DNA of 64,000 nucleotides, from the NCBI RefSeq assembly GCF_907164915.1, contig NC_061862.1, positions 64,420,228-64,484,227 on the forward strand, read 5' to 3'. Source of the stretch: Impatiens glandulifera. Its lineage: Eukaryota > Streptophyta > Magnoliopsida > Ericales > Balsaminaceae. Below the pieces are notes generated by a model, which saw only the letters and a program-made list of their open reading frames with translations, was not told the origin of the DNA and did not search any database. Positions 1 to 64,000 of the stretch are shown here, in pieces. The position numbers were made by a program, and so were the translations under genes. The stretch's first letter is position 1, and every line of letters starts with the position of its first letter.

Positions 1-149
1 CATCTTTACTAATGTTCAATGATCCTGTTGTTGAAGCATGGGGAAGTGATGGTATAGCGAAAGCGCAGGTTCAGGATTAAGATTATTGTTCTATTCATTG
101 ATGTTTACTCTTTAATTATCTGAAGATGATATCGAGTTGTGATTGTTTG

Positions 150-836
150 TTACCGTTGCAGATCTGGGATTTTTGTTCAGGAAGGAAGATCAATGAGTTG
201 CGATCAAGCTGGAGATACAGAAGTTGGATGTGATCCAAATGGTTTTGGTTTACCATAAACTATAGTAGTAACACCATGAAAGAAAGTCCTTTTGGCAACA
301 ACAGATAGTTTTGGTGATGTATATGAGATGAATTGTTTTTCACAATATTTAAGTTCACCTTTGGTATACGTAAGTCATTTCAACATTCCTGATATATAAA
401 CTGTCAAAAGGAATGAATGCTAAAGAAAAGATAATTCTCTGTTTTTGTTTTCCAGGTTATGGATGTAACCGCAACAAAAACACAGAACAGTAAGTTTATA
501 GAAACAGCTAGTAGCCGTGAGAGTTTCCAGTTTAGGGAACATCGAGATGAATTGGTGGCTCAGAATAAAGGGAATACCTTGTTGAGGTATATGGAGAAGA
601 AGAAAGCAAGAAGGTAATTAATTAATTAACTTCCTTTTGTTGTTTTTTTCTTCTTTTAGTTTTTACCAAAACTTCTGTGGTCTTTTTGTTTCACAGGTTT
701 GACAAATATGTCCGATATGAGTCCAGAAAGGCAAGAGCCGACACTAAAAAACGGGTAAAAGGACGATCTGGAAAACCAGCTGTTTGCTTGATGAAAAGAG
801 TTGCACTTGAAGTGTTTTTCATAGAGGTATTCTGAA
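150..836 (+). pseudogene. CONSTANS-like (CCT domain) gene fragment
   Basis: This is the 3' part of a CONSTANS-like transcription factor gene; such B-box/CCT proteins are nuclear regulators of flowering and light responses. The clearest part is the CCT domain, split by an intron: the upstream exon (about 457-613) ends RYMEKKKARR, and after an acceptor near 697 the next exon reads FDKYVRYESRKARADTKKR followed by VKGRSGK. The stretch DELVAQNKGN just before it is typical of the COL9/COL14/COL15 group. An earlier piece (193-258) reads EVGCDPNGFGL and then hits a stop, and 300-366 resembles the linker before CCT. The B-boxes are not in the window, and the ending after the CCT is not family-like. 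I infer a non-functional fragment. The family call is firm; the subgroup is less certain. Confidence 0.8.
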
Positions 837-958
837 ATAAAGGAGATTGGTTGCTCTGAGAAGAAACTGAAGGGGAATCTATATTCTGAAATAAAGGATA
901 TTTCCCCCTCTATTAATTAGGCTTCGGTTAATAAGAGGTATTCTGACTGCCATTTCAG

Positions 959-1290
959 ATTGTGTGAAGGAGGAGAACTCTTGGATAGAATTTTGTCAAG
1001 GTACGAGAATAAATTTATATAGAACTTAAGGAGTTACTGGTTTTAGTTGATATTTACTTTGTTTCAGAGGATGAAGATATACGGTGGAAGATGCCAAACG
1101 AATTGTTGTCCAATTACTAAGTGTTGTTGCATTTTTCATCTTCAAAGCGTTGTACATTGTGATCTGAAACTCGAGAATATACTAAGTTTCTAAAATTGAA
1201 TTTTCAGATTTTGTCGTTATGTGGTTAAAACTTAAAACAGGTCATCCGTGGCTAAAACGTGAAAACCACGAATCTGCTTCAGTAATGGTA
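959..1290 (+). pseudogene. CDPK-related kinase (CRK) gene fragment
   Basis: These are short pieces of a calcium-dependent-protein-kinase-related kinase domain in the right order. The exon at 959-1001 reads LCEGGELLDRILSR and ends in a GT donor. The exon at 1068-1194 carries DAKRIVVQLLSVVAF and a degraded catalytic loop in which HRDLKPEN has become HCDLKLEN. It also has an in-frame TGA at its start and a one-base frameshift just before the catalytic loop. The piece at about 1243-1287 reads HPWLKREN, as at the end of the kinase domain. It starts only about 120 bases after the CONSTANS-like fragment on the same strand, a chimeric arrangement of unrelated genes. The Asp of the HRD motif remains but its Arg is lost. 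It is certainly a pseudogene. Confidence 0.75.
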
Positions 1291-2278
1291 AGAAAATATT
1301 GATTAAGCTTTATCCTTTGAAATTTTCCTTCTAAATGAGTTGCCTTAATCCTACTAACTTATAAATAGAGAGACAGAAGGAAGTTGGAATAGTCGTTAAT
1401 CTGAAAGAGTGGTGGAGCATAAAGTTCATGATTATAAAGTTAGGTATTCGAATATGATGTAAATCTCAAGACAATTTAAAAGCTCAAAATAAATATACAT
1501 AAATTTTAATACTATAGCAAACAATTATAAATCAACTAATAACAAGCTCAATTCACGTACTATTTTTAAGTTATTTCTACAAGCCCATAAGTTAAGATAT
1601 GGGCTTCTCAGAAGTCCATTAGGCTGTTATAGACAAAATTCTTGATTTTTGATGACCAAATAGGTCATGCTCTGCATAAAAAGAAATTAACAATTGGTCC
1701 AAACTTGAAAACTGGCCTTATAAAAAACATTTACAAAAGACAGTCATTCCAAAAGAAATTGGAAGATATCCAATTTAGGTTATGACATTGTCTTGGAGGA
1801 CTGATCATTTAATTAAGTTAGTTAACTTTGATCATTTAGGACTAATGAAGAGCATAATGCATCTTAATTAAAAACAACCTGACAAGAGCCGACCAAATAA
1901 ATATTGCTTAACCAATGTTTAAGCTCGATGATTGCGTTATTTGTAATATAGTTTTATAGTTTTCACATTAATACAAACTTTAACATTTCAAAAACTTATT
2001 CATGTGATATTAAAATTTGTGTTTATCACTCAAATGTAATAAGTTTTTACAATTTAATAGAGCTTGTTTGAATTTTGTTATCTTATTGAAAGAAAAAAAC
2101 AAAAAACCAAATACAATCTTCTTGATATAAAAAAGTGATTTGTTTGAATAAAAGAGCACTTTATATACAATGTTTATATAAATCCAAATGAATATTATTA
2201 AACAATTCATTAGTTATAATACGGAATAAGTTTTGATGCTACAATTTTATTTATATAATTATTATAATTAGTCAATAC

Positions 2279-2340
<62 letters not shown>

Positions 2341-2380
2341 CAATTAATTACAAGTTAATGATACACAGTGCTAAAGAGTA
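1291..2380. other. AT-rich non-coding stretch with a TA microsatellite
   Basis: No gene is recognised here. The stretch is AT-rich and holds a perfect run of TA dinucleotides at about 2282-2338. Short open frames lack family features. If the inverted repeat extends outward, this stretch should have a partner beyond the right edge of the window. Confidence 0.6.
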
Positions 2381-2999
2381 AGAGTCATTTTAACTTCTTA
2401 TAATCCTATGTGGCAAACTAGAGAGGTTGCAAATATGTGAACTTGAGGGGGTGATATTACTATACCACATTCAATACCATTTCTTGTACTTTTCAAAAAT
2501 AACATTAAAAATTATTATTATTATTTTTTATTTATTTATAATGTATAATTTATTTGTTTTTTAAAGAGTATTACAATAAATGAAACAATATAAACGTTGT
2601 ACATAAGATCTGCACCCGAACTTGAGATAGATACATTAAAATTCAGAATAAGAGGGTGTGATAAATCATGACTACTTTACCATCATTTAGACATATAAAA
2701 AAAAAGTTAGCTTCAACCTCAAAACACAAAGAGGAGGCAATAAAAAATATAAATTACAATGTCACAAATTTGACCATTTGAAAATTATATTTTGTTTCTA
2801 AGGATTTATTCTTCTTAGTGTTATTATAAATGATCTTGTTTAGGGTACTTTATTAAGATTTAAATTATTTTATCGGTGTAGTTTAATTTAGTGGTTTAGA
2901 ATTAAAAAAAATCATTTTTTTACACGAAGAGGTTGAGTACTTGAGTGTTCGGCTCTTCTTAACCAGCAGAACCGACATCGAAGGGCCCTAGTTGAATTA

Positions 3000-3403
3000 T
3001 ATTTTTTAAATTTATATGATATATTAAAAATATATAATAATTATGTATTCAACCTAACAAAAAGTAATTTAGTCTAATTGATTAAATATTTTAACATCGT
3101 CATTAACGTAATAGGTTCAAAAAGGGGTTAAGGGAGGTGAGAAACTCTAGACACTGCCTAATTCACCTTGAAATGTTGCACCTTTAAAAATGCATAGATT
3201 ATTTGGATAAAAAAAGATAAATGTATAATGAAAAAATAATTTAAAAATATGGGAAGTTATTTTAATATATTAATTATTGGTTTAAATAATAGAATTGATG
3301 ATAAAATATTTATTTATTGCATATTCAATTTAAATGATCTAAATCAAATTAGGCCTAAAAAAATATATTTTTTTTTTCATTTCGAAAACTTGACAAATTT
3401 GTA
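3000..3403. mobile_element. 404-bp insertion private to the left arm
   Basis: The right arm lacks this segment: there the flanks join directly across a single GTTGAATTA. Here the segment is bordered by GTTGAATTA (2991-2999) and GTTGTATTA (3404-3412), a near-perfect 9-bp target duplication. I see no clear terminal inverted repeats and no coding. The stretch around 3070-3125 loosely resembles Pol III box A and box B, so a SINE is possible. The 9-bp duplication would also suit a Mutator-like MITE. The class is unresolved. Confidence 0.65.
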
Positions 3404-4975
3404 GTTGTATTAAGAATTCGAAAACAAAATGTAGTTAAAAAATTGTTTATATTGTTATGATATCAAGTTTATTTTATTTTACATAAATGATGAAAAAGAT
3501 GATCAACCAGTTTCAGAAAATGGACGCTCCAGACTCTGAACAACATCTAGGGTTACAATATACATAGCTTTCTTCACGAATTAGTGATTTTTCTGGCTAA
3601 CTATCACGGGCAAGGGTCCTGGTCTCTTTCTCTGTCTGTATATATATTTGCTTGCATTTTCAATGTGTGGTCTAGCTCCAAGAGTTCTTTGGTGCTATAA
3701 AAATGTTCTATCAATCAATGTTTTCATATTTGTTCTAATGTCTTTGTTCTGATTTGATGTGGTACATATTGTATACAATGATTACCGGTGAGTTTTCTTC
3801 ATTCCTCTCTCTATATCTGTTTCTTCAGCTCGTAGAACTACAGTCTATATGCATTTAGTTTTCATTTGAGTTTCTTGAATGTTGATTAGTAGGCTTGTAG
3901 TATCATCGGAAGACTTACATGAGGTCTAAATGTTGAGTTACTTATGCCATGTTTTAGGTCTGCATTAATAGATGCCTAAAGAACATATATACCAGATGAC
4001 TGTGTTTCATATTGTAAAATTATTCAATGACTTCCCATTAATATCCTAAATGGATATTCTTATTGGGTACCATTCTGGATGGATCATAAAGCTTTGGGCA
4101 ATATGCAATTGGAGTTCTTATATGTCAAATAGCTCAAATTTGGTGAAACTGTTGAATTCATCTAAAACGTGCAATGTGTTCCATCCATATGAACCTACAA
4201 TAAACTATTACAACCTCTTGTTTTTTTTGGGTTTAGGGATTTACATTAAGGTATGGTTTCACACGATGATGTTTTGACTGAATCACACGTTTTATTTTTC
4301 TCTTCTTATGCTCAAAGAGAATGTCTTCTCGCCTTAAATAATGTGGCACACAAATGATATATGATTAGCTAATGATTTCATATTATTAGGGTGTTGGATA
4401 AAAATGAATATTAAGTGTTGAATACTAAATTTTAAGTAAATAATTAGTTAAGTGTATGAAAATAAGATGCTGAATAAGCAATATAATTATTTGAATTTTA
4501 AGTAGTGCTTGATATGGAAGCTGGTTTGATAAGATGTAAGGCTAATGTAGGGAAAATATTTTAAAACTATTTTACCCTTCAAGAGATGTAATTTGCTTAA
4601 TTTCATTTCCGTTTGGTTGGAGTGAAAGTGAAGAACTTACCGCAACTCCTGGAATTAATAAGAAAACAAACTTTAAGGTTTAAAGTTATCTTTTGTACGC
4701 TCTTCTCACGCTTACTAAAAATTAAGTGATTTTTAGTATCAATTATCAAATAAACTTAATTCAAAACTGATAAGTTGTGATGCATTATGTGTCACACTCT
4801 TGTTAATTAGTAGTAATACATTTAATTGTGCCTCTTTTCTTCCTTGGTTTGTATGGATCATGTTTTATGGTAATGTAGAGTTTTAATATTTATAGTGTGC
4901 ACATTCTAGACTATTAATTCGTTTGGTGTGAAGAAAGACGATGTCTTCCTTGCTGATGTTAATACACAACTGAAG

Positions 4976-5476
4976 TGTTGGGTTTTGCAACAGCAAAAAT
5001 ATGGATCTTTTCGAAATCAAACCTGTAGCAAATTAGTTTCCAAATCGTCTATGACGATAATCAGATTACGAAGACTGAAATAGCACAAAGCAATAAACGA
5101 CAACACAATATACGTGGTTCGGTCAAAATCGACCTACGTCCACGGGAGGGATAAGTTTCACTAAATCAAAGAAATGTCAATAGTAGAAACTTACATGCCC
5201 TGCTCTCAAATGAAAGAAGTGATTACACTAGGAATGATTAGAATACTCCACAATCAAAAGCTCCCCCAATCTCTCTCTCTGGATCAGCCAAAGAACAAGA
5301 AGAAGAAGAAAACCAGAAAACCCTAGATCTGTAATTCACTCTCTCTCAACCTTGCTCTGTTATGAGAAAAATACCCAAAAAAAAGTATTTATACTCTAAC
5401 CCGTTTTCATAAAAGAAAACCCTGACCCGTTTACCCAGAATTTAAAACCCGCCCACATTGGCAAGGAACACCAACA
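4976..5476 (-). repeat. Copia-1 3' LTR (downstream LTR on the minus strand)
   Basis: This is a 501-bp LTR with TG...CA ends, next to the purine-rich tract at 5477-5490. It is nearly identical to 9690-10190. Confidence 0.96.
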
Positions 5477-5522
5477 ATTCTCCCCCTTCCGAGCCATGGG
5501 AGAATGTTGCTATAAACATTCA

Positions 5523-8500
5523 TCATCGTGACGCTTCTGCTAGAACCATTCCAGCTTTGGCACAACATATCTCATGCTTTCCTCTTGGCAAGCCCTTTGT
5601 CATCATATCTGACCCGTTCTCATCTGTATGCACTTTCTCCAAGTATAACTCCTTCTTCTCGAGCACTTCACGGATCCAATGGTACCTTCTTTAGATGTGT
5701 TTTGAACATGAATGGAAACTTGGATTCTTGCTCACATGTATAGCACTTTGTGAGTCACTAAACACCACAAACCCGTCTTGTGCAATGCTTATTTCTTTCA
5801 ACAATTCTTTCATCCATCTCATTTCCTTACAACATTCAGTAATGGCAATATATTCAGCTTCTGTAGTAGACAAAGCAACACATTTCTGTAGACGAGACTT
5901 CCATGATACAGCTTCTCCTCCAAAAGTAAACAAATACCCTGAAGTTGATCTCATTGTGTCAATATCACCACTCATATCTGAATCAGAAAACCCTTCAACA
6001 TGTGGCTTTCCAGTACCATAACACATAGCGTATTTGGAGGTCCCTCGAAGATATCTCATTAGCCACTTAACCACTTCCTAGTGTGTCTTACCAGGATTTG
6101 AAAGGAAACGACTAAGTACTCCAACCGCATGAGCTATATCCGGTATTGTACAAATCATTGCATACATCAGACTGTCTATTGCTGAAGCATATGGAACAAT
6201 GCACATTTCTTGTCTTTCCTCTTCATCCTTGGGAGACATTGTCTTGTTTATTTTCAAGTGTGTAGCCAATGGACAAGCAACTGGCTTTGCCTTGTCCATA
6301 CAGAATCGTTTTAGAATCTTCTCAATATCTCTCTCTTGAGATAACCATAGCCTTTTCTTCACCCGATCACGAATGAACTGCATTCCAAGAATTTGTCTTG
6401 CTTGACCCAAGTCTTTCATCTCAAAAGACTTAGCCAAATCCTTTTTCAACTTGGCAATCTTGAGCTTGTCTCTCCCAACAATCAGCATGTCATCAACATA
6501 TAGAAGAAGTATAATAAAATCATTAGAAGCAAACTTTTGTACAAAGACATAGTGATCTGTATACGTCTTCATGTAACCATGGATGATCATGAACGACTCA
6601 AACTTAAGATACCATTGCCTTGGTGCTTGCTTCAAACCGTACAGACTTTTGAAAAGTTTGCACACCTTGTTTTCCTCACCTTTCTTATTATAACCTTCAG
6701 GTTGCTCCATATAAACATCTTCATCCAAATCATCATGGAGAAATGCAGTCTTGACATCAAGTTGTTCAACCTCAAGATCCATACAAGCAGCTAGACTTAA
6801 CACCACCCAGATAGAAGTCATCTTCACTACCGGTGAGAAAATCTCATCATAATCGATTCCATGCCTCTGGCAAAAACCTTTGACAACCAGCCTAGCCTTG
6901 TATCTTGTCTTGCTATCATCACCTTCTTGCTTGATCTTGTACACCCATTTATTTTGTAATACTTTTCTATTCTCTGGTCTTTCAACTAGATCATATGTGC
7001 CATTTTTCAGCAATGATTTCATCTCTTCATCTATGGAAGCTAGCCATTCTTTCTTATGAGCATCCTCAAGAGCCTCCTTATAGCATATAGGCTCCCCACA
7101 ATCAGTTAGAAGGACATACTCTGTAGTAGGGTACTTAGAACTTAATCTTTTCTCCCTAGTAGACCTCCTAAGTACCTCTGTTTGTTGATTATGTTGATTT
7201 ACATCTTCTTGCTGAACTTTAAAATCAGCCTCAATATTATCACCAAGATCAGTTGTTGTATCATTTTCATGGCCTATAGCTTGACCCTGAGGAACATCAT
7301 CATCACTATCTGAGTCTGAAGCTACATGTGGCCTTGTCTCCTCAACATCATGAGACATCTCAAGACCAGAAAGATCACGTATGTATGCATCAAGTTTTTC
7401 ACCATCTTCAAAATTCTCAATAGTCTGTTCTTCAAGGAATACCACATCTCGGCTTCTCAAAACCTTCTTATCAACTGGGTCATAACACCTGCATCCCCAC
7501 TTTTCATCACCATACCCCAAAAATATGCATTGCCTAGTGTTTGCATCTAACTTAGACCTCTCATCTTTTGGAATATGCACAAAAGCTCTGCAACCAAAAA
7601 CACATAAATAGTCATAATTAACATCTTTACCTGACCAGACGCTCTTATGCACACTTATTATTCAATGGTTTGGAGGGAGAACAGTTAATCACATATACTG
7701 TAGTGCTCATGGCTTCAGCCCAAAAATTCTTAGCCAACCTGGCATGGGAGAGCATACTCCTCATCCGTTCCAACATTGTTCTGTTCATCCTCAATGCCAC
7801 ACCATTTTGTTGTGGAGTCTTGGGCATAGTCTGTTCATGTCGAATACCCTACTCTTTGAAATAATCATCAAATGAGCCTATGTAGTCTCCCTCGTTATCT
7901 GACCGCACCCTCATCAGTTTTCTTCCTGTCTCTCTTTCAACCAGCTTGTGAAAGACCTCAAACCTTACTGCAACCTCATCCTTGGACTTTATAGCATAGG
8001 CCCAAACCTTCCTAGATGCATCATCTATGAAGGTTACAAAATAGGAAGCACCACCTATGGATTTAATCTTCATAGGACCACAAACATCTATATGGACCAG
8101 TTCAAAAACATTCTTTTTCAGTTCCACTTTTGACTTACTGTAGGAGACTCTGTTCTGCTTACCCTTCAAGTAATGCTCAAAATTTTCAAGATGAGCATCC
8201 TTGAGATTCAGCAGCTCATTCCTCTTGATCAAAATATTCAGCCCCTTTTCACTAATGTGACATAGTCTCTTGTGCCACAACTCAGAGGATGACTCCATCA
8301 CAACAGAATATGCCACATCATAGACAATTTTCAAATTTGTCTTGTATAAGGAACAACATTTCTTACATCGTGCAATAACCAATGAACCCTTACTTAGCTT
8401 CCATGCTCCACCACTGAAAACATTATGGTAGCCTCCATCATCGAGCTTACCTGCTGAAATCAAATTCATTCTCAAATCAGGAACATGTCTTACATCTCTC

Positions 8501-8905
8501 AATGTCATGAAGAAGCCCATGTTTGTCTCGACTCTAACATCACCAAAACCAACTATCTTGGACACACCACTGTTACCCATGCAAACCTCACCATAATCAC
8601 CAACTTTGTAGGACTGGAAATAACCTTTGTGTGGAGTAATATGGAATGAGGCACCTGTGTCAACAATCCATGTTGTTTCATTTAAAGATGTGCTAAAACA
8701 TGAGTCTTGACAGTTAGAAGCATATGTCAGTTCACCATCTGAAGCATAAGGAAATGTATCTGCACTCTCTTCTTTCTTTTCTCTGGGCTTCACTGTACCC
8801 TTCGCTTTATCATTTTTAAATTTCCAGCACTCGTTTTTCCAGTGACCCATTTTGCTACAGTAATGGCAAGCACCATCTTTCTTTGGAGCTCTAGACTTCT
8901 TCTAG
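5523..8905 (-). pseudogene. Copia-1 pol (protease, integrase, RT, RNase H), interrupted
   Basis: On the minus strand the order is as follows. The CCHC knuckle is at about 8830-8872. The protease motif WIVDTGASFHITP is near 8650. Integrase has LWHKRLCHISEKG, an HIDVCGP aspartate motif and RSDNEGDY, where the usual Gly-Gly is changed, then TPQQNGVA. Reverse transcriptase follows (6078-7652) with DVKTAFLH and YVDDMLIVG, and RNase H (DSDMSGD, STTEAEYIA, FSDSQSAI) to about 5523. Reading is broken by an in-frame TAG just after the YFKE residues (about 7846-7848), a frameshift near 7650, a TAG at 6075-6077 and a TAA at about 5688-5690. Copies with these breaks could only move with help from another element. 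Confidence 0.93.
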
Positions 8906-9551
8906 ACTTTCCCCTGCTCGAACCACTTCTATTATCCTTTGATCTTCCTCTATCAGCCACTAACATATCAGACTTAGAGGGTTTATCCCCCTTTCGATTC
9001 TCCTCATCAAGTAAGGAACTAGTGACAAATGCCATGTTGACTTTACCATTTGGTGCAGAGTTGCTGAGAGTGATAATAAGTGTCTCCCAACTTGCAGGCA
9101 AAGATCCAAGGACTAAAAGTGCTTGCACCTCATCATCAAAGTTTATCTTCATACTACTCAACTGATTCAAAATATTTTGAAATTCATTCAAGTGCTCAGC
9201 AATTGATTTATTATCAATATACTTCAGATTCACTAGCCTTCGTACCAGTGCTGCTTTATTCCCTACTGACCTCCCAGCATAGAGAGCTTCAAGTTTGCTC
9301 CACACACCATACGCCGTAGTCTCATTCTCAACATGGTGCACAACATTTACACCAACCCAGGAACGAATAAAGCTGCAGGCCTTTCTATCTATCTTTTTCC
9401 AATCAGCCTCTTTTGTAGTCTCAGGTCTAACACCTTCATTTTCAATTGCTTCATTCAAATCATCTGAAACTAACAGATCACTAATCATCAGTTTCCATTG
9501 CCTGTAGTTTGTACCATTCAGACTCACCATATCATGTTTAGATTTCCCCAT
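8906..9551 (-). pseudogene. Copia-1 gag (capsid-like) region
   Basis: The likely start is the ATG at 9551, shortly after the primer-binding site, giving MGKSKHDMVSLNGTNYRQW, the usual N-terminus of copia gag proteins of the UBN2 type. The domain forms the virus-like particle that packages element RNA. The frame runs to about 8910, where a frameshift next to a stop codon separates it from the zinc knuckle and pol, which continue in another frame. A longer reading frame starting inside the LTR is not the natural start. Confidence 0.85.
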
Positions 9552-9674
9552 TATTACTGCCTTAACAACTGACAAAAAAACCCAGCAAAGAAACCAATTG
9601 ATCTCTTCTATGAATTTCGCCAAATAACCAGCAGAGCACTCTGCTCCAATGTCAAAACAGATAACCAACCAATA

Positions 9675-9688
9675 CTGCTCTGATACCA
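9675..9688 (-). other. Copia-1 primer-binding site
   Basis: On the minus strand this reads TGGTATCAGAGCAG, complementary to the 3' end of plant initiator methionine tRNA. It lies one base inside the 5' LTR. Confidence 0.93.
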
Positions 9689-9689
9689 C

Positions 9690-10190
9690 TGTTGGATTTT
9701 GCAACAGCAAAACTATGGATCTTTTCGAAATCAAACCTGTAACAAATCAGTTTCCAAATCGTCTATGACGACAAACAGATTACGAAGACTGAAATAGCAC
9801 AAAGCAATAAACGACAACACAATATACGTGGTTCGGTCAAAATCGACCTACGTCCACGGGAGGGATAAGTTTTACTAAATCAAAGAAATGTCAATAGTAG
9901 AAACTTACATGCCCTGCTCTCAAATAAAAGAAGTGATTACACTAGGAATGATTAGAATACTCCACAATCAAAAGCTCCCCCAATCTCTCTCTCTGGATCA
10001 GCCAAAGAACAAGAAGAAGAAGAAAACCAGAAAACCCTAGATTTGTAATTCACTCTCTCTCAACCTTGCTCTGTTATGAGAAAAATACCCAAAAAAAAGT
10101 ATTTATACTCTAACCCGTTTTCATAAAAGAAAACCCTGACCCGTTTACCCAGAATTTAAAACCCGCCCACATTGGCAAGGAACACCAACA
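9690..10190 (-). repeat. Copia-1 5' LTR (upstream LTR on the minus strand)
   Basis: This is a 501-bp LTR with TG...CA ends, followed on the minus strand by the primer-binding site and preceded by the TGAAG target duplication. About 9 differences from the partner LTR suggest an insertion younger than the inverted repeat. Confidence 0.96.
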
Positions 10191-11683
10191 TGAAGAACAA
10201 GAATATCACCACTGATATTAAAGTGGACAAAAATTTTAATGTGAGTTCTTTGTTATAATTTTCTTAGAATGTCATCTTTATAAGTTGTAATAGATATTAT
10301 AACTTGACGAATGCGTTGACAATTTTTTTACACTGAATAATCTAACATGTAAATGATTGTCATATTGCTTAGTTGCATGATGAAAACCTCTTCTTGATGC
10401 ATTCCAGGTCTTTGTGTTTAGTATGCTCTACCACTAGTTCAATTTAATTTATTTGGGCACTTTTCACAAAATTTATTTCAAGATACTGTGTTTTATTTTG
10501 TTAACTAGTTGAATAATAATGGAAATTTATATTAAATTGTCAATTGCTCTTATTGGATTCTAGTTTTGATTTGCTTGATATAAATGAAGAATGTTTTGCA
10601 TGATTATGCGATGATCTTGCTTGGTATAATAATGGGGATGAATTATGCTGGGCTCATTTCATGTGTTGTTTTTTATATCAAGTTATTTGATACTATAACC
10701 TATTTGAAAGTTGGTATTTTATCACAATTATGATCCCAATAGGAAATCGTCAAAGCTCAAATTGAAAGTTTTTATATTGGTTTGGTATAAGATTTTTTTA
10801 TAACATTATTCAAATTATAGTGTGATTTTTGTAATTTCATTCAGTAAACAAATTTTTTAGCTGATCCAAATTTTAGTGTAATTTTTTATTCATCAAAGTA
10901 TAGAGATTTTTTCTTGATTATGATCAGATTATTGGTTAGATCATGATCCATATTATTTTCAAAACCATTGTAATTTATGACAAACATAACACGTGTAGAT
11001 TTTTCGGTTAATGATTAACATAACATAATGGTATAACAAAACAGCCCAATGTGACAATTTGATCTATACAGTTCATATACTTTGAACTACTATAATGTTT
11101 GGAATGACTTGTGAATTGAAATGGAAGTGGCATTTAAAGCCTAATGTGTTTAATGCATTTTTGTGCCATTGTAAGTTAACACCATATATTGCATGTTCAG
11201 TTAATAAATTCCCTTAGCTGATTTTTTTGTGAGATTAATCTATTGTAGTTCTTTGTTTGTATGCTAAGCGCATTTCTTTTTAATAATATTTTTATTCATG
11301 TCATGATATTGCTGAAGCATTTGGCAATGTTGAGCTTTTTACAACCATAATAGTTGATGAAGCTACTCCTAGTCTGAAGACTATCTTAAGTTTCAGGTTA
11401 CCCGATCAAAGCTCTAAAAAGGTAAATAAGGTATTTGAATCTTCATTTAGAGTTTTTCATGGATCAATTTTGTTAACGTGTTGTCCAACTTTTTTTTTAT
11501 GAATTAATTCAAATAACCCCTAATTGGACAATACATATAAAAAAACCAATTATCTCATATCCCATATCAAACATTTTTAGTTCCACATTCTATTGATCAA
11601 TTGTATGTCATATATGTCTCTTCATTTGTATTATGTTTTTGATGATTAAATGTTTATTTCTTGCAGTTGGAAGTTTAGAATTG

Positions 11684-12778
11684 GATTTGTGAGATTCCAA
11701 ATTCTACTTGAAATAAGAAGTTGGAATATAATTTTAATGTAATTGGATGTTTATGGTTTTTTTAAAGTGTTAGTTTCATCGTTTCTTACTCTACTCTGGA
11801 CTCTGGAGTTACAATTCTATAGGGTTAGGATATGAAATGAAATGAATATTGAATAGTCTGAATTCTCTCCATTAGGTCTCAGTTCTAAGTAAGCAATATT
11901 GACTCATTTAACATTTTTTTATGTTTTAAATAGGTTAATAATGTGTAATTGAGTGTTTGATCAAAATTTATTGAGCTAGTATAATTTAGGTTAAATATGT
12001 TATAACTATGTTAAAAATGTCAACATCATTTTAATTTGGGCAAATTATATTAAACAAAAAAACTTTAATAAACATGTCAAATTATAATCTAATTTAAATT
12101 GGACAAAAACGAGTTAGTTAAGAATACCATTCTTTGAAATTATAAAACCATGCTCATTTGATTTGAATTCTATACAAATTTGAATTTCAATTTAACTATA
12201 GTTTTAATTATAAAACAAACAAAATAATTAGAGCTGAACTCCAGTTTACATTCGACTCATCCTAAGCATAGCATATATTATGAATTTTATGCACATATCT
12301 GGTTGTTATTTAAATTAAAAAGTAAATATTCGTTATGGTTAATAATACAAGTATATATTATACAATATAATTAGAATGCAGTAATTTAAGATGATATTGT
12401 AATATTATGATTGAAAATATCTAATTATTTTTGTTTTAAAAGTTAAAGTATATTGTGACCTTATAATTAACGTCATTTGGGAAACATTAATCTCACGGAT
12501 TTGAAAGAGAAAATTATTATGATAAAGTTTTTTTATTTACACTTACCTTTTTTCTATACAAATATATTAATTTATCACTACTTACCTATCAAAAATTTAA
12601 TTTCATCCAAACCAAACAAGATTACATTGATATACAATCATATAAAAATAAATTAATAAAAATATATTTCATAAGATTTTCTCTACATATAATCTTACAA
12701 AAACTATACAGCTTCAACGTTATCATTAATGTTATTCTTCTTAAATTTGTTCACCCATTGTATCACAGCTCAATAAAA

Positions 12779-12813
<35 letters not shown>

Positions 12814-14821
12814 TTGTTATTAATGTTATTCTTCTTAAGATAGTTGACCTTGAGGTAGATTGAATAATATTAGTGCCGATTCATCTTCATAATCAAATGG
12901 GAGATTTATTCTCCTTTCATAAAATTGTGTTTTATGACTGTAATTTTATTTATGTTAGAATTATTATTTGTTGGAAATGTAATTATTGTGCTAGAAAGGC
13001 TTAGAAAATTAAAGTCTTAAAAAATAACTGAAGTTGAAGTCTCACACTCAAATAAAGCATTGTTTTTTTTAAAAATATTATGATACATAACCTAACAATC
13101 ATGATCCCAAGATTTTTAGACAAGTTTTGACTTCACTATATTTAAAATTATTATTATTTCAATAAAATAAATATTCTTTATTATTAAATTAATTATTTAT
13201 CATAGATTATTTGCAAAACTAATATTTTGGCAAAAATCAACGATCACAATCATTTTTTTAAAAATTTAAGGAAAAAAATCAAAATGATTTTGTTTTTATT
13301 TTTAATATGAAAGATGTTATTTAAATAGATAAAACTTTTAAGTAAAGAGTGGATGAAAGTGATTTTTAATAAAATTTTAGACAAGTTATAAAAAAAAAAT
13401 TGTTTAACTTTTTCTTAATTAACAAATATGATTGATTTTTGATAAAATATTTTTATTTTATTTTATTTTAATTGCGAAAGAGTATTTTTGAAATAATTCA
13501 ATTTTTAACCAGCATAGAATGTTTAATTGTTTATTGAGTTTTGATTTAGTATAATTTTTATATATAATTTATAATAGACAAGAGGAACTAATCATACAAG
13601 AAATTCCTAAAAAAATTAAACAGCGATGCTTAAAAAGAGACTTTTGCCACCCTTTATATTATGACAATTTTTTAAAATACATTTTTTTTGTTCAATTTTC
13701 AAAATTAAATAACCATTAAAAAAAATTATTTAATACTAATTATTTACAATTTTAATTGTAACAAAATTAACATAAATTCTCTCAATAAAATATCTCATTT
13801 AATCGTATTATAGTCAAAAGATTCAAAAAGATATAAAACAAACAAAATAATTTTGAACAATAAAACTGAAATAGAAAACTGAAAATAGATAATTTTCATC
13901 TACTTAATCTTCTACTTGGCATCCACTACAATTATATAAAAGAATATTCTTTTTAAGATTAGAAATAGAAAAAGTATATTGATATAAATTAAATACAAAC
14001 AATTTGAAAGAAAAAAACTTAGTTGTTGTGTCCACATTTTTTGTTCTTGCAGTTTTGCAGAACCATAAAAAAAAAATAAACTCAAATAAAAAATATAAAA
14101 AGAAACATCTAATACAAGAAGATAAGAAAAAGAATCACAATTTATGCTCATCTAATAATATACTTGGAGTTCTAACAATGTATTACCAATAAAAAATATT
14201 ACAATAATCAAAACAAAAAAGACATAAAAAAGGTAGAAAAATACCTTTAAGTAGATTCAATTTCGCATAAAGTAGAAGATGTCTCATCAGTTCCCTTGTC
14301 AATCAACAAATATTACAACTCAAATCAATCCCATCCTTCCAAATAAAATCACAATGCATTGATATATGAGAGCAATGCATTGATATATGACAACAGTACA
14401 TTTTAAAATATAAAAAAATGAATGAAATAGAATGAGAGTTAAAAACCTGTCTTAGAAGGTCAATTGTAATTTCTGTGTCATATTCGTTCAAGGTTAAACG
14501 TTATTTGCACATTTTAAACATTGTTTTGAGGAGGTACTTACGGTCGACATTGTTGCTAAGTGTAAGAACCTGCATACCCGACATTGTCTTAGAAATTTGC
14601 TATTCAATATTATTATGTTCTTTTCTCATGAATCGATTGGAAAATCAGAATATTTTTTAAAAAGGTCAGCTTTCATTAAGCCTTTGGTTCTATCAGAACG
14701 CATGAAGCTTTTGATTCTATTAGAACCGTAACTTTTCCCTTTTTTGACTTGGAAAATTAGAATAGAAGGAAGAAAAGAAAGCATTATTAACATATATTGC
14801 ATAAAAAGATATATAACTTAC
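11684..14821. other. AT-rich stretch without recognised genes
   Basis: This lies between the end of the left arm and the ABCG-like exons. A TA microsatellite at 12781-12811 is flanked on both sides by the same 20 bases (ATTAATGTTATTCTTCTTAA at about 12726 and about 12815). A 22-base duplication containing AATGCATTGATATATGA occurs at 14353-14391. Open frames up to 79 codons show no family features. A short plausible exon-like segment around 14520-14600 was not assigned. Confidence 0.5.
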
Positions 14822-15922
14822 CCCATATTTGCAAAATAAGTCAATGGTTCAGCACGAGCAGCACCACTGTAGACTAGTGCACATTCCGTGAGTAACACAA
14901 TGTCGTCGAATTTGGCATAAACTGAACCTCAAGGTTGGTGTATAGTGCAAATAACAGTATGTCCATCCTATGCCAGCTGTTTGAGAGTTTCCATCACCTT
15001 CTCTACCTGGAAGGCATCAAGTCCTGCAGAAATTACACTTAATTTTCACTTTTCATATATGCACCTAAAAGAACATGGCTAATTATTTTTTTGGGAATTA
15101 AAGGAGTCCTTCCTTTCTAGGATGATTTTACGGAAAGAAGTAGAAAGAATGAGAAAAAAAAGGGTTCATTAGATTTCCATCCAGGTTTAGATCTCATTGA
15201 CAGAAATAATGCAAGCCAATTGTTAAAGTATTTATTAAGTATGCTATATCACAAACATTAACTGTTGTAGGCTCATCAACAAAAATGACAGATGGGCTCG
15301 CAATCATTTCGCATGCCATTGATAAACGTTTCTTTTCACCACCACTAATTTTCCGCACTTTTGCATCCTCAATACGGGAATCAGCACAACTGACCTTTAA
15401 GGTGAAATTCACACATAGAAAATGAAAGGAATATCAGAAGTTGGCAAAAAAAAAAACTCAAAACTCTTTAATATTCAACTCCTTAGGAGATTAAATGCAT
15501 ACCAAACCGAGTTTAAACAAAAGATTGTTGACATATTCATCCCTCTCTTCAACAGATATTATCTCCCGAAGTTGGAGCTCAGCTGAAAGAGACAACGTTT
15601 CTCGAGCAGTCAGTTGTGAGAAGAATAAATCATCTTGTCTAACATATATAAATCTGAAACCATAATGATATGATGATAAAAATGTCAAAATAGATGAAGA
15701 TGTGATTTATATTCATACAACCAAATCTTACCTGTACACTTTGTTTGAAATTTGTTTGCCATTTATTTCAAATAGACCAGACAAATGCAAACGAGGGGAA
15801 GCCATTGTTTGACCTGCTAGAACATTAAGTAGAGTAGTCTTTCCCGAGCCTGATGGTCCCATGATAACAAGCAATCGTCCTGGTTTTTCCTCCCCACTAA
15901 CGTTCTTAAGTAAAAACCTTAT
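14822..15922 (-). pseudogene. ABCG half-transporter (ABCG7/WBC7-like) ATPase-domain pseudogene
   Basis: Four exons of the nucleotide-binding domain of a G-subfamily ABC half-transporter lie in order on the minus strand. Exon 15732-15922 has Walker A GPSGSGKTT. Exon 15503-15653 has the Q-loop region FIYVRQDDLFFSQLTARETL. Exon 15262-15389 has the signature [10 protein letters not shown] and Walker B VIFVDEP. Exon 14822-15023 has GLDAF and the H-loop in TIHQP. The spacing and wording match plant ABCG7. Most splice sites look intact, but the third exon's donor appears to lack a G. The last exon has two in-frame stops (Gln to TAG after KQLA; Arg to TGA after IHQP). The membrane domain is absent. 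It is a captured or decayed fragment. Confidence 0.88.
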
Positions 15923-16085
15923 CTACAAGTATAAACGAAAATATTCACACAAAATATGTAGCCAAACGTGCAATTTCATAGCCATTTAAGTGTTTCAACA
16001 AAAAAATAGTGTGACTTTCTTTCATTCATAGCCATTAAATATATTTTGTAGTTTCCATTTAAAAGAATATACTCATGGAAACTGT

Positions 16086-16460
16086 TGTGCTCATTATGAC
16101 TCTAGTGAAAAAAGCAAGACAGGTTAGGTTGAATATCAAAGATATGATTCAGACATTCAAACTGTAGATGTTACATTTAAGTTGAATTCATACAACTTTG
16201 ATTACTTAATGTTTATCAAGGACATGATTGTGATCATTAAGGCTATAGTGAAAAAGAAAGACAGGTTAGGTCGAATATCAAAGACATGATTTATACATTC
16301 AAACTGTACATGTTACCCTTAAGTTGAATGCATACAACTTTGATTAATTAATGTTTATCAAGGACATGATTGTGCTCATTATAGCTCTAGTGAAAAAGCA
16401 AGACAAGTTAGGTCGAATATCAAAGACATGATTCAGACATTCAAACTGTAATGTTACCCT
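16086..16460. repeat. Tandem repeat, period about 141-144 bp, 2.7 copies
   Basis: Copies start at 16086, 16230 and 16371 with the shared core GTGAAAAAGAAAGACAGGTT and a following AATATCAAAGA. The array sits between the ABCG-like exons and the PLP3-like exons. Confidence 0.85.
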
Positions 16461-16470
16461 TCAGGAAGAA

Positions 16471-17884
16471 TTTAACAAGGCAATGTCTTGATTACAAGTT
16501 TTGCAACAAAAAATGGCGCATTCTGCATTTGTATTATAAATTAAAAAAAATAGTTTTGTAACAAATTCATTGACAAACAAATTTTAAGTGTTTTCAAATT
16601 GGGGCATAATAGAAAATTCCGACCTCTACATGAACCTTGATGAACTTGGTGTCAAGATACCTTGGGGTAAGGGCCTTTAAATGCTTGTCCATTATCCTAA
16701 ACAAGATTCAACAATTTCCAATCATTCACAGCCAGTATGCAACAAAACATACATATATTTCAAAAAAGATTATTTATAACATTTTAGAATTAACAGGGCC
16801 CATTTGAAAAAACTTTTTGTTTTCAGATCATGATCATAATTGGGATACATATGAGAACTGCCAAAAAAATAATAATCCATGTCTTAGAAAGTTCAATTTC
16901 CAAACATTATCTAAAAATGTTTCCAGATTGTCAAACTGAATAGTATGGATATTTCAAACCAAACAAGCTTATATGAACACACTGATGAGGCTAGCTTGAT
17001 TATATAAACATTAAGATATTTTGTTGAATCTTCTCAGTGTAACAATGAAATGGTCCCTCAGAAAAGATAAGTGATGTTCACGAGAGATCATTAAGTGGAT
17101 ATGCATGCATAAACTTCAAATGTAAGGTTCACCCTTCATGTGATTGTAATGCATGAGATTGATAGAAGCAATAAAGGAAATTTGGATCTACTACATTAAA
17201 TTCAAATCAAAGAGATGAGTCTTCTTATTCAAGCATCAAATATATGAAATGCCTAGCTGGATTTTAGTTTCAACATCTATTCACCAAAAATCTTGCTATG
17301 TTTGAATGTGCATAGGGCTATATTTAGTTCGGAGGAGATTGGAATTAGGGGTCTAATTCCGAATAATTTGTTTGTTAACAACTTAAAATAAAGATTAGAA
17401 TTATAATTCAAATGGAATTGAATGTATACCGTTTTTTAAGTTGAAATTCCATGATTTCTTCAAAAATAATAATAGAATTACAAATTATAGAATTGCAATT
17501 ATGAAGTGTGAAATATGTAATTACAAAAATCATCTACATCCAATTCCATCGGTAATTCTTCAAACAAACAAAGGATATGGAATTGGACCCGAATTCCAGT
17601 TCTAATTTCAATTTTGTCGGGCATAACTTATTGTCTTAAGCTTTTTATAGGGATTTCTTGACGTGGTTTATTTACATAATTCTACTATATTTTTAATAAC
17701 ATTATAAAATATGGGCTAATAAAATTGTTTTATCATTTCAAAAATCATTTTAAATTTTAAATATTAGGAATAGTTTGGTCATTTTATCAAAATAAACCTT
17801 TTTTTACATCAAACTGAATTATTTGAAAACATTTGTCTTTTTTGAAAAAACCCAATATCAAACAAGGTCTATGAAGAATCGAAT
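16471..17884. repeat. Direct duplication unit, copy 1 (PLP3 exon and intron)
   Basis: The segment reappears in the same orientation at 24491-25939 with small indels. The right-hand copy stops exactly where the LINE fragment begins. Confidence 0.9.
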
Positions 17885-18340
17885 CTTTTACTATGACTTT
17901 TTTTTTTTCTAAACACATAAGAAAAGAAGATAAGAAAAGAGGACACGAATAGAATGAAAGTAGTGACAGAATGAAAGTATTTTTTCTAAACACAAATAGG
18001 AAAAACTCTTTACTTGCATCTATAGAACTCCCTAGGATAGAAGTGTAGGATAAAAGTGACAGATGACGTTTTTAGTTCTAGTGACTTCTCCCAAGAAGTC
18101 ACCTTCAGCAATCTCACGATATTCTCCATGTTCTTGTTTTTTAAGTTCTTGTCGTTTCTCAGCTTCTTTCTGGACAAAATAAAAATCTTACCACAATGAG
18201 ATCCCCCCATTCAGCAGCTTTTCATCGTCTAAATAATCAAAATAAGTAAGTTGAATGATCAAAACCAGATTTCCCACCTTTAGAGCAGCTAATCTGTTAG
18301 CATGCAATTTTTCAAGCTTAGGATCCTGAAATTCCATAGT
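16471..18340 (-). pseudogene. Phosducin-like PLP3-type gene fragment, copy 1
   Basis: Phosducin-like 3 proteins are cytosolic thioredoxin-fold cofactors of the CCT chaperonin, needed for tubulin folding. Pieces on the minus strand are DPKLEKLHANRLAALK (about 18283-18330), KEAEKRQELKKQEHGEY then REIAEGDFLGEVT ending REFYRCK (about 18020-18178), IMDKHLKALTPRYLDTKF (about 16630-16695) and NAPFFVAKLVIKTLPC (about 16474-16521). The second exon contains a 13-base tandem duplication around the HFYP codons (about 18033-18060) that shifts the frame. The fourth piece is cut off where the 142-bp tandem repeats begin. Part of this gene is duplicated at 24491-25939. Confidence 0.87.
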
Positions 18341-19127
18341 AACCAACCCAATACGAGCCACAATGTACTACATGGAGGTAAATTAAATACAAATTATAAA
18401 ATGAAGAAAGCATCTTACATCCATCAAATCATTAAGATCAACCTCCTAATTAATGGAACTATAAGCTTGTCCCTTCTCTTGTTACAATATTTTCCTATTT
18501 GATCAATCAAGTGAGTAAAAACATATTTCTTTAGCCCAAGAAATTATATTCACCATACTACATACGATTATTTCTAAATCATGACCCAGAATATAATGTG
18601 ATTTTGCTTCATTTAGCATAAGGAATAATTTGCGAATCATGATCGAGATTATTCTCTAGATCATTGTAATTTTTGACAAACATAATAAATGGCTATTTTT
18701 CCAGCTTATAATCCAAATGAAAAAAAATGCATACCAAAACAGGATATTGACAAGTAGATTGAGAAAGAAATGGTCAAGTACATTAACAGACATATATTAA
18801 AACCTCAAACAAGCAATTCTATTGAATTAGGATGGATACAGATGATGCCTTTGAAGGATGAATTTCTTATTAATATACTTTTAGAGCCATATTCATGCAT
18901 AAGATGGAAACATGAAAAAGAGGGGAAAGTAGTACACTTTTTGATAGTTTCTGGCTGCAGCAGCCAGTACATTTCCAAATGCTAAATTAGACAAAGTTGA
19001 TTTAACCAGAAATTGCTATTATGATAAACAAGGATAAACATAAAACATAATAAGAGAAGAGAATTTTTTTGTTATTGTGCTTACAAAAGAAAGTCATTGG
19101 TGATTAGACTAGCTGCAACAACACTAA
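18341..19127. other. Non-coding stretch between PLP3-like and WDR55-like pieces
   Basis: This is AT-rich intron- or intergenic-like sequence. A 71-codon open frame at 18770-18985 has no recognised domain. Confidence 0.4.
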
Positions 19128-19541
19128 TACCTTAATACATCCTGCATCATCTCCAAATGCAATCATTGATTCAGTTAAGTTAACAATTCGATTAACAGAA
19201 TCCTTAATATAAAGAAAAATCAAATGTCAATTCCTCAAAGACATATGAAAATACAGGTAAATGAAAATATATAAACCCACCCATGAGCATCTTATAAACG
19301 AGCAATGGCTGTTCCAGTTTCCACATCTGTTGCGAGAATTGAGCAATCTGGCAAACCAGTCACGATTGTTAGTTCAACATAAGAAAACAGATTAAAAAAC
19401 TTAAAAATCATATTCATAAATAAACCTTATAAAATCTAACAACAGAATGTTCAATAGCCAAATCTTACCGCGATCATCGTTTACAAAACAAGGTGTCCAA
19501 CATGATTCAGTATGTGCTTTGACTTCCAGCCATCTTAAGTG
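19128..19541 (-). pseudogene. WDR55-like WD40 gene fragment
   Basis: Three short exon remnants match the plant WD-repeat protein WDR55, which acts in the nucleus/nucleolus and with DDB1 E3 ligases. On the minus strand they are RWLEVKAHTESCWTPCFVN (about 19483-19541), DCSILATDVETGTAIARL followed by an in-frame TAA (about 19292-19351), and VNRIVNLTESMIAFGDDAG (about 19136-19196). The order agrees with the protein. Copia-3 is inserted at the upstream edge of the first remnant (target duplication TTAAG). The stop and the missing remainder make it a pseudogene. The family call rests on short but characteristic matches. Confidence 0.75.
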
Positions 19542-19776
19542 TTGTGCGGAATGCAAGAAAGTGATAAACAATGAAGTGTGGAAAAAACAGATAAAGAGAG
19601 ATATTTTCTTGTCAAAGATAAAGATGAAACAAATTACAACTAATGAAAAAGAATTGCAGCTATCTAAAGTCAGAAAGAAAGAAAATCGTAAAACACCTAA
19701 CTTAATAAGCATAACTGTGGAATAAATGTGATGTAACTGAAATTATTAATTCCTATACTAAAGGCAAAATGTTACA
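19540..19776 (-). repeat. Copia-3 3' LTR
   Basis: This is a 237-bp terminal repeat (TG...CA), next to the purine-rich tract at 19777-19786. Confidence 0.95.
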
Positions 19777-19824
19777 AATCTCCACCTTGCCTTAGTATCA
19801 CCCAACAAGAAAAGCCTTATCAGG

Positions 19825-22593
19825 CTATTTCCAACTGTCAACATTTAGCAAATCCAAACAATGAGTGAATTTTCTAAGTGGAACCGGCTTCGTGAACATG
19901 TCAGCAAGATTATGATGTGTGCTGATCTTCTTCACTTTGATTCTCTTCTCAGTACGAAGAAAATGATAACGAACATCAATATGTTTGGTTCTATCATGGT
20001 GCACTTGATCTTTGGCCAAATAAATAGCACTTAAACTATCACAAAAAATAATTGCCTGATCATGATGGATACCAAGGTCACTGATTAATCCTTTCAACCA
20101 TATACCTTCCTTGGTTGCTTCAGTTAGCGCCATATACTCAGCCTCGGTAGTGGACAACGTCACCGTCGACTGTAATGTTGCCTTCCAACTAACCACAGAG
20201 TCACCAAGGGTGTAAACATAACCAGTCATTGATCTTCTACCATCGATATCTGCAGCATAATCTGAGTCAGAATAACAAGTTACGAGACACTGGTTATTAC
20301 TCCCATAAATGAGACCAACATCGGATGTGTCTCTCAGATAGCAAAATATTCTCTTTACTGCTTGCCAGTGTTCCTTACCAGGTCGAGACATAAACCTGCT
20401 AACAACACTAACTGAATACGCAATATCAGGTCTAGTGCATACCATGACATACATTAAACTACCCATCACACTAGCATACGGTACATTAGACATGTATAAC
20501 TTCTTAGCTTCAGACTGGGGTGCGAATGCAGACAAATGATCAGTAACAGCTGCAGGAGTATTGTGAGCCTTTGTTGTACTCATCCCAAAACGAGACAACA
20601 TTTTCAAAATATAACTCTTCTGTGAAAGAAATAGCTTCTTTTGAACTCGATCTCTTACTATTTCCATGCCTAGAATTTTTCATGCTTCACCTAGATCTTT
20701 CATATCAAACTCAGAACTAAGAAGGTCTTTCAGCTTTTGAATCTCCGACATCTTCTTGGCTGTGATTAACATGTCGTCTACATACAGGACTAAATAAATC
20801 AAAGAACCATCACTGACTTTGTTGTGATAGACACAACAATCATATGCACTCCTATTGTAACCATGTTCAATAATGAAATTGTCAAACCGCTTATACCATT
20901 GTCGAGGAGACTATTTAAGTCCATACTAAGACTTCTTCAGACTACAAACATGTGTTTCCTTACCAGGAACAAGAAATCCTTCAGGATGACTCACCAGTAT
21001 ATCCTCTTCAATCTCACCATGTAAGAAAGTCGTCTTCACGTCTAATTGCTTGAGTTCCAGATCCTGATGTGCTACTATAGCTAGTAGTACCCTGATAGAA
21101 GTGTGTCGGACTACAGGTGAGAATATCTCATTGTAGTCTACGCCTTCCTTTTGACTGAATCCCTTTACAACTAATCGTGCTTTATATCTGGTCCCTTCAG
21201 CACTAGAGGTTCCATCTTTCCTTTTGAAAATCCATTTACACCCAATGACTCTTCTTCCCTTAGGTAAAGTAACCAGCTCCCATGTATTATTCTTGTGAAG
21301 TGATTCCATCTCCTCACACATGGCAGCAATCCATTGCGCAGAATCAGCACCATTAACAGCTTCATTGTAAGAAGATGGCTCGTTATGTATGACATCTTCA
21401 GCTACCTGAAGTGCATAACTTACCATTTCTTCAGTATCATTTATAGAGGGACTGATTGTCCTACTTCCAGGACCAGTTGAGATCTTTCTTCTCTCGATTG
21501 AATGAATTAACCTATCAGAAGCTTTAATTTGCCTTCTAGGTCGTGTTGCAATGTCAGATTGACTTTCAGGTGCTCCAAATTGATAAACTTCCTCAGATGG
21601 CTTATCAGTATCATGTGTCATGTCAGTTGTCCCTTGAATTGGAGCCACCTCAAGCTCCACATGTTTCTCGGTATTATTATTTTCTCCAGAAAGTGATGGC
21701 TTGATAGAGGAGTTAAGTATAAACTTCTCATTAAAGGTGACATCCCTGCTGAGGATTACTCTACCTTCAGAAGATGACCAGATTCTATATCCCTTGACTC
21801 CATCTCCATAGCCCATGAAAATACCCTGTTTTTCCCTTGGTTCCAACTTTCATTCATTAACATGATAGTAAGATGTGCACCCAAAGACTTTCAAATGAGA
21901 ATAATCAACGACATTACCAGACCATACCTCGTTAGGGATTCTGCAATCAATCCCAGTGTGTGGTGCACGATTTATCAGATAGCAAGCTGTTAAGACAGCC
22001 TCGCTCCAGTACTTTCTAGTCAATCCCGCATTAGAGAACATGCTTCTAACTCTCTCTAACAATGTTTGATTCACCCTTTCTGCTACACCATTCTGCTGTG
22101 GTGTACCTCGGACAGTGTGATGTCTTGCAATCCCCATATCCTTGTAGAACTCATTAAACTCAGATGAACAGAATTCAAGTCCATTATCTGTTCGCAGCCT
22201 CTTAACCTTCTTTCCAGTTTGATTCTCCACCAGTGCCTTCCAATGTTTGAAGGTCTTAAATACCTCACTCTTATGTCTTAGAAGATACAACCAGGTCATC
22301 CTTGAGTAATCATCTATGAATGTTACAAAATAGCTATAACCTCCTATACCTTCAACTTGAGCAGGACCCCAGCAATCAGAGTGGATATAATCTAGTGTGC
22401 CCTTAGTTTTGTGAACTCCCTTACTAAACTTGCGGCGATGTTTTTTCCCGAAAATGCAGTGTTCACACAACTCAAGGTTGGTAACCTTGTGGCCAGATAG
22501 AAGATCTCGTTTGGACAAAATTTGCATCCCCCTCTCCCCCATATGTCCAAGTCGCATATGCCACAACTTGGTTACATCAGGGTGCCGATTCAC
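19825..22593 (-). pseudogene. Copia-3 pol (integrase, RT, RNase H), interrupted
   Basis: Integrase (21850-22593) shows the zinc-binding region (LWHMRLGHM ... CEHCIFGK), the Asp motif in YIHSDCWGP, TDNGLEF and TPQQNGVAERVNQTL. Reverse transcriptase follows with [35 protein letters not shown] and YVDDMLIT near 20780. RNase H (19825-20667) has [22 protein letters not shown] and [12 protein letters not shown], and the normal C-terminal ADMFTKPV region is kept. In-frame stops are TGA at 21847-21849, TAG at 20926-20928, TAG at 20911-20913 and TGA at 20680-20682. A frameshift lies between protease and integrase near 22630. Confidence 0.93.
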
Positions 22594-22622
22594 AGATTTG
22601 GATGCGACCGCAGTGGAACCTG

Positions 22623-23837
22623 TCAGCGTCTTACCTTATAGTATATACAAGGTATTCTGTTTAAACCTTTCAGTATTATTTTTGAACCTTTACTGATGCA
22701 CAATGTTCCTTCTTCACCGCTAAACTTGAAACCTTTAGCATCTAAAATGCCTAAAGATATTAAGTTCTTCTTCAGTTGAGGAACATGTCGAACGCCAGTT
22801 AGGGTCCGTATCTTACCATCATCAGTCAGAATTTTGATAGTCCCAATACCCACCGTTTTACATATGGCATCATTTCCCATGACAACGTTTCCACCATCAT
22901 AATCTTCATAGGTATCGAACCATTCTTTGTTCGGACTCATATGATATGAACACCCTGAATCCAACACCCACGTATCAATATGGTGTAGAGAAGCGTTAGC
23001 TACAAGGGCAATGTCCTCCTCCGAGTCGGTGTCTTTGTCTTCATGTGCTATAGCATCCGTAGAATATTTGCCCCTTTTCTTAGGACAATTATTCTTCCAA
23101 TGACTAGGTTCTTTACAGTAATTGCAGATGTCTTTAGCACTAGGACCCTTAGCTTTATATTTTTGATCATTCTTCTTTCCAGGCCCTTTGTAGTTGACTG
23201 TGCTGACAATCAACCCAGATGCTTGACTGTCTACAATTTCACCGCTCGCCTTATGACGCAGTTCTCTAGTATGAAGTGCTGACCGAACTTCCTCTAGAGT
23301 TATAGAGTCTTTACCCACAATGAACGATTGAACAAAATTTTCAAACGAGTTGGGTAAAGATACCAACAGAATTAATGCAGCATCTTCATCTTCGATCTTA
23401 ACATCTATATTTCTCAATTCAAGTAATATAGTGTTTAACTTATCAAGATGTTCACGAAGAGACTTACCTTCAAGCATACGAAGACTGAACAGACGTTGCT
23501 TCAATAACAACTTGTTAGTCAGTGACTTTGTCATGTACAAAGCCTCTAACTTCGACCACAGACCGATTGCAGTATCTTCATCTGATACCTCAGTAATTAC
23601 TTCATCAGCCAGACAAAGTAAAATTGTTGAGTGCGCCTTCTCTTCCAAGACCTCAAGCTCAGCAGTGATTTTACCAGAGGAAGACTCCTTTGCAGGACCT
23701 GCAACTATCTTCGCCTTTTCCTTCGACAATGGTGCCCAGACGCCTTGTTGTTTAAGCAAGGCTCGCATTTTGATCTGCCATAGACCAAAACTGTTTTGCC
23801 CTTTGAATTTTTCGATTTTCAGATTCATTGAAGACAT
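22623..23837 (-). pseudogene. Copia-3 gag and protease
   Basis: The frame is open from the ATG at 23837 (MSSMNLKIEKFKGQNSFGLW) to about 22623. It contains a UBN2-type capsid region, a CCHC zinc knuckle CNYCKEPSHWKNNC near 23120, and the aspartic protease motif WVLDSGCSYHMSP near 22960 with the usual copia region after it (VRHVPQLKKNLISLG). This part has no internal stop and is the best-preserved piece of the element. It loses frame with integrase at its end. A frame extending upstream to 23972 enters the primer-binding site and LTR and is not natural. Confidence 0.88.
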
Positions 23838-23880
23838 TCTCCCGCCATAAAACAAAAGTGATAATCTGATCGGATCTAAC

Positions 23881-23894
23881 CCGCTCTGATACCA
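23881..23894 (-). other. Copia-3 primer-binding site
   Basis: TGGTATCAGAGCGG on the minus strand, of the initiator-Met tRNA type, two bases inside the 5' LTR. Confidence 0.92.
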
Positions 23895-23896
23895 AT

Positions 23897-24132
23897 TGTT
23901 GTGCGAAATGCAAGAAAGTGATAAACAATGAAGTGTGGAAAAAACAGATGAAGAGAGATATTTTCTTGTCAAAGATAAAGATGAAACAAATTACAACTAA
24001 TGAAAAAGAATTGCAGCTATCTAAAGTCAGAAAGAAAGAAAACGTAAAACACCTAACTTAATAAGCATAACTGTGGAATAAATGTGATGTAACTGAAATT
24101 ATTAATTCCTATACCAAAGGCAAAATGTTACA
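23897..24132 (-). repeat. Copia-3 5' LTR
   Basis: This is a 236-bp terminal repeat (TG...CA), bordered by target duplication TTAAG at 24133-24137. Confidence 0.95.
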
Positions 24133-24275
24133 TTAAGAAACAGAGAGAAAACATAATATAATTTCTCAATCCGAGATAATGTTCTATAACATAATTTAGT
24201 TATACAAATACCCATAAATTTGCTTTTTATTTTCTCATCGAAACCAATAACCAAAAAATTATTTTCAAATAGCCT

Positions 24276-24730
24276 TCAAACAGAGTGAAAGACAAAAAGA
24301 AAAACATAACTCCCAACTTTCTTAATCAGTAAAGCAGCAAGTGTATTCATTGAGAAATCGTCTTTCTCGCCCAAATCAAGAAACCCAACCAGCCTATCAA
24401 CATATCTCTTTTTGTAATTTTTATTTTTATTTTTATAGATGAGTATGATCAAAAGGCATGATGATGAATAAGAGACTAACCGGAATAATATAACAAAAGG
24501 CAATGTCTTGATTGCAAGTTTCGCAACAAAAAATGGTGCATTCTGCATTTGTATTATAAATTAAAAAATAAATAGTTTTGAAACAAAATTTTAATGACAA
24601 AGAAATTTTAAGTGTTTCTAAATTGGGGCATAATAGGGAATACTGACCTCAGCATCAACCTTGATGAACTTGGTGTCAAGATACCTTGGTGTAAGGGCCT
24701 TTAAATGCTTTTCCATTATCCTAAACAAGA
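24276..24730 (-). pseudogene. Phosducin-like PLP3-type gene fragment, copy 2
   Basis: On the minus strand, IMDKHLKALTPRYLDTKF (about 24653-24718) is followed by NAPFFVAKLAIKTLPFVILF (about 24483-24542) and, after an apparent intron remnant, DRLVGFLDLGEKDDFSMNTL ending in ALLIKK (about 24318-24397). It overlaps copy 1 and extends further toward the C-terminus of the thioredoxin-like domain, while copy 1 holds the N-terminal exons. The two copies are complementary remains of one gene split by a direct duplication. Upstream (to the right) it is cut by the LINE at 25939. Confidence 0.87.
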
Positions 24731-25939
24731 TTCAACAATTTCCAATCATTCACAGCCAGTATGCAACAAAACATACATATATTTCAGAAAGGATTATATA
24801 TAACATTTTAGAATTAATGGGAGCCAATTTGAAAAAACTTTTTGTTTTCAGATCATGATCTTAATCTGGATACAGATGGGAACTGCCAAAAATAATAATC
24901 CATGTCTAAGAAAGTTCTATTTCCAAACATTATCTAAAAATGTTTCCAAATGTCAGAATTGAATAGTTTGGATATTTCAAACCAAACAAGCTTCAAGTCA
25001 TATGAACGCACTGATGAGGCTAGCTTGATTATATCAACATAAATTAAGATATTTTGTTGAATCTTCTCAGTGTAACAATGAAATGGTCCCTCAAAAAAGA
25101 TATCAGTGATGTTCACGAGAGATCATCAAGTGGATATGCATGCATAATCTTGAAATGTAAGGTTCACCCTGTGATTGTAATGCATGAGATTGATAGAAGC
25201 AATGAAGGAAATTTGGATCTACTCCATTAAACTCAAATCAAAGAGATGGGTCTTCTTATTCAAGCATCAAATATATGAAATGCCTAGCTGGATTTTAGTT
25301 TCAACATCTATTCACCAAAAACCTTGCTATGTTTGAATGTGCATAAGGCTATGTTTAGTTCGGAGGAGATTGAAATTAGGGGTCCAATTCCAAATATTTT
25401 GTTTGTTAACAACTTAAAATAAAGATTAGTATTATAATTCAAATGGAATTGAATGTATACTGTTTTGTAAATTTTAGCTCCATCATTTTCACTTAGGAAT
25501 TAAAATTCCATGATTTCTTCAAAAATAATAATAGAATTACAAATTATAGAATTGCAATTATGAAATGTAATATGTAATTAAAACAATCATCTACATCCAA
25601 TTCCATCGGTAAAACAAACAAAGGATATGGAATTGGACCCAAATTTCAGTTCTAATTTCAATTTTGCATGTACCGGGCATAACTTATTGTCTTAAGCTTT
25701 CTATAGGACTTGCTTGACGTGGTTTTTTTATATAATTCTACTATATTTGTAATAACATTATAAAATATGGGATAATCAAATTGTTTTATCATTTCAAAAA
25801 TCATTTTAAATTTTAAATACTATGGATAGTTTGGTCATTTTATCAAAATAAACATTTTTTTACATCAAACTGAATTATTTGAAAACATTTGTCTTTTTTG
25901 AAAAAACCCAATATCAAACAAGGTTTATGAAGAATCGAA
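24491..25939. repeat. Direct duplication unit, copy 2
   Basis: This matches 16471-17884 in the same orientation with scattered substitutions and indels. Similarity ends at about 25939 at the start of LINE coding sequence. Confidence 0.9.
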
Positions 25940-27390
25940 CTTATCAAAAGCTTTCTTATGCAGGGAGGATCGAACTTATCAAAACTGTGGTTATGGGCAT
26001 AGTTGGCTACTGGGCGCAACAAATGGTCATTCCGAAGAAGGTAATGAAGGAGCTCAATACACTAATGAGGAACTTTATGTGGGGCAGTAGCGGAAGAGGA
26101 GGAAAAAAACTCAAATGGACCGCTCTCTGGAAAGTGAAGGACGAGGGAGGCATCGGCTTGAAGAACTGTATCGAGTGGAATAAGGCTCTCACCTTCAAAC
26201 ATCTGTGGGCTTTGGAGTGCAATCAGGAGTCACTATGGATCAAATGAGTGCATACGAGGTTTATGAAATACGAAACCAGCATCTGGACCTGCAAAATTCA
26301 TGAAGGTATGAGCTGGTCTCTAAAAAAGATTCTTAAACTAAGAAGCGATATTGTAGATCTTTATGACATCCGGCTAGGGGACAGGAAAGACACTCTATTT
26401 TGGCACGATCCCTGGTTTGAAAACCAACCTATCATCCACAAGGAGGAGTTTCAAAATACCCGCATCAGAAGGGACTGCACAGAAGCGAAAATCAGAGACA
26501 TTAAAGACGGGAATTGGGACTCACTCCTAAGAAGAAATCCAGAAGGACAGAGGATACTTGATCATATAAGTAACATTCAACTACACGATAGACCGGATAT
26601 TCATGAATGGAATGTTGAGGACAATGGGAAGCTGGTATCGAAGAAAATATGGGAGGTAACCCGGGAAAAAACATAGAAAGTAGAATGGGCTCCTCTTGTA
26701 TGGTCAACAAAGATTATCCCTAGACACCAGTTCATTCTATGGCTCACCTTCTGGGAATGACTCAACACTCGTGATCGTATCAGCAAGTATATGAGCATCC
26801 CTGACACGAGCTGTCTTCTATGTAGAGGAAATGAAGAAACAATAGATCACCTATTCGGGAGCTGCTGTATTACTTCAGAGTTTTAGGACAGATTCTATAA
26901 AAGCCTGGAGTTGATCAGTTTCCCGAGCGAATGGAATGAAATCAAAAATGCAACACTACTCAAAGTCAAGGGAAATAAATTTGCAACAAGCGTGTTCAAG
27001 TGCGGCTTTGGAGCAGTGGTGTATAACATTTGGCAAGAACGAAATACAAGGGTATATGGCAGAACCCGCAGGAGAGTTGAAGAGTTATGGAAATATATTG
27101 TATCGGATTGCAGCGCCCTCGCGGGAACGTGGACAAAAATTCCAAGCACGGAGCATAACTGTAATATCTGTAAGAACTGAAATTTACCGTTTTTTAAACT
27201 CACTAGAATTGAAAGAATTGTAATCAGATAATTCATTTATGTTTTTAGCTTTTTAGATTTTATTCAGAATGTTACGACTTCAAAATCATTCTAGATCTGT
27301 CTAGAATGATCTCTTAAACTCGTGATTTTTTTTTCTATTTTTGGGAATTTTTAATGAAATGACGCTTAAGTCTTTTTTCCTAAAAAAAAT
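25940..27390 (+). mobile_element. L1-type LINE, 3' fragment (end of RT and zf-RVT region)
   Basis: Translation on the plus strand gives the C-terminal part of a plant L1 reverse transcriptase: KLSYAGRIELIKTVVMG, WNKALTFKHLWALE, then LRLGDRKDTLFWHDPW-like text (DIRLGDRKDTLFWHDPWF), a zinc-binding reverse-transcriptase segment (RHQFILWLTFWE ... CLLCRGNEETIDHLFGSC), and an end near 27180. The frame is broken by TGA at 26245-26247, TAG at about 26674, TGA at about 26758 and TAG at about 26884. The element is 5' truncated, as LINE copies usually are. I see no clear poly-A tail or target duplication, so the right edge is approximate. Confidence 0.9.
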
Positions 27391-27636
27391 TATTATAATT
27401 TTTATGAATTTTTTTTATTAATAAAAAATATTAAATTTATGAATATATAATAATTTTTAGGGTTACCCAACCCAATTTTAGAGAATTTTTTAAAAGGGAG
27501 AATAACAACAATTTGTTGCCATAACGTGAGAGAAGGACCTGTGATAAATAAATCAAATTATTTTATCGAAAATTATCGGTTAATCATACTTTACAAAGAT
27601 TATAAAGAAAAAAAACCTTAAATTACTTCGATTTTT
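27391..27636. other. AT-rich stretch between LINE and HIR-like pseudogene
   Basis: No feature is recognised. It is probably intron or flank of the HIR-like pseudogene. Confidence 0.4.
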
Positions 27637-28790
27637 TTTCTCCTTCAGCTCGTTTTATTTGCAGTATTTTCTCCGCTTCCGCCTTTTCAGTCGCAGCTAC
27701 CCTAAGTCTAGGGTTGTGTTTGTTTCATATACACATTTAATGTTTATCATGATCAAGAAAAAAGTATTAAAAAATCTATATATACAAATGAAACAATATG
27801 TTAAGAAATATAATTTGTATACCAAAATATGATAATTTAAAAATATCACAAATTTAAAAAAAATGGATCATAATTTAACAAATAATATAATCATGATATA
27901 GAGAAAGTCTATACCAAATGAAATACAAGTTTAACCTATAATTTGGACCATGATAAAAAATAGTTTGATGATAAAATAAATTAAAATAAAGTTACTAAAA
28001 CCATATTATAATTATGCTCGTAATCCACAAAATCATATAACAAACGCAAACAAAAAAAAGTTATTTTCAGTTTAACTTTGATAATTTTCTAATTAAATAG
28101 TGATTGGGATAAAACTCTGATTTTCAATATAGACTAAAAAAATATAACCAATTAAATCAATTATCAATAACAACCGTGAATATTCACCTACATTTATCTC
28201 GTTCGTTGCCCTCTTCACCTGTGCATCCGACTCAATATCGACAATTAAAGTTTGAACAATTTCATACCCGTAAAAATGGAAAAGAAAAGCATGGTTCAGC
28301 CATATAACTTTTATTTTTCTTGAAATAAGATAATGTTATTACCTTGGCAAGTTCTCTTTCAACAGATTCAATTATCTCATTCTTTTGTTTAAATTCAGAA
28401 CCCAATTTCACCTCACTAGCTCTAATAAATGAAATTCATACAGAAACAAGGATGGTAATTTTTAATAAGAATATATTACTTATACAAAAAAAGTTATGTA
28501 GCACCCTCTTTCAGCCTTACAATAAAAATATAGGCCTGAATTTGTGCTGTGTAGAAAGTCATAGCTTGGTTTGTCAAAGTACGAAACTGAATAGATGCAA
28601 CAACCGTAACAAAAACATTATTCTAAAACAAACATAATCATAAAAAAAAACATTATCCCGAAACAAACACAATCATCAAGTTTAATACTGAATCTCAAAA
28701 GATTATTATACAAACATAACAACATCACACCTTAGTTTTAGTTTCGCAACGAACGTCAATATTCTGTACACAGAGAGATAAAGTTCCAAC
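27637..28790 (-). pseudogene. Hypersensitive-induced response (HIR, SPFH/prohibitin-like) pseudogene
   Basis: HIR proteins are plasma-membrane SPFH-domain proteins linked to cell-death signalling. On the minus strand the pieces, in protein order, are SLCVQNIDVRCETKTK (28731-28786), VVASIQFRTLTNQA ending AQIQAYIF (about 28525-28610), IRASEVKLGSEFKQKNEII then ESVERELAK (about 28345-28432), [19 protein letters not shown] then RATNEIN (about 28189-28266) and RLRVAATEKAEAEKI then LQIKRAEGE (about 27637-27705). Introns lie between the pieces, some with good donors. The last piece runs into stops, and N- and C-terminal regions are missing. It lies in the same orientation as the PLP3-, WDR55- and ABCG-like pieces. 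Confidence 0.88.
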
Positions 28791-29269
28791 TAATTGTTTT
28801 ACCCCCACACAATAGACATATAGACTTTTTTTTTACAATAATATATTTTATTAAATTAATAATATTATGTTCAGTATATTTTTTATTTAAATTCTCCATG
28901 TTCATGTTAGCCACTTTTCAAATCAATCACCACCACCTTTTTTTTATATTCCTAGATACCAAGTTAAAATTTTTGCACACCCAGTAAATATAATTAATTT
29001 TTTTTTATGTTGTAATAAAAATACAAATTTCAGGTTCTATTTTTATTAATACTTTTAAATTTAAAATGTGGGAATACGCTGTTAATTGTTTTTATAAATA
29101 ATAAACTTTAATTAAAAAAATGAAAGATATAAATTTAAGATTTTATCTCATTTAAAGAAAAAATATAATAATAATAATTAATGTATAGTGACTATTAATA
29201 TTTAAGAGTGTGAAAATAATTTATATTTATGACATGTTTAATTAAATAGGAAAAATATAAAATCCTTAT
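28791..29269. other. AT-rich stretch, no gene seen
   Basis: This is low-complexity AT-rich sequence between the HIR-like pseudogene and the inner inverted block. Confidence 0.4.
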
Positions 29270-29775
29270 TTTATTTTTCTTTCATTCATCATTGTGAGAA
29301 CCTTAATTATACAACTAGTAATTAAAAGAGAACTACATGTAATAAAATGGAAGAAAATAAAAAAATCTTAATCTAAAAATAAAATTAAAATAATGAGCTG
29401 TGTCTCACATGAAAAAGTAATAACTATATAATAAGATTTTTTTATAGGAATTGTTTATTAAATAATTTATTTTAAATTAAAGATTAGATGTTATAATTTT
29501 AAATATTTTATTTGACTTAAACAAAATAATTTTTTTTTTTATTTTACTATTGTTTTCCCTTAAAACCTGGCTTCGCGTTACTACTTACATATTGAAGTAT
29601 TGCATTTAAATTGGTCTGAAATAAGTTAAATATTTGACTATTAAACAAGAATTAAATAAAATATCAAAATAATGTATGTTAATTGTGTATTAAATATGAT
29701 TTATTAAACATTAAGAGAAATGATATATGCAAGAGATGATTTGTATAAATTCACAATTACCAATATTATGATATT
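29270..29775. repeat. Inner inverted repeat, left copy
   Basis: This is the reverse complement of about 47855-48450 (and, for its right part, of about 40740-40895). Shared landmarks are GGGAAAACAATAATAAAAT and the segment ending TTGGTAATTATGAATTT. Similarity stops sharply at about 29775. It is collinear and nested with the outer arms. Confidence 0.85.
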
Positions 29776-31807
29776 TATTTTGTACATTTAAAAGAGTTGG
29801 CTCATTTAGTTTTTTTAAATTCTCTTTTACCAATCATTTATAAATCATCTCTTTAAAATACTAAAAACTTATGATTTATGAAAACCTCCAAAAATGAATA
29901 ATCACAACTTAAGCATTAACATTTACAAATTTGTCAAGTTATTGAGATTACTAAAGGTGTTTTATATTGTTCATGATAAATTGTTGTCCCAAATAAGGCT
30001 GCATAAGAAAAACAATACATTATAAATTCCATTGGAACCACCTCACAAGTATGGGATGATAAAATCAAAAGAGTTTGACACCTTTAGAGCCACGATTATC
30101 CTTCAAGATCTTGTATTTTACTAGCCTCAAAATGAATAGGCAGACATTAACTCGATATCAAATACCAACAAATAATAATTTTGAACCATGATTAGATAGA
30201 TACAGACCTTCAAGTTATTAACACGTACCTTCATTTACAGAAAATACAAAAAATATACTAATTATATAGGTATAAGTTATAGAGGATATAGATTGTAGGA
30301 GGTATTAAAAAGTATAAATTATATAAGTTACTGTTTGGTTGGAATATAAAAGAGGTATAAATTATATAGATTTTATTATATTTTGTTTTGTTGGTAGTAT
30401 AAGAAATGAGTAAGAAATGTAAAAGACCATTTTATCTTTATATAAATTATTTTTAATTATTATTTTAATATTTACCTTATATGTAATGTGTATTATTAAT
30501 TATATTGAAATTAATAAAACAAATATTTAATCATTTTATAAATATATTTTTTAAATAAATAATTTTATGATTTACATTATTTTATATATAATTTAACTTA
30601 TATAATTATATAAATAAAACATATTTAAATATTAATTAATATTTAATAATTAATTTTAAAATCGGTGTATTATTATAAATATTTTTATATTTAAAAAAAT
30701 ATTAATTGCTTTAGAAAATAATAATAATAATAACAATTTTATAAAATAATATTTGAAACTAGAATATATAATTATATTTAGTTTCAAAAATAAATTATAT
30801 AGATATAAATTGTATTAATTAATAATAATAATAATAATATTTAGTTATAGTTTATTATTATATTTTAAAATTAAAGAAATTAAAATTATAATAAATTTAT
30901 ATTTGTGATTAAAATTATTTGTTAATTATACTTAAAATAATATTTTTTTTAAGGAGATAAAAAAATTTATTTAATTGCACATTTATTATTATTATTTAAA
31001 TTAGAAAATTAAACACATATAAATATAAATAAATATTAGTTATAGTTTATTATTATTATTATTATATTTTAAAATATAATAAATAAAAATTTAAAATTTT
31101 AATAATTTTTTAAAATTAAAAGATAAAGGAGGATTCTAAAAATTTATAAATGTTTATACATTTTGTAACAGGTATGGGTAGGTATTATGTTATACTATAT
31201 TCAAGGTATAAATAATACTTAAATAATACTGTTTACATAAAAATTAATAAACCAAACAGTTATTGTAATTTAGTGTAGATAAGTTATACAGTCTAGTATC
31301 CCATACCAAACATAGCATATGAGTATATACCTATATAATTATATCAATCTCTCTTAATAAAATCTCACAATAAAATTAAACATAGACATGATGTAGAGAA
31401 ACATTTGACATTTAACCTGATATTATTGGATCCAAGATGATTGCAAAAAATTACATAATAGTTCAATGAACATCTGGAAAATGTGTTTGTCTAACCGCAT
31501 AATAAGATTAAAGATGGCCCATAATTTATATATTAGATTTCATTTCAGGGATACAAATATTATAATTATGTTACTCACATATTGATTAAGCTTTGAAGAG
31601 ACGATAATGAGTCAAGAATACTCCGAAAAATGTTATGGTGGTTTAAATACATGTTTAACACATACAAGAGAAAACACTTCAATCTGCCACATATCTACAC
31701 CAATAAAAATATCGCGCAAAAAACATTATGAGAACAAGCTCAAATTAGGTTCACCCATCAGAAAAAAAAAATCAAATTAAATTTTAACATAGTTATAACA
31801 ATGTCAC
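29776..31807. other. AT-rich stretch containing a fold-back element
   Basis: No gene is recognised. The part at 30256-31343 is listed separately. The rest is AT-rich with no open frame of note. Confidence 0.45.
30256..31343. mobile_element. AT-rich fold-back (MITE-like) element of about 1.1 kb
   Basis: The ends are inverted: AATTATATAGGTATA at the left and TATACCTATATAATT at the right. A second inverted pair lies inside (CTGTTTGGTT near 30331 and AACCAAACAG near 31250). The interior is nearly pure A+T with TAA microsatellites. No target duplication could be fixed because the flanks are AT-rich. Confidence 0.5.
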
Positions 31808-32970
31808 ATTCTTTCATGTATATATTCTTCCTGTTAAAAAATATGGGTATTGAAACTTTTGATTCATTCTATGGAAATTTTGATGTCAAACCTTTTAGAT
31901 TAAAAGTTATTACAATTTTTTAGGTGAAAAAATATGTTTAATGTGCTTAATCTAAAAAGAAAAATACGGTTATAAATCAAGTAGCTAAACTACTTTATAG
32001 AAATGATAAATCAAAATAGTTTTGATTATACAAATTAAACTAATACACAAGAATGATTTAGTCTAAATAAAACAAACTTATAATCAACAATAACTCTTTT
32101 TATAGCTAACTCCAATCAAGTACAATAATTTAAATTGGAAAAATTATAGCTAAAAAAAAATTAAACAAAATGAAAAATACTAATAAAATTAAAATTAGAA
32201 GAAAAAAAATAATATTAATTTATAGATTAAATTTTCACCAGACTTTTTTTTAAACAATTCATCTTCTTCTTCCAAACTTTGCATTTTCTTGTTATTCTCA
32301 CAATTGAGATAGATTCACCTAAAAATACATAAACTTTAAAAAAATGAGCATACTAGTAAAGTAGACAATTTAAACAACAAATGATCATATTTCTTTGAAC
32401 CATAAATATTTTTAAACTTGTTGACACACATACAAAACTTTAATGAAAATATGAATTCATTACATTACATTCATAAGACATGTGAATAAAAAATGGGTCA
32501 ATAATTACCTATATTAACACATTAATTCAACAACAATCTCATTTTATTCAATCATACTTTTTAGCCAAATCAATTATATATTCTCTAAACATCTAATATA
32601 AAACAGAAAAATATAAGTATCATCTCTTCCTCCTCCAACTATCAACTAGCAATGCTTTTGTCTCTACATTTGAAAGATAGTCACTTATGATAAGTTTTTA
32701 ACACAAGAAATACTACATTTAAAAAATAGTCACTTATGATCAGTTTTTAACACAAGAAATACTATCAAACTATTTTAAGGTGTTAAACAAATATATGTAT
32801 ATTTTATTTTGTTGTTTTCGTTATTATTTTGTATTTTTAGTTATATTCTAAATTAAAACAAAATTTTATGTTATCCTTACACAAACACAAATTAGATGAC
32901 TGGAATATTATTATTTAAAATTTATATTCTTTTTCAAACAAGTATAATATATCACTCCCAGTCCCTTGGG

Positions 32971-33853
32971 CTCATTTAAAAATAATATGTAAACTAATAA
33001 AAGTAATATGTGAGATAATTATTATGAGACTCAAATTTCTATTCATATAATTTATTTAATATTTATATTTATATTTTATTTTAATATTTTAGTATATTTA
33101 ATTTTAATTATATATATATTACATTTATAAAATTAAATAATGTATAAATTTAATGAAAATGTAAATATATTTAGAGAGATGTGTCCATTTGATAATGTTA
33201 ATGTAAAAATGAGTAGTTTTAGAAAGAAAATGAGAGAGAAAGTGAGAAAGGTGGGTAAAGTTTATAAATATATATTATTATATTATTAAAATTAAAATTA
33301 TTATCATATATATTTATTATTTAATGTATTAATAATAATTGAAATTATAAATAATTAAAAAAATTAATAAGTAATTAATAAAATAATATCTATGAGAATT
33401 ATTAATAAACTCACATTTTTATTCATATAATTTATTTTTATTTTTATTTTATTTTAATTTATATTATTTAAGTTAATATTTTATTTTAATATTTTATTTT
33501 AGTGTGGTTAATTTTAATTATAAATATTACAATATGAAATTAAATAATTTATTAATTGAATAAAAATGTAATAGGTTTAGAGAATGTTAATGGTTATTTG
33601 ACTAATTGTGTTTATATCGTTTCGTGTGTATACTTGTGCTCGTGTCGTGTTTATACTTGTGTCGTGTCCGTGTCGACTCGTAACCATGTTTCGATCGTAT
33701 AAACTCATAATCGTGTCGTGACCGTGTCATCTCGTGTGCTTGTATCGTGTCAACCTAAGACTCGAGTGAGGTAATATCGTATCGTATCGTTCCGTACAAA
33801 TATCGTGCTGGATCGTGTCGATTCATATTTAGCTAACCCATTGCCCAACTCTA
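32971..33853 (+). mobile_element. hAT-like non-autonomous element, left-truncated (copy a1)
   Basis: The right half is shared with 34995-36276: an AT-rich interior, then a CGTGTCGTGTC-rich subterminal zone, ending GCCCAACTCTA. The left terminus is missing; it starts directly after the CACTCCCAGTCC flank. Confidence 0.7.
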
Positions 33854-34994
33854 TTTTGATTAATGGAAACAAGGACAATGACAGGAAGCAGATTAGTAGC
33901 AGAATATCTCATCAAAAGAGGAAAGAAAAAAAAGTTCTAAATCTGATGGTTGATTAAATGAATATGGTAGTGTTTGTTTAGTCTTAATTCCACTTTTATT
34001 TTTAGTTTTATTATTATCGTATATTTTTAATCTATATATATATTTAATGAAAGTTGTATTTTGGATAAAAATAAATATATCAATAAATTTATATTTAATT
34101 ATATTTGGTATTAAAATTTATATCCTAATAATAATAATTCGTTCTATTAACAACATAAATAATTAAGGAAGACATATAAATTAAATTTAATAAAATTAAT
34201 TAATTAAGATAACAACAAATTAATTATTTGAAAAATAACGATAAGTTATACTTTTGAATAAGTGTAAAGAAATTATTAAAAAAGATTAAAAAGTATTAAC
34301 ATATAATAATGTATTTGATTAATGGAGTAAGTGAGGTAAAATATAACCTTATAATTTTTGGCTTAGAGTACCTTGTTTAATTTTTATTTTCTTCATATTA
34401 TTATTTATTTTATTATCCATTATCTTAATTAATCATATACCTTCGGCATTTATTTATATGAACTCATTAAAAAAAAACATTATGGTATCATTACCGAACA
34501 CAAATATTGTTAATTATAACTTACAGTCTCTTTCAAACAAGAATAATGTCACAAGAATAATGTCATTGACAGTCCTCTTAGAACTTGTTTGATAAGTAAT
34601 TTTTTTAGATTTTTCCTCGTATTGTCACTCATTTTTATCCGTCATTTTATAATTTAAAATAAATCTCGAGTAATTGGAGTTATTTTATAAAATTTATATA
34701 CAAGCTCATTGCGCGGGATTAAAAATAAGTAATTAATTTAAAGGCGGCTTCATATGAATTCTAAATTAATTAAATTATGGATAATTTAAATAAAATATAA
34801 ATATATGTAATTAGATTGATTAACAAAACTAAATAAATAAATACTTTTAATAACAATATTAGTTTAAATATTTTTACAAGAATTAAAAAAATAATAATAA
34901 CACCTATTGCCAAATGATGAATCAAACATGATATAACTTAAAATTGATGTTTGATTAGAGCGCGGGTGGTTGACAAGGACAAGGAGAAGACTAT

Positions 34995-36276
34995 CTAGAG
35001 TTGGGTATCGTACATAAACGTTCGTATTCGACTCGGGCAAGTCGTGTTAGATTCTTAATCATGTCGTGTCGTATCGTGTCTAAATCTTATGTGTGTCGTA
35101 TCGTGTCTTGACCCACTCAAAGTATTATGATTCACATACTCTTTCGTGTCGTGTTATTCGTGTCCACGAGTTTATTCGTGTCATACTAACTCGTGTTTAC
35201 ATACGTGTTTCGTGTTATTCCGACAAGATTTTGTTATCGTGTCAACACAATCGTGTGTCTTGACACTCATGTTAATTAATTATTTATTTATATATATTAA
35301 ATTATATTGTTAGTAAAACTTATAAAATATTATTATATTATCAAAGTTAAATTATTATCATATATTTTGTTTGAATGTTTTAATAATAATTAAAATTTTA
35401 AAATCTTAAAAATAATATGTAATTAATAAAAGTAATATGTGAGATAATTATTATGAGACTCAAATTTCTATTCATATAATTTATTTAATATTTATATTTT
35501 ATTTTAATATTTTAGTATATTTTATTTTAATTATATATATTACATTTATAAAATTAAATAATTTTAAATTTAATTAGAATGTAAATATAATTAGAGAGAC
35601 GTGGTCATTTGATAATATTAATGTAAAAGTGGGTAGTTGGAGAAAGAAAATGGGAAAGGTGGGTAAAATTTATAAATTTATATTATTATATTATTAAAAT
35701 TAAAATTAAAATTATTATCATATATTTATTATTTAATGTATTAATAATAATTGAAATTATAAATAATTAAAAAATTAATATGTAATTAATAAAATAATAT
35801 CGAAGAGAATTATTAATAAACTCAAATTTTTATTCATATAATTTATTTTTTATTTATATTTTATTTTAATTTATATTATTTAAGTTAATATTTTATATTA
35901 ATATTATATTTTAGTGTGTTTAATTTTAATTATAAATATTAAATTTATGAAATTAAATAATTTCTTAATTGAATAAAAATGTAATAGGTTTAGAGAATGT
36001 TAAAGTGGGTAGCTTAGGTCATTTGACTAATTATGTTTATGTCGTTTCGTGTGTATATTCGTGCTCGTGTCGTGTCTATACTCGTGTCATGTCCATGTCG
36101 AATCGTAACCGTGTTTCGATCGTATAAACTCATAATCGTGTCGTGACCGTGTCATCTCGTGCTTGTATCGTGTCAACCCAAGATCCGAGTGAGATAATAT
36201 AGTATCGTGTCGTTCCGTACAAATATCGTGTTGGATCGTGTCGGTTCGTATTTAGCTAACTCATTGCCCAGCTCTA
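34995..36276 (+). mobile_element. hAT-like non-autonomous element (copy a2)
   Basis: The ends are TAGAGTTGGG and CCCAGCTCTA, an imperfect 10-bp inverted pair. Both subterminal zones are packed with CGTGTCGTGTC/TCGTATCGTGTC-type motifs around an AT-rich core. No transposase is present. Similar TAGAGCTGGGCA ends are common in plant hAT-type elements, so the superfamily is inferred. No 8-bp target duplication is seen, probably because copies were rearranged by recombination. Confidence 0.72.
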
Positions 36277-36938
36277 GGATATAACAACTAAAAATTCATA
36301 AACCTATAATATTTGGTTAATTTATTCATTCAATAATTAATAAACTTCTATAACAACTAAAAATTTAATCTCAAAATTTTGTATATATATATATATATAT
36401 ATAATTTATAAATTAACTTCATGTTACCTCAAATGGTACGTAGGACTATGTGACGACGACGACGGAGTGTCTCCCATGGGCATATCGTAGTAGGCGGTAG
36501 TTGGGAGAAGTCTTAATTTTCGATTCATCCAAGCAGCCTAAAATGCTTGGATAACTCCACAAAAGTTGCTGGAACATTCTTTTTTTGAATGTAAATAGTA
36601 TTGTTCTCCTCTTACGAAAAATACTATTGAAACAAACATCAAAAAGACGGGTAGAAGGAAACCCAAGACCCAATTCCCATTGTCCCAAATTTGTATAACC
36701 CCAACGGTTCCCAGACCGGATACTAGGGTCCAAACCACGTAATGCCAGTTAAAATAACTAGTCACGTTCCTCTTTTCCACCCTAGTTTTGGAGTCGAACT
36801 GCTCGACCCCAAATTGGAGACACGACGCCCTAATTCTGTCCAAGCCAATAACTAACGAATTCAGTCCAGCTAATAGAAGCCACAAGTGCCTAAGGCATGT
36901 GCATGTGTGTTCATCCTCTCCGGAGCATTTATGGGTGA
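36277..36938 (-). pseudogene. NPF (NRT1/PTR) transporter fragment, copy 1
   Basis: NPF proteins are 12-helix proton-coupled nitrate/peptide transporters. The minus-strand text from about 36900 to 36540 reads IRASCLQFGVEQFDSKT, then SYFNWHYVVWTLVSGLGTVG, VIQIWDNGNWVLGFLLPVF and VSIVFFVRGEQYY. This is the QFD motif, the following FNW helix, the QD.NGW-type loop and the next two helices of the N-terminal half. Only this exon-sized segment is present. It is flanked on both sides by hAT-like repeats and occurs three times in the window. It cannot encode a transporter. Confidence 0.83.
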
Positions 36939-38200
36939 TAGATCTGGGAATCGTACATAAACGTTCGTATTCAACTCGGACAAGTCGTTTTAGACTCTCA
37001 TTTGTGTCGTATTGTGTCGTGTCTAAATCTTATGTGTGTCGTATCGTGTCTTGACCCACTCAAAATATTATGATTCACGGACTATTTTGTGTCGTGTTAT
37101 TCGTGCCTGTGAGTTTATTCGTGTCGTACTAACTCGTGTTTAAATTTGTGTTTCGTGTTATTACGACTAGATTTGGTTATCATGTCAACACAACCGTGTC
37201 TCAGGTTAATTATTTATATATATTAAATTATATTATTAGTAAAACTTATAAAATATTATTATATTATTAAAGTTAAATTATTATCATATATTTTGTTTTA
37301 ATGTTTTAATAATAATTAAAATTTTAAAATAATTTAAAATTTTAAAAATAATATGTAAATTAATATGTGAGATAATTATTATGAGACACAAATTTCTATT
37401 CATATAATTTATTTAATATTTATATTTTATTTTAATATTTTAGTATATTTTATTTTAATTATATATATTACATTTATAAAATTAAATAATTTATAAATTT
37501 AATGAGAATGTAAATATAATTAGAGAGACGTGGTCATTTGATAATATTAATGTAAAAATGGGTAGTTTGAGAAAGAAAAGGGAAAGAAAATGGGAAAGGT
37601 GGGTAAAATTTATAAATATATATTATTATATTATTAAAATTAAAATTAAAATTATTATCATATATTTATTATTTAATGTATTAATAATAATTGAAATTAT
37701 AAATAATTAATAAAATAATATGTAATTAATAAAATAATATCGAAGAGAATTATTAATAGACTCACATTTTTATTCATATAATTTATTTTTTATTTATATT
37801 TTATTTTTATTTATATTATTTAAGTTAATATTTTATATTAATATTATATTTTAGTGTGTTTAATTTTAATTATAAATATTACATTTATGAAATTAAATAA
37901 TTTCTTAATTGAATAAAAATGTAATAGGTTTAGAGAATGTTAAAGTGGGTAGCTTTAGGTCATTTGACTAATTGTGTTTATGTCGTTTCGTGTGTATATT
38001 CGTGCTCGTGTCGTGTCCGTGTCGAATCGTAACCGTGTTTCGATCGTATAAATTCATAATCTTGTCGTGACCGTGTCGTCTCGTGCTTGTATCGTGTCAA
38101 CCCAAGTTCCAAGTGAGATAATATCGTATCTTGTCGTTCCGTACAAATATCGTGTTGGATCGGTTCGGTTCGTATTTAGCTAACTCATTGCCCAGCTCTA
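36939..38200 (+). mobile_element. hAT-like non-autonomous element (copy a3)
   Basis: It starts TAGATCTGGG and ends CCCAGCTCTA, with the same structure as 34995-36276. It follows the NPF copy 1 segment directly. Confidence 0.72.
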
Positions 38201-38854
38201 GGATATAACAACTAAAAATTCATAAACCTATAACATTTGGTTAATTTATTCATCCAATAATTAATAAACTTCTATAACAACTAAAAATTTAGTCTCAAAA
38301 TTTTGTATATATATATATAATTTATAAATTAACTTCATGTTACCTCAAATGGTACGTATGACTATGTGACAATGACGACGGAGTGTCTCCCATGGGCGGA
38401 TCGTAGTAGGCGGTAGTTGGGAGAAGTCTTAATTTTCTATTCATCCAAGCAGCCTAAAATGCTTGGATAACTCCACAAAAGATGCTGGAACATTCTTTTT
38501 TGAATGTAAATAGTATTTTTCTCCTCTTACGAAAAATACTATTGAAACAAACATCTAGAAGACGGGTAGAAGGAAACCCAAGACCCAATTCCCATTGTCT
38601 TGAATTTGTATAACCCCAACGGTTCCCAGACCAGATACTAGGGTCCAAACCACGTAATGGCAGTTAAAATAAATGGTCACGTTCCTCTTTCCCACCCTAG
38701 TTTTGGATTCGAACTTCTCGACCCCAAATTGGAAACACAACGCCCTAATGCTGCCCGAGCCAATAACTAACGAACTCAGTCCAGCTAATAGAACCCACAA
38801 GTGCCTAGGGCATGTGCAATGTGTGTTCATCTTCTCCGGAGCATTAATGGGTGC
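38201..38854 (-). pseudogene. NPF transporter fragment, copy 2
   Basis: Same segment as 36277-36938, with GVEKFESKT in place of the QFD motif and VIQIQDNGNWVLGFLLPVF. It then shifts or stops at different points from copy 1. Its flanks (GGATATAAC on the left and the TAGATCTGGG element end on the right) match copy 1, so the hAT+NPF pair was duplicated as one block. Confidence 0.82.
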
Positions 38855-40035
38855 TAGATCTGGGCATCGTAGATAAACGTTCGTATTCGACTCGGACAAG
38901 TCGTTTTAGACTCCCAATCGTGTCGTATTATGTCGTGTCTAAATCTTATGTGTGTCGTATCGTGTCTTGACCCACTCAAAATATTATGATTCACGGACTA
39001 TTTTGTGTCGTGTTATTCGTGTCCATTAGTTTATTCGTGTCGTACTAACTCGTGTTTAAATTTGTGTTTCGTGTTATTACGACTAGATTTGGTTATCGTG
39101 TCAACAAAACCGTGTCTTGACACTCAGGTGAATTATTTATATATATTAAATTATATTGTTAGTAAAACTTATAAAATATTATTATATTATTAAAGTTAAA
39201 TTATTATCATATATTTGGTTTTAATGTTTAAATAATAATTGAAATTTTAAAATAATTTAAAATTTTAAAAATAATATGTAAATTAATATGTGAGATAATT
39301 ATTATGAGACACAAATTTTTATTCATATAATTTATTTAATATTTATATTTTATTTTAATATTTTAGTATATTTTATTTTAATTATATATATTACATTTAT
39401 AAAATTAAATAATTTATAAATTTAATGATAATGTAAATATAAGTAGAGAGACGTGGTCATTTGATAATATTAATGTAAAAATGGGTAGTTTAAGAAAGAA
39501 AATGGGAAAGAAAGTGGGAAAGGTGGGTAAAATTTATAAATATATATTATTATATTATTAAAATTAAAATATTAATAATAATTGAAATTATAAATAATTA
39601 AAAAATTAATAAGTAATTAATAAAATAATATCGAAGAGAATTATATTATTTTATTTTATATTATTTTAATTTATATTATTTAAGTTAATATTTTATTTTC
39701 ATATTATATTTTAGTGTGTTTAATTTTAATTATAAATATTACATTTATGAAATTAAATAATTTTTTAATTGAATAGAAATGTAATAGGTTTAGAGAATGT
39801 TAATGTGGATAGTTTAGGTTATTTGACTAATTGTGTTTATGTCGTTTCGTGTGTATACTCGTACTCGTGTCGTGTCTATACTTGTGTCGTGTCCGTGTCA
39901 ACTCGTAACCGTGCTTCGATCGTATAAACTCATAATCGTGTTGTGACCGTATTGTTTCGTGCTTGTATCGTGTCAACCCAAGACTCGAGTGAGATAATAT
40001 TGTATCGTGTTGTTCCGTACAAATATCGTATTGTT
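38855..40035 (+). mobile_element. hAT-like element (copy a4), right end replaced by a hairpin
   Basis: It starts TAGATCTGGG and follows the same course as the other copies up to TTCCGTACAAATATCG near 40029. It then runs into an inverted repeat of its own sequence and never reaches the usual CCCAGCTCTA end. Confidence 0.7.
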
Positions 40036-40113
40036 TCGTGCTTGTATCCTGTCAACCCAAGACACGATACGATATTATCTCAATCGGGTCTTGGGTTTAC
40101 ACGATACAAGCAC
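40036..40113. repeat. Short palindrome at hAT/tail junction (unit A)
   Basis: CGTGCTTGTATCCTGTCAAC near 40036 faces its reverse complement ending GATACAAGCACG near 40112, with a spacer of about 20 bases. The same palindrome is present at the matching place of unit B. Confidence 0.85.
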
Positions 40114-40905
40114 GAGATAGGCAGACGGGCAGGTTGTGCTTCTAATGTTAGGTTTTTTTTGAAAAATCTCATTTTAAGTTAGGTCATGTTTGATTCATCC
40201 CTTTAGCCTGGTTAACTAAATAAAAATGAGTGTCTATACTAGGAAAACCCAAAAAAAATACTTATCAAACTAGTCCTAAAGAGAATGGGGACTGGGAGTG
40301 ACCTACTATTATTGTTGGAAAGAAAGTATAGCTTGTAATTAATAATATTTCACTATCTAATTTGTGTTTATAACATAATGTTTCGTTTTAAATTAGAATA
40401 AATTAAAAATACAAAATAATAAACGAAATCACCAAAACAAAATTTACACATATATTTGTTTTAACACCTTAAAATAGTTTGATTGTCTTTCTTGTGTTAA
40501 AACTTATCACAAGTGATTATTTTTTAAATACAGTGAATATATCTAGTAAAGTGATCAACACTACTATTTATTATGGATAAAAGTTGTTAACAAGTTAATT
40601 ATTCTTATGAAGTAACAAAATAATATTGTGTGAATTAATATTTAAAATGATTAGTAAAAGAAAAATTAAAAAAAAAAACTAAATGAATAAGAATAAGAAT
40701 AAGTCATGACAATCGTCCTTTTCCTTCTCCCCTTTGACCTTCACTATTGGTAATTATGAATTTATACAAATAAATTAACCATTAATTTCATTCTATATAT
40801 CATTTCTCTTAATATTTAATAAATCATATTTAATACACAATTAACTTACATTATTTTGACATTTTATTTAATTTCTGTTATAACAAATAAATCAAATTAT
40901 CCTCA
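40114..40905. repeat. Tail segment of unit A; partly inverted copy of 32680-32970
   Basis: The part at 40310-40510 is the reverse complement of 32680-32970; a landmark is GGACTGGGAGTG against CACTCCCAGTCC. The part at 40740-40895 is the reverse complement of part of 29570-29775. No gene is present. Confidence 0.82.
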
Positions 40906-42059
40906 TTCTTTATACATTCTTCCTGTTCAAAAATATGGGTATTGAAACTTTTGATTCATTATGGAAATTTTGATGTCAAACCTTTTAGATTAAAAGTTAT
41001 TACAATTTTTGAGGTGAAAAAGTAGGTTTAATGTGCTTAATCTAAAAAGAAGAATACGGTTATAAATCAAGTAGCTAAACTACTTTATAGAAATGATAAA
41101 TCAAAATAGTTTTGATTATACAAATTAAACTAATACATAAGAATGATTTAGTCTAAACAAAACAAACTTATAATCAACAATAACTCTTTTTATAACTAAC
41201 TCCAATCAAGCACAATAATTTAAATTGGAAAAATTATAGCTAAAAAAAATTAAACAAAATAAAAAATACTAATAAAATTAAAATTAGAAGAAAAAAAATA
41301 ATACTAATTTATAGATCAAATTTTCACCAGACTTTTTTTTAAACAATTCATCTTCTTCTTCCAAACTTTGCATTTCCTTGATATTCTCACAAATGAGATA
41401 GATTCACCTAAAAATACATAAACTTTTAAAAAAGGAGCATACTAGTAAAGTAGACAATTTAAACAACAAATGATCATATTTCTTTGAACCATAAATATTT
41501 TTAAACTTGTTGACACACATACAAAACTTTAATGAAAATATGAATTCATTACATTACATGCATAAGACATGTGAATAAAAAATGAGTCAATAATTACCTA
41601 TATTAACACATTAATTCAACAACAATCTCATTTTATTCAATCATACTTTTGAGCCAAAGCAATTATATATTCTCTAAACATCTAATATAAAACCGAAAAA
41701 TATAAGAGTATCATCTCTTCCTCCTCCAACTATCAACGCTTTTGTCTCTACATTTGAAAGATAGTCACTTATGATAAGTTTTTAACACAAGAAATACTAC
41801 ATCTGAAAAATAGTGACTCATGATAAGTTTTTAACACAAGAAATACTATCAAAACTATTTTAAGGTGTTAAACAAATACATATAAATTTTATTTTGTTGT
41901 TTTCGTTTATTATTTTGTATTTTTAGTTATATTCTAAATTAAAACAAAACTTTATGTTATCCTTACACAAACACAAATTAGATGACTGAAATATTATTAT
42001 TTAAAATTTATACTCTCTTTCCAACAAGTATAATATATCACTCCCAGTCCATTGGGTCA

Positions 42060-42935
42060 TTTAAAAATAATATGAAAACTAATAAAAGTAATATGTGAGA
42101 TAATTATTATGAGACTCAAATTTTTATTTATATAATTTATTTAATATTTATATTTTATTTTAATATTTTAGTATATTTAATTTTAATTATATATATATAT
42201 ATATATTACATTTATAAAATTAAATAATTTATAAATTTAATGAAAATGTAAATATATTTAGAGAGATGTGTCCATTTGATAATTTTAATGTAAAAGTGGG
42301 TAGTTTTAGAAAGAAAATGGGAGAGAGTGGGAAATGTGGGTAAAGTTTATAAATATATATTATTATATTATTAAAATTAAAATTATTATCATATATATTT
42401 ATTATTTAATGTATTAATAATAATTAAAATTATAAATAATTAAAAAAATTAATAAGTAATTAATAAAATAATATCTAAGAGAATGATTAATAAACTCACA
42501 TTTTTATTCATATAATTTATTTTTATTTATATTTTATTTTAATTTATATTATTTAAGTTAATATTTTATTTTAATATTATATTTTAGTGTGTTTAATTTT
42601 AATTATAAATATTACAATATGAAATTAAATAATTTATTAATTGAATAAAAATGTAATAGGTTTAGAGAATGTTAATGGTCATTTTACTAATTGTGTTTAT
42701 ATCGTTTCGTGTGTATACTTGTGCTCGCGTCGTGTTTATACTTGTGTCGTGTCCGTGTCGACTCGTAACCATGTTTCGATCGTATAAACTCATAATCGTG
42801 TCGTGAAGGTGTCATCTCGTGCTTGTATCGTGTCAATCTAAGACCCGAGTGAGATAATATCGTATCGTGGTGTTCCGTACAAATATCGTGTTGGATCATG
42901 TCGATTCATATTTAGTTAACCCATTGCCAGCTCTA
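42060..42935 (+). mobile_element. hAT-like element, left-truncated (copy b1)
   Basis: Counterpart of 32971-33853. It ends GCCAGCTCTA and is followed by the same TTTTGATTAATGG flank. The left end is missing in the same way as in copy a1. Confidence 0.7.
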
Positions 42936-44023
42936 TTTTGATTAATGGAAACAAGGATAATGACAGGAAGCATATTAGTAGCAGAATATCTAATCAAAAG
43001 AGGAAAGAAAAAAAAAGGTTCTAAATCTGATGGTTGATTAAATGAATATGGTAACGTTTGTTTAGTCTTAATTTCACTTTTATTTTTTGTTTTATTATTA
43101 TTGTATATTTTTAATCTATATATTTATTTAATGTAAGTTGTATTTTGGATAAAAATAAATATATCAATAAATTTATATTTAATTATATTTGGTATTAAAA
43201 TTTATATCCTAATAATTCGTTCTATTAACAACATAAATAATTAAGGAAGACATATAAATTAAATTTAATAAAATTAATTAATTAAGATAACAAAAAATTA
43301 ATTATTTAAAAAATAACGATAAGTTAAATTTTGAATAAGTGTAAAAAAATTATTAAAAAAGATTAAAGAGTATTAACATATAATAATGTATTTGATTAAT
43401 GGAGTAAGTGAGGTAAAATATAACCTTATAATTTTTGGCTTAGAGAACCTTGTTTAATTTTTATTTTCTTCATATTATTATTTATTTTATTATCCATTAT
43501 CTTAATTAATCATATACCTTCAGCATTTATTTATATGGACTCATTAAAACAAAACATTATGTTATCATTACCGAACACAAATATTGTTAATTATAACTTA
43601 CAGTCTCTTAGAGCTTGTTTGATAAGTAATTTTTTTGGATTTTTCCTCATATTGTCACTCATTTTTATCCGTCATTTTATAATTTAAAATAAATCTCGAG
43701 TCATTGGAATTATTTTATAAAATTTATATACAAGCTCATTGCGCGGGATTAAAAATAAGTAATTAATTTAAAAGCGGCTTCATATGAATTCTAAATTAAT
43801 TAAATTATGGATAATTTAAATAAAATATAAATATATATAATTAGATAGATTAACAAAACTAAATAAATAAATACATTAATAACAATATTAGTTTAAATAT
43901 TTTTACAAGAATTAAAAAAAAATAATAACACCTATTGCCAATAGATGAATCAAATACGATATAACTTAAAATTGATGTTTGATTAGAGCGCGGGTGGGTG
44001 ACAAGTACAAGGAGCAGACTATC

Positions 44024-45330
44024 TAAAGTTGGGCATCGTACATAAACGTTCGTATTCGACTCGGGCAAGTCGTGTTAGACTCTTAATCATGTCATGTCGT
44101 ATCGTGTTTAAATCTTATGTGTGTCGTATCGTGTCTTCACCCACTCAAAATATTATGATTCACAGACTTTTTCGTGTCGTGTTATTTGTGTCCACGAGTT
44201 TATTCGTGTCGTACTAACTCGTGTTTAAATACGTGTTTCGTGTTATTCCGACTAGATTTTGTTATCGTGTCAACACAATCTTGTGTCTTGACACTCATGT
44301 TAATTATTTATTTATTTATATATATTAAAATATATTGTTAGTAAAACTTATAAAATATTATTATATTATTAAAGTTAAATTATTATCATATATTTTGTTT
44401 GAATGTTTTAATAATAATTAACATTTTAAAATAATTTAAAATTTTAAAAATAATATGTAAATTAATAAAAGGAATATGTGAGATAATTATTATGAGACTC
44501 AAATTTCTATTCATATAATTTATTTAATATTTATATTTTATTTTAATATTTTAGTATATTTTATTTTAATTATATATATTGCATTTATAAAATTAAATAA
44601 TTTTAAATTTAATAAGAATGTAAATATAATTAGAGAGACGTTGTCATTTGATAATATTAAGGTAAAAACGGGTAGTTTGAGAAAGAAAATCGGAAAGAAA
44701 GTGGGAAAGGTGGGTAAAATTTATAAATATATATTATTATATTATTAAAATTAAAATTAAAATTATTATCATATATTTATTATTTAATGTATTAATAATA
44801 ATTGAAATTATAAATAATTAAAAAATTAATATGTAATTAATAAAATAATATGGAAGAGAATTATTAATAGACTCACATTTTTATTCATATAATTTATTTT
44901 TTATTTATATTTTATTTTAATTTATATTATTTAAGTTAATATTTTATATTAATATTATATTTTAGTGTGTTTAATTTTAATTATAAATATTACATTTATG
45001 AAATTAAATAATTTCTTAATTGAATAAAAATGTAATAGGTTTAGAGAATGATAAAGTGGGTAGTTTAGGTCATTTGACTAATTGTGTTTATGTCGTTTCG
45101 TGTGTATATTCGTGCTCGTGTCGTGTCTATACTCGTGTCGTGTCCGTGTCGAATCGTAATCGTGTTTCGATCGTATAAACTCAAGATAATTGTGTCGTGA
45201 CCGTGTCGTCTCGTGCTTGTATCGTGTCAACCCAAGACCCGAGTGAGATAATATCGTATCGTGTCATTCCTTACAAATATCGTGTTGGATCGTGTCGGTT
45301 CGTATTTAGCTAACTCATTGCCCAACTCTA
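44024..45330 (+). mobile_element. hAT-like non-autonomous element (copy b2)
   Basis: It starts TAAAGTTGGG and ends CCCAACTCTA, with the same flanks as copy a2 (ACTATC on the left, GGATATAAC on the right). Confidence 0.72.
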
Positions 45331-45981
45331 GGATATAACAACTAAAAATTCATAAACCTATAACATTTGGTTAATTTATTCATCCAATAATTAATAAACT
45401 TCTATAACAACTAAAAATTTAGTCTCAAAATTTTGTATATATATATAATTTATAAATTAACTTAATGTTACCTCAAATGGTACGTAAGACTATGTGACGA
45501 CGACGACGAATGAGTGTCTCCCATGGGCGGATCGTAGTAGGCAGTAGTTGGGAGAAGTCTTAATTTTCGATTCATCCAAGCAACCTAAAATGCTTGGATA
45601 ACTCCACAAAAGATGCTGGAACGTTCTTTTTTTAATGTAAATAGTATTTTTCTCCTCTTACGAAAAATACCATTGAAACAAACATCAAGAAGACGGGTAG
45701 AAGGAAACTCAAGACCCAATTCCAATTGTCCTGAATTTGTATAACCCCAACGGTTCCCAGGCCAGATACTAGGGTCTAAACCACGTAATGCTAGTTAAAA
45801 TAACTGGTCACGTTCCTCTTTCCCACCCTAGTTTTGGAGTCGAACTGCTCAACCCCAAATTGGAGACACGATGCCCTAATGCTGCCCGAGCCAATAACTA
45901 ACGAACTCAGTCCAGCTAATGGAACCCACAAGTGCCTAGGGCCTGTGCATGTGTGTTCATCTATGGAGCATTTATGGGTGC
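45331..45981 (-). pseudogene. NPF transporter fragment, copy 3
   Basis: The minus strand around 45791-45930 reads AGLSSLVIGSGSIRASCLQF then GVEQFDSKT and SYFN, as in the other two copies. It keeps the QFD motif and loses frame later. It sits between hAT-like copies b2 and b3. Confidence 0.82.
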
Positions 45982-47144
45982 TAGATCTGGGCATCATACA
46001 TAAACGTTTGTATTCGACTCGGACAAGTCGTTTTAGACTCTCAATCGTGTCGTATTGTGTCGTGTCTAAATCTTATGTGTGTCATATCGTGTCTTGACCC
46101 ACTCAAAATATTATGATTCACGGACTATTTTGTGTCGTGTTATTCGTGTCCATGAGTTTATTCGTGTCGTACTAACTCGTGTTTAAATTTGTGTTTCGTG
46201 TTATTACGACTAGATTTTGTTATCGTGTGAACACAATCTGTCTTGACACTCAGGTTAATTATTTATATATATTAAATTATATTGTTAGTAAAACTTATAA
46301 AATATTATTATATTATTAAAATTAAATTATTATCATATATTTTATTTTAATGTTTTAATAATAATTAAAATTTTAAAATAATTTAAAATTTTAAAAATAA
46401 TATGTAAATTAATATGTGAGATAATTATTATGAGACACAAATTTCTATTCATATAATTTATTTAATATTTATATTTTATTTTAATATTTTAGTATATTTT
46501 ATTTTAATTATATATATTACAATTATTAAATTAAATAATTTATAAATTTAATGAGAATGTAAATATAATTAGAGAGACGTGGTCATTTGATAATATTAAT
46601 GTAAAAGTGGGTAGTTTGAGAATGAAAATGAGAAAGAAAGTGGGAAATGTGGATAAAATTTATAAATATATATTATTATATTATTAAAATTAAAATATTA
46701 ATAATAATTGAAATTATAAATAATTAAAAAATTAATAAGTAATTAATAAAATAATATCGAAGAGAATTATATTGTTTTAATTTATATTATTTAAGTTAAT
46801 ATTTTATTTTCATATTATATTTTAGTGTGTTTAATTTTAATTATAAATATTACATTTATGAAATTAAATAATTTTTTAATTGAATAGATATGTAATAGGT
46901 TTAGTGAATGTTAATGTGAAAAGCTTAGGTCATTTGACTAATTGTGTTTATGTCGTTTCGTATGTATACTCGTACTCGTGTCGTGTCTATACTTGTGTCG
47001 TGTCCGTGTCAACTCGTAACCGTGCTTCGATCGTATAAACTCATAATCGTGTTGTGACCGTATTGTTTCGTGCTTGTATCGTGTCAACCCAAGACCCGAG
47101 TGAGATAATATTGTATCGTGTTGTTCCGTACAAATATCGTATTG
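45982..47144 (+). mobile_element. hAT-like element (copy b3), right end replaced by a hairpin
   Basis: It starts TAGATCTGGG. Its right end is lost at the same place as in copy a4, passing into the palindrome. Confidence 0.7.
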
Positions 47145-47226
47145 TTTCGTGCTTGTATCCTGTCAACCCAAGACACGATACGATATTATCTCAATCGGGT
47201 CTTGGGTTTACACGATACAAGCACGA
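47145..47226. repeat. Short palindrome at hAT/tail junction (unit B)
   Basis: Same palindrome as at 40036-40113, so it arose before the tandem duplication. Confidence 0.85.
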
Positions 47227-48586
47227 GATAGGCAGACGGGCAGGTTGTGCTTCTAATGTTAGGTTTTTTTTGAAAAATCTCATTTTAAGTTAGGTCATGT
47301 TTGATTCATCCCTTTAGCCTGGTTAACTAAATAAAAATGAGTGTCTATACTAGGAAAACCCAAAAAAAATACTTATCAAACTAGTCCTAAAGAGAATGGG
47401 GACTGGGAGTGACCTACTATTATTGTTGGAAAGAATGTATAGCTTGTAATTAATAATAATATTTCACTATCTAATTTGTGTTTATAACATAATGTTTCGT
47501 TTTAAATTAGAATAAATTAAAAATACAAAATAATAAACGAAATCACCAAAACAAAATTTACACATATATTTGTTTTAACACCTTAAAATAGTTTGATTGT
47601 CTTTCTTGTGTTAAAACTTATCACAAGTGATTATTTTTTAAATACAGTGAATATATCTAGTAAAGTGATCAACACTACTATTTATTATGGATAAAAGTTG
47701 TTAACAAGTTAATTATTCTTATGAAGTAACAAAATAATATTGTGTGAATTAATATTTAAAATGATTAGTAAAAGAAAAATTAAAAAAAAAACTAAATGAA
47801 TAAGAATAAGAATAAGTCATGACAATCGTCCTTTTCCTTCTCCCCTTTGACCTTCACTATTGGTAATTATGAATTTATACAAATAAATTAACCATTAATT
47901 TCATTCTATATATCATTTCTCTTAATATTTAATAAATCATATTTAATACACAATTAACTTACATTATTTTGACATTTTATTTAATTTCTGTTATAACAAA
48001 TAAATCAAATTATCCTCATTTTAATAGTCAAATATTTAACTTATTTTAGACCCATTTAAATGCAATAATTCCTTGCATTTTCTCCGAGATGCAAGTGTTA
48101 GCACTAAGCCCGATTTCAAGGGAAAACAATAATAAAATAATTTTTTTTTTAATTTTGTCCAAGTCAAATTAATAAAATATTTAAAATTATAACATCTAAT
48201 CTTTAATTTAAAATAAATTACTTTAATAAACAGTTCTATAAAAAAAATATCTTATTATATAGTTATAACTTTTCAATGTGAGACACAACTCATTATTTTA
48301 ATTTTATTTTTGAATTAAGAATTTTTTTTTCATTTTCTTCCATTTTATAATTTTATTACATTGGGTTATCTTTTTTATAATATTAGTTTAAAGTCTTATA
48401 AATACTTGTTGTATAATTATTGTTATTACAATAATGAATGGAAGAAAAATTGCATTTCTTATCGTCTTATGTTATGTTTTAATGGTTGAATGAGTTAGAT
48501 AAAAATCATTGTTACTATTTTTTTTTTCCTACCTGAAAATATAGAAAAATAACTAGAAAGTAGGATTTTTCATTCCACTTTTCTTT
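47227..48586. repeat. Tail of unit B and inner inverted repeat, right copy
   Basis: The part at 47400-47640 is the reverse complement of 32680-32970, and the part at about 47855-48450 is the reverse complement of 29270-29775. No gene is seen. From about 48450 to 48586 nothing is recognised. Confidence 0.8.
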
Positions 48587-49740
48587 CTAACAGTCAGTTG
48601 TGAGGACTTGAACGGTTAGCGATGGATAATCCGAAAGTTCCCCACCGATGATGATGATATCGTAGAAGCTTTGCATTGTATCTTGAGAGGTTTTCATATC
48701 GGTGAACCCGCATTCCGTTTTAAGCTTGACAATTAAGCTTCTTTCAGCATGGTCGGAAAAGGTTTTACAAGAGAGAAGTCGTTTAGCTAAATGTTGCTTG
48801 TAGTACTTTTCGAAAACGTCTTTTTCCTGGAGGTAACGGAAGAGCATCATCACTTAATTTGTCGAGAATTGTCTCGATTTCTTCGTCCTCGCTTATCCTC
48901 GACGAACAACAACGATATGAACTCGGGTCGGGGGAGCGTGGGTTTAGATTAACAAAATACTCGAACGACGAATTTAGAGCTAGCGTTTTGGAACGTCTTG
49001 TCATTGTTGAACGCTAAGTGGAGTGGATGATGTTATCGTGTTTATCTTTAGCGTCGATCGATCGAGTAACCTTTGAACAAAATCAACTGGATCCTTTAAC
49101 TTTTCTGGATGCGGTAACGATCGAGTTGCTTACCCGTTTCTCTGATGTGAGACGTCATTAATTACATCTCTTATAAATGGAAGCCCATTCGAGACCCTTT
49201 TGAATAAACAATACATTCTCAATCATCTCCTTTTCGACAACATTGCAAATCTTGGCTTTCGATCTCTTCTTCGTTTAATCTTGTCTCGGCTTTCTTAAGA
49301 AAATCTCCAATAAAACGAAGCCGAGTCTTCGAGAAACTTTTTCTCAAAATCTTCCTGGTAAACAGTTGAGCCCAAATCGAGTAACATCTTTATTATGGAT
49401 GTTGCGTAATAAACTCCTTTCTATGACTTCCCCTGTTCTTTCTCTCTGCACTAGTTCGAGAAGAGTGCCCTGTAGCCTAGGCTGGATGTTGGGTGAATGG
49501 ATGACATTTATTCTCCATAAGTTCAAACCCAACTCATAAACAGGGGTTTTATGAGTACTGGGGATGAAAGCTCTATCTAAGTGGATGATCATCTGTAATG
49601 CTTTGTTTTGGTCAGCCCATTTCCTGTTTAGCTCCTCTAGAAATACATCACCCTCCTGAGCAACCTCGATTGATTTCGCTATTTCATTCAGATGTCACGT
49701 CATCGTGGTCACAAGCCCAGAGTATAGTTTCCTTACAAGG
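48587..49740 (-). pseudogene. Cullin-3 (CUL3) gene fragment
   Basis: CUL3 is the scaffold of BTB-type E3 ubiquitin ligases. On the minus strand the pieces, in protein order, are KLYSGLVTTMT, then a stop, then HLNEIAKSIEVAQ (about 49650-49730), FLEELNRKWADQNKALQMI (about 49590-49655), FIPSTHKTPVYELGLNLW and TLLELVQRERTGEVIERSLL (49390-49565), CNVVEKEMIENV (about 49220-49255), HIRETGKQL (about 49120-49160), ALNSSFEYFVNLNPRSP (about 48930-48980) and LFRYLQEKDVFEKYYKQHLA then KRLLS (about 48775-48845), ending VQVLTTDC. Several frameshifts, an in-frame stop and a deletion before FTDMKTSQDTMQSFYD break it. The C-terminal WHB region and neddylation site are absent. Confidence 0.9.
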
Positions 49741-51629
49741 ATAAAAAGTAGTAAATATTTGTTACTGTCTAAGTGAGCTACAAAATAACATGTATAGAAA
49801 AGGGTACACCATCTAACTTATTATTGGAGGTCTCTCATATTAGCTACTACTTGAGGTTTGAGTGCCAAAGCCAGACCAAACTTATCGATAGACTTGGTTG
49901 GTGTCCACTTCTCCAGAGATTATAAAAAGTGATTTGGACGCCATTCATGCTGAATGAGGGCATTTGCCTTTCCGAAATTGTTAACTCTTGCCTTAACCGG
50001 GGTTAAAGGACCGAGAGTGTGTTGGGTTCTAATGTTTATTGTATTCTCATTGGTCGAGAATCTGTGAGTTAAAGGGCTAACCGTATGGTACTATGATGCG
50101 CTCAAGGAGTCACCCTTGTCATTCCTACGTCATACACAAAACAAAAATCATAAAAACATTGATTAAATTGGTTAACAATATTAAGTTCTTAAATCATCTC
50201 GAAACAAATTTTGCAACACCTTATCTCCTAGAGACTAAAGTTAACATTTTTAAATATCAAATTCTAATAATATTTTGATCATTTGACACAAATAACTAAC
50301 TTCTCATCACCAAAGAAGACTCTTTTCAAATAATTAGATTTAATCCAAATAACACTAAATGACTTAATGTTTTGATATGTGAAGGGCATATCAAATTATT
50401 AACTGAATTAATAAAAAAAATGATAATTAAATTTGAATCAAAACCGGCTTCTTTCCTTTTCAAACTATCAAATACAAAGGTCATTAAATCAAAACGACGA
50501 TATATAACAAACCAGACGAAAATAAATTACTCACAGGCTCAAAGATGTAATAAGGTCTGAGTTTGTATAGCTCAATCCACCGTTGTATTTAGTAAGAACC
50601 CCCCCTTGGTATCAAAAAATAAATCTGTTCCAATGGCAAGAATATTTGTACCAATAACACCAGAGAAGTTGACTACAGGGTTTGGTGTCAACCTTAAGCT
50701 TGAGCTTACCATTCAAGTAATAAACTTCCAACTGCAAGAAATAAACATTTAATCATCAAATATATAATCCAAATGAAGAGACATAATGACATACAATTGA
50801 TCAATATAATGTGGAACTAAAAATGTTTGATATGGAATATGAGATAATTGGTTTTTTTATATGTATTGTCCAATTAGGGGTTAATTGAATTAATTCATAA
50901 AAAAAAGATGGACAACATGTTAACAAAATTGATCCATGAAAAACTCCAAATGAAGATTCAAATACCTAATTTACCTTTTCAGAGCGTTGATCGGGAAACC
51001 CGAAACTTAAGATAGTCTTCAGACCAGGAGTAGCTTCATCAACAATTATGGTTGTAAAAAGCTCAACATTGCCAAATGCTTCAGCAATATCATGACATGA
51101 ATAAAAATAATATTAAAAAGAAAAGCGCTTAGCATACAAACAAAAAACTACAACAGATTAATCTCACAAAAAATCCAGCTAAGGGAAGAACTACAACAAA
51201 TTAATCTCACAAAATATCCAGCTAAGGGAATTTATTAACTAAACATGCAATATATTGTGTTAACTTACAATGGCACAAAAATGCATTAAACACATTAGGC
51301 TTTAAATGCCACTTCCATTTCAATTCACATGTCATTCGAAACATAACATTATAGTAGTTCAAAGTATATGAACTGTATGGATCAAATTGTCACATTGGGC
51401 TGTTTTGTTATACCATTATGTTATGTTAATCATTAACTGAAAAATATACACCTGTTATGTTTGTCATAAATTATAATGATTTTGAAAATAATATGTAACA
51501 TGATCCAACCAATAATCTGATCATAATCAAGAAAAAATCTCTATACTTTGATGAATACAAAATTACACTAAAATTTGGATCAGCTAAAAAATTTGTTTAC
51601 TAAATAAAATTACAAAAATAACACTATAA

Positions 51630-52786
51630 TCTATATATATATATATAATGATGCTTAATTTTTAAAATATCCGGATTGCCGGGTCGAGAGCTGTGGTTAA
51701 TTTGGATACTTGGGTCGGATTATGGATTGACCCGCCCATAAACTTAAAACGGTTAAAAATAAATTTAAAAATATTATTTGTAAGTTTCGAACTTGTAACC
51801 TAACAAAACAAGTACAACTCTTTAACCAACTAGGCTAACAACACTTTGTATTTAAGATTCAACACCAAATTTGATGAACGCGAGACATTAAAACTTCAAA
51901 TTTTTAACTAACTAATCAATATATATATATATAATGATGCTTAATTTTTAAAGTGTCCGGATTGCCGGGTCGAGAACTGTGGTTAATTTGGATACTTTGG
52001 TCGAATTATGGGTTGACCCGCCCATAAACTTAAAACGGTTAAAAATAAATTTAAAAATGTTATTTGTAGGTTTCAAACTTGTAACCTCACAAAACAAGTA
52101 TAACTCTTTAACCAACTAGGCTAACAACACTTTGTATTTAAGATTCAACACCAAATTTGATGAACGCAAGACATTAAAAGTTCAAATTTTTAACAAACTA
52201 ATCTATATATATATATAATGATGTTTAATTTTTAAAGTGTCCGGATTGTCGGGTCGAGAGCTGTGGTTAATTTGGATACTTGGGTCGGATTATGGGTTGA
52301 CCCGCACATAAACTTAAAACGGTTAAAAATAAATTTAAAAATGCTATTTGTAGGTTTCGAACTTACAACCTAACAAAATAAGTACAACTCTTTAACCAAC
52401 TAGGCTAACAACAATTTGTATTTAAGATTCAACACCAAATTTGATGAACGCGAGACATTAAAAGTTCAAATTTTTAACTAACTAATCTATATATATATAA
52501 TGATGATTAATTTTTAAAGTGTCCGGATTGCCGGGTCGTGGTTAATTTGGATATTTATGTGAGAGTAAATGGATACTTGGGTCGGATTGTGGGTTGACCG
52601 CCCATAAACTTAAAACAGTTAAAAATAAAATTAAAAATGCTATAAGTCTAGTTCGAACTTTCAACCTAACAAAACAAGTACAACCCTTTAAACTGACTAG
52701 GCTAATGACACTTTATATTTTAAATTCAACACCAAATTTGATGAACGTGGGACATTTTAACAATATAAGTTCAACATTTTAACTAA

Positions 52787-52832
<46 letters not shown>

Positions 52833-52886
52833 GATGCTTAATTTTTAAAGTGTCCGGATTGTCAGGTCGAGAGTTGTGGTTAATTT

Positions 52887-52959
<73 letters not shown>

Positions 52960-53078
52960 AGAGTAAATGGATACTTGGGTCGGATTGTGGATTGACCCGC
53001 CCATAAACATTTTTACTGTAATATTTTTTTCACGTTTTTTATATTATTACTCTTTCAAATGCACGGGACACATGCTAG
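51630..53078. mobile_element. Helitron-like element 1 with tandem 5'-unit array
   Basis: The element begins TCTATATATATAT and ends GACACATGCTAG. It sits exactly between A and T of a site that is uninterrupted in the left arm (10814/10815), with no target duplication. TC at the start, CTAG at the end and A/T insertion are Helitron hallmarks. Inside are about five direct units of about 285-300 bp starting at 51630, 51915, 52202, 52486 and about 52790, each opening TATATATAATGATGCTTAAT then TTTTAAAGTGTCCGG. The fifth unit holds a large TA expansion (52889-52956). No helicase or Rep is encoded, so it is non-autonomous. Confidence 0.82.
51784..51837 (-). other. tRNA-like box A/box B pair inside each Helitron unit (example)
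   Basis: On the minus strand TAGCCTAGTTGG (51826-51837) is followed 32-33 bases later by a GTTCGAAAC-type sequence (51785-51793). These fit Pol III internal promoter boxes A and B. The pair recurs once per repeat unit in both Helitron-like elements. Confidence 0.55.
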
Positions 53079-53184
53079 TTTGAATAATGTTACAAAAAAA
53101 TCTTATACCAAACGAATATAAAAACTTTAAGCTTTGACGATTTTTTATTGGGATCATAATTGTGATAAAATACCAACTTTCAAA
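53079..53184. other. 106-bp VDAC intron segment between the two Helitron-like elements
   Basis: This matches the left arm at 10703-10814 in reverse complement. It proves that two separate insertions, not one, separate the halves of the intron. Confidence 0.85.
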
Positions 53185-53494
53185 TCTATATATATATATA
53201 ATGATGCTTAATTTTTAAAGTGTCCGGATTGTCGGGTCGATAATTGTGGTTAATTTGGATATTTATGTGAGAGTAAATGGATACTTGGGTCGGACTGTGG
53301 GTTAACCCGCCCATAAACTTAAAACAGTTAAAAATAAAATTAAAAATGATATTTGTATGTTTCGAACTTACAACCTAACAAAACAAGTACAACCCTTTAA
53401 CCAACTAAACTAACAACACTTTATATTGAAGATTCAACACCAAATTTGATGAACGCGAGACATTTTAACAATAAAAGTTCAAATTTTTAACTAA

Positions 53495-53528
<34 letters not shown>

Positions 53529-54726
53529 GATGCTTAATTTTTAAAGTGTCCGGATTGTCGGGTCGAGAGTTGTGGTTAATTTGGATATTTATGTGAGAGT
53601 AAATGGATACTTGGGTCGGATAGTGGGTTGACCCGCTCATAAACTTAAAACGGTTAAAAATAAAATTAAAAATTTTATTTGTATGTTTCGAACTTGCAAC
53701 TTAACAAAACAAGTACAACCCTTTAACCAACTAGGCTAACAACACTTTACATTTAATATTCAACATCAAATTTAATGAACGCGAGACATTTTAACAATAA
53801 TAGTTCAAATTTTTAACTAACTAATATATATATATATATATAATGATGCTTAATTTTTAAAGTGTCCGGATTGTCGGGTCGAGAGTTGTGGTTTATTTGG
53901 ATATTTATGTGAGAGTAAATGGATAATTTGGTCGGATTGTGGGTTGACCCGCCCATAAGCTTAAAACAGTTAAAAATAAAATTAAAAATGCTATTTGTAT
54001 GTTTCGAACTTGCAACCTAACAAAACAAGTAAAACCTTTTAACCAACTAGGCTTACAACACTTTATATTTAAGATTTAACACCAAATTTGATGAACGCGA
54101 GACATTTTAATAATAAAAGTTCAATTTTTTAACTAACTAATCTATATATATATAATGATGCTTAATTTTTAAAGTTTCCGGATTGCCGGGTCGAGCGTTG
54201 TGGTTAATTTGGATATTTATGTGAGAGTAAATGGATACTTGGGTCGGATAGTGGGTTGACCCTCCCATAAACTTAAAACGGTTAAAAATAAAATAAAAAA
54301 TGTTATTTTTATGTTTCGAACTTGCAACCTAATAAAACAAGTACAACCTTTAACCAAGTGTGATTGAGATGTGGTTTGCCGATGGATAATAGACCAGTAT
54401 CATTTAAAAGTGGTTAAAGAAATATGAATCAAATATTTGATTGAGCAAAGTATGAGGTCACAATGCTAATTATTAAGAAAATATGAATCAGATATTTGAT
54501 TGACAAAGTGATAGTGTAAAGTCACGAGATGAGAGATTCATTCGGAAAAAATATGTGATGAAACATGTGAGAAAATAAGTTGTTTTATCGAAGTGAATAA
54601 AATGTGGAATGAGAGCGTTATATTTTTTATTTTAATAATTTTAAACATTAAATAAATATTATTATAATTTTTTTAATTTATTTTGTTTTTAATCTTATCC
54701 TCCAATGCGCACGGAAATTTTCATAG
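53185..54726. mobile_element. Helitron-like element 2 with tandem 5'-unit array
   Basis: The element begins TCTATATATATATATAATGA and ends TTTTCATAG, a one-base variant of the CTAG end, preceded by GCGCACGG. The empty site in the left arm lies between 10702 and 10703, again between A and T in this orientation. Four direct units of about 310-325 bp start at 53185, about 53498, about 53823 and about 54141, related to those of element 1. A distinct 3' part of about 370 bp follows (54360-54726). No coding capacity. Confidence 0.8.
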
Positions 54727-55793
54727 TAGGTTATAGTATCAAATAACTTTATATAAAAAACAACACATGAAATGAGCCCAACATAATTCATCCCCATTAT
54801 TATCCCAAGCAAGATCATCACATCATCATGCAAAACATTCTTCATTTATATCAGGCAAATCAAAACTAGAATCCAATAAGAGCAATTGACAATTTGATAA
54901 AAATTTTCATTATTATTCAACTAGTTAACAAAATAAAACACAGTATCTTGTAGTAAATTTTGTGAAAAGTGCCCAAATAAATTAAATTGAACTAGTGGTA
55001 GAGCGTACTTAACACAAAGACCTTAAATGCATGAAGAAGAGGTTTTCATCATGCAACTTAGAAACATGACAATCATTTCCATTTACATGTTAGATTATTA
55101 AGTGTAAAAAGATTGTCAACGTATTCGTCAAGTTACAATATCTACTACAATTTATAAAGATGACATTCTATGAAAAGTATAACAAAGAACTCACATTAGA
55201 AATTTTGTCCACTTTAATATCAGTGGTGATATTCTTGTTCTTCACTTGTGTATTAACATCAGCAAGGAAGACATAGTCTTTCTTCACACCAGACCAATTA
55301 ATAGTCTAGAATGTGCACACTATAAATATTAAAACTCCACATTACCATAAAACATGATCCATACAAACCAAGGAAGAAAAGAGGCACAATTAAATGTATT
55401 ACTGCTAATTAACAAGAGTGTGACACATAATGCATCACAACTTATCAGTTTTGAATTAAGTTTATTTGATAATTGTCACTAAAAATCACTTATTTTTCAG
55501 TAAGCGTGAGAAGAGCCTACAAAAGATAACTTTAAACCTTAAAGCTTATTTTCTTATTAATTCCAGGAGTTGCAGTAAATTCTTCACTCCAACCAAACGG
55601 AAATGAAATTAAGCAAATTACATCTCTAGAAAGGTAAAATAGTTTTAAAATATTTTCCCTACATTAGCCTTACATCTTATCAAACCAGCTTCCATATCAA
55701 GCACTTACTTAAAATTCAAATAATTATATTGCTTATTCAACATCTTATTTTCATACACTTAAATAATTCTTTATTTAAAATTCAGTATTCAAC

Positions 55794-55970
55794 ACTTAAT
55801 ATTCATTTTTATCCAACACCCTAATAATATGAAATCATTAGCTAATCATATATCATTTGTGTGCCACATTATTTAAGGCTGAATACTTAATATTCATTTT
55901 TATCCAACACCCTAATAATATGAAATCATTAGCTAATCATATATCATTTGTGTGCCACATTATTTAAGGC
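55794..55970. repeat. 86-bp tandem duplication in the right arm
   Basis: 55794-55879 is repeated at 55885-55970 almost without change. The left arm has a single copy (around 4335-4420), so the duplication is recent and private to this arm. Confidence 0.9.
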
Positions 55971-56794
55971 GAGAAGACATTCTCTTTGAGCATAAGAAGA
56001 GAAAAATAAAACGTGTGATTCAGTCAAAACATCATTGTGTACAACCATACCTTAATGTAAAGCCCTAAACCCAAAAAAACAAGAGGTTGTAATAGTTTAT
56101 TGTAGTTTCATATGGATGGAACACATTGCACATTTTAGCTGAATTCAACCGTACTTTCACCAAATTTGAGCTATTTGACATATAAGAACTCCAATTGCAT
56201 ATTGCCCAAAGCTTTATGATCCATCCATAATGGTACCCAATAAGCATATCCATTTAGGATATTAATGGGAAGTCATTGAATAATTTTACAATATGAAACA
56301 CAGTCATCTGGTATGTTCTTTAGGCATCTATTAATGCAGACCTAAAACATGGCATAAGTAACTCAACATATAGACCTCATGTAAGTCTTCCGATGATACT
56401 ACAAGCCTACAATAGATAGTAATCAACATTCATGAAACTCAAATGAAAACTAAATGCTACGTAGTTCTACGATCTGAAGAATCAGATATATAGAGAGGAA
56501 TGAAGAAAACTCTACTCCAGTTGGGGAGTAGGTGGTGATGGTGAATTTGTGGTCATTCCGGTAATCATTGTATACAATATGTACCACATCAAATCAGAAC
56601 AAAGACATTAGAACAAATATGAAAACATTGATTGATTGAACATTTTTATAGCACCAAAGAACTCTTGGAGCTAGACCACACATAGAAAATGGAAGCAAAT
56701 ATATATACAGATAGAGAAAGAGACGAGGACCCTTGCCCGTGATAGTTGTTGGAATTAAACTAATTCCATTAATTAAATGGAAATGATATTTGGG

Positions 56795-57075
56795 CTAATG
56801 AAATTCACACCAAATTCAAATGTGAATTAAGTGTGAAATTAATCCAAATGAAATTCACATGAAATTCAAATGTGAATTAAAGTGAAATTAATCCAAATGA
56901 AATTCACATGAAATTCAAATGTGAATTAAAGTGAAATTAATCCAAATGAAATTCACATGAAATTCAAATGTGAATTAAAGTGAAATTAATCCAAATGAAA
57001 TTCACATGAAATTCAAATGTGAATTAAGGTGAAATTTCATCCAAATGAAATTCACATCAAATTCATTGTGAATTA
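56795..57075 (+). repeat. 49-bp tandem repeats in the 5' LTR of copia-2
   Basis: CCAAATGAAATTCACATG starts recur at 56844, 56893, 56942, 56991 and 57041, after a diverged first unit. Each unit contains the near-palindrome AATTCAAATGTGAATT. The array lies upstream of the TATA-like box, where LTR enhancers sit. Confidence 0.9.
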
Positions 57076-57280
57076 AATTTGTTAATTGTTACAATTAACA
57101 TAAATGTCTTGAGTGAGGCAATTAACAAATGATGTTAATTGCCATTGTAACTACAAAATATTTATTGTAGGATGTAACTTGCAAAGATAATGAAAAGGCA
57201 AGCAACGATAACCGTTGGATGAATGGATGATGGATTAGTGACCGTTGGATTAAATAATTGATTATGAGTTTAATTTTCAA

Positions 57281-57290
57281 CTATAAATAT
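57281..57290 (+). promoter_or_regulatory. TATA-like box in copia-2 5' LTR
   Basis: CTATAAATAT followed by CCCTTCACATTG, in the expected place for the LTR promoter. The same box is at 62759-62768 in the 3' LTR. Confidence 0.65.
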
Positions 57291-57785
57291 CCCTTCACAT
57301 TGTATTCTTCTCTATACATTATCTTATCACTTCTCTCTCTAGAATTATAAAGTCTTTCCTTGTTCTTGTGAGTTTTCTTGTGAGTGTTCTTGTGAGCGTT
57401 CTTCGAGTTTCTTGACTCGATCATTTCTGTGCGAAACCCGGTGATTGTGATTCAGGTACTTTTGTCTAGTTCGCTGTTGTAGTGGTTTTTCTGTGCTAAA
57501 TCATTGCAGGTTCCGTTGTACCCTGGGAAGCAGCCGCCGACGAAACTCTCCAGCACAAACGGGAGACGGTGAAACTGTTTTAAGGGAACTGTGTTTCACA
57601 GGCCTCGGAGCAAACGAGAAGACATTTTTACATAATCTATTGTATCTGTTGTATTATCCTTTTATTGTATTCATATATTATTTACGTGTAATTTTTTACG
57701 AGATAATATTACCAACAATCTTAAAACAGTTAGCAAATATTACTTATCTCAGATTCTTACACGTTTCTGGTTTTGTGATTCAGAA

Positions 57786-60700
57786 ATGACTACCGAAACA
57801 CCTGCTTCTAACATGAGGATGCCAGTTCCAGCTAACCATCTGGATAAGCCAGAAAAGTTTGATGGATCAAACTTTAAGAGATGGCAACAAAAGATGTTCT
57901 TCTACCTTACGACCTTAAGTCTTGCGCGATTCCTCACGGAGGATCCTCCCACTCCCAAAATCGATGAGCCAAACGTGGCTTCATCGTCGGATGCAAACGT
58001 GCATCCGAAAGTTGATGTGCAAGCGGCTTCGGCCATTGATGCTTGGCACCATTCAGATTTCTTATGTAGAAATTACGTGTTGAATGGCTTATCAGATTCA
58101 TTGTACAATGTGTACAGTGAAAAGAATACGGCCAAAGAACTATGGCAATCTCTTGAACGTAAGTACAAAACAGAAGATGCAGGTGCAAAAAAGTTTATGG
58201 TCGGTCGATTTTTGGACTACAAAATGGTAGATTCAAGACCGGTCATTAAACAAGTTCAAGAGATTCAAGTTATTTTGCACGAAATTCATGCTGAGGGCAT
58301 GATTTTGGGAGAAACCTTCCAAGTGGCTGCTATTATTGAGAAGTTGCCACCGTCTTGGAACGATTTCAAGAACTACCTTAAGCATAAGCGAAAGGAGATG
58401 AACGTAGAAGAATTGGTGATTCGTCTACGCATTGAAGAGGAAAATAAAAGCGCCTCAAAGAAATACTTTAGTCAACATGTGGCTAAAGTAAATGTGGTTG
58501 AGCATAGTAAAGACAAGAAGAAACACAATTCTTTTGTCAAAAACCGGAGCCTTAATCCTAAAGGAGGAATCTCTAAGAAGTTCACTGGCAAGTGTTTCAA
58601 TTGCAATGGCATGGGCCATAGATCTTCCGAGTGCAAGAAGCCGAGAAGAGTTCGAGAGGCTAACTTGACTCAAGGATTATCGGACATGGATCTATGTGCG
58701 ATGATATCTGAGGTTAACTTGGTGGGGTCTAATCCACGAGAGTGGTGGGTTGACACAGGAGCTACAAGACATGTTTGCTCCAACAAAGATGTATTTTCAA
58801 GTCTCGAAGAAGTGAAGAATGGTGAAAAGCTGTTCATGGGGAATTCTGCCACTTCTGACATACAAGGTGAAGGAAAAGTGGTGTTAAGGTTGTCTTCAGG
58901 GAAAGATTTAACATTGACTAATGTGTTGTATGTTCCGGAGATTCGGAAAAATTTGATATCCGGATCTCTTCTAAGTAAGCATGGTTTTAGAATTGTGATT
59001 GAGTCGGATAAAATTATTTTATCCAAAGGTGGAATGTTTGTAGGTAGAGGTTATGCTACTGATGGGCTTTTTAAGCTAAATGTAATGGCAGTTAAGCCAA
59101 GAATGAATGAAAAGAATAAGTCTTCTATTTATTTGTTGGAGTCCTCCATTTTATGGCATGGTAGACTAGGTCATATTAATTATGATTCGATGCATCGATT
59201 AATAAAATTGAATAGTATACCTACATTCGAAATTAATAAGAAACACAAGTGTGAAATTTGTGTTGAAGCGAAATTGACGAGATCATCCTTTCGAAACGTT
59301 GAAAGAAGTAATAGAACGCTTGATTTAATTCATACAGATGTGTGTGATTTAAAAGGAACACCAACACGTGGTGGAGGAAAATATTTCATTACTTTTATTG
59401 ATGATAACACAAAATATTGTTATGTGTATATTCTTAAAAGTAAAGATGAAGCCATAGAAAAATTCACTCTTTATAAAAATGAGGTTGAAAACCAACTTGG
59501 TAAAAAGATCAAGGTGTTAAGAAGTGATAGAGGAGGTGAATATGAATCACCTTTTGCCGAGCTATGTGCTCAACATGGTATAATCCATGAGACGACAGCA
59601 CCTTATTCTCCTCAGCAAAATGGTACGGCTGAGAGAAAAAATAAAACATTAAAAGAAATGATGAATTCACTTCTATTAAGTTCTGGTCTACCACATAACA
59701 TGTGGGGAGAAGCTATTTTGACAGCTAATTACCTTTTAAATAAGGTTCCACGAAAGAAGCTAGATAAGAGTCCATATGAATTATGGCATGAAAGAAAACC
59801 ATCATATGAATACTTACGAATGTGGGGGTGTCTAGCTAAGGTAGCCGTACCATTACCTAAAAAGGTGAAAGTTGGACCAAAAACTGTTGATTGTATATTT
59901 ATTGGATATGCACATAACAGTAGTGCTTATCGTTTTCTTGTATTTAAATCGGACATTCCGGATATTCATAAGAATACGATAATGGAATCGAGAAATGCAT
60001 CGTTCTTTGATCATGTACTTCCATATAAGTCTAATGAAGAACAACGTTCTCCAAAAAGATTTCTTGAACTAGATGAACAAGAAAAGGAGAATGAAGTTGA
60101 GGTTGAACTTAGACGAAGTAAACGAGCTAGAACCGAAAAATCATTTGGTCCAGATTTTATTACTTTCATGATGGAAAGTGAACCTCAAACGTATAATGAG
60201 GCAATTAACTCGTCTGAAGGGCCTCAATGGAAAGAGGCAATTAATAGTGAGATAGAATCTATCTTGCAAAACCATACATGGGAACTAGTGGATCTTCCTC
60301 CGGGAAATAAACCACTAGGTTGCCGATGGATTTTCAAAAGGAAAATGAAAGCTGATGGATCAATTGATAAATATAAGGCAAGACTGGTGGTAAAAGGATA
60401 TCGCCAACGAGAAGGTCTTGATTATTTTGATACATATTCTCCAGTTACGAGAATAACTTCTATTCGATTGATTCTTGCGATTGCTTCTTTGCGCAATCTA
60501 GAAGTTCATCAAATGGACGTAAAAACAGCTTTCTTAAATGGAGACTTTGAAGAAGAAATTTACATAGATCAACCTCAAGGGTTTTCTTCTCAAGGGCAAG
60601 AAAATAAAGTTTGTAAATTAGTTAAGTCATTGTATGGCTTAAAACAAGCTCCAAAACAATGGCATGAGAAATTTGATCATGCTATGATCTCAAGTGGATT

Positions 60701-61520
60701 TAAGATCAATGAATGTGATAAATGTATTTATATTAAAGACACAAAAAATGGTTACGTCATTTTATGTCTTTATGTAGATGACATACTTATCATTGGAAGT
60801 GATGATAAAATGGTTAAATCCACTAAAGATATGTTAAATTCAAAATTTGACATGAAAGATATGGGATTGGCTGATGTGATTCTTGGAATCAAAGTGATTA
60901 GAACATCGGAAGGGATAGTTCTAAGTCAGTCACATTATGTGGATAAAATCCTCGAAAAATTTAACAATGATGATTCTGCATTGGCTAAGACTCCGATAGA
61001 TACGAGTCAACATCTATCTAAAAATCGCGGAGAGAGTGTATCTCAATTAGAATATTCTCGAATAATTGGGAGTCTAATGTACTTAATGAGTTGTACAAGA
61101 CCAGATATAGCCTATGTAGTAAGCAAACTAAGTAGATACACGAGTAATCCGGGTAATAATCATTGGAAAGCCATTGTACGATTACTTAGGTATTTAAGAA
61201 ATACTCGTGATTATGGTCTGCACTACACGAGACATCCTGCTGTTATCGAAGGGTACACTGATGCTAATTGGATTTCAGATATGAAAGACTCTAAGTCAAC
61301 AAGTGGATATGTATTTACACTTGGAGGTGCAGCTATATCTTGGAAATCTTCTAAACAAACTGTTATTGCAAGATCCACGATGGAATCTGAATTTATAGCT
61401 CTTGACAAATGTGGTGAAGAAGCTGAATGGCTACGTCTATTCTTAGAAGATATTCCAATATGGTCTAAGCCCGTACCAGCAATTTCTATTCATTGTGATA
61501 GTCAATCTGCGATTGGATGA
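57786..61520 (+). CDS. Copia-2 Gag-Pol polyprotein (open for 1244 codons, stop in RNase H)
   Basis: This single frame encodes capsid, protease, integrase, reverse transcriptase and RNase H. The start [19 protein letters not shown] is the first ATG after the LTR. The copia gag segment [18 protein letters not shown] is at about residues 24-41. The zinc knuckle [14 protein letters not shown] is near 272. Protease [12 protein letters not shown] is near 320. Integrase zinc-binding region ([10 protein letters not shown] ... CEICVEAK) is near 455-495, its catalytic motifs are [14 protein letters not shown] and [16 protein letters not shown] has [17 protein letters not shown] and [11 protein letters not shown]. 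RNase H has [16 protein letters not shown] and HCDSQSAIG. The frame ends at TGA 61518-61520 inside RNase H. The family-like tail continues in frame after it and then suffers a one-base deletion near 61622. All earlier catalytic motifs look intact. Confidence 0.95.
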
Positions 61521-61724
61521 GCTAAGAGTCATATGTATAATGGTAAGTCTAGACATATACGTCGTAGACATAATACCATTAGACAATTACTCTCTACTGG
61601 AATTATCTCAATTGATTACGTAAATCAAAAGATAATATTGCGGATCCGCTAACCAAAGGGTTAAATAGAGAGTTGGTGTTAAAGTCCTCACAAGGAATGG
61701 GACTTAAGCCTACAATAAGTTAGT
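61521..61724 (+). pseudogene. Copia-2 detached C-terminal tail of RNase H
   Basis: After the premature TGA, the same frame continues with KSHMYNGKSRHIRRRHNTI, typical of the end of copia RNase H. A one-base loss near 61622 then shifts the frame of the usual ADPLTKG end. The tail ends near 61722. Confidence 0.85.
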
Positions 61725-62224
61725 ATGAAGGGAAACCCAACCTATGATGACTGGAGATCCCAAGAACTAGGTTCAATGGGACAACCTAATTGTACTAAAC
61801 TTGGTAAATTGCTATGGGTAAAAATCCTACGATAAAATAGCATTTCGGGAAAGGATAAGCACACAGGCTTTTAATGATTCTTTATGAATAAAGAGATCAC
61901 CTATGTGAGAGAGAAGTGGGGCCGCTTCGAAAGAATTGCACGGCTCAATTCTAGACCCTCTCACTGAACCAGGCGAGTGTTCATGGCCAAAACGAACACA
62001 ATCATGAGAACTGACATGTATCAGGAAGAATTTTATGTGAAAGTGTGTAATCGTTTACACAAAAGGCAGAATAGTTCAAGGACATCGAGTCTACTAATTG
62101 GCTAGTAAAGTTATATACTTTCATAAGGGAATGTTCAAAGGGTTACACCTACCTATCCTATGTAAAATTCAACTGTTGAACCTTTCACCGGGTTAATCTT
62201 TCAATTTCCATTAATGTGGGGGAT
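61725..62224 (+). other. Copia-2 3' untranslated region with purine-rich tract
   Basis: About 500 bases without coding, ending in the purine-rich TGTGGGGGAT (62215-62224) that primes plus-strand DNA next to the 3' LTR. Confidence 0.75.
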
Positions 62225-63195
62225 TGTTGGAATTAAACTAATTCCATTAATTAAATGGAAATGATATTTGGGCTAATGAAATTCACACCAAATTCAAATG
62301 TGAATTAAGTGTGAAATTAATCCAAATGAAATTCACATGAAATTCAAATGTGAATTAAAGTGAAATTAATCCAAATGAAATTCACATGAAATTCAAATGT
62401 GAATTAAAGTGAAATTAATCCAAATGAAATTCACATAAAATTCAAATGTGAATTAAAGTGAAATTAATCCAAATGAAATTCACATGAAATTCAAATGTGA
62501 ATTAAGGTGAAATTTCATCCAAATGAAATTCACATCAAATTCATTGTGAATTAAATTTGTTAATTGTTACAATTAACATAAATGTCTTGAATGAGGCAAT
62601 TAACAAATGATGTTAATTGCCATTGTAACTACAAAATATTTATTGTAGGATGTAACTTGCAAAGATAATGAAAAGGCAAGCAACGATAACCGTTGGATGA
62701 ATGGATGATGGATTAGTGACCGTTTGATTAAATAATTGATTATGAGTTTAATTTTCAACTATAAATATCCCTTCACATTGTATTCTTCTCTATACATTAT
62801 CTTATCACTTCTCTCTCTAGAATTATAAAGTATTTCCTTGTTCTTGTGAGTTTTCTTGTGAGTGTTCTTGTGAGCGTTCTTCGAGTTTCTTGACTCGATC
62901 ATTTCTGTGCGAAAACCGGTGATTGTGATTCAGGTACTTTTGTCTAGTTCGCTGTTGTAGTGGTTTTTCTGTGCTAAATCATTGCAGGTTCCGTTGTACC
63001 CTGGGAAGCAGCCACCGACGAAACTCTCCATCACAAACGGGAGACGGTGAAACTGTTTTAAGGGAACTGTGTTTCACAGGCCTCGGAGCAAACGAGAAGA
63101 CATTTTTACATAATCTATTGTATCTGTTGTATTATCCTTTTATTGTATTCATATATTATTTACGTGTAATTTTTTACGAGATAATATTACCAACA
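62225..63195 (+). repeat. Copia-2 3' LTR
   Basis: 971 bp, the same length and same number of 49-bp units as the 5' LTR. Differences are single bases only, such as CACATAAAATTC in one repeat unit. Confidence 0.95.
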
Positions 63196-63200
63196 ATAGT

Positions 63201-64000
63201 TAGCCAGAAAAATCACTAATTCTTGAAGAAAGCTATGTATATTGTAACCCTAGATGTTGTTCAGAGTCTGGAGCGTCCATTTTCTGAAACTGGTTGATCA
63301 TCTTTTTCATCATTTATGTAAAATAAAATAAAATTGATATCATAACAATATAAACAATTTTTTAACTACATTTTGTTTTCGAATTCTTAATTCAACCTCA
63401 ACCTGGGTCGGTTCTGCTGGTTAAGAAGAGCCGAACACTCAAGTACTCAACCTCTTCGTGTAAAAAAATGACTTTTTAATTTTAAATCATTAAATTAAAC
63501 TACACCGATAAAATAATTTAAATCTTAATAAAGTACACTAAACAAGATCATTTATAATAACACTAAGAAGAATAAATCCTTAGTAAAAAAATATAATTTT
63601 CAAATGGTCAAATTTGTGACATTGTAATTTATATTTTTTATTTCCTCCTCTTTGTGTCTTTTGAGGTTGAAGCTAATTTTTTTTTATATATGTCTAAATG
63701 ATGGTAAAGTAGTCATGATTTATCATACCCTCTTATTCTGAATTTTGATGTGTCTATCTTAAGTTCGGGTGCAGATCTTATGTACAACTTTCATATTGTT
63801 TCATTTATTGTAATACTCTTTAAAAACAAATAAATTATACATTATAAATAAATAAAAAATAATAATAATAATTTTTAATGTTAATTTTGAAAAGTACAGG
63901 AAATGGTATTGAATGTGGTATAGTAATATCACCCCCTCAAGTTCACATATTTGCAACCTCTCTAGTTTGTCACATAGGATTATAAGAGGTTAAAATGACT
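63201..64000. other. Distal part of right arm, upstream of VDAC exon 1
   Basis: No gene. It is the reverse complement of 2381-3598 without the 404-bp insert of the left arm. It probably contains the upstream region of the VDAC gene from which the pseudogene derives. Confidence 0.8.

Follow-up and report, generated by a model that had tools for sequence, protein, structure and literature searches.

What structure gives a 64,000-nucleotide stretch of Impatiens glandulifera DNA, hereafter the window, two long inverted arms that match imperfectly and continue past its ends? The initial annotation took them for the arms of a single eroded palindrome of more than 60 kb. We placed the window in its own genome, on contig C1, and numbered positions outside it as below 1 (left) or above 64000 (right). 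The analysis established the geometry of the locus, how many copies the assembly contains, which insertions are private to single copies and that their divergence is a mosaic. We conclude that the window probably lies within a young segmental-duplication complex that includes a palindrome of ~140-150 kb, P1, and whose copies seem to have overwritten stretches of one another recently by gene conversion.

The inverted arms and their private insertions

Arms previously placed at 2381-11683 and 64000-50716 were borne out by self-BLAST, which aligned 2383-11677 with 64000-50721 at 90-98.5% reverse-complement identity in the following blocks.

2383-11677, + strand: arm A (copy U1), split by LTR element 1; pairing continues leftward to at least -1295
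50721-64000, - strand: arm B (copy U2), split by LTR element 2 and two tandem arrays
2383-2976/64000-63407: A/B inverted block, 95.8%
3404-3604/63396-63196: A/B inverted block, 98.5%
3599-4419/56747-55882: A/B inverted block, 89.9%
4331-4975/55879-55240: A/B inverted block, 95.5%
10191-10712/55244-54716: A/B inverted block, 92.8%
10814-11677/51630-50721: A/B inverted block, 90.5%

The top inverted score was 1276 bits, whereas 10 dinucleotide-shuffled versions of the window never exceeded 46.4 bits. Two mismatch counts in the initial annotation proved exact: 2 in 48 (2383-2430 against 64000-63953) and 10 in 164 (10191-10354 against 55244-55081). The repeat does run beyond the window, as had been proposed, with -1295 to 17 pairing with 65373-64076 at 94.9% and weaker blocks out to ~-13.9/74 kb. 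The suggestion that 1-1300 might recur inverted beyond 64000 holds for 1-17, directly past the edge, and fails for 18-2312, which has no match there. Positions 1-432 recur inverted far outside the window, at 137536-135445; 1281-2260 has a same-orientation counterpart at 82458-83453 and a partial one at -20768.

The window also contains three retroelements.

4976-10190, - strand: LTR element 1, Copia type; LTRs 4976-5476 and 9690-10190; K2P 1.82%; target duplication TGAAG
56747-63195, + strand: LTR element 2, Copia type; LTRs ~971 bp; K2P 0.72%; target duplication ATAGT
19540-24132, - strand: LTR element 3, Copia type; short LTRs of ~240 bp; K2P 1.70%; target duplication TTAAG

Each has two LTRs, a 5-bp target duplication and Copia-type Pfam domains: RVT_2, SH3, Pol_BBD, gag_pre-integrs and rve in element 1; SH3, rve and RVT_2 in element 2 (two pieces searched); and Retrotran_gag_2 and Pol_BBD only in element 3, where the piece 19828-20679 gave no Pfam match. 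The pair 16464-17883/24482-25939 was considered as the LTRs of an element there and rejected, the element being 19540-24132. The insertion site of element 1 is uninterrupted in copies U0, U2, U3, U4 and U5, and that of element 2 in U0, U1 and U3; element 3 has an empty site, with a single TTAAG, at its mirror place near 105190. The LTR divergences of these private insertions (0.72, 1.70 and 1.82%) are lower than the divergence of the arms in the two stretches measured outside the near-identical zone described below.

A local duplication complex with a larger palindrome

At least seven local copies of the arm unit, in both orientations, lie within C1:64.40-65.19 Mb. In bins of 10 kb, local copies cover 38-100% of the sequence from -20 to 150 kb and 0-27% from -60 to -20 kb. 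The copy comparison took matches of at least 150 bits, the local self-match listings had length floors of 400/600 and 300/500 bases, and inverted chaining excluded matches shorter than 120 bases and simple self-palindromes.

The best inverted chain is P1, with 15 blocks and 36.4 kb aligned (36,411 columns) at 97.39% ungapped identity. It runs from -1715/137536 to 71805/74525, which gives it an extent of -1.7 to 137.5 kb, or possibly -8.8 to 143 kb, about an axis at ~74.2 kb (near C1:64,494,440), 10 kb to the right of the window. An extra inverted pair beside the axis (73713-74072/74726-74350) leaves a spacer of 277 bp (74073-74349), which contains a piece of NPF exon 4. P1 has two features of large palindromes of the willow W and mammalian Y type, namely arms of more than ~10 kb at high identity and a short axial spacer. 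A chain block at -43.7 kb was left out of P1 because it is isolated and its left-hand sequence has further matches at several places within 151-167 kb.

40904-55879: longest single inverted P1 block, ~15 kb, against 100579-85594 at 98.1%
12024-25939: outer part of the P1 left arm; mirror 118239-103364; 3.2-4.5% substitution in blocks

The P1 arms align only partly (36.4 kb of ~73 kb on the left). Their divergence was 1.99 and 3.84% in two stretches measured outside the near-identical zone, and it does not rise smoothly outward, being 7-8% in the 4-11 kb blocks, 2.2% at 11.7 kb (a block of 156 columns) and 4.4% at -1.7 to 0.4 kb; thus, one founding event is not required. The chain that holds A and B ranks fifth by score among five successively extracted inverted chains, and arm B also forms part of the P1 left arm, where its mirror copy is U3, at 82.5-90.9 kb. 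Arms A and B are a secondary inverted pair within the larger palindromic complex, not the arms of a palindrome of their own.

At this locus, exon fragments of NPF (NRT1/PTR) have been multiplied together with a dispersed repeat, R, which occurs on many contigs, and a cullin fragment is also present.

34995-40040, - strand: tandem array, ~1.9 kb period, of repeat R and a fragment of NPF exon 3
42060-47151, - strand: second copy of the R/NPF array, with exon 3 at 45587-46072 carrying three stops
48590-49694, - strand: cullin fragment, PF00888, as two open pieces (profile 389-484 and 54-154)
51634-54357: two tandem arrays, units of ~286 and 316-326 bp

One NPF exon 3 within the window is open and two are broken; the first array holds the open one (36541-37029) and a broken one (38456-38945). 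The middle of the PF00888 profile is unmatched in the cullin fragment, which sits inside a near-identical tract at 43356-49825. The arrays at 51634-54357 are large in U2 and U3 and absent or nearly so at the equivalent place in A. A larger tandem pair, 31819-40907/40911-48020, has its joint at 40904. Searches of the window gave no Rfam match at the gathering score and no tRNA.

Near-identical tracts among the copies

Divergence between the mirror arms of P1 is only 0.27% over 40.9-51.6 kb, against 2.7% at 54.4-55.9 kb. The three parts of this low-divergence zone hold 13, 1 and 15 mismatches, and the middle part is the following tract.

43356-49825: near-identical tract, 1 substitution against its inverted mirror at 98120-91654

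The longest span with one mismatch covers 6466 columns, whereas the longest among 2000 random placements reached 2407, with the tandem arrays (51600-54400) excluded from both the mismatch count and the placements. A second case involves U0 and U3, which lie 103 kb apart in the same orientation and have 2.56 kb in common with no substitution and two 1-bp indels, flanked by 25/809 and 31/741 differences. Here 90 consecutive polymorphic sites agree, a run reached in none of 5000 permutations, and the two-against-two site patterns comprise 24 that join U0 with U3, followed by 11 that join U2 with U3, and none of the third kind. When the right-hand segment was considered by itself, the run shared by U2 and U3 was not significant (2793 of 5000 permutations), since the two agree at 54 of 57 sites. 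For pairs involving A, the longest agreeing runs in the left segment were 6, 4 and 6, which is nothing unusual, suggesting that A and B themselves have not exchanged sequence recently.

Judged from the mosaic of divergence in the assembly, the near-identical tracts appear to be products of gene conversion, which is the best reading of the patchy divergence among the copies. The U0/U3 tract is the clearest conversion-like case, and the mirror arms have probably exchanged sequence in the same way.

For the mirror arms, a possible though less likely alternative is a single copying event, very recent and with one end displaced, that took the mirror arm as its source and also made the tandem pair. 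The low-divergence zone begins at the tandem joint, 40904, and ends at the tandem arrays at 51.6 kb; because both edges fall at structural features, copying with a displaced end explains the zone nearly as well. It would also account for left copy 1 lying ~4% from its mirror and copy 2 only ~0-0.5%. However, 49826-51599 is intermediate, with 15 mismatches, and collinear homology resumes beyond the arrays at 2-3%, which places the inner end within older homology. Moreover, such copying leaves unexplained the U0/U3 tract, which is diverged on both sides.

If repeated duplication with gene conversion is the correct reading, the following sequence of events may be proposed. A local block comprising arm sequence, NPF-pseudogene arrays and the cullin fragment would have been duplicated repeatedly in both orientations. 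An inverted duplication would have produced P1 (~140-150 kb), perhaps through fold-back or template switching in the repeat-rich NPF array, and the remaining copies would form secondary inverted pairs, A/B among them. Since then, retroelements inserting into individual copies, deletions and slippage in the arrays would have eroded the symmetry. Through homologous recombination, stretches of one copy would have been replaced by those of another, in the case of two same-orientation copies over a distance of 103 kb; the mirror arms would probably have exchanged stretches too.

Other origins of the inverted structure

Given that copy number and identical tracts both rest on the assembly, we considered whether the contig was mirrored or whether polishing with mis-mapped reads forced a false identity. 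A repeat cluster whose copies hardly differ over 2.6-6.5 kb is a setting in which polishing errors would be expected. However, there is not one N in 230 kb of C1, and the arms differ by 2-8% elsewhere and carry private retroelements with clean target duplications. The initial annotation had held, on account of different insertions in the arms, that a trivial assembly duplication is inadequate; the separate LTR element and 5-bp target duplication in each arm confirm the premise, and together with the 2-8% divergence outside the near-identical tracts they uphold the conclusion. A genome search with the arm piece 10814-11677, in which 40 of 366 candidates were scored, found matches on C1-C9 only among the 44 listed. 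This evidence argues strongly against a plainly mirrored contig and less firmly against false identity inside the tracts; overall, we consider an artefact improbable.

That A and B form the arms of a single eroded palindrome with its centre in the window is more improbable still. The A/B blocks are indeed collinear, inverted and extend past the window, but in a tree of seven copies arm B (U2) is sister to U3 with 100% bootstrap, as U4 is to U5, and arm A (U1) falls elsewhere, in a position with 65% support only. The alignment for this tree joins five segments mixed by conversion, so the tree is a summary and not a history. Together with an axis outside the window, at ~74.2 kb, the sister relationship of B and U3 contradicts the centred palindrome. 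The blocks regarded as its nested inner part lie here.

29273-32965: short repeats at NPF array edges; partners 47399-48450

The matches themselves exist, 29273-29765 with 48450-47858 at 73% and 32717-32965 with 47643-47399 at 82%. They are not specific, since they pair equally well elsewhere: 32717-32965 with 40529-40288 (83%) and 29644-29765 with 40879-40745 (83%), both inverted. Because these blocks are short repeats of that kind and the sequence at 12-26 kb pairs with 103-118 kb, what was proposed as the interior of the palindrome drops out.

Finally, we give hardly any credence to the idea that the arms are two insertions, in opposite orientations, of a transposable element family. Copies of repeat R from the NPF arrays do occur on many contigs, and ~240 bp of 10814-11677 finds diverged relatives on contigs other than C1 (at most 253 bases, 70-78%, among the 44 listed matches). 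In that same search, with 40 of 366 candidates scored, the nine strongest matches to this one arm piece (>400 bits) are nevertheless confined to C1:64.40-65.80 Mb and no long match is listed elsewhere; the copies also retain their neighbours (arm, cullin fragment, NPF array) like a segmental duplication.

Relation to known palindromes

In the literature consulted, the closest case appears to be the W chromosome of Salix purpurea, for which the palindrome account describes W.P1 and W.P2 within ~200 kb, with a 20-kb sequence common to four arms and a 'pre-arm' (PMC7023750). According to that account, the region is female-specific, the four arms are >99% alike and the rest of W.P2 96-99%, arm genes are expressed, retroelements occur in one arm only, and a 3-kb region without paralogous differences was read as gene conversion (PMC7023750). 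Multiple arms, one-arm retroelements and a difference-free kilobase tract are the points of likeness to the present locus; in contrast, the NPF and cullin pieces examined here are mostly broken, and divergence outside the tracts is higher.

Palindromes of the mammalian Y and X, as described, likewise combine large inverted arms with arm-to-arm conversion (PMC7023750, PMC5704215, PMC8981503), and those on the X indicate that suppressed recombination is not required (PMC5704215, PMC8981503). Compared with them, the plant arms reported here are smaller and far less uniform (~1-8% apart) and carry mostly broken gene pieces. In plant resistance-gene clusters, local gene-family duplicates are described as exchanging sequence (PMC3113787, PMC6771003), whereas exchange at this locus would span kilobases of mostly non-coding or pseudogene DNA in a palindromic layout.

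In the literature consulted, large plant palindromes with conversion have been described on sex chromosomes (PMC7023750). Our data raise the tentative possibility, which we hold to be somewhat less than even, that an ordinary plant chromosome that is not sex-linked carries a palindrome of ~150 kb whose neutral pseudogene DNA is still being overwritten, both between mirror arms and between non-mirror copies 100 kb apart. If so, plant palindromes could undergo conversion without being sex-linked and without selection to keep their genes intact. With its mostly broken genes, datable private insertions and sharply bounded identical tract, the locus makes it possible to ask whether structure alone yields conversion. 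Should the chromosome instead be sex-linked, it would provide another example of convergence of the willow kind.

Structure of the palindrome

We analysed 64.36-64.59 Mb of contig C1 (NC_061862.1; 230 kb, 0 N) together with pieces at 64.60, 65.19 and 65.79 Mb. Coordinates are window-based, the window being C1:64420228-64484227 and the position on C1 64420227 + coordinate. The initial annotation described two inverted arms, delimited here as A (2383-11677) and B (64000-50721). These are present as it stated (1276 bits, versus at most 46.4 bits in 10 shuffles), and our recount of their mismatches gave exactly the same values. They form the core of the fifth inverted chain, not of the best one. 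The best chain, the palindrome P1, comprises 15 blocks and 36,411 columns at 97.39% ungapped identity, extends from -1715/137536 to 71805/74525, and is carried by weaker blocks to -8767/143025. Between the pair adjoining its axis (~74.2 kb; 73713-74072 versus 74726-74350) lies a spacer of 277 bp, overlapping a broken exon 4 fragment of an NRT1/PTR transporter family (NPF) gene. Substitution between the P1 arms is 1.2-2.7% in blocks at 40.9-72 kb, 3.2-4.5% at 12-26 kb and 7-8% at 4-11 kb; a short block at 11.7 kb shows 2.2%, and the value at -1.7..0.4 kb is 4.4%. A tandem repeat at 16085-16461 has a 142-bp unit in 2.7 copies (89% matches).

Tandem arrays with a period of ~1.9 kb consist of an NPF exon 3 fragment (PF00854) and repeat R, which is ~1.2 kb long, is present on many contigs and has inverted-looking ends, AGAGCTGGGCA/TGCCCAGCTCT, as read from the alignment. 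R, represented in the window by 45981-47151 and other array units, forms adjacent pairs of opposite orientation on several of these contigs. A 3.1-kb R/NPF array piece on C9 (C9:20561001-20570000, local 3418-6526) is 94% alike, and its exon 3 has one stop. NPF2.10 is the best solved relative of the left-flank NPF copy, ABC-transporter pieces lie to the left of the complex, and a leucine-rich-repeat gene piece lies in the right arm of P1 (109280-109663).

Gene pieces in the window
36541-37029: NPF exon 3 copy, open
38456-38945: NPF exon 3 copy, broken
45587-46072: NPF exon 3 copy, broken
48590-49694: cullin fragment, two pieces

Given the short spacer and the array at the axis, we infer that P1 originated in an inverted duplication that formed within a repeat-rich array, through either fold-back or template switching. 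The copies have probably acted as repair templates for each other since.

Copies of the unit

The arm piece 10814-11677 occurs at no fewer than seven places, with fragments as far as 65.98 Mb.

Copies of the duplicated unit
U0: -20.8 to -15.4 kb, plus strand
U1 (arm A): in the window, plus strand
U2 (arm B): in the window, minus strand
U3: 82.5-90.9 kb, plus strand
U4: 130-127 kb, minus strand
U5: 64.60 Mb, plus strand
U6: 65.19 Mb, plus strand

In the copy tree, B and U3 are sisters, as are U4 and U5 (bootstrap 100% each), and the position of A is supported at 65% only. Local copies cover 38-100% of 10-kb bins from -20 to 150 kb and just 0-27% of those between -60 and -20 kb. Towards the right the complex fades, with 46 and 29% coverage in the last two bins read.

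Order and age of events

Three Copia-type LTR elements lie in the window.

Copia-type elements
4976..10190: element 1, in arm A, target duplication TGAAG
56747..63195: element 2, in arm B, target duplication ATAGT
19540..24132: element 3

LTR divergence (K2P) is 1.82% for element 1, 0.72% for element 2 and 1.70% for element 3, compared with P1 arm divergences of 3.84% at 24.1-25.9 kb and 1.99% at 64.5-65.9 kb. The mirror site of element 3 (~105190) is empty, with a single TTAAG. Judged by these sequence comparisons, the inverted duplication is older than all three insertions. If 1.3e-8 substitutions accumulate per site each year, the ages would come to roughly 0.8-1.5 million years for the P1 arms, which are minima given conversion between copies, and to roughly 0.3-0.7 million years for the private insertions. 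The right flank of the complex also carries a second, partial copy of element 1 with 93% identity (148332-151834, matching 4976-8480).

Probable exchange between copies

U0 and U3 share an orientation and lie 103 kb apart. We observed 0 substitutions and two 1-bp indels between them over -19871..-17307/83504-86068, flanked by differences at 25/809 sites on the left and 31/741 on the right. In a four-copy alignment, they agree at 90 consecutive polymorphic sites (0/5000 permutations), and the two-against-two site patterns run, in order, 24 U0+U3 and then 11 U2+U3, with 0 of the third kind. Pairs involving A have no comparable runs of agreement in this alignment. The U0/U3 tract appears to be the cleanest case of exchange between copies.

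With tandem arrays left out, mirror-arm mismatches of P1 across 40904-55879 number 13 in 40904-43355, 1 in 43356-49825, 15 in 49826-51599 and 37 in 54401-55879; inside the arrays, divergence is 1.6-9.7% per 500-base window. The longest one-mismatch span is 6466 columns, whereas 2000 random placements gave at most 2407. By this span and the mismatch distribution, the near-identical zone (40.9-51.6 kb), in which arm divergence is 0.51% at 40.9-43.5 kb, is clearly younger than the remainder of P1. Its outer edge is a tandem-duplication joint and its inner edge tandem arrays. The mirror-arm event may have been a copying step in which one end was displaced; such a step would account for the tandem pair 31819-40907/40911-48020 as well. 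Exchange between the copies would require no selection for intact genes, since the near-identical stretch contains broken genes.

Comparison with known palindromes

The willow W palindromes, as described in PMC7023750, are very like this locus in having shared arms, a pre-arm and private retroelements, and also a short difference-free region between arms. The willow palindromes lie in a female-specific region and carry expressed genes; the present comparison covers one species, and the NPF and cullin pieces examined are mostly broken. The same paper places mammalian X palindromes outside non-recombining DNA, so conversion is already on record where recombination is not suppressed. C1 (162 Mb) is 2.4 times the next largest among C2-C9 in an assembly of 654 Mb and 1110 contigs (C1-C9: 162, 68, 66, 62, 54, 56, 51, 48 and 39 Mb; C10-C12: <0.1 Mb); its size could reflect a fusion of chromosomes or a sex chromosome that has become enlarged. 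Any interest of the locus would lie in its chromosomal context and putative neutrality.
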